From positions 74,501 through 138,500 of the forward strand of contig JAGUCH010000002.1 of assembly GCA_019096065.1 (NCBI GenBank): a stretch of DNA of 64,000 nucleotides. Reading direction: 5' to 3'. A program made the position numbers and the translations under genes. Of the stretch, positions 1 to 64,000 are shown piece by piece. The stretch is from Paracyclopina nana. Lineage: Eukaryota; Arthropoda; Copepoda; Cyclopoida; Cyclopettidae. The notes under the pieces are model-generated. The model searched no databases. It had not been told where the DNA came from and saw nothing but the letters and a program-made list of their open reading frames with translations. How positions within the stretch are numbered: position 1 is the stretch's first letter; each line of letters starts with the position of its first letter.

Positions 1-590
1 TGGTATACTGTATACCAGGCCCAAATTCAGCCAGGCTTAATATAGCCAATGTACCACTGTAAGCAGCAACTGGACAGAGATCAATGGGGCCCAGAGGCCA
101 AGACCCCGGATGGATCCTGCTTTTTTTCACTCCCCTGGCACCCTTGGGACCCGGAGGGGTTGGCCAAGCAAAAACATTTTTGGTATACTGTATACCAGGC
201 CCAAATTCAGCCAGGCTTAATATAGCCAATGTACCACTGTAAGCAGCAACTGGACAGAGATCAATGGGGCCCAGAGGCCAAGACCCCGGATGGATCCTGC
301 TTTTTTTCACTCCCCTGGCACCCTTGGGACCCTGAGGGGTTGGCCAAGCAAAAACATTTTTGGTATACTGTATACCAGGCCCAAATTCAGCCAGGCTTAA
401 TATAGCCAATGTACCACTGTAAGCAGCAACTGGACAGAGATCAATGGGGCCCAGAGGCCAAGACCCCGGATGGATCCTGCTTTTTTTCACTCCCCTGGCC
501 CTTGGGACCCTGAGGGGTTGGCCAAGCAAAAACATATTTGGTATACTGTATACCAGGCCCAAATTCAGCCAGGCTTAATCTATCTAAAGT
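1..590. repeat. 180-bp tandem satellite
   Basis: Three nearly identical head-to-tail units start at 1, 181 and 361 (180, 180 and about 177 bp), followed by a partial fourth from about 538 that diverges after about 585. Each unit opens with an 8-bp perfect inverted repeat around one central base (TGGTATAC-T-GTATACCA). Differences between units are single bases and a 3-bp deletion near 500. The array runs off the left edge, so its true length is unknown. No coding function is claimed. Confidence 0.93.
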
Positions 591-881
591 ACCACTGGTC
601 CGATAGGAGCTGTACAATTTACATCTTTTTGGATACTTTTATTCAAGCTATAATACATTTTTTCAGATCAGTGAAAGGCATGAGCTGGGGCAGTTGTCTT
701 TGACAAATCTATAGATGGCTGTGGCCATATCAAAGCTGGTACATTTTTTGGGGCATGGAATGGATAGGTTTTCAAGTATCTTTCTCAATGTGGCTTTCCC
801 AACCCCAAATATTTGGGCTCGCTTGCTTTCTTGCTTGGCTTTGAAGTCTAGGGCTAATGTGCAGAGGTCAAGTCCACATGC
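591..881. other. Intergenic, satellite edge to zinc-finger gene
   Basis: The last satellite unit decays into unique sequence here. This would hold the 3' UTR of the minus-strand zinc-finger gene. I see no further gene. Confidence 0.4.
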
Positions 882-1945
882 CTACAAAAAGTAGTTGAGA
901 TTATTTATGATATTGTCTGGAATATGCTTTACTTGAAGTGGGTGCAAGATGTCCAATGTGTCAGAGCTCAAGGCTTGGATGAATTTTTGCCTTGCCACTG
1001 AATTTTCCATTGCATGCATATCATCTTGGGCTTCTTCTAATGCCTCATCAGTCACATCAAGACTTCCCTTTTTCAAGATGACCAGAAATTTGGAAAAAAG
1101 CCCTTTAATCTAAAATTAGAGTCTCAAAAATGAACTTGTGAAATAATTTCCCAATTTACCTGAGCCTCTGTCAGCCACTCGTTAGTTGAGAATCTTGGGG
1201 ATCCATTAGGTAGCTTTGCAACCCTCATTAGAGCAACAACATCCTTAGTCTTTGTTTTCTGTCCTGACATTTGGCCCTGATGAAAAATGTCATGAACAAA
1301 CTGTTCTTGATCCTTGGAGAAACTGGTGTGGGCTCTCTTTTCAGGCAAAGCAAATCCTTGCTGAAAGTGTTCTTGCATGATTGAATCTTTCATTGGAAAG
1401 TCATAAGGAAACTCAAAAAGCTTCAACTCCTCCAAATGACTTCTAAAGTGCTTTTTCTGCCACTGGCTAGATCTTTCATTACCAGAGGAGAAGCCAAACT
1501 TATCAAAGTAAAGTTTCCTCAATTTAGACGATGCTGACTGCCTTGGTAATAGGATGTGACAAATCCCGCTCATCACATGCTCTTCTAAGCCCTTGTTGGT
1601 GAGAAATTGTCCATTGCATTGGCTTGTTGGGCACTGAAACAAGGCTCCATCACCATAAGTCAAAGAAGAATCTTCTTGATCATCAGCTCCTAAGTCCAAT
1701 CTTTCAAGCTCTTCAACAGCACCTGAGCGCTTCAATTCCCCTCTTAGTAATTGTTTTGGAGGGTGGCAAAACTTAGCATCAATTTGAGGCCCATATTTTA
1801 CGCTAGGTCCATGGGGCTGAAGAATGACACAATCATAGATTGCTGTTTGCACAACCTTGTCAATCTTGATTACTTCTCCACTCCCGATTCCACTCTGTTT
1901 GTGAACACGTAAGCATGCTCGAAGGGCAATCCACAGCCTTATATG
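882..1945 (-). CDS. C2H2-type zinc-finger protein, 3' part
   Basis: Two exons read well: about 1160-1945 and 882-1109, joined in phase 0 across a 50-bp GT-AG intron (1110-1159). The first holds one zinc-finger-like motif (Cys-x4-Cys, later His and Cys-x-His) and a conserved-looking block with KxxDVVALMR, PRFSTNEWLTEAQ. Splicing places IKGLFSKF directly after LTEAQ. This resembles a tail shared by many uncharacterised zinc-finger proteins in invertebrate genomes (RLF..EWLT..QV..FFSRL), often multicopy and found near transposons; that assignment is from memory. The 5' side is unresolved: the exon has no ATG, and an upstream piece (1951-2046, SGHDNQGIRTNAL) lies in another frame with a stop at about 1948. 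It may be a degenerate copy. Confidence 0.55.
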
Positions 1946-2063
1946 ACCTTATTCGAAAGGCTTCCAAAGGCAAATTGGATCACCATCAACACGTGATCTT
2001 TCAGAGCATTTGTCCGGATTCCCTGATTATCATGGCCACTAAACTGAAACAACACAAATTGAT

Positions 2064-2294
2064 TTAACCTGATGACTTCAAACCGACTTTTTTAAATTTC
2101 ATTTGACTTCTTAGATCCTGTATGTCAACTTGAGCAGTAACGTGGCTGTTTCTTTTAGAGTGTTTAAGAAGGCCAGTGCCAACAATAGGCTCACCATTAA
2201 CCTTTGAAGACAAGATTTCTTCGATCATGTCACTGAGAGTGATCCAATCGATGGAGTCCTCCTCATCGACAAGGACTATTTTAAGGGCAAACAA
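2064..2294 (-). CDS. Possible upstream exon of the zinc-finger gene
   Basis: An open stretch of 76 codons encodes an acidic segment (DEEDSIDWITLSDMIEEIL) and ends in GTCATCAG|GTTAAATC, a usable splice donor, 18 bases before an acceptor-like tttcag at 2047-2052. Joining it in phase to the piece below 2046 gives an immediate stop. Either the real junction differs or the gene is broken here. It is listed because strand, spacing and splice signals fit the zinc-finger gene, not because homology was recognised. Confidence 0.3.
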   Translation of the reverse strand: MFALKIVLVDEEDSIDWITLSDMIEEILSSKVNGEPIVGTGLLKHSKRNSHVTAQVDIQDLRSQMKFKKVGLKSSG

Positions 2295-2534
2295 TTGCCT
2301 TCAAGCCAGCTTTCAGTCAGCCAAACTGAAGTCAGTAATGACTTTAGTCTACTTTAAACCAAAATTGCTACAAAAAAGGCAAATTTTACTAGCTATTGAA
2401 AAGTGGGCAGGGCAAAGCATCATCAGTAAAACTGGCTTGGTTGCTTCTGACTCGGTTAAAAACTCAACCAAGGTGAATCTTCCCATCCAAAATAATCTCA
2501 CGAAATTGCTGCAGGCCTGAAAAAAGGGGCCCAA

Positions 2535-5500
2535 ACCGGTTCACAGCGGGGATTTAAGCCAGCAAAAAACCAATTTCAAATATTTTAAAATCATAAAAAA
2601 CAAAATTACCCATGATAAACATTCTTAGGTTAACATTCAAAATAAAGGGTGATTTTGGTGCTTTGATGCCAATTGTTACGTAATTTCGCGCGTTGCTTGC
2701 ATCGCGCGCGCGCGTGCGCGCAATTGGAGTTTGCTGGCTGTTGGTTCTTCTTCAAGGGAGAAGCCAAAAATTGGACAAAAGCAGAAGACGACACCACTGC
2801 AACAAATCGAGTTCCAGTTCAAATTCACCCACTTGGGAAGAAGATAGGGCCAAAATTGTGGAGCCTGTCCCGAAGTGAATTCAAATTTTGGCGCCCTTTT
2901 CCTAGGCCCCTCCTAACTTGTTGGCAAAAACGGGCGAGCAATTTTGAGGCCGCGAAAGGTTTTAACTATTTTGCATTTTAGGTAAGTCCCTAGTGGAAAA
3001 TTTTTTTGCTATTCATTAGCTAGATTGAAAATTCAAATTTTCCCGGCCTTTTTAACCTGTTGGCAAAAACGGGCAAGCAATTTTAAGGCCCAGTAATGTT
3101 TAGATTTTACATTTGTCATATATAATGTTTTGTAAAAAGTTTTTCTTTTTGTTAGTTGAATTGAAAATTCAAAAGCGATTTTAAGGCCCTTCAATGATTT
3201 TGTACGAGTCATAAAGAATTCAAATTTTCGCACCTTTTTTTAACTTGTTGGCTTAACTGGGCTAGCCATTTTAGGGCCTATTTTCAGTATCTCTTTAAAG
3301 TTTTACACTCTTTGTTTTAAGAGTAGTGAAAGTTCAAATTTTGGCGCTATTTTTTAAAAGCAGCTTTAACCTGTCTGAGAAAACAAGCGAGGAACTTTGA
3401 GGCCATGTAAATTTTTTAGGGTGAGGTTTTTCTCCTTTTGTTCCCCCGCTGTGACATGAAATTTTTGTGGCTTCATTTCCCGCATTGCTTTGCTATAATG
3501 TTCTACTGCATAGCGAATCACTGTGTGTGCGAAAGTGAATAAAATTATGATCTTTTTTTCACTATGCTGCATTGTAAAAATCTCGCCATTTTTTTGCTGT
3601 GTTTCCTCATTATTTCACTTCAACTGGCAACAACCATGAAATTGGCTAAATAAAATAGAGTTGCTACGCTGAAAACTTGACAATAACAAACAAATTTTGC
3701 CATTATCTAAAATATATAAAAGAGTATTATATCACAATTAACTATTTTAACTATGTAAAAGTAAATATGAAATATTTGAATAAACAATCATTCCAACATT
3801 TATTAATTTAAAATAAATAATATTTTAAATTTGAATTTAAAGAAATGTGACAACTTAAAAAAATAGATGATTAGAATCTAAAAATCAAGGAATATTGACA
3901 GAATACAATGGTAAAATAGAGATTTTTCTATTTTTTAACTTTTTTAGTGTGGAATTTGGACTTTTTTTATATGGACCCAAACCGGCTCTTTTATCCCATC
4001 ACATTTTTTTGGGGGTTTGAAGATCAATATCACCTATTTTTGATTTAAATTCTGGCACCTCAATGCCTTTTTTTCAATAGCCAATTTATGCATGAATTTT
4101 ATGCAAAGCTCATAAGGAACTCAATATTGTTTCAAAATGTTCACTGAAAAATCAGATTAAAAAGCCAGTTCACATTTTTGAATACCTGGAATTCTCTTTT
4201 TTTCCATTGTTTTTATTATGCAAGTTTGTACAGTTTTGCCAGCAGGAAGCAAGCCCATTATTTTTCAGCAAGTCATCTGTTTATAGACCAAAGTGTGAAA
4301 CAGTGCACAGTGGATTATTTTTCATGTTTGAGGGATCATATTGAAGAAGAGTATTATATTGATGCTTGTGTGCAGTGCATAAGACTTCAAGGTCACTTTT
4401 CAGGTCTTTCTTTGTTGCTTCTGGTCATTCAACTTTGCTCCAAAACTGGAGCCATTGAAAAAATTAGAAATGAGCATTAATAAAATTTAAAAAAACAAAA
4501 TAACTTGCAATTTTGGCTGAAGTAATGACCAAATATGAGCCATTTCTTGACTATTTTCTAAACTTTTCAAAAAAGTGTGAAAAATATAATATTTTTCAAA
4601 ATTCAAAAAAAGTTTAAAAGACAAAAGAAAAATGTGATAAGAATTGTTAATTATAGTGAAATCAATTGAGATATTATAGCAAGAAAGTGTAAAATGCATA
4701 AAACATGTTAAATATTCATCATGACATAATTTTTTAAAGTATAAATAAATAAAACATCATTTTTAACCATATTCAGTAGAAAAACATAAAAAGGAAACTG
4801 AAAACTTTAATCAATTTAAAAAAGTTTACTTGTTTTATTTTCTTAATTAGTTTATTGGCATAAGTCTACATGTTGTTTTGGTAATGATTGGCTAAGGATG
4901 ATGGTGTGAGATAATGCGTAAATTGACGCACCAATAAGCGTACCTCACAGCAGATTATTGAGGATTTTTCTTTGTTCTTCCACCAAAAATAGTCATAAGC
5001 CAACAGCTGACTGACTTCCAGAATTTTTGGCTTTAGGCTGTGTAATATTTTGTTTGAATTGAATTTGATCCCAAAATTGTCATCATGAATAGACCACAAG
5101 GTCAACATCATTCAGCTCTATCAAATGCATCATGATAGTATATTGCTAATAATTCAGCTTTAATTGTGTTTTTGTGCACGTCAAATATGGGGAAATAAAG
5201 TAGTGAAATATGGGCAAGTTTTTGTAGATGGTCATCAGCATGATGTTTTGTATACATATACAGTTATGCATACTAACAAATTGTGATATTTGCTTATGTA
5301 TTTCTGCCTCAAAAATGTCGTCAGGACTTACAGGTGGCTTTAAATGAATTTTATGAAAAAAACTAAAAGAGCAACTTATTAACTTAGTTGATTGATTTGG
5401 AATCAAAGTTATAATTGTCAATTCTCCCATTCGAATGTCGATTGGACTTACAGAAGGTTAACCAAGGATTCCCATAAAATGAATCAGTATTTTTTAATGA

Positions 5501-5786
5501 AATAGTTTTAAGCTGGTTTTTTTGTCAAAAATATGACAAATGTGGAAGATGTGTTGCTAAAAGCTTTTTGCTGCCATTTCACAGAAACTGATAGCATAAA
5601 GGAAAATCAGTTTAAGCCAGTTTTTATGGTATATGCTGACATTTTTGGGCTTTGTGGTTTGGCTGCTTTTCAGGGGGATGTTTGACCAATTAAATAGTCA
5701 GCTAGTAGTGTTCAAACATTTGCCTAAAATGTGTGCATTTTCAGGTCTGCAATTGTTGATGTTGTAACAAAACACTGAAGAAGAAG
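2535..5786. other. AT-rich intergenic region with decayed repeats
   Basis: Contains a CG-dinucleotide tract near 2700-2730. Diverged repeat copies share a core like TTAACNTGTTGGCAAAAACG followed by GAGGCC or AAGGCC (around 2917, 3053, 3240 and 3368, roughly 130-190 bp apart). From 3600 to 5780 it is very AT-rich. Short open frames such as 4178-4480 have no recognisable content and AT-rich composition, and I do not call them genes. Confidence 0.5.
2880..3420. repeat. Degenerate tandem repeat, period about 130-190 bp
   Basis: Four diverged copies share the order: AAATTTTGGCGC-like block, pyrimidine run, TTAACYTGTTGGC, then AATTTTGAGGCC-like block. Copies start near 2887, 3023, 3218 and 3330. 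Divergence is high, so the array is old. It could be remnants of a mobile element or satellite; nothing in it codes. Confidence 0.6.
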
Positions 5787-8700
5787 ATGAATTTGTTGCG
5801 AACAATTTCCTTGGTTGTTCTTCTTGCCCATTCAATTTTGGCCCAAGAAGAAAAAGGTAAGAATTCACTCCAAGCCAAAACCTTCAGCATTAGAAATAGC
5901 TATTGTCAACTTCTTCTTCAAAGTCTCGCAATCCCTGTAATCTTTACCAGCAAATTAGCAATTGTCAGAGCTAAATTAGGTAAGAATGTCAAATTACCAG
6001 GCAAAACTAGCTGATTGAAACATGTATGAGCTTCGGGCAAACTTTCGGGTCTTTTAGTTTTCCCATCGCCATCTTTGATTTTATGGACCATCTTGGATAT
6101 TTTGAAAGTCATCTCACCCATTCCACCAACTGGGACCCTATCACTGCCAGTTGTGAACAGTAGGAACTTCTTTTGCAGTTCCTCGCTATAATTTTCCAAA
6201 ACCTAAGCAAAAAAGAAGGCATTTATGAAAGATGGACCAAGTAGAGTAGAAGAAAGACTTCTTTGCCTGCCAAAAATGTTGAATTGTTTTGTCATCCTGC
6301 TTGTAGCCATCATAAAAGGTGACTTTGCGAAGCTCTGCCAAGTCTAAGGTGGGGCAACCGCAGACTAGCTGCTCAACTTCTTCGGGCCTAAGCATAATTA
6401 GTGCATTGGATGCACACACTGAGTGAAACCCCAGGTAAAAGGCGCGAAATCTCTCATCAATTGAGGAGTTCAATAGCCATTCCAAGTAGAGCTTCACAAA
6501 CTCCTCCCTATTGTCATTTGTGACAGGAATGTCTCTGCCATTCGCTATCAACTCTTTGGTAGTGACCTTTCCATACTCTTCGATTGACACTTCAAAACAA
6601 AGCATCATATCTTGCTCGACATCACCTTCATATTCGAGGATTTGATGCATCGAGTGAGCAACGTCTGGCATGATTTCGGCCAAGTCGTCAAAGCTAGGAT
6701 TTGCCACAAGACCAACAGGATGATCTTCAAGGGCTGGCACCACTGGGGGAGTAAGGATTTTTCTGTAGCATATCGAAGGGAAATGAAGGTCCAAAATGAT
6801 GCTGAAACATAATTGTAAAACAGTCAATGATCCTCTTAGTAGAGCCAATGCATTGCTTATTCCTGGGATGTTACCTGTTGTAGACAGCCAGTCCCATCAG
6901 AACTCCAATCAGGTTGTATTCCCTCAAATTAGTGCACTTATCTGATCCACCAGAGATACTGAACCAGTAACACCTGGAGTGCGAGTGGTAGACAAACATG
7001 CCATAATCTGGCTCAAATATCTGCTTGACAAGAAGCTGAAACCACTCTTTGGTCAGGCCTCCCATGTCGAGTCCTGGCTCACCGACAAAACTCACCTTCA
7101 GCTTCTTCTTCAGGTCTTTCTGCTTCTCAGAAATCTCTTTAAGGGAATCAGACACAATCTGGCAATCAATTGAATTCTATAAATGCTATTAGCTGTATAC
7201 AGGTTTGTGTTGCCTACATGAGCTCTTCTCACACTGATGTTGAGGAAAAATATTTCAATTTTAGGCGCTTGATTCCTGGCCATTTTCTGCACCAGGGATC
7301 TTCTTGCAGTGAGAATCATTTGCTGTTCAGAGTCTTTGGTTAAAATGTGTCGCTTGGCCACAATGCTCAGTATGAAGGGGTACTATAAAAACATAAAAAG
7401 TAGTGAAGATTATGATGAGTGAATATCTAGTTACCTGGCAATAGGAAAACTGGCCAGGCCTGTCTGGATTTTGCCAGGTGTAGTATTCAGACATAAGGTC
7501 CATATGGTCCAGTGAGACATTATAAAATTCTGAATAAGTAACTATGTTTGGCCTAAAAATAGTTTTGAGGTCATTCCACGAATTACATGCACTCAATTAT
7601 ATTTACCCCAAATTATTGGCAGCATTCAACAGAGCCATAACCTTTGTGGCTGTTGGTATCCACCACCTCGATTTGCTCAAAGGTGGCAATGACTTATCTG
7701 CAGGTGGGAACTGTCGAATTGTGATGAACTGAAAGCAAATACTTAGCTTTGATTATTTTTAGAATCACCGACATACTTGTAGCATGTTCCTTAGGATGGC
7801 TCTGAACCTAGCCTCGCTCAGGGTTCTGAACCAATGCACCAGGAGTTGGTGGTCTCCATTTGGCAAACCAGTCAAATGTTGCAGTAAATGAGCCATAATT
7901 GTGTATGTCGACTGTGATGAAAAAATGGGATTTTGCAGCAGAATGAACAAGGCTCGCGTGTAGTCTCTTGCATATAGTACTGCAGTGTCCACATCTAACA
8001 AGCAAGTCACAATAGACTTGAGCATGGACTTCTGCACACTTCCACTCACTTGCTCAACCTATGCTCAATAATATGCCTTTCAATCCAGCTTCAATTTGAA
8101 AATGATTTACCTTTTCCATGACCAAGGTTAATAGGTCTTCCTTCAAGTCTGGGCTTTCCAGTCTTGCCCCATTTTGCTTTACTTCCTTTTTGAAGGTGGC
8201 ACAAATGTTGGCCGCACTCTGGAATGCCACCGAATAGAATTCTTCCACATCACTCCACTCCTTGGTCTTGCGGGCTGTGCTCACCATTTTGCTGAATTCT
8301 GACCTGGAAATCCTCGACTCTGTGCTGTAGCTGGGCTTCTTGGCCATCTCTGCTGATCCAGGGTTGGGAGAGGTGTTGCCAGACCCATTAATCACCAATT
8401 GGTTCCCACACTGCAACTGTGGAAGCCTGTCTGTATCGAACATGCCGGTGAACCCAAGGGATCCCAAGGTAACCCTCCCCAGGCTAGTTATGAGGAATCC
8501 TCCTAAAGCATTAGTTGTGGGGACACTATGGGTGCTGTTATGACTGATAAGTCTAGGTAACATGGGAGAAGCCGTTCTCATTGATTGGTCAAAAGACCTC
8601 ACCGGTGAAGTTCTTCGAAAACCCCTCAACTCAAAGTAATACCCACAGTAGGGGCACTCTTGTCTCTGCATTGGCAGCACCAATGAGTCATTGTGAGATC

Positions 8701-11700
8701 CCCCAAAGTTGGATGATCTCGTTGAACAGATGAGAACTTTACAGCTAGGGCATTGCACATCAGAGGACTCTATGACTGTTGTTTCACCTCCAGCCTCCAT
8801 TTGATCACTTATGGCAGTAAAGGTGTGCCTCACATAAACACTCATTTGGAAAGCTGGGGAAGATATTTTGAAAAGTGGTAAATATTTCACTTAAGGCTGC
8901 TTACCTTTGCAAACACTAATCGTTCTGACTTGCATCCATGACAATTCAGGCCTAGTTCAATCAATAAACATACTATAACAGGAGAGAGTGCACTCAAAAC
9001 GTATCCATACCTGGGCTTCGTGTATGGGAGAAAGGCTCATTAATGAACCAACATTCTGGCCCTGTCCAATGTGGCATTTACTGCTGGGCCATGACATTAT
9101 GAAGTCTAGAAAGCCCTTCAAAATCACACCAACATGGGAATTTTCTTCTCTATTTTTACTCTACATAGGAATAACCTAATACATTTTCTATATTCATTAG
9201 AACACATTATGTCATTAATAGAAAATGGTCATTTTTTAGGGAGAAGAGTCTCACTGTAACATGCTCAGCACATGAGTCAGACAATAAGGCCTTTGCGGCT
9301 TTTCACTTTAGTCATGAGTGTTAGCATGCAAAATGTATTAAAACTATGCTTGATTGACAATGAAAGTATGCAACATGTGATGAAGTCAATTTATTCCCAT
9401 TTCAGACTCACCCTCGTTGCAAGATAGCATTACATCACCAATTGTCAGTTCCTCTGGAAGGAGCATCTTGTTAACCTGTGTTGTTCGAAGGCTTGGCAAT
9501 AATACCCTTCTGTGGAAATATGGCACTGATACAGTGCTTACAGCTGGAGCTGTGAGGATAACTTCTGACTCAAGGTTCAATGTGCTGCATGACGAAGGTA
9601 ACAAAATAATTTCATGTTCACAATTTTTTAGTGAATCATTCAATTTGTAGGTGGAGATGTGTATGTATTGCAAGTTGACAATGTATCTCCGAATGACACT
9701 GGCCTCTACACCTGTGAGGTCAATACCAAGCCTCCGCTCAGGTCATTTCATCGAGTGACAATCCTGACTGACCAATTGACGCCTCCATTTCCTGAGGACA
9801 ATCTGTAATTTTCAATTCTTTTGGTGTTAGCAATAATCTCCTTTAATTTTTCATTCAGAAATTCAACAGCAGTGGAGACACTGTGGGGCTTCACCACTCC
9901 AAAGCCCATCACCCACAACTACACTGATTGCTGTTTGGAGGCCAAAGTACCTGACTTTTGCTTGGGCTTTTGCAGCATTAAGAATATCCTTGAGGGCACC
10001 ACCGGTGTCCACCCCTCCAAATGTGATCCTTTCTTCAAGGACATTGTTCAGTGCATGGCTGATGGCAGGGATCATGTGCCCTGCTGTGCCAGGAATCAAG
10101 TGCCTGATATCTGCCAAGACATGTGCTCTGGTGAATACACCGTTCAAACTGATGATGTCAGGACTCATCTCGCTTGTGGCTCATTCACTGCTCCTACTTT
10201 GGCATGCATTGCTGAAGGAATAGGTATTTCACCTTTACCCACTAGGATTTGATCAAGTTGAAATATTGCCTTTTACTCCAGACACCTTGCCATCCAGACC
10301 ATCAGCAATGGATGCAGAAAATGTGACGGACACAGCATTCTCTCTTCGATGGAGTTTGGATCAGAACTCAGTGAACCCTATTGAGTTCTTCAATGTTAAT
10401 GTCACTTTGGTTGGTGATCTTCAACATCCTGATGAGAACAAGGACTCTCTTGGAGCCTCATATGGGGAAGATTATGACACCAAAAGATATAAGGTCAGTC
10501 ATGGCTACGATGCCTTGGAGTAAAATGTTACCATATTCTGCTGATGTAGGTTGAGGGCAATAGAAGGAGTTTCACCATTGATGAATTGAGACCATTTAGC
10601 CTTTACAATGTCACCATGGAGTCTGTGAATGCAATGGGCAAGAGCCTTCCCACATACACATTAAGGATCCTCACTTTGTCGGAGACTGAAGCGGCTAGAA
10701 GGGCCAAGACACCTGCAGTGTTGCCAGAGCCACCAGAAGTGCCCAAATTGCCAGATACCAAGCAATGCTGCCGAAAGAATAACATCACCCATGCCAGCTG
10801 TGTTGATAACTTTTGCAACCCATTGGCCCTTCATGCAGTGTCAGTGCCTGATGTGATTGTGTGTGCTCCCTGGGGAGGCAAGATGTTTGATTGCGCTAGG
10901 GATGGAAAGGATCACACGGCTTGCTGTGAAAAGAGAGATGTTCCAGAGGTGTGCATGGGCATTTGTAGTGGCCAAGAGCTCTCTGCCTTGGACTACAGAC
11001 ATTTCAGGTAAACCTACAGTTCATTGAATGAGGATTTTACACCCACTTTCTCTTGCTAGATGTGTTGAGTTTATGCCAGAGATTGCCAACTGCATGCTCT
11101 CTGGGTATGATGTCTTACCCGGTGAACCGAGGGACTTTAAGTTCTCGAATGTTGGTACCAGCATTGGAATCCTTCATTGGGATCCTCCTGTGGAGCATGA
11201 ATCCACTGTGGATGGGTACAAAGTGACTTACACGTTGATCAAGCCAGGAGCTAGGCAAAACAATGTCAAAGTGACCAAAACTACCCTCAAGTCCCCATAC
11301 ATAATGGAGGATCTGGAGCCTGACTCCTCTTATGAGGTGTTTGTTCAAGCCAGGAATTTCTACGGCTTGGGCGATCCAACTGCAAGGATTGTTTTCAGGA
11401 CTGCTAAGGCAACCAAAAAGGACCTAGAAGTGAGCTCAAGTTCATCACAAATAACATATAGCCAGCCAGATTGCTGCTTAAAGTCTGGAGTCAAGCAGGA
11501 ATGCTTGCCCCTCTGCCAATACAATGCCAGCTTGTCTGAGATTCGACGGCTGTCAAACCTTTGCAATGAGGACTTGGTCAAGGTGACAAAGTGTGCTGCT
11601 GGTAAAAATGTTCTTTAAATTGTCTCACAATCAAAAGTCTTAATGGCATAGTTTCTAGCTGGAAGGGATCATTTGCCATGTTGCTTTAAGAGAGGCGTTT

Positions 11701-14269
11701 CCACAGAATGCCAAATGCTCTGCCAAGGTGTCCAATACACTCCAGACCACTCGGTGTTCACAAAATGCCTTTCCTTTGTTGGCAACATTATGATGTGTCT
11801 TGAGGAGGGTGTCAATGATTTGCCAGCCCCAGTTCTTAACCTGCATGCCACATTTGTTGAGGATGACAGAATCACCTTGGTTTGGGACCCTGTAGAGAAC
11901 AGCGATCAATATGAGGTTTACTACAAACAGCTTGAGAACAACTCCAGTCCAGCATCAGCCTTTGAGCATGAGTCGGTGAGTCTCCTCGTCTTTTATCATC
12001 ACTATATACTTGTGTTGTCAAGACTGCTTTACAGTTTATCAATGTGACTACAACCTCTGTCATCATCACTGGACTAGAAACAAACCAATGGTATCAGTTT
12101 TTTGCAATAAGCAGAAATGACTTTGGCACCTCTTTGCCTTCATCAATGGTAATCGTCAACATAAGCCGATCAGCTTGGGACGGTCAGTTGGTCATGGGCA
12201 GACCTTCAGCCCCACATGGAATTGAAGTGGTCACCATTGGCTCAGACACACTCTCATTCACCTGGACTGCTCCAGTCATCAGTGACCATGAGGATCTGCT
12301 CAAGTACAGGTTCACTTATGGTTTAGCCAAGAACTTTGTTGACTTTAGTGAGCATGAAAGCGAAGAGAATGAGACCCAAATCATCACTGTTGAGACATAC
12401 AACACCAACCTGAAGTTGGAAGGGCTGACACCTAACACACAATATGTGGGATTCATCCAGACCATCAGCAACAAATCTGGCATGGCAAGTTGACATTACT
12501 TTCCTTTTAGCTTCACATAAGGCTCATCTGCATCTCATTTTACAGGACAGCCCACCTTCCGAGACATTCCTAGCTTGGACAGATCCAATTGTTCCAGCTT
12601 TTGCTGAGACACCAGCCATTCACCCCAATGAGGGACTGATGGAAGGTGATGCCATCACCATTTTGTGCATCGCCCTAGGCTCGCCTACTCCCACAGTGAC
12701 ACTCTATCTTGGCCAGCATCCCATCAGGTCAGAGCAAACGAGGCACATGGTCACAACCATACACAATATTACAAGGGACATGCAGACCATCTCATGTTAT
12801 GTTGATAACGGCTATGGCACTCCTATGCAATCCTCAAGGACCATCCAGATTGAGAGGGAACCACGGATTGTTGACAAGAAAAACTTGGAGACTCGGGTTG
12901 CCCTTGGCTACATTGGTGGCAAAGTCAAAATAGAGTGTGAAGTGGATGCTTTCCCACCTCCAAGCATTAGCATGGGCAAGATTGATTCAAACTTCCAGCC
13001 CTCCAGATTTAACATGACCACTGTAACCACTGGAGAAGGAGTGTTTAAGAGCACACTGACAATACTGAATGCCACAACCGAAGATTCTGGAGACTACTTT
13101 TGTCGAGCCACAAACACGCATGGCTCAGACAAATTGGAAAAGATTCGAGTAGCAGTGAGCAACCCAACTCATCAAGTACACACACTTTCACAATATCCAC
13201 ATAGCAGATAATGAATCTCCTCTTTATCTCTTTTAAGGGGAAGGATTTGATGCAATGTTGTAGGGACCAAAAAGTCAAGTCCAACTGCTTGGGCATTTGC
13301 AGCCTCAACATTGACTTGGACTATTTACTCTATGACACCGAGTGCATTCCTGAATTTGACAAGTTCATGGAGTGTGGATCAGGTATGATATATTGAATTG
13401 CTCCAACAACGGCTGTGAAAATGCTCATTTCAGATGGCTCTGACCACAGACATTGCTGCAGCATCAATGGAGTTCCAAGGGAGTGTCTGGATTGGTGTCG
13501 TGGATTGCCCGCAAAAGGCAACTCTGAAACATGTGCCCTGATACATGCAAGGACCATTTCTCAGTGCTTCCACGAGGGCCAAATGGCTCTGCCAGGTCCC
13601 CCAACCAACATCAAGGTGACCCCAACCTCAGCCACTTCTGCGGTTGCTTTCTGGGATCCCCCAAATAAGAATCCTGACATGGTGGAGCTGTACAGGATTC
13701 TCTGGCGACAAGAGGGTTCAGTGAGGGCTCACAAAGTGGACACCTCCAGGACCAAGATCACCATTGACCACCTGACCCCTGGAGTGCCCTATGAGCTAGT
13801 GATCAAGGCTGGCAATGCAAATGGAACCTCTCAACTGACCCCTCCCTTGAAATTCATCACCGCGGATGAGTACATTGTAGAGTCCCCTAGGTCTTACAAC
13901 CAGACACCCTCCATAGTTGGGGCTCTTTTGGCTGTTTTCATGCTCATCAGCTTGATTCTGTTGGCTGTCTGGTACTTTAGGGGCAAGAAGTATCCAAGTC
14001 GCAATAACAGCAGCAGCAGCACTCCAAGTGTGTCAAGAAGCTTTGAGAATCCCTACTTTAACCAGGAGGTGACGATGAGCACATTGCAGGCAAATGATGT
14101 GTCTGGTACAACCATGGCTGATGCCATTCAAGCCAGCTCTTCAAATGGAACCATGGAGGCTGATAACAATGGGGAAATACAGATGGAAGCCATGGAAGCG
14201 GAGAGGGGAGCCAAGTGGCCTAAATTGCCTGCAAGATTCAATAATGGATTTGGATTCCAAAGGTTCTAA
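5787..14269 (+). CDS. igdb-1: Ig / fibronectin III / DB-module membrane receptor
   Basis: Twelve exons join in phase to 1456 aa: 5787-5856, 9406-9597, 9651-9804, 9859-10223, 10282-10493, 10550-11007, 11060-11601, 11659-11975, 12035-12484, 12546-13175, 13238-13382, 13434-14269. Order: signal peptide (1-19), Ig (about 24-135), DB module (155-255; CC, GRDHVPCC, CQDMCSG), Fn3, DB (405-500), Fn3, DB (620-710), two Fn3, two Ig (935-1130), DB (1133-1235), Fn3, transmembrane helix (about 1350-1372), Ser-rich cytoplasmic tail of about 80 aa. This mosaic matches nematode IGDB-1 (C25G4.10) type proteins, a family of unknown cell-surface function; the symbol is by architecture, not alignment. Intron 9 (12485-12545) uses a GC donor. 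The 3.5-kb first intron contains the HECT ligase on the other strand. The start was chosen because exon 1 gives a clean signal peptide. Confidence 0.88.
5865..8845 (-). CDS. HECTD2: HECT-type E3 ubiquitin ligase, HECTD2-like
   Basis: Nine exons (8111-8845, 7777-8058, 7607-7728, 7435-7552, 7218-7382, 6875-7158, 6267-6801, 5998-6202, 5865-5941) sum to 2523 nt, 840 aa. The N-terminal exon has a CPSC...CPYC zinc-ribbon-like Cys pattern and a low-complexity linker. The middle and the C-terminal HECT domain follow vertebrate HECTD2 closely as I remember it (GEPGLDMGGLTKEWF, FHSVCASNALIMLRPEEVE, TTGSDRVPVGGM, EAHTCFNQL, ISNAEGFGLE end). The Cys in HTCFN is the expected thioester catalytic residue, so an active E3 is inferred. 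The 6203-6266 intron uses a GC donor. Start: ATG at 8845 lies just after a splice acceptor; the exon upstream (ending about 8906) hits stops and is 5' UTR. The whole gene lies in intron 1 of the receptor gene on the opposite strand. Confidence 0.93.
8906..8945 (-). other. Probable 5' UTR exon of HECTD2-like gene
   Basis: On the minus strand, sequence ending TGTTTGCAAAG is followed by a strong donor GTAAGCAGCC. An acceptor (CTTCCCCAG) sits just before the coding ATG at 8845. An ATG in this upstream exon meets a stop after seven codons, so it is untranslated or a short upstream ORF. The upstream limit is unknown. Confidence 0.45.
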
Positions 14270-14380
14270 ATCACTATTCATCCTGCTGACCTATATTCTG
14301 TGATAAAATGCAAAAAACAACAATCTTGCTTATGGACAAAGGGCATTAAAAACCAGCTGAAAAAATAACTTTATTGTCTC

Positions 14381-15101
14381 TCAGAAGGAAGTGTCGCATA
14401 GGTTCAGGTCATCAGGGTTGTTCAGCTTGCAATTGGGCTCCCCATTGGTTTTGGCCTCACATATAAACCTTGCTGATTGGTACCTCAAAATCTGCCCAGC
14501 ACTGGGGTCTTCGCTGTGGGGCTTTGCAAGGACAAAAACCTGGTACTTTTTGGCCCCATTGGCCACAGCAGAAGCACAAACCTTGCCAGGTTTATGGTCT
14601 TCCAGCTTTGACTGGGCAATGGCTTGCTCAGCATCATCTCCATGTTTGTCCTTACACTTCAGTCCCTTTATCTTGTAGTCTATAAACATTTTTGTTAAGG
14701 GATGAAGTGACTTTTTTTCAACCAATAACTTAGCTTACCTGTATTGAAGTTAGGCGTAAATCCAATTGGTATGATTTGAAAAGCGAAAAATCCCCGTTCA
14801 AATTCAAAGCAGTCCTTGTTGGAGTTTTCCTTGGTCATTTTCAAGCCAAAGTGCTTTTCAGGGTCACATTTAGGCCTTCATGTTTGAAAGCATATTAGAA
14901 AAAAGTCATTTTGGGTAAGTGGGACAATATTCACCTGTTGTCATATTTGTCCCAATGGGGGAAATAGATGTGGTTGTAACCAGGATCTTTCTCATCAGTG
15001 GTACACCTATCATTGCCATCATCAGGGTCTTCATCAGATTGGGCCAAATTGGCCCAAAATGCCAAGACCAAGATAGTAAGTACAGCCAATTTGGTCATCA
15101 T
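14381..15101 (-). CDS. Small secreted protein of unknown function
   Basis: Three exons (14935-15101, 14739-14875, 14381-14679) join in phase to 200 aa. The N terminus MMTKLAVLTILVLAFWANL is a clear signal peptide. The mature protein has few Cys residues, an HIYFPHWDKYDN segment and a Lys-rich C-terminal half. I recognise no family. It is tail to tail with the receptor gene (112 bp between stops). An alternative in-frame start eight codons upstream (15125) would weaken the signal peptide, so the ATG at 15101 was chosen. Confidence 0.75.
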
Positions 15102-15627
15102 CCCTTGATGAAACTTGAGACTCAACTAAAAGAGACTTTACACCAGGAACCATATTTATTTAGCCTCTAAGCCCCAATCATCAAAGTTCTCGAAGAGGTT
15201 CTGAAGCCTTATAACAATGGACCTGGGTATATGGATGATCTGAGCCTGATATTTACAGTTCATTGCGAACAAAACTTGGGATGTAGACAAACATTGAGGC
15301 AATTGAACAAAAACCACTTATAATATGTGATCTTGGGTGAGCAAGTGTGGGTAGAGGATTAGTGATTAAGGTATGGCTCATTACAAGAGTTAAAAATAGC
15401 CTTAGTTACCTTGAATCTTCTTCGCTTACACCAAAGGTAGGGCCAAGATCTAGACTCAAAAATGAGATTACACTGATAATCAAATCTGAAAGCTTTTTTT
15501 CTGATGATACTTTCACTTTTAGAAGATGAAAAAAGATCTGACATCCCATATACACTGGTCAATTCTGGTTTTGCTCTCCTAAGTCTGTAGAGAGGCAACT
15601 TCAGTTCTTAAGGACAACTCTAGAGAA

Positions 15628-16456
15628 ATGGTTGCTTTTATTCCAGTATTGATCTATTCCCTGGTTGCCATAACTTCAAGTGTCTCCCTGAGTCTCATTT
15701 GGAAGTATCTAGATGGGAAGCCTCCAGGATTGGAGACTTTGCTGGATCTTGCGATGAAAGACTTGGCTTTCAGCTCATGGCTATCCGCTTTGGTCACTAC
15801 CTCTTCACTCATAACTCATTTTGCCCTAGAGGGTGAACCAGTGAGCCCAAAGTTGGGCATTGCCATGCAAATTTTGGCCTTTTGCATAGTCTCTGTCAAC
15901 CTGCTCTACTCTCTCAGTGCCATAATCATTAGGTATTTGCTTATTTACCATGGAGTCTTGCTGGAGGCTCATCAAGACCAAACTGTCATTTTGTCTTTGA
16001 GGGTCTTAAACATTTCAATAGCCTGTTTTTTGCTGGCATTTGAGGCTTTGCCACATGGAATAGATGATGGACTTTGGGTGAGAATTTTGGCTCACACCAA
16101 AGGCAGACATTTGTTGGGTAAATCTTTTTCTCCTTTTCATCAACCTAGTTGCAATGGCTTGGCTCCAATTTTGCTTGGAGAGAGACAACTGGAAATTTGC
16201 TCAGAGAAAGAAGAGCTATGAGGTGAACAGTCTTAGGGTAATGTCAGTTATTTTTGCCATTGCAGCTGCTATTTTCATTTACTCTGCAATTCACCTCATT
16301 TTTGGCCAAAGTGGAAATCCCACTGTGTCACTTGTGGGCTTTGGCATCACTGTGACCTATGTGGTCTTGCCAATTTGGGCCATCTCAAGGAATGACAATT
16401 TGAAGAAATTTGCAGCTTCTAAATTGCTGAAAATTTCCCAGCCATTCCAACCATAA
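15628..16456 (+). CDS. Seven-helix membrane protein, possible GPCR
   Basis: Exons 15628-16117 and 16149-16456 join in phase to 265 aa. The intron of only 31 bp (GTAAATC...ACCTAG) is supported because reading through loses the last two helices after 34 codons. Seven hydrophobic segments are visible (about residues 3-25, 46-70, 78-108, 120-145, 160-175, 197-220, 226-248). The third ends in IIIRYLLIYHG, reminiscent of the Arg-Tyr position in rhodopsin-like or serpentine receptors. No family is recognised and the ligand is unknown. Loops are very short and there is no long N terminus. It could also be a non-receptor 7TM protein. Confidence 0.72.
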
Positions 16457-16596
16457 TTCCTCTTCTTTCCATTGTAAGCCAATCCAAATTAGATCTAATA
16501 AAGTTGACTTACTTTCCAAGGAAAACTGTTGTTTGCCTCATTTTTTCTAAACAAATAATTAAAATAATAATTAAATCGCCACAAAAAAATATAACT

Positions 16597-16825
16597 CAAA
16601 TATGTCTCAAAAATGACTCAAAAATGACTCAAAAAGACTCAAAAATGACTCAAAAAGACTCACAAATGACTCACAAATGACTCACAAATGACTCACAAAT
16701 GACTCACAAATGACTCGAAATGACTCGAAATGAATCAAAAATGACTCAAAATGAATCAACATGAATCAACATGAATCAACATGAATCAACATGACTCAAA
16801 ATGACTTTTAAAAAAATGACTCAAA
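16597..16825. repeat. Minisatellite, about 10-11 bp unit (ATGACTCAAAA)
   Basis: About twenty tandem copies of ATGACTCAAAA-like units with variants ATGACTCACAA and ATGAATCAACA, in homogeneous sub-blocks, which suggests recent local amplification. No coding potential. Confidence 0.92.
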
Positions 16826-17960
16826 AAGAGGAATGTACAAAGTTACCTGCGATTATTCTCCCAAAATGCCAAATTAAATCAGTTTTCTTTTAACTTTCTA
16901 CTTTTTTTCATTTTATTAAGTTTTACTTAAATCATAAGCGTATTTGAAAAAAATCAATAAATACTTCTGCTCTGTAATTTCCCGTTTTTTTAGCCAATCA
17001 AAAAAAGAACATGAGCGCGATTTAAATCTAGCGCCCTCTATAATTTCACAATACTGTTCTCTTTTCTCATTAGTATTTTAAAAATTACATTGATGTAGGG
17101 CGATCCTAGCGGCCTTTTTGGGCAACATCTGGGCGTTTCAGCTTACACTACTTGAGAAAACAAACTGAGTTATCGCGTTTTTTGTGGCTCGAGTTGTAGT
17201 TCGAAGTAAAGAGCCAAGCAAATAAGATTAATAATACTTTTCAAGGATTACTTCATGCGAGACAAAATTATCCTATGTGGACTGGGCTTACCTTAGAAAT
17301 GTGCTGCCATGTTTCGCCTTCAAAAATTGGCTTAATTTTGAGTTTGTTGACACTTTTGGTTTTCCGTTAAACTCGACCAAAGCGCGACTTTTTTTAAGAA
17401 GAAAGCGAAAAACTGAGACTTTGTTGCGTGAAGCGCGCGCGCGCGCGCGCGCCCGGAATTCGCTTCAGTTCAAAAAATGTAAACAAAAACCAACGTTTCG
17501 CGATTTTTCGCGCAACATTTCAAAAATATGTGCTCTAAAACGTGCTTGAATTAGTGCAACATTTATATCAAGTTACAGCTGTGAATTCAGGTAAGAAACG
17601 GTTTTCGCTTGAATTTTTCCGTTATTTCAAACGTAGCCGTTAATTTCGCTCTATAAAGTTGGTTTTTTATCGGTAAAAAAACCGGATTAACGGCAAATTT
17701 TACTCACTTTTCATCTCTTTCAGTTAATGCACTAGTTTATATTGGAGATCCATGTTTTTTTAAGAAACATTTCTTTAACGTTTTTAAGCTTTCGTTATTT
17801 GAACTTGGAGGAAGTTCTGATTATCGCCGCTAGCCCAAAAGATGGCGCTGATCCTAATGCTTAGATTCAAAGTTAATCGAGCCAATAAGCCATTGAAGGG
17901 ACAAACTTTTTCGCTAGATGGCGCTTTTTAAGTATATTTGGAATTACTGTCGCGCGTCAA
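16826..17960. other. Intergenic upstream of the retroelement insertion
   Basis: Holds a (CG)n tract at about 17434-17452, a splice-donor-like CAG|GTAAGAAA at 17589-17594, and three CTCF-core-like motifs (17031-17040 minus strand; 17840-17848; 17914-17924). An open frame at 17277-17549 is built largely from the CG tract (Arg-Ala repeats) and is not called. Confidence 0.45.
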
Positions 17961-17966
17961 ACTTGT

Positions 17967-18021
17967 CACGTGATCACGTGCTGCAATTTGATTGGCTGAT
18001 CAGCGGAGCCAGATTATAAAA
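17967..18021 (+). promoter_or_regulatory. Promoter-like cluster: two E-boxes, CCAAT, TATA
   Basis: Two CACGTG E-boxes (17967-17972 and 17975-17980) form the palindrome TCACGTGATCACGTG. A reversed CCAAT box (ATTGG, 17991-17995) and a TATA box (TATAAAA, 18015-18021) follow at ordinary spacing. Transcription would run rightwards, starting near 18045. The retroelement is inserted about 175 bp downstream of that point, so this is the best candidate for a host promoter hit by the insertion. No experimental support. Confidence 0.5.
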
Positions 18022-18219
18022 CTTTAGTTTCAACACTGAAAAGCTAGGAAAGTTGCGTGAATTTAAAATAGGTTTAATAATTGAAAGGGTGCCATTTTAT
18101 CTGTAGAATATATCATATTAGTAAAGTTTGTAGAATTAGTGCCCCGCAAAAGCCAAAAAATAGCCTATTTGTAGTGTAGCCATGTCAAGTGTCACTAGAT
18201 GGCGCTGCGAATCGAGTGG

Positions 18220-18223
18220 CCAA
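18220..18223. repeat. Left target-site duplication CCAA
   Basis: CCAA directly precedes the TG of the 5' LTR and recurs at 42940-42943 directly after the CA of the 3' LTR. A 4-bp duplication fits Gypsy-type integrases. Confidence 0.85.
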
Positions 18224-18932
18224 TGATGGACGACAAGTTCATCATGGCGTTATGATATGGAAATGGGATGACAGAAACAGAAGGAAGAAGAAGATGACTA
18301 TTCAACGCAAAAATATCAACCATAACCTCGCAACCTCCCTGTTGAATTGCATCAGAAATATGGGAAGGAAGATGAAGCTACCTGGTGAAGGGAGGTTAGC
18401 CTTGGGAGGACAAGGCAGGATTGCGAGGTAGAAGGGAGTTCTTCAGGGGACTTCAGAGAAGCAACATGTCAACCTTATAGCTAGAGGTTGACTGGTGTGA
18501 ACTCTGCCAGCAGCTGGAACCTGAAGATCCTCGCCAAGTTTGACGTGTGCAGCACTGAAGAGACAGCCACAGAGAAGAAACTTTATTGTCATATATATTG
18601 TTTTGAGCTCTGATTAGAAGCAGCTGTTATGTTGTGTTGTGCCAGCTAATGAATAGAAAATACCATCAGACCTTAATGAAGTATATTAGTGCTCAACTCA
18701 TAGCGAGGTCCTGATCCCTGGAATGATCAGGGTGAAAGGGCGAGCCTTAACCACTGGTCAACTGTACATAAGCGTGCCGAGAGGTTCCTTGCCAGAAGCT
18801 GTGTACGTGAGGCTGCGGCCTCTGCATAGCGGCTCGTGAGACCTGGCAGCTCCGGTGTTGCGAATGAGTACTGGACTTGGGACCGATGCTTAACCTTCCT
18901 AGGTTCCTGAAGAGAGTACGAATTGTACACCA
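18224..18932 (+). repeat. 5' LTR (709 bp)
   Basis: Starts TGATGGACG and ends GTACACCA. It matches 42231-42939 base for base as far as I can read. It should contain promoter and polyadenylation signals; a TATATATTG stretch lies at about 18591-18599, and I found no clear AATAAA. The short open frame through its first third (to 18431) is repeated in the other LTR and is not called. Confidence 0.95.
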
Positions 18933-18935
18933 TTT

Positions 18936-18953
18936 TGGAGGCCCCGGAGGGAT
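18936..18953 (+). promoter_or_regulatory. Primer-binding site, tRNA-Thr type
   Basis: Three bases after the LTR lies TGGAGGCCCCGGAGGGAT. Its complement fits a tRNA 3' end: CCA, discriminator T, a 7-base acceptor strand CGGGGCC and a T-stem CCCTC. Several animal tRNA-Thr genes end in GGGGCCT plus CCA, so tRNA-Thr is the likely primer (inference from memory). Confidence 0.7.
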
Positions 18954-20219
18954 AGAATGGCCACTCTCTCTCTAGTGGTTTGAAGACCAAAAGAAGTCCT
19001 GGAAAAAGATGGATGGATGCGTCCTGAAGTTACCCATTTGTGGCTGTGAATTGCCGAGGGCGAGGCTGCGATGGTTAGGCGGCACTTTAGTTGCGACTGG
19101 GGTGTGTCAATACTGTAAAAGTCCTGAGGCTGACGAGCCAAGAAGGCCATCCCGGTGGAAGTGTCTATGTGTAGTCTAGCGGTAAATGCAATGAAAAAGG
19201 CACACGTACATTTCGCACCGTTGCCACATTTAGAGGTTGTGCCTAAATAGACTATATCTATGAATGGACGGCCCTAGTTTGTGAAGAAAATTCCATGGAT
19301 CCTAGCCAGACAAAGTTCCTATGTTGTGTGGCTTGGTACTATCATTTCCTAAGGGAGAAGGCCCGTGGGGACGTCCTTGCTTGTCTTAAGCTGGAAAATG
19401 GGAGCCAAGCAGCCGGAAATGGTAGCCGGGTGGTGGCATGCGTGTCATTGCCCCTGTGGGCTTTAATGGGTCAATGGAGCTCAAGATGGGAGCCATTTTG
19501 GAAAGTTGAACCCGTTAGAAGCTGAAGCAGATGGAAGAACGAATAACCTGGAGCGTGTAGGGCGTGCATGGAGCTTGGGGTGGAAGCCACCCTGGAAAGT
19601 GTATGGTGCTCTGGACCAGGGCTCTTCTGGGGCGCAAAGAGTGCGCGCCTGGGCGAGCTTCGTATACCTGTGTGTGTGTGTACCTCTTTCTCTTTCCATT
19701 CACTTTGTTGAGCTTGCTCAGCACAGTGGCGTTCAGGATTGGTAAAAGTGAATGCAACCCTTGTTTTTCAGCTTGTGGGCACTTAGGATTCTGTTGGACA
19801 TCTGGTGCCTAGGTTTGGTAATATCTCTTCTGAGCAAGTGCTCATCTTTATTCTTGTGTGTGTGTGTGTATATTTGTGTGCGTGTGGGTCTTTGGTGAAG
19901 ACTACTTAGGTAAAAGTGGTCCTAATCATTGAAATAAAAACTTGTCATAGTAATTGCAACTTTTTCTCCGAGTCACTTGACCGGCGTAAGTAGGAAGCTA
20001 ACTGTGCTTTGAACAGTATTACGATTAAAAGCTTTAGCTTTTAATTGAGTGCGATTAGAGGCCTAGTGCTTTTAAGTCGTGCGACGTAGCTCTGTACGAA
20101 AAGTTAGCATTTGTGTTAACTTAGTACAAAAACCTAGTTGAGTCTTAGAGATTAACTTCTCTGACGAAACTAAAGGACAAGTTGAGTTAAAGAGAACCTC
20201 TCTTTAGCGAAACGGAAGG
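18954..20219 (+). other. Long untranslated leader of the retroelement
   Basis: 1266 bases between primer site and the gag ATG. GT-rich stretches lie at about 19667-19682 and 19855-19875. Several short ATG frames occur (for example from 19295) but none has recognisable content. Packaging and dimerisation signals would be expected here. Such a long leader with many upstream ATGs suggests splicing or internal initiation before gag. Confidence 0.6.
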
Positions 20220-22706
20220 ATGTCTCGTGATTTGAAAAATGCACTTCGAGTGCACTTGGAAGTCACTGAGATTGCTTTGGGGAAACTGCTGAAACCTTGC
20301 ACTCCTACTGGGGGAAGCAGGGAGGCAGTGAAGGACTTTCTATCGTGGGTCAAGTACCCAACGTCTACTGGTACCTTGAATGTCACCAAGACAGAGGTGG
20401 TAAGGGCATGGAATGCTACACAAATTATTGTCCTAAACACCGAGGAGCCCCTTTCTCTTGATTTGCATATTATGAAAATCATAGAGCAAATGCCCCAGGA
20501 TGATCCTATTAGACAGATTATGGTGGTGGTCAGGTATGTCAATGCAATTGACCCTCCTGATCGCAATTCGGCTACGTGTGCTTTGCTCCTCTATTGTTTT
20601 GGTATGGAGTATTTGAATAAAGCATTCAGGGAGAAGAAAACGATCATTCTTAACAGGTCTACTGATGCTGGTGAAGAGGACTTTGCTAGCCCTAATGAGG
20701 AATTGGAGCCAATAATAACAGCTCTGAGTACCATGATTAATAAAGAGAAACTTACTAACCCAGCAACAGGATTAGATGCTGTTGCTGCTTTGTTTGGATT
20801 ACGGCCTGACTTCTTCTTAGAACCTGATGAGGAAGAAGGACTAGTGATCTCCACTTCGTTTGCAGTGGAGGATCCGCCAAAGGATGCTAATAAAAACAAG
20901 TCATTGGACCTGTCGGCCATCCCCAAGAAGGTTGGGTTCCAAGATGGCCAAAAATCAATCCTCACTTCTACTAAAATGACTTTGAAAGACTTGACTGTCC
21001 TAAATAATTCGGTGGTTCTGCCCCCTGGTAAGGTGGTAGAAACCACAGTAATGAAATTGTTGAAAGGAAAGACCTTGAGTCCATATGACTTGGGTGTGGT
21101 GCGAGCCCATTACACTGCGTTGCATGATGCGAGCACTGCTAATAAAATAATAGCTACTGCCCAAATGACTGCAAAGCACATGTTTGGGGCTGACCCAAAT
21201 GATATTTACGAACGAAACCTTGAACGGGTTTTGAAATTAGCTGATGCTGCGTCCAAAGATTCATTAATACCAGTTGCTGAGTCGGTCTACCATGAAGATG
21301 CTCCACTGGATGAACGGATTGAAGCTATCAATATTAACGAAATAGTGGATGTCGAATCTGCTAGGCGAGTTGTGTTGCAAATGGTGGATCCGGATTTGTC
21401 TCCGGGAAAGAAGGTCATTGAGATGCAAAAGCTATTTCAGGCTTTGCAGACCAGGCCTGAGTTCACCGCATTGCAGCGCAAAATCTTTGTGGAATGTCAC
21501 TTAAAGAGCCCAGAGGTGAGCTATGCGGTTCCCTCGTACTCCGAACATTCGAAAAGTGTGTATGATCCTAAATACAATAAGGATTATATACCTTTGCCTC
21601 CTAATGGGCACCTGAAATTTGCCAATACTAGTGCTCTCAAGGAAATCAGAGCAAAGTACTCTAAGAGGTTCGATATGCAAAGTTCTTCTAATACCGCTGA
21701 TAGTGTGTTAGAATTCTTGCGCACAATAAGTACACTGGCCCACCGGTATGATTGGAGCCATGATGCTATAATTGAAGGTTTATGCGAAGGGGCCACTGCA
21801 AGCACAGCTGAGTACTTCAGAGGTGTGGCAAGTGAAGGCGTAGAGATCCTTTGGAATGACATCTATGCTTACACCAAGAATGTCCAGGAGGTGGATGAGT
21901 TTATAAGAATACATAATATCATCAGGAATCCCACCCAGACTTTTGACCAGTCTGTAAGGGAATTGTATAAACTCAGGTTGCGAATCCATAGAGACTCTAT
22001 GGATGGGGATGGCAAAGCACATGCCATTTCTGAAACAATCACTGATGCGCATGCCCTGCTGAAAAGGCATTGGCCTCAACAATACCAAGGGTATATCAAT
22101 ATATACCATGAGCATTTGTTGAAGCAAGGCACGCCCCTGAGGAGCATGGCTGCTCTATCTGAGATGGTCAAGGTAATTGGGGGCCATGTGGGGACCCACA
22201 TACCGAAAACTGAGCGAGACAGAGGGGCTAGAGATGCTAGACTACCTATGGCCCCAGCTGTTAAACACAAAGCCCATCTTGCTATGGTTGAAGTTGATGA
22301 GGACAATTTGGACAGTGCTAGCATGCTATCAGTGATGTCACATGTTAGCTCAAAGAGTGCCAAAATAATAAGTGCTCTGCATGGTGAGTTGGCTAGAAAG
22401 AATACAGAATTGGAACGCCAAACTGCTGAAGTAGCGGCGTTAAAAGCCGAGACTGAGGCTGAGCGATCTAAAAGAATTGCGGCTACCTTTAATATCGACA
22501 TTAGTAAGCTGCCGGCGGGGAACCCGTTCGAAACAGGTGGATGCCTGTTCTGCAATGGGACCCACTATGCCAAAAGTTGCGAAAACTATCCAGGTGTTTC
22601 ACTGGATGAGTTAAAAAAGGATGGCACTGTGTGTATATCTTGTAAAGGATTACACAAGGTCATAAATGGATTACCGTGCTGGAAGTCGCGACAAGCACGA
22701 AGGTAA
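20220..22706 (+). CDS. gag: Gag-like structural polyprotein (828 aa)
   Basis: An uninterrupted 828-aa frame opens 1.27 kb after the primer site. The bulk is helical and without a match I recognise. A coiled-coil region rich in Glu/Ala/Lys lies at about 715-755. Near the C terminus are two Cys/His clusters (about 775-790 CLFCNGTHYAKSC, and 807-822 CISCKGLHK...PC), i.e. Cys-x2-Cys-x3-His-x4-Cys followed by Cys-x2-Cys, the nucleic-acid-binding signature of a nucleocapsid. Spacing resembles gag knuckles of BEL/Pao elements more than the retroviral CCHC. It is about twice the usual Gag length. The stop (TAA, 22704-22706) overlaps the next gene's ATG. Confidence 0.85.
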   Translation: MSRDLKNALRVHLEVTEIALGKLLKPCTPTGGSREAVKDFLSWVKYPTSTGTLNVTKTEVVRAWNATQIIVLNTEEPLSLDLHIMKIIEQMPQDDPIRQIMVVVRYVNAIDPPDRNSATCALLLYCFGMEYLNKAFREKKTIILNRSTDAGEEDFASPNEELEPIITALSTMINKEKLTNPATGLDAVAALFGLRPDFFLEPDEEEGLVISTSFAVEDPPKDANKNKSLDLSAIPKKVGFQDGQKSILTSTKMTLKDLTVLNNSVVLPPGKVVETTVMKLLKGKTLSPYDLGVVRAHYTALHDASTANKIIATAQMTAKHMFGADPNDIYERNLERVLKLADAASKDSLIPVAESVYHEDAPLDERIEAININEIVDVESARRVVLQMVDPDLSPGKKVIEMQKLFQALQTRPEFTALQRKIFVECHLKSPEVSYAVPSYSEHSKSVYDPKYNKDYIPLPPNGHLKFANTSALKEIRAKYSKRFDMQSSSNTADSVLEFLRTISTLAHRYDWSHDAIIEGLCEGATASTAEYFRGVASEGVEILWNDIYAYTKNVQEVDEFIRIHNIIRNPTQTFDQSVRELYKLRLRIHRDSMDGDGKAHAISETITDAHALLKRHWPQQYQGYINIYHEHLLKQGTPLRSMAALSEMVKVIGGHVGTHIPKTERDRGARDARLPMAPAVKHKAHLAMVEVDEDNLDSASMLSVMSHVSSKSAKIISALHGELARKNTELERQTAEVAALKAETEAERSKRIAATFNIDISKLPAGNPFETGGCLFCNGTHYAKSCENYPGVSLDELKKDGTVCISCKGLHKVINGLPCWKSRQARR

Positions 22707-25700
22707 TGTCTGAAATGGAAGAAGAACCTAAAACAGACACTACACATGATGATTGTTATGTTCTGCCCTCATTCATGCGTGGAGAATGTAACAAAGAAGT
22801 AGGGAGAGTGTATTTTGATCATCTAAAAGCACTCTCAGAAAATAGAAAACATTGCGCAAAGGGGCCTGATGAAAAAACCTCAAGTGCCATTGTTTTGGCC
22901 ATATCTGGTTCTCAGTACATGAATGAGACTAAAGATGGGTTAACCCCACCTAGGATGTGGAAAGGAATATTGTTATGGGTAATTGTGATGCTAGCTTTGG
23001 GGCTGTGGCTGAACAGTTATGACCAAGTCGTGCCTGTAGCGATAGTATACATTATAATAATGGCATGCTTGTGCATGTGCTGGTTTTTTCCAGACACTTC
23101 TCACGAGGATGGTGTACCTGTACATGTGGCGAAGCTAAATGCTGGCTGCATTGAAACTCCGGATGATAAAGTACAGCCAGAAGGGATCATTAAAGATGAT
23201 GACACGCTAAGTGTATTTTCCTTAAAACTACACAATGTGTGTGAAAGGTACTACATACCTGTCCAAATTACAGGCCAGATAAGACTTCATGCCTTATTTG
23301 ACAGTGGAGCAATGGTTCAAATCATATCTCGCACACTAGTAAGGTTAGTTGAAGAAAAATTGGGTTACTCATTACCGCGAGTTCAAACCAATTATCTTAT
23401 TAAGAATTTCAATGGGGAAGAATTTCCCAGCACTGAAGGCGTGGTTCTGCAAGTCGCCTTTAACAATAGAGTACTGATTAGACAAGCAGTGTTCTTAGTC
23501 TCTGACTGTGAGACCCTGCTTATGATTGGGAATTCGTTATTAGTAGATAACAACATACGCTTGACTAGTAGGGATGGAAGTCATTTTATTGATTTCCCAG
23601 GGCGAATAAAATATAAAAAGATTCCCCTAGTCCTTACTAAGGAAGCGTTTTACCCTGTAGCTATAAATGAAAGTATTACTGTGCTACCTGGAAGGGAAGT
23701 GACAGTTAATGCTAGCTTTCCGCATGAGATACCTTTGGTAGCTGAGCCCATTCTTGGTGATTCAGACGCCGAAGTGGACCATGATGAAGTTAAAGTAAAG
23801 CCAGAAAGTAAAAGCGTTTACTCTAGCTTTCATGATAAGTGTTTGGAATTTAGTCCGGATGAGGATTATACCAGCGCTACTGCTGAAGGATGTGTTACTT
23901 CTGTGACCCGGAAGGGCACTTTTCCAGTGCAGATAGGTAATAATTCTGACGAGCCCATTTACATTGAGGCTCATTCTATCATAGGAAAGGCTAATATTGT
24001 TAAGAAACAACGCTATAAGCCTACCCAAATAGTGCATAAGTTAAACCTCAGTTTAAAGTCTTTGAACCATATAGTGGACACTTGCTATTGTGAGTTTATT
24101 GACACGCATATTTTGGTGCAATTTGTTGACATAAATGGATTAGCTTTCACTGACATGCACACCTTTAATGAACAAGTTCACATAAAGGGTAATGTTAAAC
24201 AAAAGCTAACCAGACATTGGAACCATGTTTTCATTGCCTCTAACCAATCTGATGGTTTTGAGGAAATCACTGATGACTTATTGATAGAGTTTGTCAGTAA
24301 ATGGAACTGGAATAGCCTACCATGGGTAGTTGTTGTCCCTAGTGACAAATTATTGTCTGGGGAACAAAAGCGGATTATATTAAAGCTCAACTCTATAGTT
24401 GAAAAACTAAGTGTAGTTTGGGTAAAATACAAAAACGTTCATGATAAATGTAGGACTATAGCTCTCACTCCTATAGAGAATTACCTGGCTGGTATGGAGA
24501 GAGTGGTGCTAACTATCATGGTTCATAGTTATGATTGCTTTCCTGTTGCTTATCAAAGAAATGGAAATGATAAATATTACGAATTCACTATCTTGGGTGC
24601 TCCCACCGTCATGTATAAGATAGCAAATGATATAGAACTAATGATCCATGTGCCTTGCCCCAAATCAAGGGATGTTGGTTACATGGCTACCTTAGTTTAC
24701 AATATATTTGGCCACTTACGTTACAAATGTGTGGCTGATAATATATGGGTGAGAACCTTAATGGATGGTGATGTGTCAGTAGAAGAACCTGTGTGTTTAG
24801 CAGTGTCTTCTGCATTGTTATTACTATCGGGCTTGCCTATGTATCCACATGAATCTACATTTGAGGATATAAAGACAAAGTTTGGTGGTTTTATACCTTT
24901 TGAGTTTAAGCCAGAAAATTGTGCTTGTGCTCTTTGTCTAGCTAACCGTGCTGGGTCTAAGATAGTGTGTAAAAGTTACACTACAATATATGAAGGCCCT
25001 ATAGCTGATCTTTGTGTCAGGCAAACGGTAATTAAAAACCCATCTGAATTGGACCTAGTGTCCGCTTCTTTAGAAATAACGCAAGACGAGGCAAAGAATC
25101 AGAGGCTGTATGAAGAGGTTTATAACCTTTTATTGCAGTTCCCTAGTGAATTTGACCCACATCGAGTTCTAAATGGAGTAGCTGGCTACACCTTTCCATT
25201 GGAACTTGACACCGTCTTAAAGTTTGACCTGGACCACATACCAGTGGAAGTCAGAGAAGACTACAGGAATATATTGATAGAATATAAGGACATCTTCTCT
25301 GATGATCCGAGATCTTTTAGGTTATGGAATGTGGACCCCGTAAAGTTTCAATTGAAGGACAATAAACCCCTGGTACCGAAGGTGTTTAACATGTCTGAAT
25401 ATGAAACCACTCAAGTGGATAGAAAGATATCATTGATGTTATCTTCTGGTCTAATTGAGATAGTAGATAAGTCTTTGAATAGGTACTCTGCTTGTCCTTG
25501 CTTCTTGACATCAAGGCCAAACGATGAAAAGTTACCTATGAAACAACGTAAACCTAGGTTATTAGTGGACCTGACGTCCTTTAATAAGAACCTGATTTTT
25601 ACGCCATCTGAACATATTGTTCCGCCTATTCCTACATTATTAGGGATGCTTTCGAACTCATGTTTGATGTCATCTTTTGATGTCACCTCAGGATATGACA

Positions 25701-27400
25701 ACTTACCTGTTGATTCTGACAGTGCAGATATGTGCTGCCTGGCTGTGACGTCACCACGGTCTAGGTATAGAGGCCTTTATTTGAAAAGTAAGGCTATATT
25801 GCAGGGTACGGCCTTGGCTGTGAGAGAATTTTCATCTTTATTAATTCAGGCAATTAATCCTGAAATATTACCTTTCACTTGTGTCTATGTAGACGATTTA
25901 TTGGTCTCTTGCAAGAATCCGGACAAACCGAAGCCGGCAACTCTAGACGATTATAAGAGGCATTTAGGTGATCTCAGGAAACTGTTTGACAGTTTAAGGG
26001 AACTAAATGCATTATTACAAATCAAAAAGACTCAATTAGGGGTCAAGGAAGCTACAGTCCTTGGACACCTCATAAAAATTGATGAGCATGGAGTTATGAC
26101 GATGCAGATGCCTGATAAATACAGGACTGCGTTTGATGACTTCCCGATGCCTTCAACAAAGAAGCAATTACAAAAGTTCATTGGTATGACCAACTGGTTA
26201 AGCCAATATTGTCCTAACATGGCCACTTACACGGCACCTCTATTGGATGTAATGGCAACTAAACAGGGGAAAACAGGGAAGTTTAACTTCTCCCCTTTTC
26301 AAGAAAAATGCTTTTACAAGGTTATAGAGGAAATAAAGACAGGAATGTCCTTGGCCTTGCCTAACTTCAAGGAAGCGTATTTAGTAGTAGACTCGGGTGT
26401 AATAAGTACCTCAGCTCTACTTATGGAAATTGATGCCAATGGGAAGGCAGTGTGTGTTGGGGCTCACAGTGCTAGATTCCCATTGTCAGTGTGCTTGTCT
26501 TACCACTCGTTTCAGCGAGAAGCATTAGGTGTATTAATGATGATACACCACTATAAAAGTATACTCTTTGCGTATGAGCGGTTAGTGATAGTAACTGATT
26601 GTCTATCGATTGCCAGTATACTGGCTAGCTCATTTACTGGTAAAGATGCTTTTACGCACAGACTTGCAGCGAGAATATACTCCTTGCCAGTAGCGTGGAA
26701 AATACGTGCTGTGCCAAGAACTGAGATTGAAATTGTTGATATATTATTGAATAAGTATCATCAAACTGAGGGAAATACAGTGTTCTTTGCACCGTATTCC
26801 ATTCAATCGCAAATTACGAAGGACATTTATGCTGGTGTTTATCCACTCCCGGAGGAAATTTCCTCTAAAGTAATAACCACGCAGGAACTTTTGACACATG
26901 TATTTGACACTTTGGTTAATTCAGGTACTATGTCAAAGTCTTTACTACAAAAAAGATTACAATGTCTGAATGACAAGTGGGTTGAACTAATAGGTTCCTC
27001 TCCACCTTTTGTTCATGATGACACTTCCACTATTCTTCATGCGCGTCATAAGGATGATGATGAGGTTGACAGGTTAACTGAGGTTTCGCATTCATTTGAA
27101 GGTGAAGCTAACCCTGAATCCCCTGTCTTTGACATAGAAAACAATGTTATTGTTGACGCAATTACTGTTAAGCGTAAAATATCGGTACATTTACCAGGAA
27201 TTACACGCAACCTTCTCATACGTTTGCAACAAAACTGTGAGGAAACTCAAAAACTAGTGAACATGTTAGTTCTCACTCCTGAACACGAGGTACCTACCAG
27301 TATTGCGGCCAGGTACCGTGTCATTGATTGTGCACTTCTTGTTATTAGAAAGAATGTAAAGTTACCTTTACGAAGGCCACCAACACGAAAGTGTATATGA
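22706..27400 (+). CDS. pol: Pol: protease, reverse transcriptase, RNase H
   Basis: 1564 aa in the -1 frame relative to gag. The ATG at 22706 overlaps the gag stop (TAATG); the frame is open from 22646, so a -1 frameshift is also possible, though I see no canonical slippery heptamer. Order: N-terminal region with two strongly hydrophobic segments (nt about 22955-23090); aspartic protease with LFDSGA (about 23290-23310); a roughly 500-aa spacer of unknown function containing CACALCLANRAG; RT (about 25330-26000) with LVDLTSFN, FDVTSGYDNL and catalytic YVDD (25884-25895), then a Gypsy-like connection (FIGMTNWLSQY); RNase H with acidic residues in LVVDSG, FQREAL and IVTDCL (about 26380-26600). No internal stops. 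Membrane-spanning segments before a protease are not usual in Pol. Confidence 0.9.
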   Translation: MSEMEEEPKTDTTHDDCYVLPSFMRGECNKEVGRVYFDHLKALSENRKHCAKGPDEKTSSAIVLAISGSQYMNETKDGLTPPRMWKGILLWVIVMLALGLWLNSYDQVVPVAIVYIIIMACLCMCWFFPDTSHEDGVPVHVAKLNAGCIETPDDKVQPEGIIKDDDTLSVFSLKLHNVCERYYIPVQITGQIRLHALFDSGAMVQIISRTLVRLVEEKLGYSLPRVQTNYLIKNFNGEEFPSTEGVVLQVAFNNRVLIRQAVFLVSDCETLLMIGNSLLVDNNIRLTSRDGSHFIDFPGRIKYKKIPLVLTKEAFYPVAINESITVLPGREVTVNASFPHEIPLVAEPILGDSDAEVDHDEVKVKPESKSVYSSFHDKCLEFSPDEDYTSATAEGCVTSVTRKGTFPVQIGNNSDEPIYIEAHSIIGKANIVKKQRYKPTQIVHKLNLSLKSLNHIVDTCYCEFIDTHILVQFVDINGLAFTDMHTFNEQVHIKGNVKQKLTRHWNHVFIASNQSDGFEEITDDLLIEFVSKWNWNSLPWVVVVPSDKLLSGEQKRIILKLNSIVEKLSVVWVKYKNVHDKCRTIALTPIENYLAGMERVVLTIMVHSYDCFPVAYQRNGNDKYYEFTILGAPTVMYKIANDIELMIHVPCPKSRDVGYMATLVYNIFGHLRYKCVADNIWVRTLMDGDVSVEEPVCLAVSSALLLLSGLPMYPHESTFEDIKTKFGGFIPFEFKPENCACALCLANRAGSKIVCKSYTTIYEGPIADLCVRQTVIKNPSELDLVSASLEITQDEAKNQRLYEEVYNLLLQFPSEFDPHRVLNGVAGYTFPLELDTVLKFDLDHIPVEVREDYRNILIEYKDIFSDDPRSFRLWNVDPVKFQLKDNKPLVPKVFNMSEYETTQVDRKISLMLSSGLIEIVDKSLNRYSACPCFLTSRPNDEKLPMKQRKPRLLVDLTSFNKNLIFTPSEHIVPPIPTLLGMLSNSCLMSSFDVTSGYDNLPVDSDSADMCCLAVTSPRSRYRGLYLKSKAILQGTALAVREFSSLLIQAINPEILPFTCVYVDDLLVSCKNPDKPKPATLDDYKRHLGDLRKLFDSLRELNALLQIKKTQLGVKEATVLGHLIKIDEHGVMTMQMPDKYRTAFDDFPMPSTKKQLQKFIGMTNWLSQYCPNMATYTAPLLDVMATKQGKTGKFNFSPFQEKCFYKVIEEIKTGMSLALPNFKEAYLVVDSGVISTSALLMEIDANGKAVCVGAHSARFPLSVCLSYHSFQREALGVLMMIHHYKSILFAYERLVIVTDCLSIASILASSFTGKDAFTHRLAARIYSLPVAWKIRAVPRTEIEIVDILLNKYHQTEGNTVFFAPYSIQSQITKDIYAGVYPLPEEISSKVITTQELLTHVFDTLVNSGTMSKSLLQKRLQCLNDKWVELIGSSPPFVHDDTSTILHARHKDDDEVDRLTEVSHSFEGEANPESPVFDIENNVIVDAITVKRKISVHLPGITRNLLIRLQQNCEETQKLVNMLVLTPEHEVPTSIAARYRVIDCALLVIRKNVKLPLRRPPTRKCI

Positions 27401-30186
27401 GCATGCAAAATTGTGTTTACTTGATGGCCTGCATTCACCTTTTACATAACCATTTAGGAAGTAAGAAGGTGAATACCTTGTTTACACAGTCTATGTTCTC
27501 AACTTATTCTGCTAGAATAAGTAGAATAATTGTAGGTGCGTGCATGCATTGTGCACTGTATAGACAAGCAAATACAAGGTTTGTGGGTAAGGGCAGATTC
27601 CGTATTCCGGATAAGCCCTTTGACCTTGTTATGATTGACCTTGCTTACTTTGATCAAACTTTAGTCAAAGGAAAGGATGCCAAAGTATGCCTAGTTATTA
27701 TCGATGTTTATTCGAAAATGATAATAGCTAAACCTTTGTTAAATTCCACTTACAGGGAGGTAGCTACTGCTATGGAAGAAGTAACCTCCTTGTTTGGTGT
27801 GCCTAAAACCTTATTGGCTGATAATGGAGCGCAGCTTACTAGTAACCATGCCCTCCAGCGCTTGATTGACAAGTATAAAATACAGGAATTGTGCCAATAC
27901 AGAACACTGTCACCAAACAAACATTCAAATGCTTATGCTGAGAACAGTGTTCGTGTTTTGAGGAATGCTTTAATACTAAACTCCAAGTCATATAAGCGGC
28001 CTATGAGTGAAGTATTTAAACTGTCTGTATATGCCATAAATAACCGCCCACTAACTTATTTATCATATACTGACCCGAATGGAGTCAAAGTAATACCTAC
28101 TCCATTCTCTCTATTCTTTGACAAAATGCCAGGTTACCACCTTGGACGTGATGTCTTTGAAATATTGAGCGAAAGTGAGGACATCATACATAAAGCTGAA
28201 TGGCAGGATGTCATGAGGAAGTATGATGAGGAAGAGCAAAGACGTTTTGAACTAATGAAAGCCACTGAAAGGCCTTCGTTTAAACCTGAAATTGGTTCAT
28301 TAGTCTTAGTTATTAAACATCCTGTAAATAAGCATGGGTACAAATTCATGCAGGATCTATTTGAGGTGATTGATGTGGGGTCCCACTCCACTGTGACAGT
28401 AAAACCTTATTTGCATGATGGACTAACTCGTGAAGTCAGTCTGGATCATGTAAAGTTGTACCGGTTTCATGAGTTATATAAGTTCTTACCTGAAAAGATA
28501 ACTCATTTGCTTATGCGGCCTTACACTCCTGATGAGATGTTACAACGTCTTTCCAGGAATGAAATGCTTAAATTCTTGGAGGAGGATGAGCCTGAAGTAA
28601 ATGAGTATGCATTGCGAAATCGAGTGTCACAAAGTATTGCCGCTCGAGATGAAGCGAAAAGTGAATGGGCTTCCAACGTAACAGAAGAACTTATTACTGC
28701 TACTTCTTCGCTAGGAACCTCTACCATAAAGGATCACCAAACCTTGAAACATTCTGGATCTATACTGCGGAAGAAGGCTACTGATTTGTTTAAGCCCTCT
28801 GATGTGCGTCGCATCCAGGAGGAAAATCGTAGAATTGTTAAGCAGCAATGGGACAATTATGTACCTAAACCACCGCCTAATGAAGGTGTGACTGATTCTG
28901 CTGATTCTGCTCATATGAAGGAAGGTTCGTACCTTTCTCCGGATGAACAGAAGGCTGATAAACTCATTGACCAGTTACTCGAATCTAGTAGCAAAACATA
29001 TGAGACTACCCTCTACGAGGAGCTTAAGTCTCTCCAATCGGAAGATTTACCCACTTTTGAAGACTTGGCTGCAAAAGGGAAGGTATTCCTCGAAGTACCG
29101 AAATCCACTCGACCACGCAGCCCCAGTCAAATAAGTACACCTACTAATATGACTGGGACACTATTGAATGATGATGTCAGTCCAGTTCCTCGTGCTTTTA
29201 GAGGTCGAAGGTCACCGCGCCCCAGCCCCAAAAGCCCAGAACAGGAAGAAGCTGACATCTCAAAAGTAGTGAGCGAGGCCTCGTTGCTTATAAATCAAGA
29301 TAAGTTTGATACGGATCTTGAATCGCTAGCTTCGGCACTAGAAAATGTAGGTGAATTCATAGATGATGAATATATAGACAGCCAACCACTATATCAGCCT
29401 ACAATTGCTGATGTGCTAGAAACCTTTGAATCTGAGAAAGATTTTGAAGAGACTCTATCTAAAGTAATGGCGGAGAACAGAAAGTTTTCTCCTGATACGA
29501 AAAACCGATTTCTAGATGCCTTTAAGCGAGGCTCACAATTACTAAAGAAGAAACTCTCTATGTCGCCAAAGAAAAATGACAAAGAAGAGGATGGAAATCA
29601 GAGTATAAAAAGTAATGTAATTCCGTCAGCCCCCACACGGGAACAAATATACGAGACAGATATGTTACAAAATGATAGTGAGTCTTCTAGTACTAGTTCT
29701 CCGGAAGATGAATTGTTATCACCAATTAAGGAAGCCGCAGTGCCTGGGGCCAGTGATGAAGTGGAGCCGGAAGGTGCTGCTGCAGCAATACCTCTAAAAA
29801 TTCTCCAGCGTCCTCGTGAAGGGCTACGAGACAAACCAAGAGTTGATTATAAAGCGATGGTAACACGCCGATATAATAGAAAATTACCTATCCACTATAA
29901 TCCTGGACATCCACGTGAGTCTGCGCTCACTCCAGAGGAACGTGAATTGGCCCGGATCAAATACTCGTTCAGGAATCCTAGGCCAAAACCTAATGAAAAA
30001 TATATTTTACAGAAGGTGGTTCCTGCTTGGAGGAAAGATACTAACGTGGCAACGGTCCAAGATTACTCCAAGTTCCTGGAAGCAGGTGGCTTAGACCACT
30101 TGAATGATAGTTTTGTACAAGAGCTGAAAAAGTTGAGGCTGAACCGCCACGAACTCTATCTGCTGGTACATAAACAATTCAAGTAA
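27397..30186 (+). CDS. Integrase with long C-terminal extension (929 aa)
   Basis: The ATG at 27397 overlaps the pol stop (ATGA) and the frame is again shifted by -1. N-terminal HHCC zinc finger (HLLHNHLG...CMHC). The catalytic core has Asp in MIDLAYFD, Asp in LADNGAQL and Glu in YAENS; 39 residues separate the last two, slightly more than the common 35. A GPY/F- or SH3-like module follows (about residues 290-355; SLVLVIKHP...FEVIDVG). Then comes an extension of over 500 residues, acidic and Ser/Pro-rich (about 390-800), ending in a basic, Tyr/Arg-rich segment (RRYNRKLP). The frame is intact. The extension is not part of ordinary Gypsy integrases and its role is unknown; a host-factor tether or an additional structural protein are possibilities. 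Confidence 0.9.
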   Translation: MSMQNCVYLMACIHLLHNHLGSKKVNTLFTQSMFSTYSARISRIIVGACMHCALYRQANTRFVGKGRFRIPDKPFDLVMIDLAYFDQTLVKGKDAKVCLVIIDVYSKMIIAKPLLNSTYREVATAMEEVTSLFGVPKTLLADNGAQLTSNHALQRLIDKYKIQELCQYRTLSPNKHSNAYAENSVRVLRNALILNSKSYKRPMSEVFKLSVYAINNRPLTYLSYTDPNGVKVIPTPFSLFFDKMPGYHLGRDVFEILSESEDIIHKAEWQDVMRKYDEEEQRRFELMKATERPSFKPEIGSLVLVIKHPVNKHGYKFMQDLFEVIDVGSHSTVTVKPYLHDGLTREVSLDHVKLYRFHELYKFLPEKITHLLMRPYTPDEMLQRLSRNEMLKFLEEDEPEVNEYALRNRVSQSIAARDEAKSEWASNVTEELITATSSLGTSTIKDHQTLKHSGSILRKKATDLFKPSDVRRIQEENRRIVKQQWDNYVPKPPPNEGVTDSADSAHMKEGSYLSPDEQKADKLIDQLLESSSKTYETTLYEELKSLQSEDLPTFEDLAAKGKVFLEVPKSTRPRSPSQISTPTNMTGTLLNDDVSPVPRAFRGRRSPRPSPKSPEQEEADISKVVSEASLLINQDKFDTDLESLASALENVGEFIDDEYIDSQPLYQPTIADVLETFESEKDFEETLSKVMAENRKFSPDTKNRFLDAFKRGSQLLKKKLSMSPKKNDKEEDGNQSIKSNVIPSAPTREQIYETDMLQNDSESSSTSSPEDELLSPIKEAAVPGASDEVEPEGAAAAIPLKILQRPREGLRDKPRVDYKAMVTRRYNRKLPIHYNPGHPRESALTPEERELARIKYSFRNPRPKPNEKYILQKVVPAWRKDTNVATVQDYSKFLEAGGLDHLNDSFVQELKKLRLNRHELYLLVHKQFK

Positions 30187-31734
30187 CCTGATAAAATGAC
30201 CAGAATCTGGTCTTTATTTGGTAGTCGTAAGATGCCACATTTTCATATAGTAAGTACGGTGGCCATGCTTTTTACGAAAACAAACATTACCAGCTAGTAA
30301 CTGGTAATGGAATACTAAAAGTGTAAAGAAAAAGGTTATATTTTGCCTATTGCTTTAACCATAACCGAGTGTGGTCATGCTTTCTAAGTATATACATTTG
30401 TACCATAAAGCACTTATGTATATGGGGAATCGTGATGCACAAAGGCCAAATACTCCCGTGGCAGATGCCAGAAAGTATGGAAATAAAGTGAACAAAATAT
30501 TGCTGCGTCTGATTTAACAAAATCAGTGTGTAGGGTAATATGTCATCACCAGGGAATGGAGCCTCTTATTAGGCCCCTGATACTGTTATAGCTAGTATAC
30601 TAAGAACGTCATGCAAATAAAAATCTGATTTGGCGTAACTTAGGATGCTGGCTTCAGATGTATGATAAAATCTTTCAGAACTTTGCCCCTAGGCAATTGG
30701 AAGTTGCAAGTGGGGTTGATCAAAGTGATCAGTGGGGCGCAGCTTTTATGCCACTCCCACTGATGACATTACTATAAAATTAACGAAGTGCCTGATGCAC
30801 TGTGGCTATGTTCAAATGGAACCCTTGAACAACGCATAGATGCGAATGGTACGATGTGTGGAACTGTTTTCGAGCTTATAACTTGAAAATAACCCGAACA
30901 AAATGTCACGAATGATTACAAATTCGTGTACCTTTTTTACGATTTTTTACTCATCAGTGAAATGCTTAGCCAGCACAATAGCACTGGCGTCAGCGTTACA
31001 ATATTATAAAATATAAGGCATTTATGTCTTGCTACCTTTTAATAGAACACTATTTGTCTCCAAAAGATGATAAGTGAAAACCATTTGCAACCTTTTGGGG
31101 GCAGCTCTGGTGTGACTAGCTCCATACCAGTGTGCGACTGCAAGTGCAAATGGGGTTGATTAAGGTTGATTAAGCAAAAATCTTGCTTCCATTATGGACT
31201 TCAGAGTTGACCGCCTCTTTGATAAAATCTTAATGAGGCGATGTAAGAGTTCAGCATAAAGGATAATTGCTGGAATTCTACGCTTGAGTTCCACGAAGAT
31301 GGTAAACACAAGCTATAAACTAAATGCGAAATGTACGCCACCCTCGGACTGAACCGAACAAGGGCATTCGCATAAGATTACCACTACTATCGGCCACTTG
31401 GCACGTAGTGTAATATAAATAAAATGAATGATAAAATAAGGTGTGTGCTGAACAACTAGGGCACATCAATTCTTAACATCATGGACGAGAAGTATCAGGC
31501 TGCCACCTGATACTTGCATACTATATGGATTTGATAAAAAGAGCAAGAATAAAATAGGGGAGCTCAGTAGCGCCTCTTGGCTACTTCTTCTTGTCCCACG
31601 TACAGCTCTTTCAACTGAGCGTGTACTGTACAATATTGCCAAGCTTCCAGATGGAAAAACAATCTGCTTAAGCTGCAAAAAGACTTTGGCCAACTTGACA
31701 AGTGCCAATCGACATTTCAATATGAATCAAAGAA

Positions 31735-31955
31735 CGGGTCGCCATTCTTTAATCGCAGCGCTGCCCAGCCATGGGTGGGCGTGGGCTAGCGCAATAATAG
31801 CCTACGTTGCATTAAGCAACTTTAAAAATAAAAATTAGAAGACAAAAATGAAGGATGCGACACCCTTGCAAGCGGGTCGCCGTTCTTCATGCACTGCTCT
31901 GCCCGAATTGGGCTAGAGCAAGCGCGATAATAGATTACGTTGCATTAAGCAACTT
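31735..31955 (+). ncRNA. Duplicated RNA hairpin module (two copies, 138 bp apart)
   Basis: Copy A (31735-31822) and copy B (31873-31955) each begin CGGGTCGCC and contain two hairpins. Hairpin 1: GCGCT-GCCCA pairs with TGGGC-T-AGCGC in A (31758-31792); GCTCT-GCCC pairs with GGGC-T-AGAGC in B (31896-31919). Both keep the bulged T, and one pair changes from G-C to T-A on both sides. Hairpin 2: GTTGC-ATTAA-GCAAC in both (31806-31820; 31939-31953). The compensatory change supports a conserved structure. Function is unknown; repeated structured RNAs in retroelements can act in nuclear export. Confidence 0.6.
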
Positions 31956-34289
31956 TAGAAACGTTCATGGCCACAGCGTCCTGTGACCATGTTTATTTAA
32001 AAAATTATTATTATTTTATTAGTACTGAGCAAAAGGATACTTACCTGAAGACTGCCAAGTTTTGGAAGGATTTTCCTCCCAAAACCTGAGCTTCTTGGGT
32101 AGGGGGGGTACCCAGAGCCAGAGCACGCACAAGCCAGAGAGCGAGTGCGCGCTGTCACTAAAAATTCCAAAAAAAAATGGAGGCGTCCTTAAAACAGACG
32201 CGACCACATCTAGTTTGAGGCGGTTTTACCCCTTTGTTAAAGCAAGCTGAAGTCTAGACCGAAACAGCCCAAGAATTCCAAGGGAACAGTCTGCCCTAAA
32301 ACTATAACAATGCACACCAATAGGAAAAACGTAGCGCTTATATTATAACATCCTGGCCCGCGTCAGGGTGCAATTATATAAGGGGTGTGGCGCCACCTAG
32401 AGACCAAGGGGCCCGCGCCCATTTGAAAACGTTTTTGCTAAATTAGCAGATAATTTTGCAAAATAAGCAGACTGCAAACTAAAACATTGTAGTTTTGCTC
32501 GGGAAAAAGATATCCAAAAGCGACTGGATTTGTCAAAATTCTGCCAAATTCTAATAAATGCTGAGTAGCCTTTGCAGAACTTTCCCTACAAGATATGTAC
32601 ACGTATGGAAATTTGAGCATTAAGGTAAACTAAGCTAAAGTTCTTGCTCGGTCAGCTGAACAAGCTTCTATATAAAAAAGCTGACTTATATCAAAAAATC
32701 TGTCTATGATATTTTGGGTGCAGTGACCACTGAAACCATTAGTAAAAGTGTGCTGGCTGCAACGTATGTGACGTAGCCGTAGCCTCCAGGGGGCGCGACT
32801 ATCCCCATATAACTGTGGCAAGGATGATGCATATTTTATGCAACAACCTAGTACCTGAAACAGTACATCATTGGTGCCGTTATGCATGGCTTAATAAGTT
32901 GACCAAGTTGACTAAGTTGACTAAGTTTGGCAAGGAGTTTATAGAAAACATCCGGACTTGATTATGTATTCAAAGATAGATATCATGATGCTTGGTCATG
33001 AATTGAGCTAGAACCTACTGGAAACCATACTTTATTATCTTTTTGTTCCTCGTCTGGTTCTATGGTTTTGCCCTGGGACCAGATTGAGTTGCAAAGGTGA
33101 CTGATGCCGCAGAGTACGCGCCTTATAAAAAGGCCGATAATTGCTCTAGTAGCTCTTGCTTTTCCGTCCTATAACCGAGCTATCTGTACTGGTACTCAGT
33201 CACAAATAAGCGCACAATTTTTATGTGGCCCCATTTTGGGCCTTTAATGATAACTAGACAAAGCTATAAGGTAAAGCTTTACAATGAAAACGATAAACAG
33301 TGAGTGCTCGTTTACCATTACATGGAAACAAATAAATAGTACTCAAACAGGTTATGTGTCTGTGCCTAAAGTTGGCCTTTAGCGAGCCAGAAGTTTTGGG
33401 TTGGATGAGGGACAATGACCCTTCTGAACAGACAATGAACTGCCATGAGTTGAGTAATGGTTATTGCTTGGCAAAAAACATTATTGAACGTCTTCCCCGC
33501 TGTGTGGTTTTGCTAGAAGATGAAAATAATGGCAGACACTGCCCATAAAAAGCAATGGTACGGCAGACAGTAAATGGGTAAAACGTTACAAACGTTGCGG
33601 TTAATAGTACTGAGGGTTGCGCCAGAGGGCGCTCCATGACTCGTTGACTATGCTGCACCTGAAAATTACTGCCTGCCTGCGAAGCGAAACCCGAAATAAT
33701 AGCTTTGCAGGTATGTGATTGGAGCTGTAATACATAGCCTTCTTTACTGTAGCTGCAGGTGGCTTAAAAATGGCTATTCATGCTACAAGTATGAGAATGT
33801 TCAATGTAAATGAGAAAATGGTTTGATGGTTGCTAAACAAAAATGTACGAACAAACCATTACTTTATGACAACTTTGTGCTTGTCTGCTTCTGGGGTTCT
33901 GTCCCCAGGAGTAGGTACCGTGCAGTAGCATTCAGTGGTCTGTCATGTAGCAGTACACTGGAATCTTACTAAAAGCTTCCAGTTAGAAAGCGCTTAATAT
34001 AAGCTTATGGCCATAGGACCACTGTCTGCTAAAGGTCACACAATTTTTGTAGGGCTTCGAGCCCATTATAATGTATTATGTGTGGCCTAAGAACACTTAT
34101 GATGCTTATAAAAAACTTGAAGAAAAAGTCATGTTCTATGAGCAATAATGTTAAGCGTGGAGGCTAGTAAAGCTAGCTGACATGATGCTACTATAATTTT
34201 GCACTTCCTGTAAATCGTTCGATTTTAGGGCTCGACCACTGTGCAAAATGGGGCGATCTGATCTGGAACGTGTTACTGAGGCTCCAGAC

Positions 34290-34397
34290 TTAGCTGAAAA
34301 TAACTTTCTCAGTGAAAGAAGTAAGCTTGCCCACCAACAAAATGATCGCTAAGATAATGGCGATAAAGAATGCGAGATAAGCTGTGTACGCTGGCAT
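34290..34397 (-). CDS. Possible 35-aa membrane microprotein, antisense
   Basis: The C-terminal part of a minus-strand frame (open from about 34583) starts at an ATG at 34397. It encodes a strongly hydrophobic helix (LAFFIAIILAIILLVG) followed by a short polar tail. Small hydrophobic proteins are common viral accessories, but this could be chance. No homology recognised. Confidence 0.25.
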   Translation of the reverse strand: MPAYTAYLAFFIAIILAIILLVGKLTSFTEKVIFS

Positions 34398-35949
34398 TTT
34401 ACTTGCTTGCGCCTTATGAGCATAAAGGTTAGTACAGCAGTGAAGCTCGCTAGATGGTGCCGCTAGCCAAAAGAGTGGCTGGAACGGACAGTAAAGTTTG
34501 CAATATACAAAAGGTGTAGCAAAGGAACTATTTCCATTTGCTTCATCGACAAAATATGACCTAGAGGGATCATGAATGCGCACATGCTTTGTGGATAAGA
34601 ACTACGTAGCACGCTATAACTTGAGAAGTGTGCAAACGAGGAGCATATCGCCACATTGTACGTAAAGAAAATGTGCATCAATAAAGGCATTTAACTTTGT
34701 GACTCTGTTTGTGCTTGGGGTTCTGCCCCCTACAAGCCAAATGAGACGCTGCCGTAATAGTGGCCATAAGCTGAGTAGTTGCCTCTCCACCTCAGGTTAG
34801 ACTCATAAATGAGCTCTTGGCAAATGGCGCTAATTACGCGAAGGCAGTTAATTTCTGTGGGGCTCAAAAGCGAGCCCTATCATTAAAATATAAAATATGA
34901 GGGCAGTGACCTGGAAAGGTTCTGAGAATGCTGATGTGAAAAAGAGCTCATGATAATAACTGATGCCGCTTATGCGCCAATGAGGATGCAAATATCTTCT
35001 TAGCATTCAGCCTAAGAACGAAACGTTGTGAATATAAATTACCCCTGTGTTAGTGCTAGGGGGCGCCACGGGTGGTAATCGTGAATCATAAATTTCACTA
35101 GTAACACCATGCCACTATAGCGTAGAGGCATAAAAGCCAAGGAGCAGTACATTAATGTGGACCTATTATTAATGTGCATTGGGGACCTTTTCGAAGCCTT
35201 GAAAGGCGTCGAGGCTAATATGTACTGCGTCTTTTACCAAAAGAGAAAATAAGACTGATGGAAAGATGGTACCGCAGTGTGTGCTAAACAGACCATATTT
35301 TTGTTCACTTTTTGTTCCTAGTCTCAGCTTGGGTTTTGCCCCTTGCTTGAGCTAAGGTGCGTAAGGCATCTGGGATCAGAAGAATAAAGCGATGCTCCAG
35401 GGGCTAGTCCCTTGGTTTATGGGCTTGAACTTTCTTCTTTTCTCTGCTTATGACACCTGATTTCGGATGCCTCCACGCACCCGTATTTTTGTTGGGCGAT
35501 AGCGCCCCTTAATATAGCTAATATGGAAAGTAATCTGTTCGTCGCACCGTACAGAATTTTATGTGCAAGTGCTGAACCGAGTACGAGAAGGTTATTGTTA
35601 TTACCTGCTCACGTGAGGTGACGAGATAAGACCTTAACCTCTGATTTTCTGCTATGGCTTTCTACCTGTGGAGCTAATTATAATGTGCGTGACGAACGCT
35701 GTAAATGTAGCTTTTCGCTGAGATGCGTGAAAAAGTGCGAATTAGCTATATACGCACATGAGAATATTGTAGTCGGCAAGGCTCAAGTTATGCCATGCTA
35801 ACGTAAATATGATATGATAAGATGAGGCAGGCAAAGCAATTCGGCACTTGAAGAAGCCGTAGTTTTTGCTGAGGCCCAGACGATGATAAGTTGCTCAGCT
35901 CAGAAAACGCGAAATGATTTGCGAAAACTCAGATATCAGAAGTAAGGTG

Positions 35950-36647
35950 GAACTGGCTTTATTGCCTGAAGGGAGGCGAGGCCGGGCCCGGCGGAAGGGT
36001 GGGCCGGGGGTGCGCCCTGTCGCCCCTCCTCGAAACCAGACAGTTCTGCAAAAATAAAAGACAGTGTCAAGGGTGATTTCATTAATCCTGATAAGGACAC
36101 TTACTACACCACGCCCTCGAGGGGGTCCTCGGTCTCGGGGATCCCGAGGAGGCCGAGGACCCAGCGGGTCACCCGGGGGAGCTCCTCTGGCTCGGCCCAG
36201 ACTCGGCTGACGAGCCGATACAGCCCCCGGGGCTTGGCCCGGTTGACCCAGACCAAGCCCGGGAGCACCACCCCATAATAGGTGGCCGCCGCTGCCACGT
36301 TTATGGCGATGCCCTAGAGAATCTCTTCGGCCTGCAATGAAAAGGAAGATCGCTAAAGGGATCTAATCTGTTATGAAAAGAACTTACAACACCATCCCCC
36401 TGGCAGGTTTGGCCTTGAAGGCCCGCCAGCTGGCCTGCGGGCTCCTGGGGCAGCAGGACCGCGGACTCGGCCGCGGCCTGCCCCCCTTCGACGGGAAGGT
36501 GGGCGGGGGCAGCCGTTGCTGCTGCTGCTGCTGTTGTTTGTTCGTTTGACTGTAAAACATAAAAATGTTGTTTTATGTATAAGATTGCACTGGAATTTAA
36601 AGATTTCTGTTTGCACTTACGAAAAAACCGTCCAAAAATGGGGCCAT
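35950..36647 (-). CDS. Spliced antisense gene in a GC-rich island
   Basis: Minus-strand exons 36621-36647 (ATG), 36388-36549, about 36105-36313 and an exon starting at 36045, with good splice signals (GTAAGTGC, GTAAGTTC and GTAAGTGTCC donors; TTTTACAG and TTTTTGCAG acceptors), then AATAAA on that strand (35958-35963). Using the acceptor at 36314 gives 132 aa: Ala/Gln-rich N-terminal part, a hydrophobic stretch (VAAAATYYGVVLPGLVWV) and an Arg-rich C-terminal part. The stronger acceptor at 36332 gives only 68 aa. Codons of exon 3 end almost always in G or C, unlike any neighbour, which points to coding use and to a foreign or captured origin. No family recognised. The alternative frames are also open because the stretch is GC-rich, so the protein is uncertain; the splicing is better supported. 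Confidence 0.5.
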
Positions 36648-36699
36648 CTTGGAAAGAATGCTAACTGTAGCGCTACCAAGTAATTTGTCACTTATATGA

Positions 36700-37031
36700 G
36701 TAAGAAGTTAACCAAAAGTGCCAAAATAAAAGGAACACTTGCATTAGCTCATAAAAGCAGCCCTGACTGCTATGCCGGCATTCTTGGTTGATGTAACTAC
36801 CACACTTGGCGGTATCGAACTTGTGTTATGAATATATGACTATTAGGGCATTAGTGCTTTTATTAGTTTATTGGATCTGTCAATGCTTATGTAAATAAAA
36901 ACAATAACATAGTGCTAAAACAGACCGCATAAAATGAATAATTTCCACCCGAAAAGTTGCACTTGACGAGTGGGATGACTAAGTGTAAGACTATTGGGCC
37001 CCGCGAGGTCTGATGAGGTCGCCATGGATCA
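36700..37031. other. Spacer between the two antisense genes
   Basis: Contains two AATAAA signals read on the minus strand (36859-36864 and 36868-36873), well placed for the 3' end of the Thr-rich antisense gene. Nothing else is seen. Confidence 0.5.
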
Positions 37032-38041
37032 CTAATTGGTGGGCTCTGCTACAGTGCTTGACAATGCGTGGGTGGCCTCGTTTGGTAGTTCTTGGATCAC
37101 TGCCCCAGTGGTCCTCGGGACATTGACGTAGAACTGGCTCTGGTTGCGGCGCCTTTTGTTCCTTCTCCGCTTAGAGCGTTGGCTTTCATCTGTTTGCCCC
37201 TGTAAAAAAAGGCACCTGATGAGGATCTAAGGTACACAAAACGCATGGAGCAGACATCTTCATTGAGCTTTGATCCCATTAAGGAAACGAACAATTACTT
37301 ACTTGTCCCAGTGGCCGCAGCACATCATAGATGGGCTCGTTCAATGAGGGGCGTGAAAAGGTGGTGACATGGTAAGGGGGCGTGCCTCCACGTACCAAGA
37401 TCATGTTATCAAAATTGGACAATGGCAATGAAGGCAACGGTCTCCTACTCATAGTTTCGTAAAGTTCCGGGAAAGAGGGGTTTGCCAATGGCAAGGCCAG
37501 AGGCTCCAGCTCAACCTGGTCAATGACCTCTGCGTTCTCAACGCAGGCTCGGCATAGACAGCACCGCTTGCACCTCTTGTACAGGCGGTACAAGAAGCAT
37601 GTGACCATGATTAGAAGAAGCTACGATGGCGAGGAAAAGTATTAATGACTAGCCTTGCTTAAATTCAATGGTCATAATTGGACTCACCAAAATGATCACT
37701 AGGGCCGCTACCAGGCCAACCCAATCCTGAACGCTGTACTGATCGAATTCGAAGAAACTTCGGGATGACGGTACAGAGGGGTCGATCTCCGCGGTATCCT
37801 TTGGAACAGACTCCATAGAGGTTGCAACCTCAGGGAGAGGACTAGTAGAGGCCGTGGTAACCCTAGTTGGGGGTGCTGCAGTCGCCATTGTTGAAGTTCT
37901 TGTCCAAGACTCGGGCAAGGTCCACCTAGTGGTGGTTGCAAGGGTCTTTGCAGTGGGACGAACTGTCGTTGGCAATGTGCTAGTCATTGCTGTTGTAGTT
38001 GTAGCCGCCGTAGTGGTGGTGGGCAACTGGAGGAAACCCAT
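37032..38041 (-). CDS. Spliced antisense Thr-rich type I membrane protein
   Basis: Exons 37688-38041, 37303-37620 and 37032-37199 join in phase 0 to 279 aa, opposite in strand to all gag/pol genes. Residues 4-75 are Thr/Ser/Pro-rich (mucin-like). A single transmembrane helix spans the first junction (WVGLVAALVIIL then LLLIMVTCF), followed by a Cys/Arg/Lys-rich juxtamembrane segment, a cytoplasmic tail with YETM and YDVL (Yxx-phi type) motifs, and a highly basic segment (KRRRNKRRR). That the splice rejoins one helix strongly supports the model. No signal peptide is seen after the ATG at 38041; a splice acceptor (TTTCCTCCAG, ending 38027) suggests an upstream exon could supply one. AATAAA follows at about 36865. 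Possible accessory glycoprotein; function unknown. Confidence 0.65.
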
Positions 38042-38368
38042 GACTTATGTATATAAACAACTGTAAAGTTGGGCTATTATAAGTTCAAGGGTTGATATGC
38101 TGCTGAAGACTGCGTGAAAGCTGACCAGGGCATTGCCTTTTATGCAAGAGAGCTTGACGTATGTTGCAAGACCGAGACTTGAGCAGTGGAATTTGTTGAC
38201 TCAGCATCTTGGAGACAAGAGCAACGATTTCAGCGGGGAGAAATGATTCACCTCGGCAACGAGAAAATTGCGCACTATAATATGAACGTGCTGGAGAAAT
38301 TATGGTAATAATAACGCTGTGAGGCGCTGTTGGTTACCTGGTTGAGAGCTATAAAAGAAGGGGTGGAA

Positions 38369-39967
38369 ATGAGCAGGTTCCAGTCTATGATGAACACTGC
38401 TGCCGATACCACCCTCCCCAGTCTTGCCAAACTTGGTGAAGCTTTGCCTGAAAACGAGATGGACCCGAAAAAGAACGGTGAAGTCCGAAAGGTTGACATA
38501 GTCATGATCCCGCAACTGGAGGATCATGAACATGAGGCTCTACTTATGGAAGAGGTACCTGAGGGTGTGGCCCCTGGTACCATTGATCAGGATGCATACC
38601 GGGCTAATGCCCAGTTTTGGGACGAAGAAAGTGCTGGATTAGACCAGATGGCGCTCTTTGCTGATACCCAAACTGGTGATGAGGCTGACGAGGCTGAGGG
38701 GCCTCCCTTACTTGTGAGGGGAGGTGAGGCTTCAAGGAAGGACTCTGGTGACCAGGTTATCCACGAGAATGTAGAACATGAAGTTGCTACTGTGACTCGG
38801 GCTCCAAATGCTAGAGTTATGACTGAAAAAATGGATCAGGATGATGAAGGACTAGCACCTACTCACAATGTTGAGGTAGCCCGTGCTGACCCAAGATTGA
38901 TGAGGCCTTGCATAGTTGAGCTCCCCCTTGGGGATGAAGCTGTGAGGCTGAGGTATCCTGTGGCGTATCAGGACTTGATCCGCCCCCCATTTCCGGACAC
39001 CGTCAAGACGTATAACCGTCAAGCAATGGCAGTACGAGAATTGGTCCAGAGGGGCTTTAACGAGGCCATGTTAAAAGTGGCTATCAGTAATACTCCGATG
39101 GTTAGCCGTGAGAGAGCCTTTGATATCACGGTACGCTGCAATGGCGAGGTTCTGGAGCAACCGGACTTCCGCCGCCCATTAAAGGTGTGTAACTTTGAGA
39201 CTTTCGAGTTACAATTGAAGCCAGTTAGCGAGGGAGGACCGCTACCAGATTTTGTGGTGGTCTTCTTGATGTTGGGGACGCTCCCGGTCTTCAATTTGCC
39301 AAAGGAGGCTGCGTTCAATGACACCTATCATCGACGCACTAATGTCAGGGATTGGGCTGCGATTCAAAGTCCCTCTGCACTTAGCTACGCAGTCTACAAT
39401 GTCCAAGGAAGAGACGGTGCCAGGGTACCTGTTGTGGTGTCCAAGCATCTGGCTAAACATGGCGTTGTTCAATTAAAGCCAACTCTGGATAGGTCTTTTG
39501 CCAATGCCAGGCTTTTTATGGATGTGAGCTCACCTTACTTCCAATTGCACGTTGGAACCCCGTCTTGCCTTATGCATGAGGTTGCTCAAGCCCCACGAAG
39601 AATCGATATCAAAGTTGACATGACTGCCATGCTACCTCGCGAGGTAGGCAGGTTTGTGGAAAGAGTAGAGCGCTCTAACCCCCAAGCGATGCGTTTCATC
39701 TCTGGGGCCCGCTCACTGAAGGTAGCCGAAATACAGGATCGGCCACAGAAAAACCGTCGAGGTACCCGCACTTACTTGGAGGCGGCGACTAATCAATCTG
39801 CTGGGGCCATGTCTATTAAACAAGGAGCTCCAAAAGCGAAACGTACCAAGGGCGACAAGGAAAAGGCTCGATTGGGCCAATTAATTGTAGCCAAGATGGA
39901 GACGCTATCATCAACTGACTTGAAGTCCTTTGGAGCGGCGATAAATGAGTTTGTTGACCAATTCTAA
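38369..39967 (+). CDS. Retroelement protein of unknown function (532 aa)
   Basis: An intact sense frame from the ATG at 38369; a longer frame from 38330 lacks an ATG. N-terminal third acidic and disordered-looking (DGDEADEAEG-type composition), middle and C-terminal parts ordered with mixed strands and helices, C-terminal stretch basic (PKAKRTKGDKEKAR), suggesting nucleic-acid or nuclear association. No signal peptide or membrane segment. I recognise no family. Position between integrase and envelope-like genes is where errantiviruses and retroviruses place accessory genes. TATAAAAG lies at 38350-38357, only 12 bases before the ATG. Confidence 0.7.
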   Translation: MSRFQSMMNTAADTTLPSLAKLGEALPENEMDPKKNGEVRKVDIVMIPQLEDHEHEALLMEEVPEGVAPGTIDQDAYRANAQFWDEESAGLDQMALFADTQTGDEADEAEGPPLLVRGGEASRKDSGDQVIHENVEHEVATVTRAPNARVMTEKMDQDDEGLAPTHNVEVARADPRLMRPCIVELPLGDEAVRLRYPVAYQDLIRPPFPDTVKTYNRQAMAVRELVQRGFNEAMLKVAISNTPMVSRERAFDITVRCNGEVLEQPDFRRPLKVCNFETFELQLKPVSEGGPLPDFVVVFLMLGTLPVFNLPKEAAFNDTYHRRTNVRDWAAIQSPSALSYAVYNVQGRDGARVPVVVSKHLAKHGVVQLKPTLDRSFANARLFMDVSSPYFQLHVGTPSCLMHEVAQAPRRIDIKVDMTAMLPREVGRFVERVERSNPQAMRFISGARSLKVAEIQDRPQKNRRGTRTYLEAATNQSAGAMSIKQGAPKAKRTKGDKEKARLGQLIVAKMETLSSTDLKSFGAAINEFVDQF

Positions 39968-40082
39968 ACATATGTATTTTGATTTTGGTGTAGATATGGA
40001 TTATGAGTTTTGATCAACTTGCTAAAGGACCTCGGGTTCTAAGTAGGTTAGACTCGAGATATACGGTATTATAAAGTAAGAT

Positions 40083-42116
40083 ATGGTCTTGTGCGCACCT
40101 GACTATACTAATAAATGTTTGGTGGGGAAGGCTGGCTCGCTTGCCTTACCCGAAACAAGTACCTGTTGTACATATAAGGCGGCGTGGGCCTGGGGCCTAG
40201 TCAGTTTGTGCTTGACATTCGCTGAGTTAATAATGTTGGTGCTTGTGCTTTTGACTTTGTCTGTGCCCATAATCAACGGCCGGGCTGCATCTAATGCACT
40301 ATTAGATGGACCGGTATGTCACAAAGGGCATGCCTTGGTCCCTGTGCGCGTGGTTTATCATCCTAAGCCTGATAAAAAGGCTATGATCATTGACACTGGT
40401 AATTTCCGCCAGCTCCTTGAAAAGACCCGTGACTCGGTGAATATGCTTGAGGATGGGGTGGGACGATTAACGGAGGAGGTTCCTACAACTCAGACTCCCA
40501 CTGATGTAGTGACCTACCAAGATAGAGAATATGTGGGTGTTAAGGCTCTCCCAACGAAATTGGATGAGGAGTGTAAAACACTAGGACTTGATTTTAACTC
40601 GTTTATTCCGGAAAACCAAGTTGACATGGACAGAACATTAGAACTTTTGACTCAAGCAGCAGATTCTAATACTGCGACTACCTTCACGTTTTGCTTGAAG
40701 TTTCGTTTCATTGGGAACTCTCCAGTTTCACTGGATGGACGTGTTCAGTTTGATAGAATTCCATGGAAAGAAGTTCCTAAAGCTTCCATCAAACCTGGGT
40801 TCCCATGCATAACAGGGAAGTTTACTGATAAAAAACTAGTAGAGGCCTCGTCACATCTTTTTGACGGCACAAGCCCAGTGGGAACTATCTGTGTACGTCA
40901 TAAATATGCCATTAATCATAAAGGCCGGATCAGCCATAAATTGTCCAAGGCCAAAAGTATGGTCAACCATGCTTTGACCGCTCTTAATAACCTTGCTGAA
41001 GCTGGTCGCACTACAAAATTTACTGAAGGAATGATGAAGAAAGTCAAACTTCTGGTCATTCCGGATAATATTAGTTTGGCAGTACACATGCTACGAAAGG
41101 TTAGTGACGCATTTGTAAAACTCGGCTACTTGCCCGGAGATTACAAGGAAGTGCTAGCGATGGTGGAACAAATAGTAACCTTTGCTAGAAACATTAGGCA
41201 GGTTGACAAGCGATTCAGTCTGCCCCGAGTTAACATAGCTAGTGATTTGGAGAACCAAGCTGTGACAAATAGTGTGTATGATCCACTAACTAATACTGAA
41301 GTGGTGGGCGATAGTGTATCTCAGGGAATGATGAGTTCCCACAGTCTGGATCCTGAACCTGAAGTGACATTTAAAGTAGTGTCTAGAAGTGTTCATGGAC
41401 AAGTGTTAGCAGACACATTCTTAACAAAATATAAAGATATGGCTTATGTCACTAAGGATCTACCTATTTATGGAGATTGCTATATGCATGATGCCAATGT
41501 CACTGTGTGTGGTAATAAGCATGTTACAATACCATACGGAGCCCAACAGTGTGCCAAGTTATTATTGGGCCTAGCTTTGGGTGACCCTTTTTCCGAGTGT
41601 AACATGGTCCCACTGGCTGATAATACATTGGAAGAAGTGGCTTGCCAGGAGTACAGAGGGTTCCTGAACGTCATCAAGGACACTTCTATAAACAGGACTT
41701 GCTTAAATGACTTTAAGAATTCCATAACTTTAGTGCCTGGCTCGTACCAAGTACTGAGCCATTGCCTGGTCACGATGGGAAGTTATAGTACTGGGTATGA
41801 AGACTCCCCATGGGAAAGTGACATTTTGAAGTTCTTTACAAAGTTTCCAGAGGAAGAGCCATTGGGTTTGTTTGACCATTGGAAAATCATACTAATTATA
41901 AGCACACTTTCAGGCTTTATTATAATTTTGTTAGTCTGCATCCTAGTGTGGAAACGTCGGGCACTAATCCGCAGATGCTGTGGAGAGCCTGATTATGTTG
42001 AACCAAGAACTGGGCGCCGGCGGGTTAATGCCAGGCGCCTTGACAATGAAAAGGACCCCATGGAAATGGGACTGATGGGTGCAAAAAACAAACTTGGAGC
42101 TGCTACGTTAGTATAA
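40083..42116 (+). CDS. Envelope-like membrane glycoprotein (677 aa)
   Basis: Intact frame with a hydrophobic N-terminal segment (about residues 34-65, signal or signal-anchor), an extracellular region of over 500 residues with several N-glycosylation sites (NVT, NRT, NIS) and paired Cys in its last third, one transmembrane helix (about 602-626; ILIISTLSGFIIILLVCILVW) and a basic cytoplasmic tail. This type I fusion-protein layout and the place just before the 3' LTR match retroviral or errantiviral Env genes. I see no obvious furin site and do not recognise the class, so the receptor-binding and fusion roles are inferred from topology only. Confidence 0.72.
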   Translation: MVLCAPDYTNKCLVGKAGSLALPETSTCCTYKAAWAWGLVSLCLTFAELIMLVLVLLTLSVPIINGRAASNALLDGPVCHKGHALVPVRVVYHPKPDKKAMIIDTGNFRQLLEKTRDSVNMLEDGVGRLTEEVPTTQTPTDVVTYQDREYVGVKALPTKLDEECKTLGLDFNSFIPENQVDMDRTLELLTQAADSNTATTFTFCLKFRFIGNSPVSLDGRVQFDRIPWKEVPKASIKPGFPCITGKFTDKKLVEASSHLFDGTSPVGTICVRHKYAINHKGRISHKLSKAKSMVNHALTALNNLAEAGRTTKFTEGMMKKVKLLVIPDNISLAVHMLRKVSDAFVKLGYLPGDYKEVLAMVEQIVTFARNIRQVDKRFSLPRVNIASDLENQAVTNSVYDPLTNTEVVGDSVSQGMMSSHSLDPEPEVTFKVVSRSVHGQVLADTFLTKYKDMAYVTKDLPIYGDCYMHDANVTVCGNKHVTIPYGAQQCAKLLLGLALGDPFSECNMVPLADNTLEEVACQEYRGFLNVIKDTSINRTCLNDFKNSITLVPGSYQVLSHCLVTMGSYSTGYEDSPWESDILKFFTKFPEEEPLGLFDHWKIILIISTLSGFIIILLVCILVWKRRALIRRCCGEPDYVEPRTGRRRVNARRLDNEKDPMEMGLMGAKNKLGAATLV

Positions 42117-42210
42117 AGCTAAAGTTTTGTTGTATCACTTATCATTTACTATTGAGCAATCTAGTCACCTTTTTTCATATTTTAGTTCATAAAATGATGA
42201 CAAAAGCTGA

Positions 42211-42230
42211 AAAAGTTTGGGCCGGGGTAA
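42211..42230 (+). promoter_or_regulatory. Possible polypurine tract before the 3' LTR
   Basis: The bases before the 3' LTR (AAAAGTTTGGGCCGGGGTAA) include G-rich runs broken by TTT and CC. Plus-strand priming should occur here, but the tract is poor, so the exact primer is uncertain. Confidence 0.35.
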
Positions 42231-42939
42231 TGATGGACGACAAGTTCATCATGGCGTTATGATATGGAAATGGGATGACAGAAACAGAAGGAAGAAGAAG
42301 ATGACTATTCAACGCAAAAATATCAACCATAACCTCGCAACCTCCCTGTTGAATTGCATCAGAAATATGGGAAGGAAGATGAAGCTACCTGGTGAAGGGA
42401 GGTTAGCCTTGGGAGGACAAGGCAGGATTGCGAGGTAGAAGGGAGTTCTTCAGGGGACTTCAGAGAAGCAACATGTCAACCTTATAGCTAGAGGTTGACT
42501 GGTGTGAACTCTGCCAGCAGCTGGAACCTGAAGATCCTCGCCAAGTTTGACGTGTGCAGCACTGAAGAGACAGCCACAGAGAAGAAACTTTATTGTCATA
42601 TATATTGTTTTGAGCTCTGATTAGAAGCAGCTGTTATGTTGTGTTGTGCCAGCTAATGAATAGAAAATACCATCAGACCTTAATGAAGTATATTAGTGCT
42701 CAACTCATAGCGAGGTCCTGATCCCTGGAATGATCAGGGTGAAAGGGCGAGCCTTAACCACTGGTCAACTGTACATAAGCGTGCCGAGAGGTTCCTTGCC
42801 AGAAGCTGTGTACGTGAGGCTGCGGCCTCTGCATAGCGGCTCGTGAGACCTGGCAGCTCCGGTGTTGCGAATGAGTACTGGACTTGGGACCGATGCTTAA
42901 CCTTCCTAGGTTCCTGAAGAGAGTACGAATTGTACACCA
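42231..42939 (+). repeat. 3' LTR (709 bp)
   Basis: Same length and, read side by side, same sequence as 18224-18932. It ends GTACACCA, followed by the right-hand target duplication CCAA (42940-42943). Confidence 0.95.
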
Positions 42940-43114
42940 CCAACAAATTACTAAGCTTTTTTTATCTAAGATTATGCAATTGCCATTTGAAAGCACTTCG
43001 TTCAAGCAAAATTTGACCCAGATTTTGCAATATTGTTTTGGGAGAAAAATGTGGGCCAAATATGCAGCTTTCTCGTTGCTTGGCTTTCTTAATATTTTTG
43101 GCTTTTTAAAGTAA

Positions 43115-45310
43115 TCTGGGCTTATTAGCAGAGAAATAGCATTTCATCAATTCAATTTTTCATTCATTTTACCCCACTTTTTTGCATGTGTACTTTTTTC
43201 GTCCACTTTAGCCCACTGTGCACTTTTTGCTACTTTTATCATCCACTTTACCCCACTGTGGGCCCTTTTTTGCTTCGATTAAATGTGCACTTTTTTCCTC
43301 CACTTTTCCCATTGTGCAATTTTCGCTACATTTAAGTTTGACCTTTTTTTTGTCCACTTTACCCCACTGTGCTGCACTTTTTCTAGAAATGTGTGAACCC
43401 TTTTCGTCCACTTTTCTCCACTGTACACTTTTATGCTACTTTTCTTGGTGAACTTTTTTCGTCCACTTTTCCCCTCTGTACAATTTTTTCTACTTTGAAA
43501 TATGAATTGTTTGTCCACTTCACCCCACTGTGCACTTTTTCTAGCTATAAATGAGAACGGTTTTTGGTCCACTTTACCCCACTGCACAGTAGGGTCACTC
43601 CTAATAAAAAAGTCGCATCATTGAAAAGTACGTGAAAATGCACCGTAACTTTAAGAATGCCTAAAATTGACTCCTCCAAATTTCATATAAGATTGCAGAT
43701 ATATTGGCAAAGGACCTAACCCAAACTACTTACAACACCCCAGAATTATATATTTTCTGAAAGCTTATGTCCCAAGGGTTCATTTGGTGATAAAATAAAA
43801 ATCCTGGCCTATCGCTTCCAATAACAAAAACGTTTTGCGCAAAAATGGCTCATTTTTTGGGGATAATTAGCTTCAATGACCCCCACTAAAATTCAAAAAT
43901 AAAACTTAGGTTACTTGATAGTAAAATCGCTAGGATGAACAGAAACGGAGATATAGCGATGCTAAAAGTAGATTACTGCCAACTTGATTAATTTTGCATA
44001 ATAAGTTTGGCAGCAAATATCTCAATCTGAGTGCATTCTACAGACTTGCTTATGAAATAAAAAAAGTTAGACCTTCTTTTTTCAGAGGGGGTCATTGCTA
44101 TTTATAATCTCAAAAAATATTAAACTGTAGGTGCTAGACGTTTTCGAAAATTTTATGTTATGGGAAGCCACAGGCCAGGATTTTTAAATTACTACCAAAT
44201 AAACCCTAAAAACATAAGCTCTCAGAAAATGTATATTTTTGGGTGTTGTAAAGAGTTTGGGTTAGGACCTCCTTCAAGTCAATGTGGGTATCTATGGGCA
44301 CATATGAATTTTTTTTGCAGCCTTTTGGAATTTCATTGACAAAATCTGAGTTTGATAATAACATAAAAACTCCAAAGATAACATTTCAGTAGCCCAAAAA
44401 CATCATGGAAGTCAATTTTGAAGCATTAGCATCAATCTAGAATTAGTAATGGCCTTTTTCGCTGAAGTTTCTATCAAAACAATGCATGCAACCTTTTTGT
44501 TAGGAGTGACCCTTCTGTGCACTGTGCTCTTTTCTTGCTTTGAATGTGAACTGTTTTTGTTCCATTTTACCCCACAGTGCACTTTTTCTAGCTTTCAATG
44601 TGAACTGTTTTTGCCCACTTTACCCCACTGTCCACTTTTTCTTGAATAAATGTGTACTGTTTTTGGTCCATTTTTTCGCAATGACCTTTTTCGTCCACTT
44701 CTCCCCACAGTGCCCTTTTTCTAGCTTTAAATGTGAACTGTTTTGGGTCCACTTTACCCCACTGTGAACTTTTTCTAGCTTTAATGCACTTTTTCAAGCT
44801 TTCAATGTGAACTGTTTTCGGTCCACTTGACCACACTGTGCACTTTCGTAGCTTTAAATGTGAACTGTTTTTGGTCCATTTTACCCCACTGTGCACATTT
44901 TCAAGCTTTAAATATGAACTGTTTTTGGTCCACTTCACCGCACTGTGCACTTTTTCCTAGCTTAAACATGAACTGTTTTTGGTCCACTTCACCCCACTGT
45001 GCACTTTTTCTTGCTTTAAATGTGAACTGTTTTTGGTCCACTTTACCCCACTGTGCACATTTTCAAGCTTTAAATATGAACTGTTTTTGGTCCACTTCAC
45101 CCCACTGTGCACTTTTTCCTAGCTTAAAATATGAACTGTTTTTGGTCCACTTCACCCCACTGTGCACTTTTTCCTAGCTTAAAATATGAACTATTTTTGG
45201 TCTACTTTACCCCGCTGTGCACTTTTTTCTAGCTTTAAATGTGACCACTTTTTCGCTATACCCAAGCTATGAACTTTTTCGTCCACTTCGCCCCGCTGTG
45301 CAGCCTGGAA
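43115..45310. repeat. 54-bp minisatellite, split by a foldback transposon
   Basis: Units with the core GGTCCACTTTACCCCACTG then TGCACTTTTTC and a TTTAAATGTGAACTG-like segment repeat at about 54 bp (exact 54-bp spacing for several units around 44943-45105); the left block (about 43190-43586) is more diverged. Because 54 is a multiple of 3, long repetitive frames appear on both strands; these are not genes. The array starts about 250 bp beyond the 3' LTR and is interrupted at 43587-44517. Confidence 0.9.
43587..44517. mobile_element. Foldback (inverted-repeat) DNA transposon, non-autonomous
   Basis: Ends CAGTAGGGTCACTCCTAA and (inverted) CAGAAGGGTCACTCCTAA. The inverted similarity continues inward with gaps for about 300 bp per arm (for example GACCTAACCCAAACT and AAAATCCTGGCCT recur inverted). 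It is flanked by TGCA on both sides (43583-43586; 44518-44521), a 4-bp target duplication. There is no coding capacity. It sits inside the 54-bp minisatellite, which resumes directly after it. Superfamily is not assigned. Confidence 0.8.
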
Positions 45311-45351
45311 TTTTTTTAAGATGGCATTTTTGGCAAGAAAAAAATATCATT

Positions 45352-48300
45352 TTATTGTTTCATGTGGGCAAATTCGTGCCTTTTCCACGCTTGGCTGAGC
45401 TCAAATGGGCCGAGGTCAAAGGCGAAATTTTCGAGGTCAGCGGCCTCAAAATTGGACCTCACTTGCAGAGTGAAGCAATTTTTCTCCTTTTGAATTTCGT
45501 CAAATATCACAAATTCAGCCAGACATTTGTGGCCTGTCACTCTGGAGTTCACTTGCCAATCTTGCTTTGGAGTCCTGAGCACCAATGACAAGTGTCTGGA
45601 GACCAAGATGTCATGCAAATTCTCCGGATATTCCAGCTCAACTTTGAGCACTGACACCTTCTTGTATCTGCCATTATCAAGGCGGAAGCCGTGGATCCAC
45701 CTGAAAAAGGCCACATCTGGTAGCACTTTTTTGGCCTCCACAACAAGAGGTTTGGCATTTTTGGCCTCTTCAGGCTCCTTGTTGAAAAGCACCACTGGCC
45801 TCTTAACCGGTTTGAGGGCTTCCAGCATCTTGGCTCCTTTGTGAGTGGCCTCAATGGCCTTTTGGCTTTTTTGAACTGGATTTGGCTCCAAAGTGAAGGT
45901 CACACCCTTGAGTGGATTTTTCGGTAGCTCTAATACTTCTGCATGGCTACAGATCAACTGCTTGACTTTTGGCTTGACTGGTTGGGCCACTGAAATTGGA
46001 AAACAAAACAAAATATATGAAATAATATTTTTATACATAATGCCTTAAAGAAGCTTTAGAGAGTCCTAGAATAACTGTGAAATAGTACATATGTCAAAGA
46101 AAACTAGGGAAAATAAATTATTCACAGTGCAGCAAGAAATATTCATAAGAATATCGTGAAATTATTTATAAGAATATCTTGAAATATTCACTTGAATATC
46201 TTGAAATATTCACTTGAATATCTTGAAATTATTTATAAGAATATCTTGAAATATTTATAAGAATATCTTGAAAATATTCAATAGAATATATTGAAACGTT
46301 CACTAGAATATCATGAAATATTCATTAGAACATCTTGAAAATATTCAATAGAATATCTTGAAATTATTCATAAGAATATCTTGAAATAATCATTAGAATA
46401 TCTTGAAATATTTATAAGAATGTCTTGAAATGTTCATTAGAATATATTGAAACGATCATAAGACTATATTGAAATATTCATTAGAATATATTGAAATATT
46501 CAATAGAATATCTTGAAATATTCAATAGAATATCTTGAAATATTCACTAGAATATCTTGAAAATATGTATTTTTAATGATTTCTTATAAATATGTATTGA
46601 AAATATTGTTGAGAATAATTTGTGAATGTTTCAAAGAATATCTTGGCAATATTATTGAGAATACAGCTATTGATTAGAATAATATCTTGAGCATTGGCAT
46701 ACCTTGGGATTTCCCATCACAGGCTTGCTTGTTCTGGATCACAACTTGTTCATCTGTCTTGATGTCATCCTGGATGGATGTCACTCTGAGTGTGTAGTCC
46801 TTATCACTGTCCAAAGTCACCAGCTTCTCCTGCAGCTTCACATAGTAGATGTTTTGCCTTTTGCTGAACACAACCTTGCCATGCTCATCACAGAGCTCTA
46901 ATTGCAGCTTAGCTGGCAACTCTGTGGAAATTGTCTCAAACTTCAGGCACAACTTGAGCTCTTCGCTGGGCTTGATCCTCGAATACAGCCTTGAGTTGCC
47001 CACATAGGTGGAATAGCCTGAAAAATATTAATATATTATTTATTGAAATTAGTATTACAGAAGAGTTTCTTTTCTTAAGTCCCAACTTCAATTTTAGTGA
47101 CTGATACCAAGCTTGTAAGTCATAAAATGATATAAAATAATATTGTTTTGTAATATTATGGCTATTTGATTTGGAACACTGCATTAAAGTACTGTTTAAG
47201 TTATACTTTCAACTTGATTTTATCATTTAATATCCATTTTTTGAAGGATACTAAAAAATTAAAATGATAATTTTAAAAATACTGTTGTTTTGCTTTTGGA
47301 TTCATAATTTTATGCTTATTTTCAGCATTGGAAAATTAAATGTAATGAGCAAACGTTAAAGTGTTTTAATGAGTTTGCACTGTGTTTTCAATGGATTTTT
47401 TGTATAATTTATGACGATTAATTAACATTTGTTATTTTGATATAACTATTCTCCTTGAAGCTCTTTTCTTCTTTGCCAAGTGTGAAATTCAAACTTAGAA
47501 TCTTTAGTTTCAATGCCTTGCTAAATTCAATAAAACAATTGATATTTTACATTAGTCTATTCAAAGAAAACTTGTCTAATGTTACAACTTTTGTTGTCAA
47601 ATTTGAGTTTCAGTTTTGTAGGCAAATTTGAAAAAAAAATTGTTTTTATGAAATATTCATTTTTGCCTTATAGCTCAGTGTTTTTGTAATCAAAACAAAA
47701 TTGGACATAAATTCAAATCTAAGCTGAAAAGTTTCTATTGAACTTTGATTTGCTTTTTACCTACTTTTACCTAATTGATATATATTTCAAATCCTTATTA
47801 ATAAAAGACTCAAATAGTTTTTCAATCTGATAGTAAGTAATTTTGGAATGAGCTCAATAATACTATAATAATATTATGTAGATTTTTTCATGTTGAGAAC
47901 TGCAACCAAGCTTTCGAACTTAAACTTAGCTGAAGAGCTTTAACAATGAATAATAACTTAGACTAGGGTCAAGCACTACGACTAATAATAAGGACCTTGA
48001 CTAACCTTAAGTCCTTGGAACTAAGCCAAAAGACTAATGCTTTTAAAAGAAATTAAAAACAAGCTTAAGAACTTAAGACTAAGCTTTTAAGAGCTAAAAA
48101 ACTAAGCTTCAGAACTAAAAATTAAGTTTAAGACCAAGCTTAAGTTCTATAAACTAAGCTTAAGAACTAAAAACTAAGCATAATAACAAAAGATTAAGAA
48201 CTAAAAAATAGCTTATGAACTTCATATTTATCTTAAGAAAGTAAGACTAAGCTTAAGAACGTAAGATTAAGTTAAGCAAGCAAGACTTAGCTCAACCACA

Positions 48301-49060
48301 ACAGACTTAAGCTTAAGAGCTAAAGACTAAGCTTAAGAGTTTAAGACTAAGATTAAGAACGTAAGTTCAAGCTTAAGCATATAAGAATTAGCTTTAGAAC
48401 GTAAGACTAAGCTTGAGAACTTAAGATTAAGAACTTTAAACTAAGCTTAAGAATTTAAAAATCTGCTTAACAATATAGACTAAGCCTTATCACTCATTCT
48501 TCGCTTTATAGCTTAAAGAACTTATACTTGCTTAAAACTTTAGAACTAGATTTAAGAACTTAAGTTTGCTTACCTAGTTTGGGAAGGTATGAGGGGATGT
48601 TATCAATGGTTCTCGAGTGATTTGACCACTCATAGCTCACAGTGGGCAAAGGCAGGAGCACTTTTTCGTCTTTTTCACCCTCCACTCTCCTCTCATCCAC
48701 AATTTGGACCTCAATTTTGGGCAGCAGTGATTTTTTAGTGTGGTCCAAGTCATCATTGAATTGAGGCTCATTGATGAGCTTGTAGTCTGGCATGAAAGTG
48801 GAGAGGAAGGAGTGCAATTTCTCATTCTGGAACTGAGCCTCAGTGTTCAGACTGGTTAATTCCTGCCTCAAAACCTGCAAAGTCCTGAAGCTCGACTCGA
48901 TTTTCTTCTGCTTCTCTTCCAGCTCCTGGATTCTCTTCTCATTTTCCTGGTTTGAAAGGAAAAAAGCTGTGAAAATGTTCAGGCTCAAAATAGCACATGT
49001 TTTATGTACCTGATTAACCAGTCTTTGCTGCTCAAAAAGCTCCCTGTAGTTGTTGGCCAT
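45352..49060 (-). CDS. Uncharacterised coiled-coil protein (458 aa)
   Basis: Exons 49010-49060, 48574-48946, 46703-47017 and 45352-45989 join in phase (1377 nt). The N-terminal 60 residues form a coiled coil (NEKRIQELEEKQKKIESSF). The rest has two regions rich in beta-type alternation (about 145-245 and 355-450) separated by a Pro/Lys-rich linker. No signal peptide or membrane segment. I recognise no family; an intracellular, possibly cytoskeletal or spermatid-type protein would fit a coiled coil but is a guess. Introns 2 (1.56 kb) and 3 (0.71 kb) are filled with different minisatellites. Confidence 0.7.
46140..46570. repeat. Intronic minisatellite, about 22 bp (GAATATCTTGAAATATTCA)
   Basis: Around nineteen imperfect copies of a TTCA(C/T)TAGAATATCTTGAAATA-like unit fill most of intron 3 of the coiled-coil gene. 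Each unit is AT-rich and partly palindromic (GAATATCTTGAAATATTC). Confidence 0.88.
47930..48560. repeat. Intronic repeat of AAGACTAAGCTTAAGAACT-like units
   Basis: Tandem units of about 18-22 bp with AAGCTTAAG cores, much diverged, lie in intron 2 of the coiled-coil gene. The rest of that intron (47018-47930) is AT-rich without features. Confidence 0.8.
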
Positions 49061-50173
49061 GTTCAAGAAGCTGATTGAGTTTTCATGTTTCTCTCTGAGA
49101 AATGGGGCAAAAACAACAGCTGACTTTCTAAGTAATGCTTATATATGAGAAGCCGGGGTTGGAAAATAATTTTGGCCACAGCTTTCTTCTTTGCTTTTCT
49201 TCTGCCTTCTTTTCCAAGGCAAAAAAAGAAAGCTATTTCTGACCAAATGATTGAGTGACTTTCAATATTTGATTATGCATGAATTAAATAAAATTCTATA
49301 GTGTTTTAGTTTTAATTAAAAAAACACATTATAATAGTATTTTACTTTCAGAACTCTTGCTCTAGTTTTATTTTTTGATTGTGAATTTTGAAAATAATTT
49401 TTATTACTGCTTCTTGAGCTGTTATTTGGAATTGGATTTTAATAATACAATAATAAGACTTAAAGTTCTTATTTCTTTAAAATCAATGATCAATTGCTTT
49501 AGTCAATAACCATTTTAGTAAGTAAGTAGTAGTTACTCAGTTAGAAAAAAATGTATTTGTAACACTTTTAAGGTTATCGATGATTACAACTTTTTTCTTA
49601 AAAGAAATACATAAAAAATGGTATCTTTTAAGTTAAGCAAGGCTCTTTAAAAGCTAATTAGCACATCAATTGATGTAGCATTAAAATACTTAACTAACTT
49701 TGAATAAGCTTTAATACTAATAGTTCAAACAAAGTCCTAAATGATTTTAAATGGAATTATTGGAATTTGAAATCACAAGCTAGGTTGTATTTTTAATTGT
49801 ATTTGAAAAGTGTCTAAACTAAGTAAGTTAAAAAATTCAAATTACTTAAAAAAGCATTTTATTAGATGTAATTTGTTAAATCAACCTTGTAAATGTCCTA
49901 AGTGACCTGCACCTAGTTGGTTAGAGTTTTACAAAAAGCATAGGTATTTCAATTATCATACTACATTGATGTTTATTGGGTCAGCCTGTAATTCAAGAGG
50001 TTTTAAGGCTATAAGGTAATTTGAGCTGCTGTTTTCAAAACTTCACCTGTTAGAGGTAACAACAGTCTTCTACCTGTCGAGCCCATTTCAGGACTCACAA
50101 TAACAGCACACTCACAGGCATCAGCTGAAATTCTTATCTGCCAAGAGAAGTCATAATGTAAAATAAAGTCAAA
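49061..50173. other. Divergent intergenic region
   Basis: About 1.1 kb between the divergently transcribed coiled-coil gene and the NAP-FABP gene. AT-rich. A TATA-like TATATATGAG on the minus strand (about 49140-49147 region) lies about 80 bp upstream of the coiled-coil start. No further genes seen. Confidence 0.4.
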
Positions 50174-52755
50174 ATGGATCTAGAGGTGGTCAACATCATC
50201 ACCTATGTCTGTGCTGCCCTGGGTGCAATTCTGCTGGTGCTCTGCATAATTTTGGCTGCCTTTTTTGTCTACTCACACTGCAAAAAGTGCTCCTCTGGTG
50301 CCAATGTGGAGTATGTCATAGTGCCATCATCATCATCCACTGTGGAGCAAACCAATGGTCAGCCCATTGTGCTGAGAAAACTATCCACAGAAGGTAAGAT
50401 ATTATCAGAAATATTACAAGGATATTATCTCGGCATATTATCATTCTAGAGCTCAAAGGTGGGATTCTGAAGAATTCCATCAGCTTTGAGACTGAAGTGG
50501 AAGACAAGAAAGGAGCCAACAACAAGCAAAACAAAAATGTCCCACCTGTGAAGAAGAAGATGCTCTGGAAGCAGAAGAAAAAGTCCTACCAAGTCCAATC
50601 GATTCCCTTCCAAAGCGAAGAAGACAACCGGTTTAGCGAAGAAGACCTGGATGTGCCCAAGGAAAGACTGTTCAAGTCCAAGATCAAGGTTTGGCTTAGC
50701 AATCTTTCATAAAATACTGTTTTACTTATCTAAAGCGCTTTGTCCTGTCTCCCTCCAGGAGAAAAGACGGTCAAAGTCAGATTGGGACTTGTATGACTCA
50801 GATTGTAGCGAGCAGTCCAACTTGGTCAAGGACATTGACACTCAACAAAGTCAATACTTTGATGCTTTGGAAACAATCGAAGAGAATGAAGAGGTTGAGA
50901 ATGCTGATGACTTGGAGGCTCTTGATGTAAACCTCTTGCTACTCTAGACTTATTTCAAGCTAATGATGATTGCTTTTGTATGCAGGAAGCTTCCACACTA
51001 ATTGCAGACAATGATGACCATCTATGGGAGGATGTTCCTGAAATAGAAGAGAAGGCAGAGAAGCGTTCTGAAATGGAAAAAAAGGTGTTTCCAAAGAGGA
51101 TCAAAATGAGGATCAATGCTTTGAAAGTCCTACAGCACCAGCATGAAACCCTGGAAGCAAAAGTAACATCTTCTTGATAATAATATCTGTTGCATCAAAC
51201 TAGCCTTTGCTCCAGTTCTATGTAGATTTGTATGAGCTGGAAGCGAAAATGATTGCAACAAAGAAAGAACCTTTGTATGCAAAGCGAAGGCAAATAATCG
51301 ATGACAAGGATGAGTTTGGTGAAAATGGCATTGAAGGCTTCTGGCTTCAGGTAAGCTCATAATTCATATTTGCTAGAATATCTGCCCTCAAACCAATGTG
51401 TAGGCAATGGACAACTGTGATACATTGAGGCCAATCATCCAACTGCATGACAGGCCAATCCTGAAAAGTCTCTATGACATTCAAGTGAAGACCTCCCCCC
51501 TCTTGCTCAAAAATGAGCAGTGCACAACTGACAACATGGGCTTTCGCATCGAGTTCTACTTCCATGCAAATGACTACTTTGACAATGCAGTTCTCTACAA
51601 AGATTATGCCCTCAGATGTGATCCAGAGGAGTCGCTGTTATCCTTTGAGGGGCCTGAGATTTGCAATTGCAAAGGGTGCAAAATCCACTGGCACAAGGGC
51701 AAAAATGCTACCCTGAGGCCAGTTAAGAAGATCAGGGATGACAAAGTGGTGAAGAAGTGGGCCAAGCGAAGCAGCTTCTTCAACTTCTTTACCCCTCCCC
51801 AAATGTCGCCTGATGCCATGAGTGATCCTCAAAAGCGAGCCCTGTTTGAAGCACACTTCCAAATTGGACTCTTCCTCAAAGAAACCTTTGTTCCTCAAGT
51901 CATAGGATACTACTTCAACATGATGCACAAAAAGCCCTCAGGGAAAATGAGCCATGATACTGTCAAAGTAAGGGACAAACCTACCTCCAAGCTCCTAAAG
52001 TCAATAAGTCACAAAAGAACCTCAATCGCAGACTCTGAAGGTGAGCAAATACCCTTATACCGAAGGTTTCTAAATCAAACCCATCCTTTCAGTTCAGTCC
52101 TCTGTAGTGTCTGAGGTGAAATCAAATGGAACTGCCAAGCATATAGAGGCTATTAAGAAGGACGAAGAAGACTCCAAGTCTGCCATCGTTGAAGTCTTCC
52201 CACCTCCAGCAATAGATCAAATTGCTGGTAGGTACAGGCTGGTAAAAACAGAAAACTTTGACGAGTTCTTGAAAAAGCTTGGAGTTGGCATGATCAAGAG
52301 GCGCCTAGCCAATTCAGTCAGTCCAATGAATGTCATCATTGTGAATGAGGATGGTAAATAAGTGGGATTACCTCTACTTCTTTTACAGGACTCTGTTCCA
52401 TTATTTCAGGCTCCTATACTGTGCGAACAGAGTCTTCTGTGCGTACAACAGAGTTGAACTTCAACCTTGGTGTCCCTTTCAAGGAGGAGACCCTAGATGG
52501 AAGGATGACAGAGACCACAGCCATAAGGAATGGCAATGTCCTAACCCTAGACCAGAAAGGTATGCATTCGAACATGTTCTCTAGGTTAAAATTTAAAAAA
52601 AGGGTTAAATTTATTGTTTTGCATTAGGTGATCCTAGTAGGGGCGAGATGAGCACTTTACAAATCCGAGATTTTCAAGGGGACAAAATGCTGATGAGTTT
52701 AGTTGCTGAAGATGTTGTCTGCAGAAGATATTATGAAAAAGTTGTTGATGAATGA
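50174..52755 (+). CDS. Membrane-anchored NAP domain fused to FABP domain
   Basis: Nine exons (50174-50393, 50450-50688, 50759-50926, 50986-51162, 51216-51350, 51404-52040, 52093-52353, 52410-52559, 52628-52755) keep phase to give 704 aa. Residues 8-32 form one hydrophobic helix (CAALGAILLVLCIILAAFFV) followed by CKKC. After a basic then acidic linker, residues about 238-455 match the nucleosome assembly protein (NAP1/SET) fold: MRINALKVLQ, LYELEAKM, EPLYAKRRQII, GIEGFWLQ, SFFNFFTPP, FQIGLFLKE. From about 569 to the end is a whole fatty-acid-binding protein: IAGRYRLVKTENFDEFLKKL, YTVRTESSVRTTELNF, FKEETLDGR, VVCRRYYEKV. No Met precedes the FABP part in its exon, so it cannot be a separate ATG-started ORF in this model. 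NAPs are histone chaperones; FABPs bind lipids. The combination is unusual. A missed terminal exon producing two genes cannot be excluded without RNA. Confidence 0.75.
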
Positions 52756-52838
52756 AAGAATACTGTTGAACATCATATCCTTTATTTGTTAATATAATCT
52801 TTAATAATTTAGCGAGATCTCTTCACATCATTGTACTG

Positions 52839-55800
52839 TTAGACATCATCGGTTCCAGGAAGTAATTCATTAGTGGCCACATCATTGTACGCAATGGTGA
52901 ATATGCTCTGTTTCCTGCCTTTCTGCAAGGCATCAGTTTGGCTCATTGAGCTGATTCCTAAAATGATCATAGTTAGACAATGTTAGATATGTGGATGACA
53001 TCATCGCTTACCAGACTCAGTGTCCTCCCCTCCCCTGGGACTTTGCTCCAAAGGCGTAACCTTTGAAGAGTGTGGAACACTATTTGATCTTCTGTCCCTT
53101 TTCTTCATGGTTAGCTTCTTTGCATCCAGAACAGGCTGGACAATGCTGCTCTGACTCTTGTTGTACCAATTCATGTACCGAGGGGTGACCTGAACACTTT
53201 TCTTGGGAGATGCAGAGCTCTCCTTTGAGTTGGACCTATCTTCCGAACTGTTGAGCGGTGTGTCCCCAAGGTTCTTGGCAAAGTTCTCATCCACAAGAGG
53301 CTTTGAATTGAGGCCATCTTCCACCATCTTTTCTATGTCGTTCCTTGTTGGGTTGATGTTCAAGATTGAGCTGGCCCGTGAATTGGCCTCTGATGAGGCA
53401 TTGGAAGAGGTTGCCCCACCATCAATCATCTGGTGGTGTCCAAAACTGTTGACATGAGCTATGGATGGTGAAGCTGCATGCTCAATGTTCCTTGCGATCC
53501 CATGCCTATTCCATATGCTGCTCCTGGAGAGAAATTGCCTATAGTTGATAGTATCATGCAATTCAATTGGCATACCTTGCATCAGATGGAAAGTTTTGAC
53601 GGATGTATATGAGCTCTTCACTGGTGTTTCTTGGCTTCCGCTTTCTTGAGTGGGGAGGGTTGTACTTTGAGAATTTCCTTGGCTGCTCAGCCTCAGCCTG
53701 AGGGTAGACAGTAATGTTGGCCATTTGAACCAGATTGGCTTTGGGCAGAAGACTGTTGTTGAACTTTTGCAGTGGAAAGTTGAATCGAGGCTCATAGACA
53801 AAGTTGCTTTCCCTTATCCGCATCATCTCATCGTTGGAAAGACTGTTCCACCTCTTTATGAAAGACTCTTTTATCTCTTCTTCTATATGGCTTCTGGGCA
53901 AGTCGGTCAAGCTCCAATGCCTATTCTTGGCCATCAACCTTCCCGTTGAATCAATATAGCTAAAGCAACAAATCATTGAGCCATTCAAAATCACTCATGA
54001 AGGCACTTACCCATAGAACTTTTCCTCCTCCTGTTGCATCATCTTGGCCATGGTGTTTCTTCTACAAAGGGCAAATAGCTTATAATACATTGAACAAAAG
54101 AGCAATCCATTATTACCTCCTTAGTATGGAAGCTTTTGTTTCTGTGTAGGAGGGCTCAGGGGAAGTTCTCCCATCTTGAATTTTGAACCTCAGGCTAACA
54201 TCTGGATCATCATTCCAATAACTGTGCCTATTGACAAAGAGTAATTTGATGCTCTAAATACAGCTTTGTTAGAACCTGTCATAGTAGTTTCTTGATTTCC
54301 TTCTTGTACGAGTCTCGGCTTCATAATTGCTTTCTGTCTCTTCAATGATGGGAGATCTGATAAAGTGCTTTGGAGTGAGATCCTCCTCGGTGTTCCTGAG
54401 TAAAATGTCTGGGGCTGATGTCACACTCGGTGGTCCCGAATACTTCCCATGGCCTATGGGCGGTTTCAGACTATGGATTCCTTCATCTTCGCTCGTGGTT
54501 TGTCCAGAGTCTTCGCTGCAATCAATAAAAAACAAGATATAAAGGTCAAGGCCAACATGAAAAATAAATCAACAAACCCATCAATAAGAGCAGGTGGCCT
54601 CCTGAAGCAGGAGTTCCTGGGCCTGGCCGCAGTTTTTTCTTTCAAATGGTTCATGGCCATACTTAGGAACCCAGGTGGTTCTGGGCTGGATGGAACATCC
54701 CCTAAGTATTGCCTCAAAATGATCTCTTTCCCTGGAAGTGTATGTATTTCAAGGATCATGATACACAAGCATGCAAGCACCATTATTGTCTCTTTAATCT
54801 GGTGATGCTGAATTTAGCTTTACCATCTGGTCCAATTGCAGTGTAGAATTCCCCTTGCCCATCATCATCTACCAAGTTGTGCTTTTGCCTGAACAGTTCC
54901 AGCTCACTCATAGTTCTCACCGGCTCAGACCTGGATAAAGCCCTACTTTTTATGAATCGAATAGGCCTATGACTACAACTTTACTTTGGACTGGTTGAAG
55001 CATCTAGGAAGAGAGGACTGGTTGCCTGATCTGCCAGCGAGACTTCATCAGCAATAGGATTTTCTTCTAGCCTCAACACATCTGCCCCATCAATTCTCTC
55101 ATATGTCTCGGTGATTCTGCACTCATCATCCAACTTCATGATTTGAACATCATCGTCATTGGTTGATACACCTCTCCGTTGATGGGGTCTTTGTTCAGAG
55201 TGATCCACCAAGTGAAAGGCCTGCGATTCTCTTAGTTGTCGAGGGTTCAGTTCTTCCATAGCTCTGACAAAGACTGGCCCACTGCTTCGCCCAGTTGAAG
55301 CTGTCTCATCCCTTATGAATATGATGTTTTGGGTGTCTCTCAAAGTTGGCTCATATACCTATAGTAAAATTTTGGCAATCAATAAGGATTGAACTTGGTG
55401 AATGGTACCTTTACTTTGTTGCCCATTCTGTGTGAAATGTTCTCAACTCTGTCCCCGAGTAGCTTTCGATGTGCAAGCCTTCTTGCTAAATGATTATAGT
55501 TTGATGACTTTTATTCCATAAGCTATGCTGCTTACTAACCTTCATCCGAGGCTGATTTGATACGTTTCCCTGCAGATCTAAGCACTTCCACAAACCTTGC
55601 ATCTTTCAGGTCTTCTCCTTTACCATTTTTCACTGACAATACTTTGATGTCATGTGAGCTTGTGGCCCCATAGAGCTTCCTAAAAGTTAATGTTAATGCA
55701 ATGACTTGTAATTCAGTCGATTAAGTGCTCACCCTTTGTTGAATAATAAGCAGCCAGGGCAGCAAAAGCAGCAAGCAATTATCAACACCACTATCACAAC

Positions 55801-58800
55801 TAGGATCAGTAAAGCTATAAGTCCCCAAAATAGTGCAGCATTCTTGAACTGCAACTCGACCTATATAGATTATAATCATTCATGATTTCTGTGTTTCATA
55901 TTAGTTGGCTTACTAGTTCCAAGCCTGAATCGGCCTTTTCCTCATCAGGTGATGCCTTTGAATAGTTACCAGCTGCTTTAGTTGATGTCTGATCCTGCTG
56001 GTCTCTCACAAGCTTTGATGTAATGTCTTTCATATCAACAACACTGTTTGATGGATAGGTAATGAGGACATCCACAACGCTTCTCCTGCAATACATATTG
56101 CAATTTAAGATAGGTAGACCAAGGATGTTAGTCTATTTACTTACCTAGATCTTGGGTCTTGAGTGTCTTGATAGTTCTTTGGATTGCGATCCTCATTGGT
56201 GTAGTCTATTTCATAGTAATCGGATCTATCAATGTTAAAGTTCGTTCTGAGCCCATCACTGTATGGTTGAATGTCTTGAATTTCTGCTTGACCTCCAGTC
56301 ATGGATGAAATGAGTTCGCTCAGTTGATTTTGTTTCTTGTCAATAACTGCTGGTTCTTCATACACAATGAATTTCATGGTACGTGAAGAAGTCAACTCTG
56401 TATAGATGTGAACTAGGACTTCTGAGTCTAAGCTTGGAATGCCAAGATCATAAGCTCTCACAGTCAATGAAATGACAGGCTCAACTATCTGATCGCTAAC
56501 CCTTTGCACTTTGGGATTAAAATTCCTCTCCTTGCCATTTCTGAAGAGGTTGAGTTCAAGTGGTTCTTGTAGACTTATTTCACCTGTGACAGAGTCAATG
56601 ATGAACTTCTTCTCATAATTGCCATTGATGATTTCATATCGGATTTCGCTGTTCTTAGTGCCTGGCTTGTCAACATCCACTGCTTCGACCTGGACATCGT
56701 TTCTTAAGTTTGTTAGGTCAGAATTCATGAAGCCTTGGTACATTCTCTTCTTGAAAATAGGCGGGTTATCGTTGACATCTGTGATATTTACTATGATTGT
56801 GGTTTGGGAACTTAAGGGGGGAACCCCTCCATCGATGGCTTCAACTGTCATTATGAATTCTTGAAATAATTCATAAATGTTATGAGGAAAGTATCTTTAG
56901 AAAATGTTAAGGCTTACTCTCATTCCGTTCCCTGTCTATAAGGGTGTTGTCGATGAGGATAATGTCACCAGTATTTTCATCAACAGAGAATGTTTGTAAA
57001 ACTGCTGAATTCCCTTTCAAATTGACAAAGCTCTTTTCTCCATTTTCTCTGCTGTCTGCATCAAAGGCTTTGACCTTTAGAAGAGCAGTCATTGAATTAT
57101 TTATTCATCAAGTCTACAACTCTTGTACATACCTTTCCAATGGATACACCTGGCAATTGATTCTCTGGGATTTCAATTTCATAAGTTGAATTGGAGAATT
57201 GAGGCTTGTTGTCATTCACATCTAATAGATTAACTGTAACATCAGCTGTAGCTGAGAGCTTGTTGATGCCCAGTTCTGTCGCTTGAATCTGTGTAAAGAC
57301 ATATTTAAAGCTCCTATATCAACTTTCTATGTATGCATTTACCTTAAAGTTGAGCTGTCTGATTTGCTCATAATCAAGCCTTTTGCTGTTCTTGACACTG
57401 ATGACAAATTTCCCATCTTGGTAAACGAAGGCAGGTGATATTTCAAATGTATCAGCAAAGCCAATGACAGAAAGCTCCAACTTTCCATTGTCACCCTAGA
57501 TTAAATATAGTATAGGCCTTCAAGTTGACTAATGAGCTATTATGAGCAAAAAATCAATCGACATGAAAAACCCAAGGTCAGACAAACTACTTGTGATGAT
57601 TCATATCTTTTGTGAGACCTTGAAGCAGAAAATACCACCTGCTTTCTCTTTTTTGCTATCACTCTACCTTATCAAAGTCCTGTACATGGTCAAAGCCGTC
57701 CACAAAAGTCAGAGCGGTCCCTTCTGGAGCATTTTCCTCTAATGTTGTGACATAGCTGCAAAGTGAAATCAATTTCTTCAAAACCTTGGTCTAGTTTTTA
57801 AAGAGAGAACACATGCTAGCCTTTTTTGTAGAAACTGTGGAGGATGATTGATCACATCATCAATGATAATCGCAATGTCTGCTTCACTTCTGTCTCCTGT
57901 TGCTATCCCCTTTTCATCCAGCTCTTCGACAAGAATTCTTAGCATAACTGGTAACAAAGTTGGTTGAAGGTCAATATCCTGAAATCATCAATCATCAGCA
58001 TGCAACATTGCAATTGCATTCTTCTTCTGCAAATGTGCAGTATTTGTTGCACTTGTATTATTACCTGCAGGCTCTTTCTGACTTTCACAATGCCCTGATC
58101 CGGATCAATGTCAAAATAATTGCTGAATGGAAGCCCAGTTGGATCAAGGCCATAGCGAAGCCTTCGAGGGTGGGCATAATCACCATCATAGGCTGCCACC
58201 TGAACCACTTGTGTTCCCTTTATGAAAAAAAGGCATTAAAGCACTTGTTCTTTTCCATGCTTTCTTTATACATACAATTGTTGCATTTTCTGGCAACTTA
58301 GTGACAGGCGGTGCAATGAGGAAATAAGGCGGTGTGTCTGGAAGATCTTGTACTTCAACAATGACCTCATGTACAGCAACATTTCTGGTGTCAACTTTCA
58401 TGTCCACCCAGGCATTCTGAAAATCACTCAATTATTCATCAGGCCATTCGCTTTATGCCTACATACCTCAGCTATAATTTGCAAAATGAAGGCTGATCTA
58501 GCTTCATAATCGAGCTTTTTTGTTAGCTTCAAGTCACACTGGCTGAATTCCTTGACATTGGTCCTGAAGCCAGGATTCAGTTCAAAATAAGTTCTGGCAT
58601 CAGCTGGCTCAAGGTGGCAATGCACTCCCCTGAAGAGCTGGATGTTCTCTCTGATAACAAATGACTCAATGATGGTTCCCACTCTGGTGGATTCAGGTAC
58701 TCTAAGAATTCTTGGTGCCCTATAGTAATAAGTATGTTTGAATAAAAAATACTCCAATCCCCTCAAGGGACCGATCCAATTCCTGTTTGTCCACAACTAC

Positions 58801-59365
58801 TAATCATTATTGACAAATAAAAAATTCATACCCAACAAAGGGTCCTATGGGTGCTGTGGATTGGAGCCTTGACTCAACCACAGTAGCCTCACCATTGGTG
58901 TCTTTCACCTCAAGGCTTAGTATGATGTCTGTGTTGGGAACCAATGGCTTGGTCAGAACAACATCAGCCTCACAGATCGACATTGTGGAACAATCAACAT
59001 GGGTAATGCCCACATATTCACTGACTTGGCCTGTCTTTCCTTTCCCTGAATCTGAAATCATGAATTCATTCATTCTTTTAGCCCTTAGACCTTTCATATA
59101 TTGAAGACCTAGGGTACTCTGAACATGAAATGGTTGGGAGCTTACCGAAGGCAGTGAAAGTCAATGGATAGTGCTCATCTGCATCAGAGGCTCTTAGTCG
59201 ATAGATGACAGAGCCCAATTTGGTATCCACTGGAAGCATCACTAGTCTCATGTTGTTGGAGTAGTCAAATATCGGCTTGACTCCATGGGTTACACAAGGA
59301 AGTAGTAGGAGAACCAAGGGGATCCAGCCACAGTTTGTGGCTGGCCTCTTTTTCTTCTTACTCAT
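52839..59365 (-). CDS. Cadherin with long cytoplasmic tail (1665 aa)
   Basis: Twenty-four exons keep phase throughout (first 59146-59365; large exon 56145-56859; transmembrane exon 55733-55860; last 52839-52957). Signal or anchor segment after a basic start (MSKKKKR...PLVLLLLPCVTHG). Ectodomain about 860 aa with several cadherin repeats showing Ca-binding motifs (DVNDNKPQF, DVNDNPP, RASDADEHYPL, AVDVDKPG). One transmembrane helix at about 872-893 (GLIALLILVVIVVLIIACCFCC). The cytoplasmic tail is about 760 aa, Ser/Arg-rich, in twelve exons, ending in TDDV, a possible class III PDZ ligand. It should be an adhesion receptor; the N terminus recalls arthropod Cad86C-type cadherins, but I have not aligned it. 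Intron 57756-57820 uses a GC donor. It is convergent with the NAP-FABP gene, stops 83 bp apart. Confidence 0.88.
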
Positions 59366-61526
59366 GCTGGCTTACTTTACCTGCAATCAGTAGCATACAT
59401 GCTTAGAATGTTATAGTTACTGTATTTTTTGCACAGTGCTTAATGAAAGCCTCAATTATTCATAATCTAAAGCGAACATCTACCACAATACAAATGTACG
59501 CTTTTACTATATTCATATGTATGTACAATAACAACAACCCTGACCTACTTTTGTAACCTTTTGCACCTTGAACCAGCACAAAAATTGATTTCACAAGCAG
59601 TATCATGCTTCAAATGCCACAATTTCCAACCAATAACCCCTTTTTGTATGTACTGAAGCTGATAATCACTTTTTGACATGGCAACAAGGCTTATCGCAAA
59701 GAATGTCCACTACAGAAAGGAGAGGCCCACTTGCTGTACATAGGTAGGTGATGACCCAAATTTTTGAGGCCCATGAAAAAAACAATTTAGGAGCCCTTTT
59801 TGTGCTGTATGGGAACAACCGATTCAGTTCCTGCATTAAGCAGGAAGTTTATTATTGTTCTGAGTTTTTGACTGGGCCTTGATTAATCTTTGTGGTCATT
59901 TCCTGACAGGGCAATAAGTAGTCAGCTAAGAAATCGAGGCCTGACCCAATTCATGGTTTGTTTGACAGCCAGGCCAATCAGATCAATTTTCAATTAGTTT
60001 AGGAATATATGATTGTTTCACATTGTAGGTGCCAATTTTTTTCATTGTCCCTTTGATAGCTCATCAATTGAAATGCTGTTTCAAAGTTTATCTAATAAGT
60101 TTCATTTAATAATGTGGAAATGATACAATTCAATTCCCCGAGAAATGAAAAAATAAGTTGAGCCATGCAATAAAGTGTCATTTTGAATAGTGCTAGTGTT
60201 TTTGGATCTTAGTCGGCTTTAAGGAAATCACATATATTTTTTGACTCTTATTTGCAATTGCTTAGAAGCCAAAAGCCAACCTTCAGAGAGCTAAAAAGCT
60301 TTAAAGATGCCGCAATTACAATAAAATAACTGATGTTTATGGAACTAACAACTTTTGTATGATTGGGTGGATTTCATGCAAACTTTGTTAATCCGGATTT
60401 TCTGATCAACACTGCCTAATTTCAGGACAAAAGGTTCTCACTTTCTTTTTAAAAAATAAGCATTTCAAAAACAGAAATGCTCAGCATACTTAAAAATGAA
60501 ATTATCTACTAGCAAATATTCTATTTTGGTATTGCAGCTCCAAGGTTCAAACATTTCTGGAATAGTTTTCTCATAAAGATTCTGTCATGCTTGATATGAA
60601 GCAATTTCCTTAAAAAACTGCTTAGTAATGGGCTATTCCATTAGGCTTTTTTTAATATGAGTCAAAATAATGCAGGACTCACCGTGTGTATGCTTATGGT
60701 TGATGAATCACTTTATTTTGTTGACATCTTGATAGATATTGTGTTGCATGATCACAATTGAGGTCCCAAAGCTTTAACGCCTCTCTATTTACTGCCAATT
60801 GGCTTTTACTTTCCTTATGTTCCCCTCTCTCTCTCCCTTGGGCAACCGGTTATACTATGTCATACACAGTCCCATGTACGTGTGTGTGCATTCACTCTAA
60901 AGGAAAAACCAGGTACACAAAACTCTCTCTGGCCACTGCGAAACTTTTCTATTAGATCATCCATGTAAAATTAATTCTCTGATTTAGTCAGCTTTATGTA
61001 TATAAGATCATCCATATAAATATACTTTGATTACATTTTATCAAACCCTATAAGCCTTATTCAAATACATAAGGCCCTATTTCATCATAAGCTTGTCCTG
61101 AAATCCATCTTTGATAAATCACTATGGCTTTATACTGAATCAGTGGTAATCATTAAATGGTATGTACTGAATAGACTGAAATGCTTTGTTCAGAGTGTGT
61201 AGTGTTCAATATTGTTTGCAGTGTTCATAAGCCACGTGAATGCATGTGAAAGGCCACATTAACCACACATTCCCTGCTTAAACCTCTATGAACTGTCCAG
61301 ACACAATGGCTTTGGAATAAATCACCAAAAGGCTTGTACGCTTCATTTCTTTTTGGCTAACATTCATTCCATGGTCTATTGGCATTGAAATAAAAGTATA
61401 TTTCAACCCTTAAAACTCATTTCAACAGCAATATTTTGGATCAACTTGGTTTGTCCCTGCAATTAGTTGAGCTTTCTAAAGTCCAATAAAATACTTTTTG
61501 CAAGGTTGGGTGAGTGTCATTGTATT
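59366..61526. other. Intergenic, AT-rich
   Basis: 2.2 kb between the cadherin start and the end of the WD-repeat gene. Likely holds cadherin promoter and 5' UTR (an acceptor-like site lies just upstream of the ATG). A CT-rich stretch occurs at 60820-60840. No gene or RNA seen. Confidence 0.4.
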
Positions 61527-63863
61527 TCACAGCAATAAATCTTTGATTCCTGAATGAGTTTTGAGTCTTCTGAGGATTACTACCCCATCATAGTCATCAG
61601 TAATGAGCTCGTCTTGGTCAATGTGGACATTGGCAATGGCTCCGGAGTGTTCAGAAAGGATCTTCAAGCAACTTGAGTGGTTGATATCCAGAATGACAGC
61701 ATTGTCTTCCAAAACAGTTTTGAGGTGCCAAAACACTAGTAGCCCATATTGGCAGCCCACAACTACTACTTGCTTCTTGTACAGTGTGGCATTCAATACT
61801 TTAGATTCATGCCGAAGGCTCTTCAAGCAACTATGACTCTCCTGTAAGTACAAGGATACTTTTCTAGATGTCTCAATCATAGAACAGTGCTACACATCCT
61901 CATGTTATATAGTAAATATGGTTTTGCCAAAGTTTGAACACTGAGCTCACTGGTGTCTCATGGGTCCAGGATCTGAGCCATGGACATTAGTAAGCATAAA
62001 TTGCTTTGAATGGTGTGCGTAATTCCTTTCATTGGTAAGATGTAAAGCTTTTTGGATTGCTTACCAGGTGGTAGATGTCAAGGGTTTCGTTGTCTCGACA
62101 AACCAAAGCAAGAGGATAAGCCAAATGGAGATTCCAAATGATGGACTCTGAGCTGTTTTCTCTCATTGTGGAATTGGCCACTAGGTCTTCACCCACAATA
62201 TTCCACACTTGGATACAAGTTGATGCCAAGGTGTGGCCTGTGACCAGGTAGTTGTCATCAACTGCCAATGAGTAGATTTCCCCATAGTCACTTTGGCAAT
62301 TGAGAGTCCTCAAATGGACCAAGGTCTTAGAGCCTTCCAATTTCAAAATGGTCAAGGCCCCGGAGAGGCAAGTGGCATAAACCAGCTTGCCATCCTTGCT
62401 GAACCTCACTCCACTGATTTCCCTTTGGTCTGGGTGTGCAAAGGTGTCTGCTTTGGTCCAAGAGAATTTCTGCCACAGGTTCACACTTGTGTCCCAAGAT
62501 CCTGAAATGATGTGGTTGGAGTTCATGTCGACACTCCAAATGTGGTCAGAGTGGCCCTTGAGGGTAGCCACCTGGTCCAGGCTTTTCCTGTCAAAAATGG
62601 CCAGTGTCTTGTTCAAAAGGCCACAAACTATCCAATTGGCATCGCAAGCCATACAATTGACGCCTTCTTGACACCTTAGTATGCGAAGGCTTGGTCCAGG
62701 CTTAAATTGAATCGCTTTGAAACAATTGCTAAAAGTCAGACATTAGTAGGAGCTAACCTCAATACAGTTCCAAAAGTCTCGTTCAATGACCAGACCGGTT
62801 AAATCGCAAGAGATGAGCCTGAGGGAAGATGCTGTGATTGTATGAACCAGTCCATTGTGACCGGTGAAAGTTCTGATCAAAAGTCCTTCATTGTTTTGGG
62901 TATCTGGTTCATCCGGATCAGCACACTTGTCCAGGCTCCACATGAACAAATCAGTGTATTCATCACCAGTGAAAATGGCAAATGAGTTGAAAAACACTGA
63001 TCTCACATCCACTGTGTGAGTTATGGTTCTCAGGCAGTTGCCTGAACTCAACTCCCATAGTTTGGCTGTTTGGTCCCTATGAAATAATTCCTTTGATACA
63101 TCAATGACTTTTGGTAAGAAAAGAAATCACCTTGAGCCACTTATGGTGTATTTTCCTTTAAGGTACACACACCTTATCCCATTTGTGTGGCCAACAAAAG
63201 TCCTCACAAGTTCAGGCCTGCCTTGAAACATAAGAACTTTTATATAATGAACTAAGCTCATGTAAAATACATCAAATTTAACATTTGGTCTTGGATTTTT
63301 ATTTTGTGTGTACCTGTGATGTAAGTGAAGAGTTTCAGCTTTGCATCACTTCCACCTGTGACTACATTGGCACCATCCACACTCATGTCAATGATACAGT
63401 CGCCATGGTCCATGAGGAACTTGTCATCTGTTTCGAATGTATCCAAATGTATTCTCCTCACTTTGCCAGATCTGGCAGAATACAGGGCAAAGTTGCCCGA
63501 TTCACAGAGGTGTAAGCCTGAAATTGGTCCCTCTTCAGATGTCAGCTCTTGCAGAATTGTCCCAGTTTCTCTGGACCACAATTTCACAGTGGAGTCCCAG
63601 CTGGCTGAAATGATGTATTGTGGGCTCAAGTCCACAACTCTGACCAAGTCTGAGTGGCCTTGTAAAGGCCCCAAACGCTTGAAAGGCTGCCCACTTTTTG
63701 GTGAACTTCCCTGCCTTTCCCACACTTCAATGCTGCCATCCTCAAGGCCAAATACCAATGAAGTGGCATCGGTCTTGAATGCCATAAACCTTGAGCCCAG
63801 CTGTATTCTTCGACTGGTTGAGACTCCACTCAGCCATGAAGACTTAAGCTCATGATAAGTGCT
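61527..63863 (-). CDS. WD-repeat (F-box/WD-like) protein, 5' end outside the window
   Basis: Exons 63314-63863, 63131-63221, 62766-63076, 62065-62714 and 61527-61841 keep phase for 639 codons. At least seven WD40 repeats are visible, e.g. GHSDLVRVVDLSPQYIISAS..STVKLW, GHTNGIRCVYLKGKYTISGS..QTAKLW, GHNGLVHTITASSLRLIS, GHSDHIWSVDMNSNHIISGS..TSVNLW. Alternating GH and SASWD/SGSWD patterns resemble the propellers of F-box/WD proteins such as FBXW7, and the upstream piece YHELKSSWLSG resembles the segment between F-box and propeller, so a substrate adaptor of an SCF ubiquitin ligase is plausible. The first exon seen begins at a splice acceptor; the N terminus lies beyond 63863, probably past the window end. 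The 62715-62765 intron has weak splice signals and is placed by phase and length. Confidence 0.75.
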
Positions 63864-64000
63864 CTATAAATGAAAGTTGCTATTAATCCAAAAATAACAT
63901 TTTCAATTTATTTGCTTTAGTAAAAGTTTTTTTGTAAAGTACTGTAAAAAAAACTGATGTATTTGGTGAAATGCTGATGTATTTTGTGCAATACTGATGT

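Follow-up and report, generated by a model that had tools for sequence, protein, structure and literature searches.

Ty3/Gypsy elements (Metaviridae) measure 5-10 kb and are recognised by the type of their reverse transcriptase (RT), the order protease-RT-RNase H-integrase, and TG..CA termini flanked by target duplications of 4-6 bp. The env of errantiviruses, which belong to this group, is homologous to the baculovirus F-type fusion protein. Retroviridae are recognised by a dual RNase H and by the placement of their RT. Foamy viruses (spumaviruses) make Pol as a separate product from a spliced pol mRNA and possess an internal promoter, and BEL/Pao elements (Belpaoviridae) are marked by Peptidase_A17 and related domains. 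Several unusual LTR elements have been reported, which are summarised here from the available portions of the respective publications. Burro of planarians is a giant Gypsy element and proposed provirus, with an internal region of up to 25 kb, an env-like region between gag and pol, and a polyprotein of ~4,900 aa containing MATH, BIR, ankyrin and BCL2-like motifs (PMC6431247). The plant Gypsy lineage Retand contains antisense ORFs in a long region between pol and the 3' LTR, mostly with a TRP28 domain and predicted to be DNA-binding, and no env was seen (PMC11963269). Third ORFs of bdelloid rotifer LTR elements are env-like, DEDDy or GDSL (PMC5408684), while Troyka is a deep animal lineage near Gypsy with CG..CG termini and 3-bp duplications (PMC12440569).

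Here, we describe a 24.7-kb element at 18224-42939 of the window (the whole 64,000-nucleotide stretch of Paracyclopina nana DNA that was analysed). The gene order from 5' to 3' is gag, pol, integrase-X, 5.8 kb of apparently non-coding DNA, two antisense spliced genes (AS1 and AS2), ORF4 and an env-like gene. RT type, the order protease-RT-RNase H-integrase, TG..CA termini and 4-bp duplications were all found, and on these sequence features the element is of Ty3/Gypsy type, with a divergent RT. A tRNA primer site and a third, env-like gene are further features shared with this group, including errantiviruses. In contrast to Ty3/Gypsy elements, it is ~24 kb long, its RT is no more than 27% identical to the closest one found, and it carries two spliced antisense genes, ORF4 and a candidate internal promoter. 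Furthermore, Pol has a start of its own, a membrane hairpin is predicted in it, and the env-like protein has no credible Pfam or PDB match. A predicted separate Pol product and the candidate internal promoter would resemble those of foamy viruses, but the RT is nearer to Ty3 than to entries we take to be foamy virus, and we know of no such antisense genes or Pol hairpin in foamy viruses.

Like Burro, the element is Gypsy-like and giant with an env-like region, but a Pfam scan of its proteins (P0001-P0006) found no MATH, BIR, ankyrin or BCL2 domains of the kind described for Burro (PMC6431247). It shares with Retand the Gypsy type and antisense ORFs between pol and the 3' LTR, but its antisense genes code for membrane helices and it has an env-like gene, unlike in the available account of Retand (PMC11963269). 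The bdelloid elements are likewise animal LTR elements with env-like or other extra ORFs, although the available part of their description uses the word 'antisense' once, for small RNAs (PMC5408684). Troyka is set apart by the TG..CA termini and 4-bp duplications found here (PMC12440569). The element differs from Odin (PMC9040795) in its size, its spliced membrane genes on the antisense strand, the hairpin predicted in Pol, the candidate internal promoter and the unfamiliar structural proteins, and the same five features separate it from Burro, Retand, bdelloid elements and Troyka, as far as the available portions of these reports describe them. This combination of features was not found in the families compared, and no such element type was recognised by title or abstract in the open-licence literature searched.

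Element boundaries and related copies

The coordinates of all features are given in Table 1. The pairwise LTR alignment that an initial annotation of this DNA had proposed returned identity at 709 of 709 positions between TG..CA termini, rather than the many differences that would count against it. The indistinguishable LTRs and CCAA duplications on both flanks thus stand as described there. The primer-binding site, which had also been noted, begins 3 bases past the 5' LTR and reads TGGAGGCCCCGGAGGGAT. All 18 nt match the 3' end of a tRNA-Thr(AGT) gene in this genome once CCA is added, the 3' CCA of tRNAs being usually added rather than encoded. A 14-base part of this site occurs 74 times genome-wide (control, 0), one occurrence being the tRNA-Thr(AGT) gene. 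ARAGORN found a tRNA gene at none of six other sampled sites, all of which consist of an LTR end and primer site. As to the host, DB modules, which are typical of nematodes or ecdysozoans, were identified together with fn3, HECT and NAP domains. The SL1 pattern, allowing one mismatch, was not found; searches for the spliced-leader RNA family and for nematode TTR-like genes were likewise empty, as were their controls.

Table 1. Features of the element, in window coordinates.
Feature	Position	Strand	Details
5' target-site duplication	18220..18223	.	CCAA
5' LTR	18224..18932	+	709 bp, TGATGG..ACACCA ends
Primer-binding site	18936..18953	+	18 nt, complementary to tRNA-Thr(AGT) 3' end, CCA assumed
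gag-like ORF	20220..22706	+	828 aa; two C-terminal Cys/His knuckle-like motifs, by eye
pol ORF	22706..27400	+	1564 aa; two predicted membrane helices (residues 84-132), protease, RT, RNase H
Integrase (rve) and charged C-terminal region X	27397..30186	+	929 aa; ATGA overlap with pol
Apparently non-coding middle	30187..35950	.	5.8 kb
Candidate AS2 poly(A) signal	35958..35963	-	AATAAA
AS2 exon c	36105..36331	-	possible acceptors: exon start 36331 or 36313; encodes weakly hydrophobic helix
AS2 exon b	36388..36549	-	Ala-rich
AS2 exon a	36621..36647	-	27 nt; start codon, 9 codons
AS1 exon 3	37032..37199	-	basic tail, stop
AS1 exon 2	37303..37620	-	second half of membrane helix, Cys-rich stretch; Tyr, Pro motifs by eye
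AS1 exon 1	37688..38041	-	Thr/Ser/Pro-rich; first half of membrane helix
Conserved non-coding block, candidate internal promoter	38293..38357	+	ends in TATAAAAG (38350-38357)
ORF4	38369..39967	+	532 aa; true start possibly Met8 (38390)
env-like membrane protein ORF	40083..42116	+	677-aa frame; likely start Met51 at 40233
Purine-rich stretch, polypurine-tract candidate	42214..42227	+	just ahead of 3' LTR
3' LTR	42231..42939	+	709 bp
3' target-site duplication	42940..42943	.	CCAA

A search of the genome (92 Mb, 10 contigs) yielded at least 47 matches to the window LTR. Twelve copies of the window's own family (family A) with both LTRs were fetched, counts of A LTR pairs leaving aside three pairs of a third group (A73, below), three single LTRs (L059-L061) and fragments. 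Perfect 4-bp target duplications flank all 12. The LTR pairs show no difference in nine copies, one in two and two in one, in keeping with the earlier view that the element is young. Measured from start to start, the LTRs lie 23.9-24.1 kb apart in 10 of the 12; one further copy has a spacing of 23.1 kb and another of 36.5 kb, and this last copy may contain an insertion of its own.

A sister family, B, gave at least 41 matches around its 3' LTR, with 40 of 140 candidates scored. By hand, 36 of the 41 were assigned to 18 pairs and five left unpaired; the spacing is 22.0-22.6 kb in 15 of the pairs, while the other three are at 28.1, 29.1 and 48.1 kb. Six B copies that were fetched have identical LTR pairs (918 bp), 4-bp duplications and a purine-rich stretch ahead of the 3' LTR comparable to that of the window element (6/6 for each). 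The gene order of family B is the same as in the window element, so that the search for further copies suggested by the initial annotation produced 12 verified A copies and a second family with this order. The third group, A73, comprises three copies with a full ORF4 (ORF4 identity 72-73%), and the env-like frame is broken by stops or gaps in all three.

Coding capacity of the sense strand

All five long sense frames that had been described as intact were confirmed. The gag-like protein has no Pfam match. One base is shared between the gag stop and the pol start (TAATG), as is also the case in the family B copy read. Within Pol, the Pfam scan identified RVT_1 (5e-9), while RNase H models fell below the cut-off with one RNase H region matched. 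The protease was recognised by eye from a DSGA motif, with retroviral-type protease models weak and below the cut-off. The integrase was detected with an E value of 3e-8, and neither Peptidase_A17 nor related BEL/Pao domains were found in the scan. Frame boundaries are pol / integrase-X in family A and pol-integrase / X in the one B copy read, with X in another frame.

Compared with solved structures, the RT is closest to Ty3-G Gag-Pol (1.5e-22); the next groups, which from their PDB codes we take to be CaMV, foamy virus and MLV, score 1e-11 or weaker. The closest RTs in a database of 5.8 billion proteins are 22 RT-bearing polyproteins with 19-27% identity, among which the named animal proteins are two, called Ty3-G and 297. 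The RT tree proposed in the initial annotation was calculated from the element and these 22 matches, a set free of retroviral entries. It did not provide a firm placement: the element forms a long branch joined to P0026, itself a long branch, with modest support (91/92).

The first 130 residues of Pol contain two hydrophobic helices ahead of the protease in both families, as judged by a hydrophobicity scan of two sequences (scores of 2.02 and 2.62 for the A protein; 2.18 and 1.69 for the B protein). The same scan flags stretches within RNase H, integrase and ORF4 at 1.68-1.83, hence the second helix of the B protein is not outstanding. Pol may start with a membrane hairpin, and is possibly membrane-anchored.

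ORF4 has at least 82 matches in the genome (81 of 107 candidates scored), and 33 of those listed belong to family B and have a 458-codon frame that is undisturbed. ORF4 identity between families is 40-46%. The dN/dS values are 0.075-0.108 in three A comparisons (dS 0.24-0.28), 0.084 within B and 0.09 between the window and A73, where dS is saturated (1.9). On these substitution patterns, ORF4 is evidently under purifying selection. Near-identical LTR pairs in A copies separated by an ORF4 dS of 0.24-0.28 point to recent insertion from a diverse pool, and we infer that the element may be mobile at present.

The env-like protein has a signal-like N-terminal helix and a C-terminal membrane helix (residues 597-630), which suggests a type I membrane protein. 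The frame itself was confirmed, but the start assumed for it was not: in each of the four other A copies examined at this point, a stop precedes Met51 by ~15 codons, so that translation probably begins at Met51. At least 68 genome matches were obtained (66 of 129 candidates scored), and 34 of the 68 listed belong to family B and have a 637-codon frame that is undisturbed; identity between A and B is 45%. In three A copies (C4:5.40M, C7:7.09M and C1:8.55M) the frame is split or stopped, and the LTR pairs of all three are identical; an intact env-like gene is thus not required for every recent insertion.

Neither ORF4 nor the env-like protein has a match among the best word-sharing candidates of the protein database (7,997 and 7,995, respectively), nor any Pfam match or credible PDB match. 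Profile searches with both against PDB and Pfam gave a best E value of 0.026, for an archaeal RNA-polymerase subunit, which is not credible. Single-sequence structure models gave no usable fold, with a mean pLDDT of 36 (ORF4) and 38 (env-like). Neither the env-like protein (P0005) nor its profile credibly matches an errantivirus-type env or another known fusion protein in Pfam or PDB, where a distant fold could escape sequence tools. The gene set is hence as unfamiliar beyond gag and pol as had been stated.

Antisense genes and the candidate internal promoter

The AS1 product comprises 279 aa encoded by three exons. Thr, Ser and Pro together make up half of its first 100 residues, and in the window its membrane helix (score 3.31) spans the junction of exons 1 and 2. 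Splice sites were compared between copies for the first intron: the donor is present in 17/17 copies (A, A73 and B) and the acceptor, by pattern, in 14/17. AS1 and ORF4 divergence are discordant between copies. C2:13.51M and C2:14.86M have an ORF4 pS of 0.075 and AS1 pS values of 0.73 and 0.51 (exons 1 and 2), and the window and C4:0.84M have AS1 pS values of 0.03 and 0.01 with an ORF4 pS of 0.21. This discordance indicates recombination between lineages. The AS1 pN/pS is 0.24-0.51 in divergent pairs (pS 0.43-0.84) and 0.12-1.57 in close pairs, which contain few changes. By composition and divergence, AS1 is a predicted mucin-like membrane protein whose divergent alleles are shuffled between copies.

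Exons a, b and c of AS2 are recognisable in all 13 copies examined. In each of these, an in-frame TAG closes the 18 bases that separate the two possible acceptors of exon c. Splicing to the first acceptor would give a product of 68 aa that lacks the helix, and splicing to the second a product of 132 aa whose membrane helix is weak (1.61); alternatively, the long form could arise by read-through of the TAG. Between the window and family B, exon c has a pN/pS of 0.30 and substitutions by codon position of 14/5/30 (p = 5e-5). The signal is weak against a decayed A73 copy (pN/pS 0.56), and two A73 copies each have one in-frame stop in this exon.

The conserved splice sites and codon-level selection support AS1 and AS2 as putative genes. 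The earlier proposal of two spliced antisense genes gains, at the level of DNA, GT..AG introns kept across families and a codon-position bias. Four antisense exons scanned singly (AS1 exons 1 and 2, AS2 exons b and c) have no Pfam match, and TRP28 (PF04195) was not found in these four up to an E value of 1.

AS1 and ORF4 diverge from a 327-bp gap, within which the block 38293-38355 is identical at 62 of 63 positions between the window and an A73 copy, the same two sequences between which ORF4 dS is saturated (1.9). TATAAA is present in 8/8 A and A73 copies aligned and in 0/3 B copies, which show a TTTAAAA-like stretch by eye. The 63-base block ending in a TATA box suggests an internal promoter between AS1 and ORF4. 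Transcription is expected to start 25-30 bases downstream of a TATA box, which from the position of the motif would be just ahead of Met8, where the ORF4 frames of A73 begin.

The region 30.1-36.0 kb is collinear and 94% identical in C3:6.24M, the one other A copy read there, and is poorly conserved in other lineages. Comparison with this copy revealed no consistent 3-base periodicity or coding signal at 30.2-35.9 kb. On this comparison, the region is part of the element and is probably non-coding.

Discussion

We consider it probable that the locus represents a new lineage of giant, retrovirus-like endogenous elements of Ty3/Gypsy type, described here from DNA, and, jointly with this overall explanation, that several young lineages of the element coexist in one genome. 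The previous description as virus-like agrees with the predicted type I membrane protein, the ORF4 dN/dS of ~0.1 and gene shuffling between lineages. More tentatively, and as a serious possibility rather than a probable one, these may constitute a new family of enveloped invertebrate retroviruses. Such a 24-kb virus would be bidirectional (ambisense-like), with a divergent internal promoter, a membrane-anchored Pol made without Gag-Pol fusion, and antisense mucin-like, serotype-like alleles exchanged between co-circulating lineages.

In the main reading, that of a retrovirus-like Ty3/Gypsy element, the genomic RNA would start in the 5' LTR, and Pol would be produced as a separate protein by stop-start re-initiation at TAATG. 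With the N-terminal membrane hairpin as an anchor, Pol could enter budding particles even when it is not fused to Gag. Around 38.04-38.37 kb, a divergent internal promoter would transcribe ORF4 and env to the right, AS1 and AS2 to the left. AS1 might act as a mucin-like surface protein, its alleles spread by recombination, probably through template switching, and AS2 could exist as a membrane form and a soluble short form, either through its tandem splice acceptors or because the stop is read through. Cell entry or cell-to-cell spread may be the function of the env-like protein. These elements would widen the range of sizes and gene repertoires known for LTR elements of animals. They would also be a case of a retroelement in which spliced genes for membrane proteins draw on both strands and alleles are shuffled much as in the surface antigens of viruses. 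The many copies with identical LTRs in one small genome make RNA packaging, Pol delivery and use of the env-like protein testable by RNA sequencing and proteomics.

The principal rival to the main reading is a giant intracellular LTR retrotransposon with acquired genes, lacking an infectious stage, in which the env-like and antisense proteins act within the cell or are passengers. We regard this as doubtful, if a possibility of real weight. The broken env-like frames in three A copies with identical LTR pairs are consistent with it, as is the fact that viral contigs, searched with few peptide patterns, contained no relatives. Selection on ORF4 argues against it, as do the undisturbed 637-codon frames in half of the env-like matches listed, and the selection on antisense genes and shuffling of AS1 alleles. 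It is unlikely that AS1 and AS2 are captured host genes hitch-hiking in the element: their introns and poly(A) signals do resemble those of host genes, but both occur at the same place in families with ORF4 only 40-46% identical, and the four antisense exons scanned have no Pfam match. An ordinary 10-kb element with foreign DNA at 30-38 kb, through nested insertion or mis-assembly as considered in the initial annotation, would fit the unusual length, the fast-evolving middle and the single A copy with 36.5-kb spacing, but is refuted by the other copies and extremely improbable, given LTRs that lie 23.9-24.1 kb apart in 10 of the 12 A copies, from several contigs, the collinear middle in the one other copy read and the same gene order in family B.

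Variant copies and internal features of the element

The copy at C4:5.40M of the host genome carries LTRs identical to those of the window element, but its env-like frame is broken by several stops. Judged from this sequence, some recent insertions may not require env. Another full-length member of the same family (family A), at C2:14859501-14896732, has an LTR spacing of 36.5 kb compared to the usual 24 kb, and probably contains an additional insertion. Two A-type LTR pieces in opposite orientation, with ~8 kb between them, were also seen at C9:898495-907360.

Within window 36314-36331 (minus strand), an in-frame TAG lies between the two candidate splice acceptors of the putative antisense gene AS2, and is present in all 13 of the 13 copies examined. 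Possible explanations are a tandem-acceptor switch or stop read-through. A consistent coding signal was sought in the middle of the element (window 30187-35950, 5.8 kb) and not found; this region is collinear with another A copy, and its conservation in other lineages is poor.

Flanking DNA

By eye, the host gene upstream of the element has a membrane helix at its end. The tRNA gene possibly contains an intron.

Features of the DNA flanking the element
Feature	Window position	Strand	Remarks
180-bp satellite	1-597		3.3 copies, 98% match; window edge
Host gene	9809-14269		DB-module repeats plus fibronectin type III domains
~54-bp repeat arrays	43285-45244		a short way downstream of element
tRNA-Arg (CCT)	52472-52562	minus	91 bases
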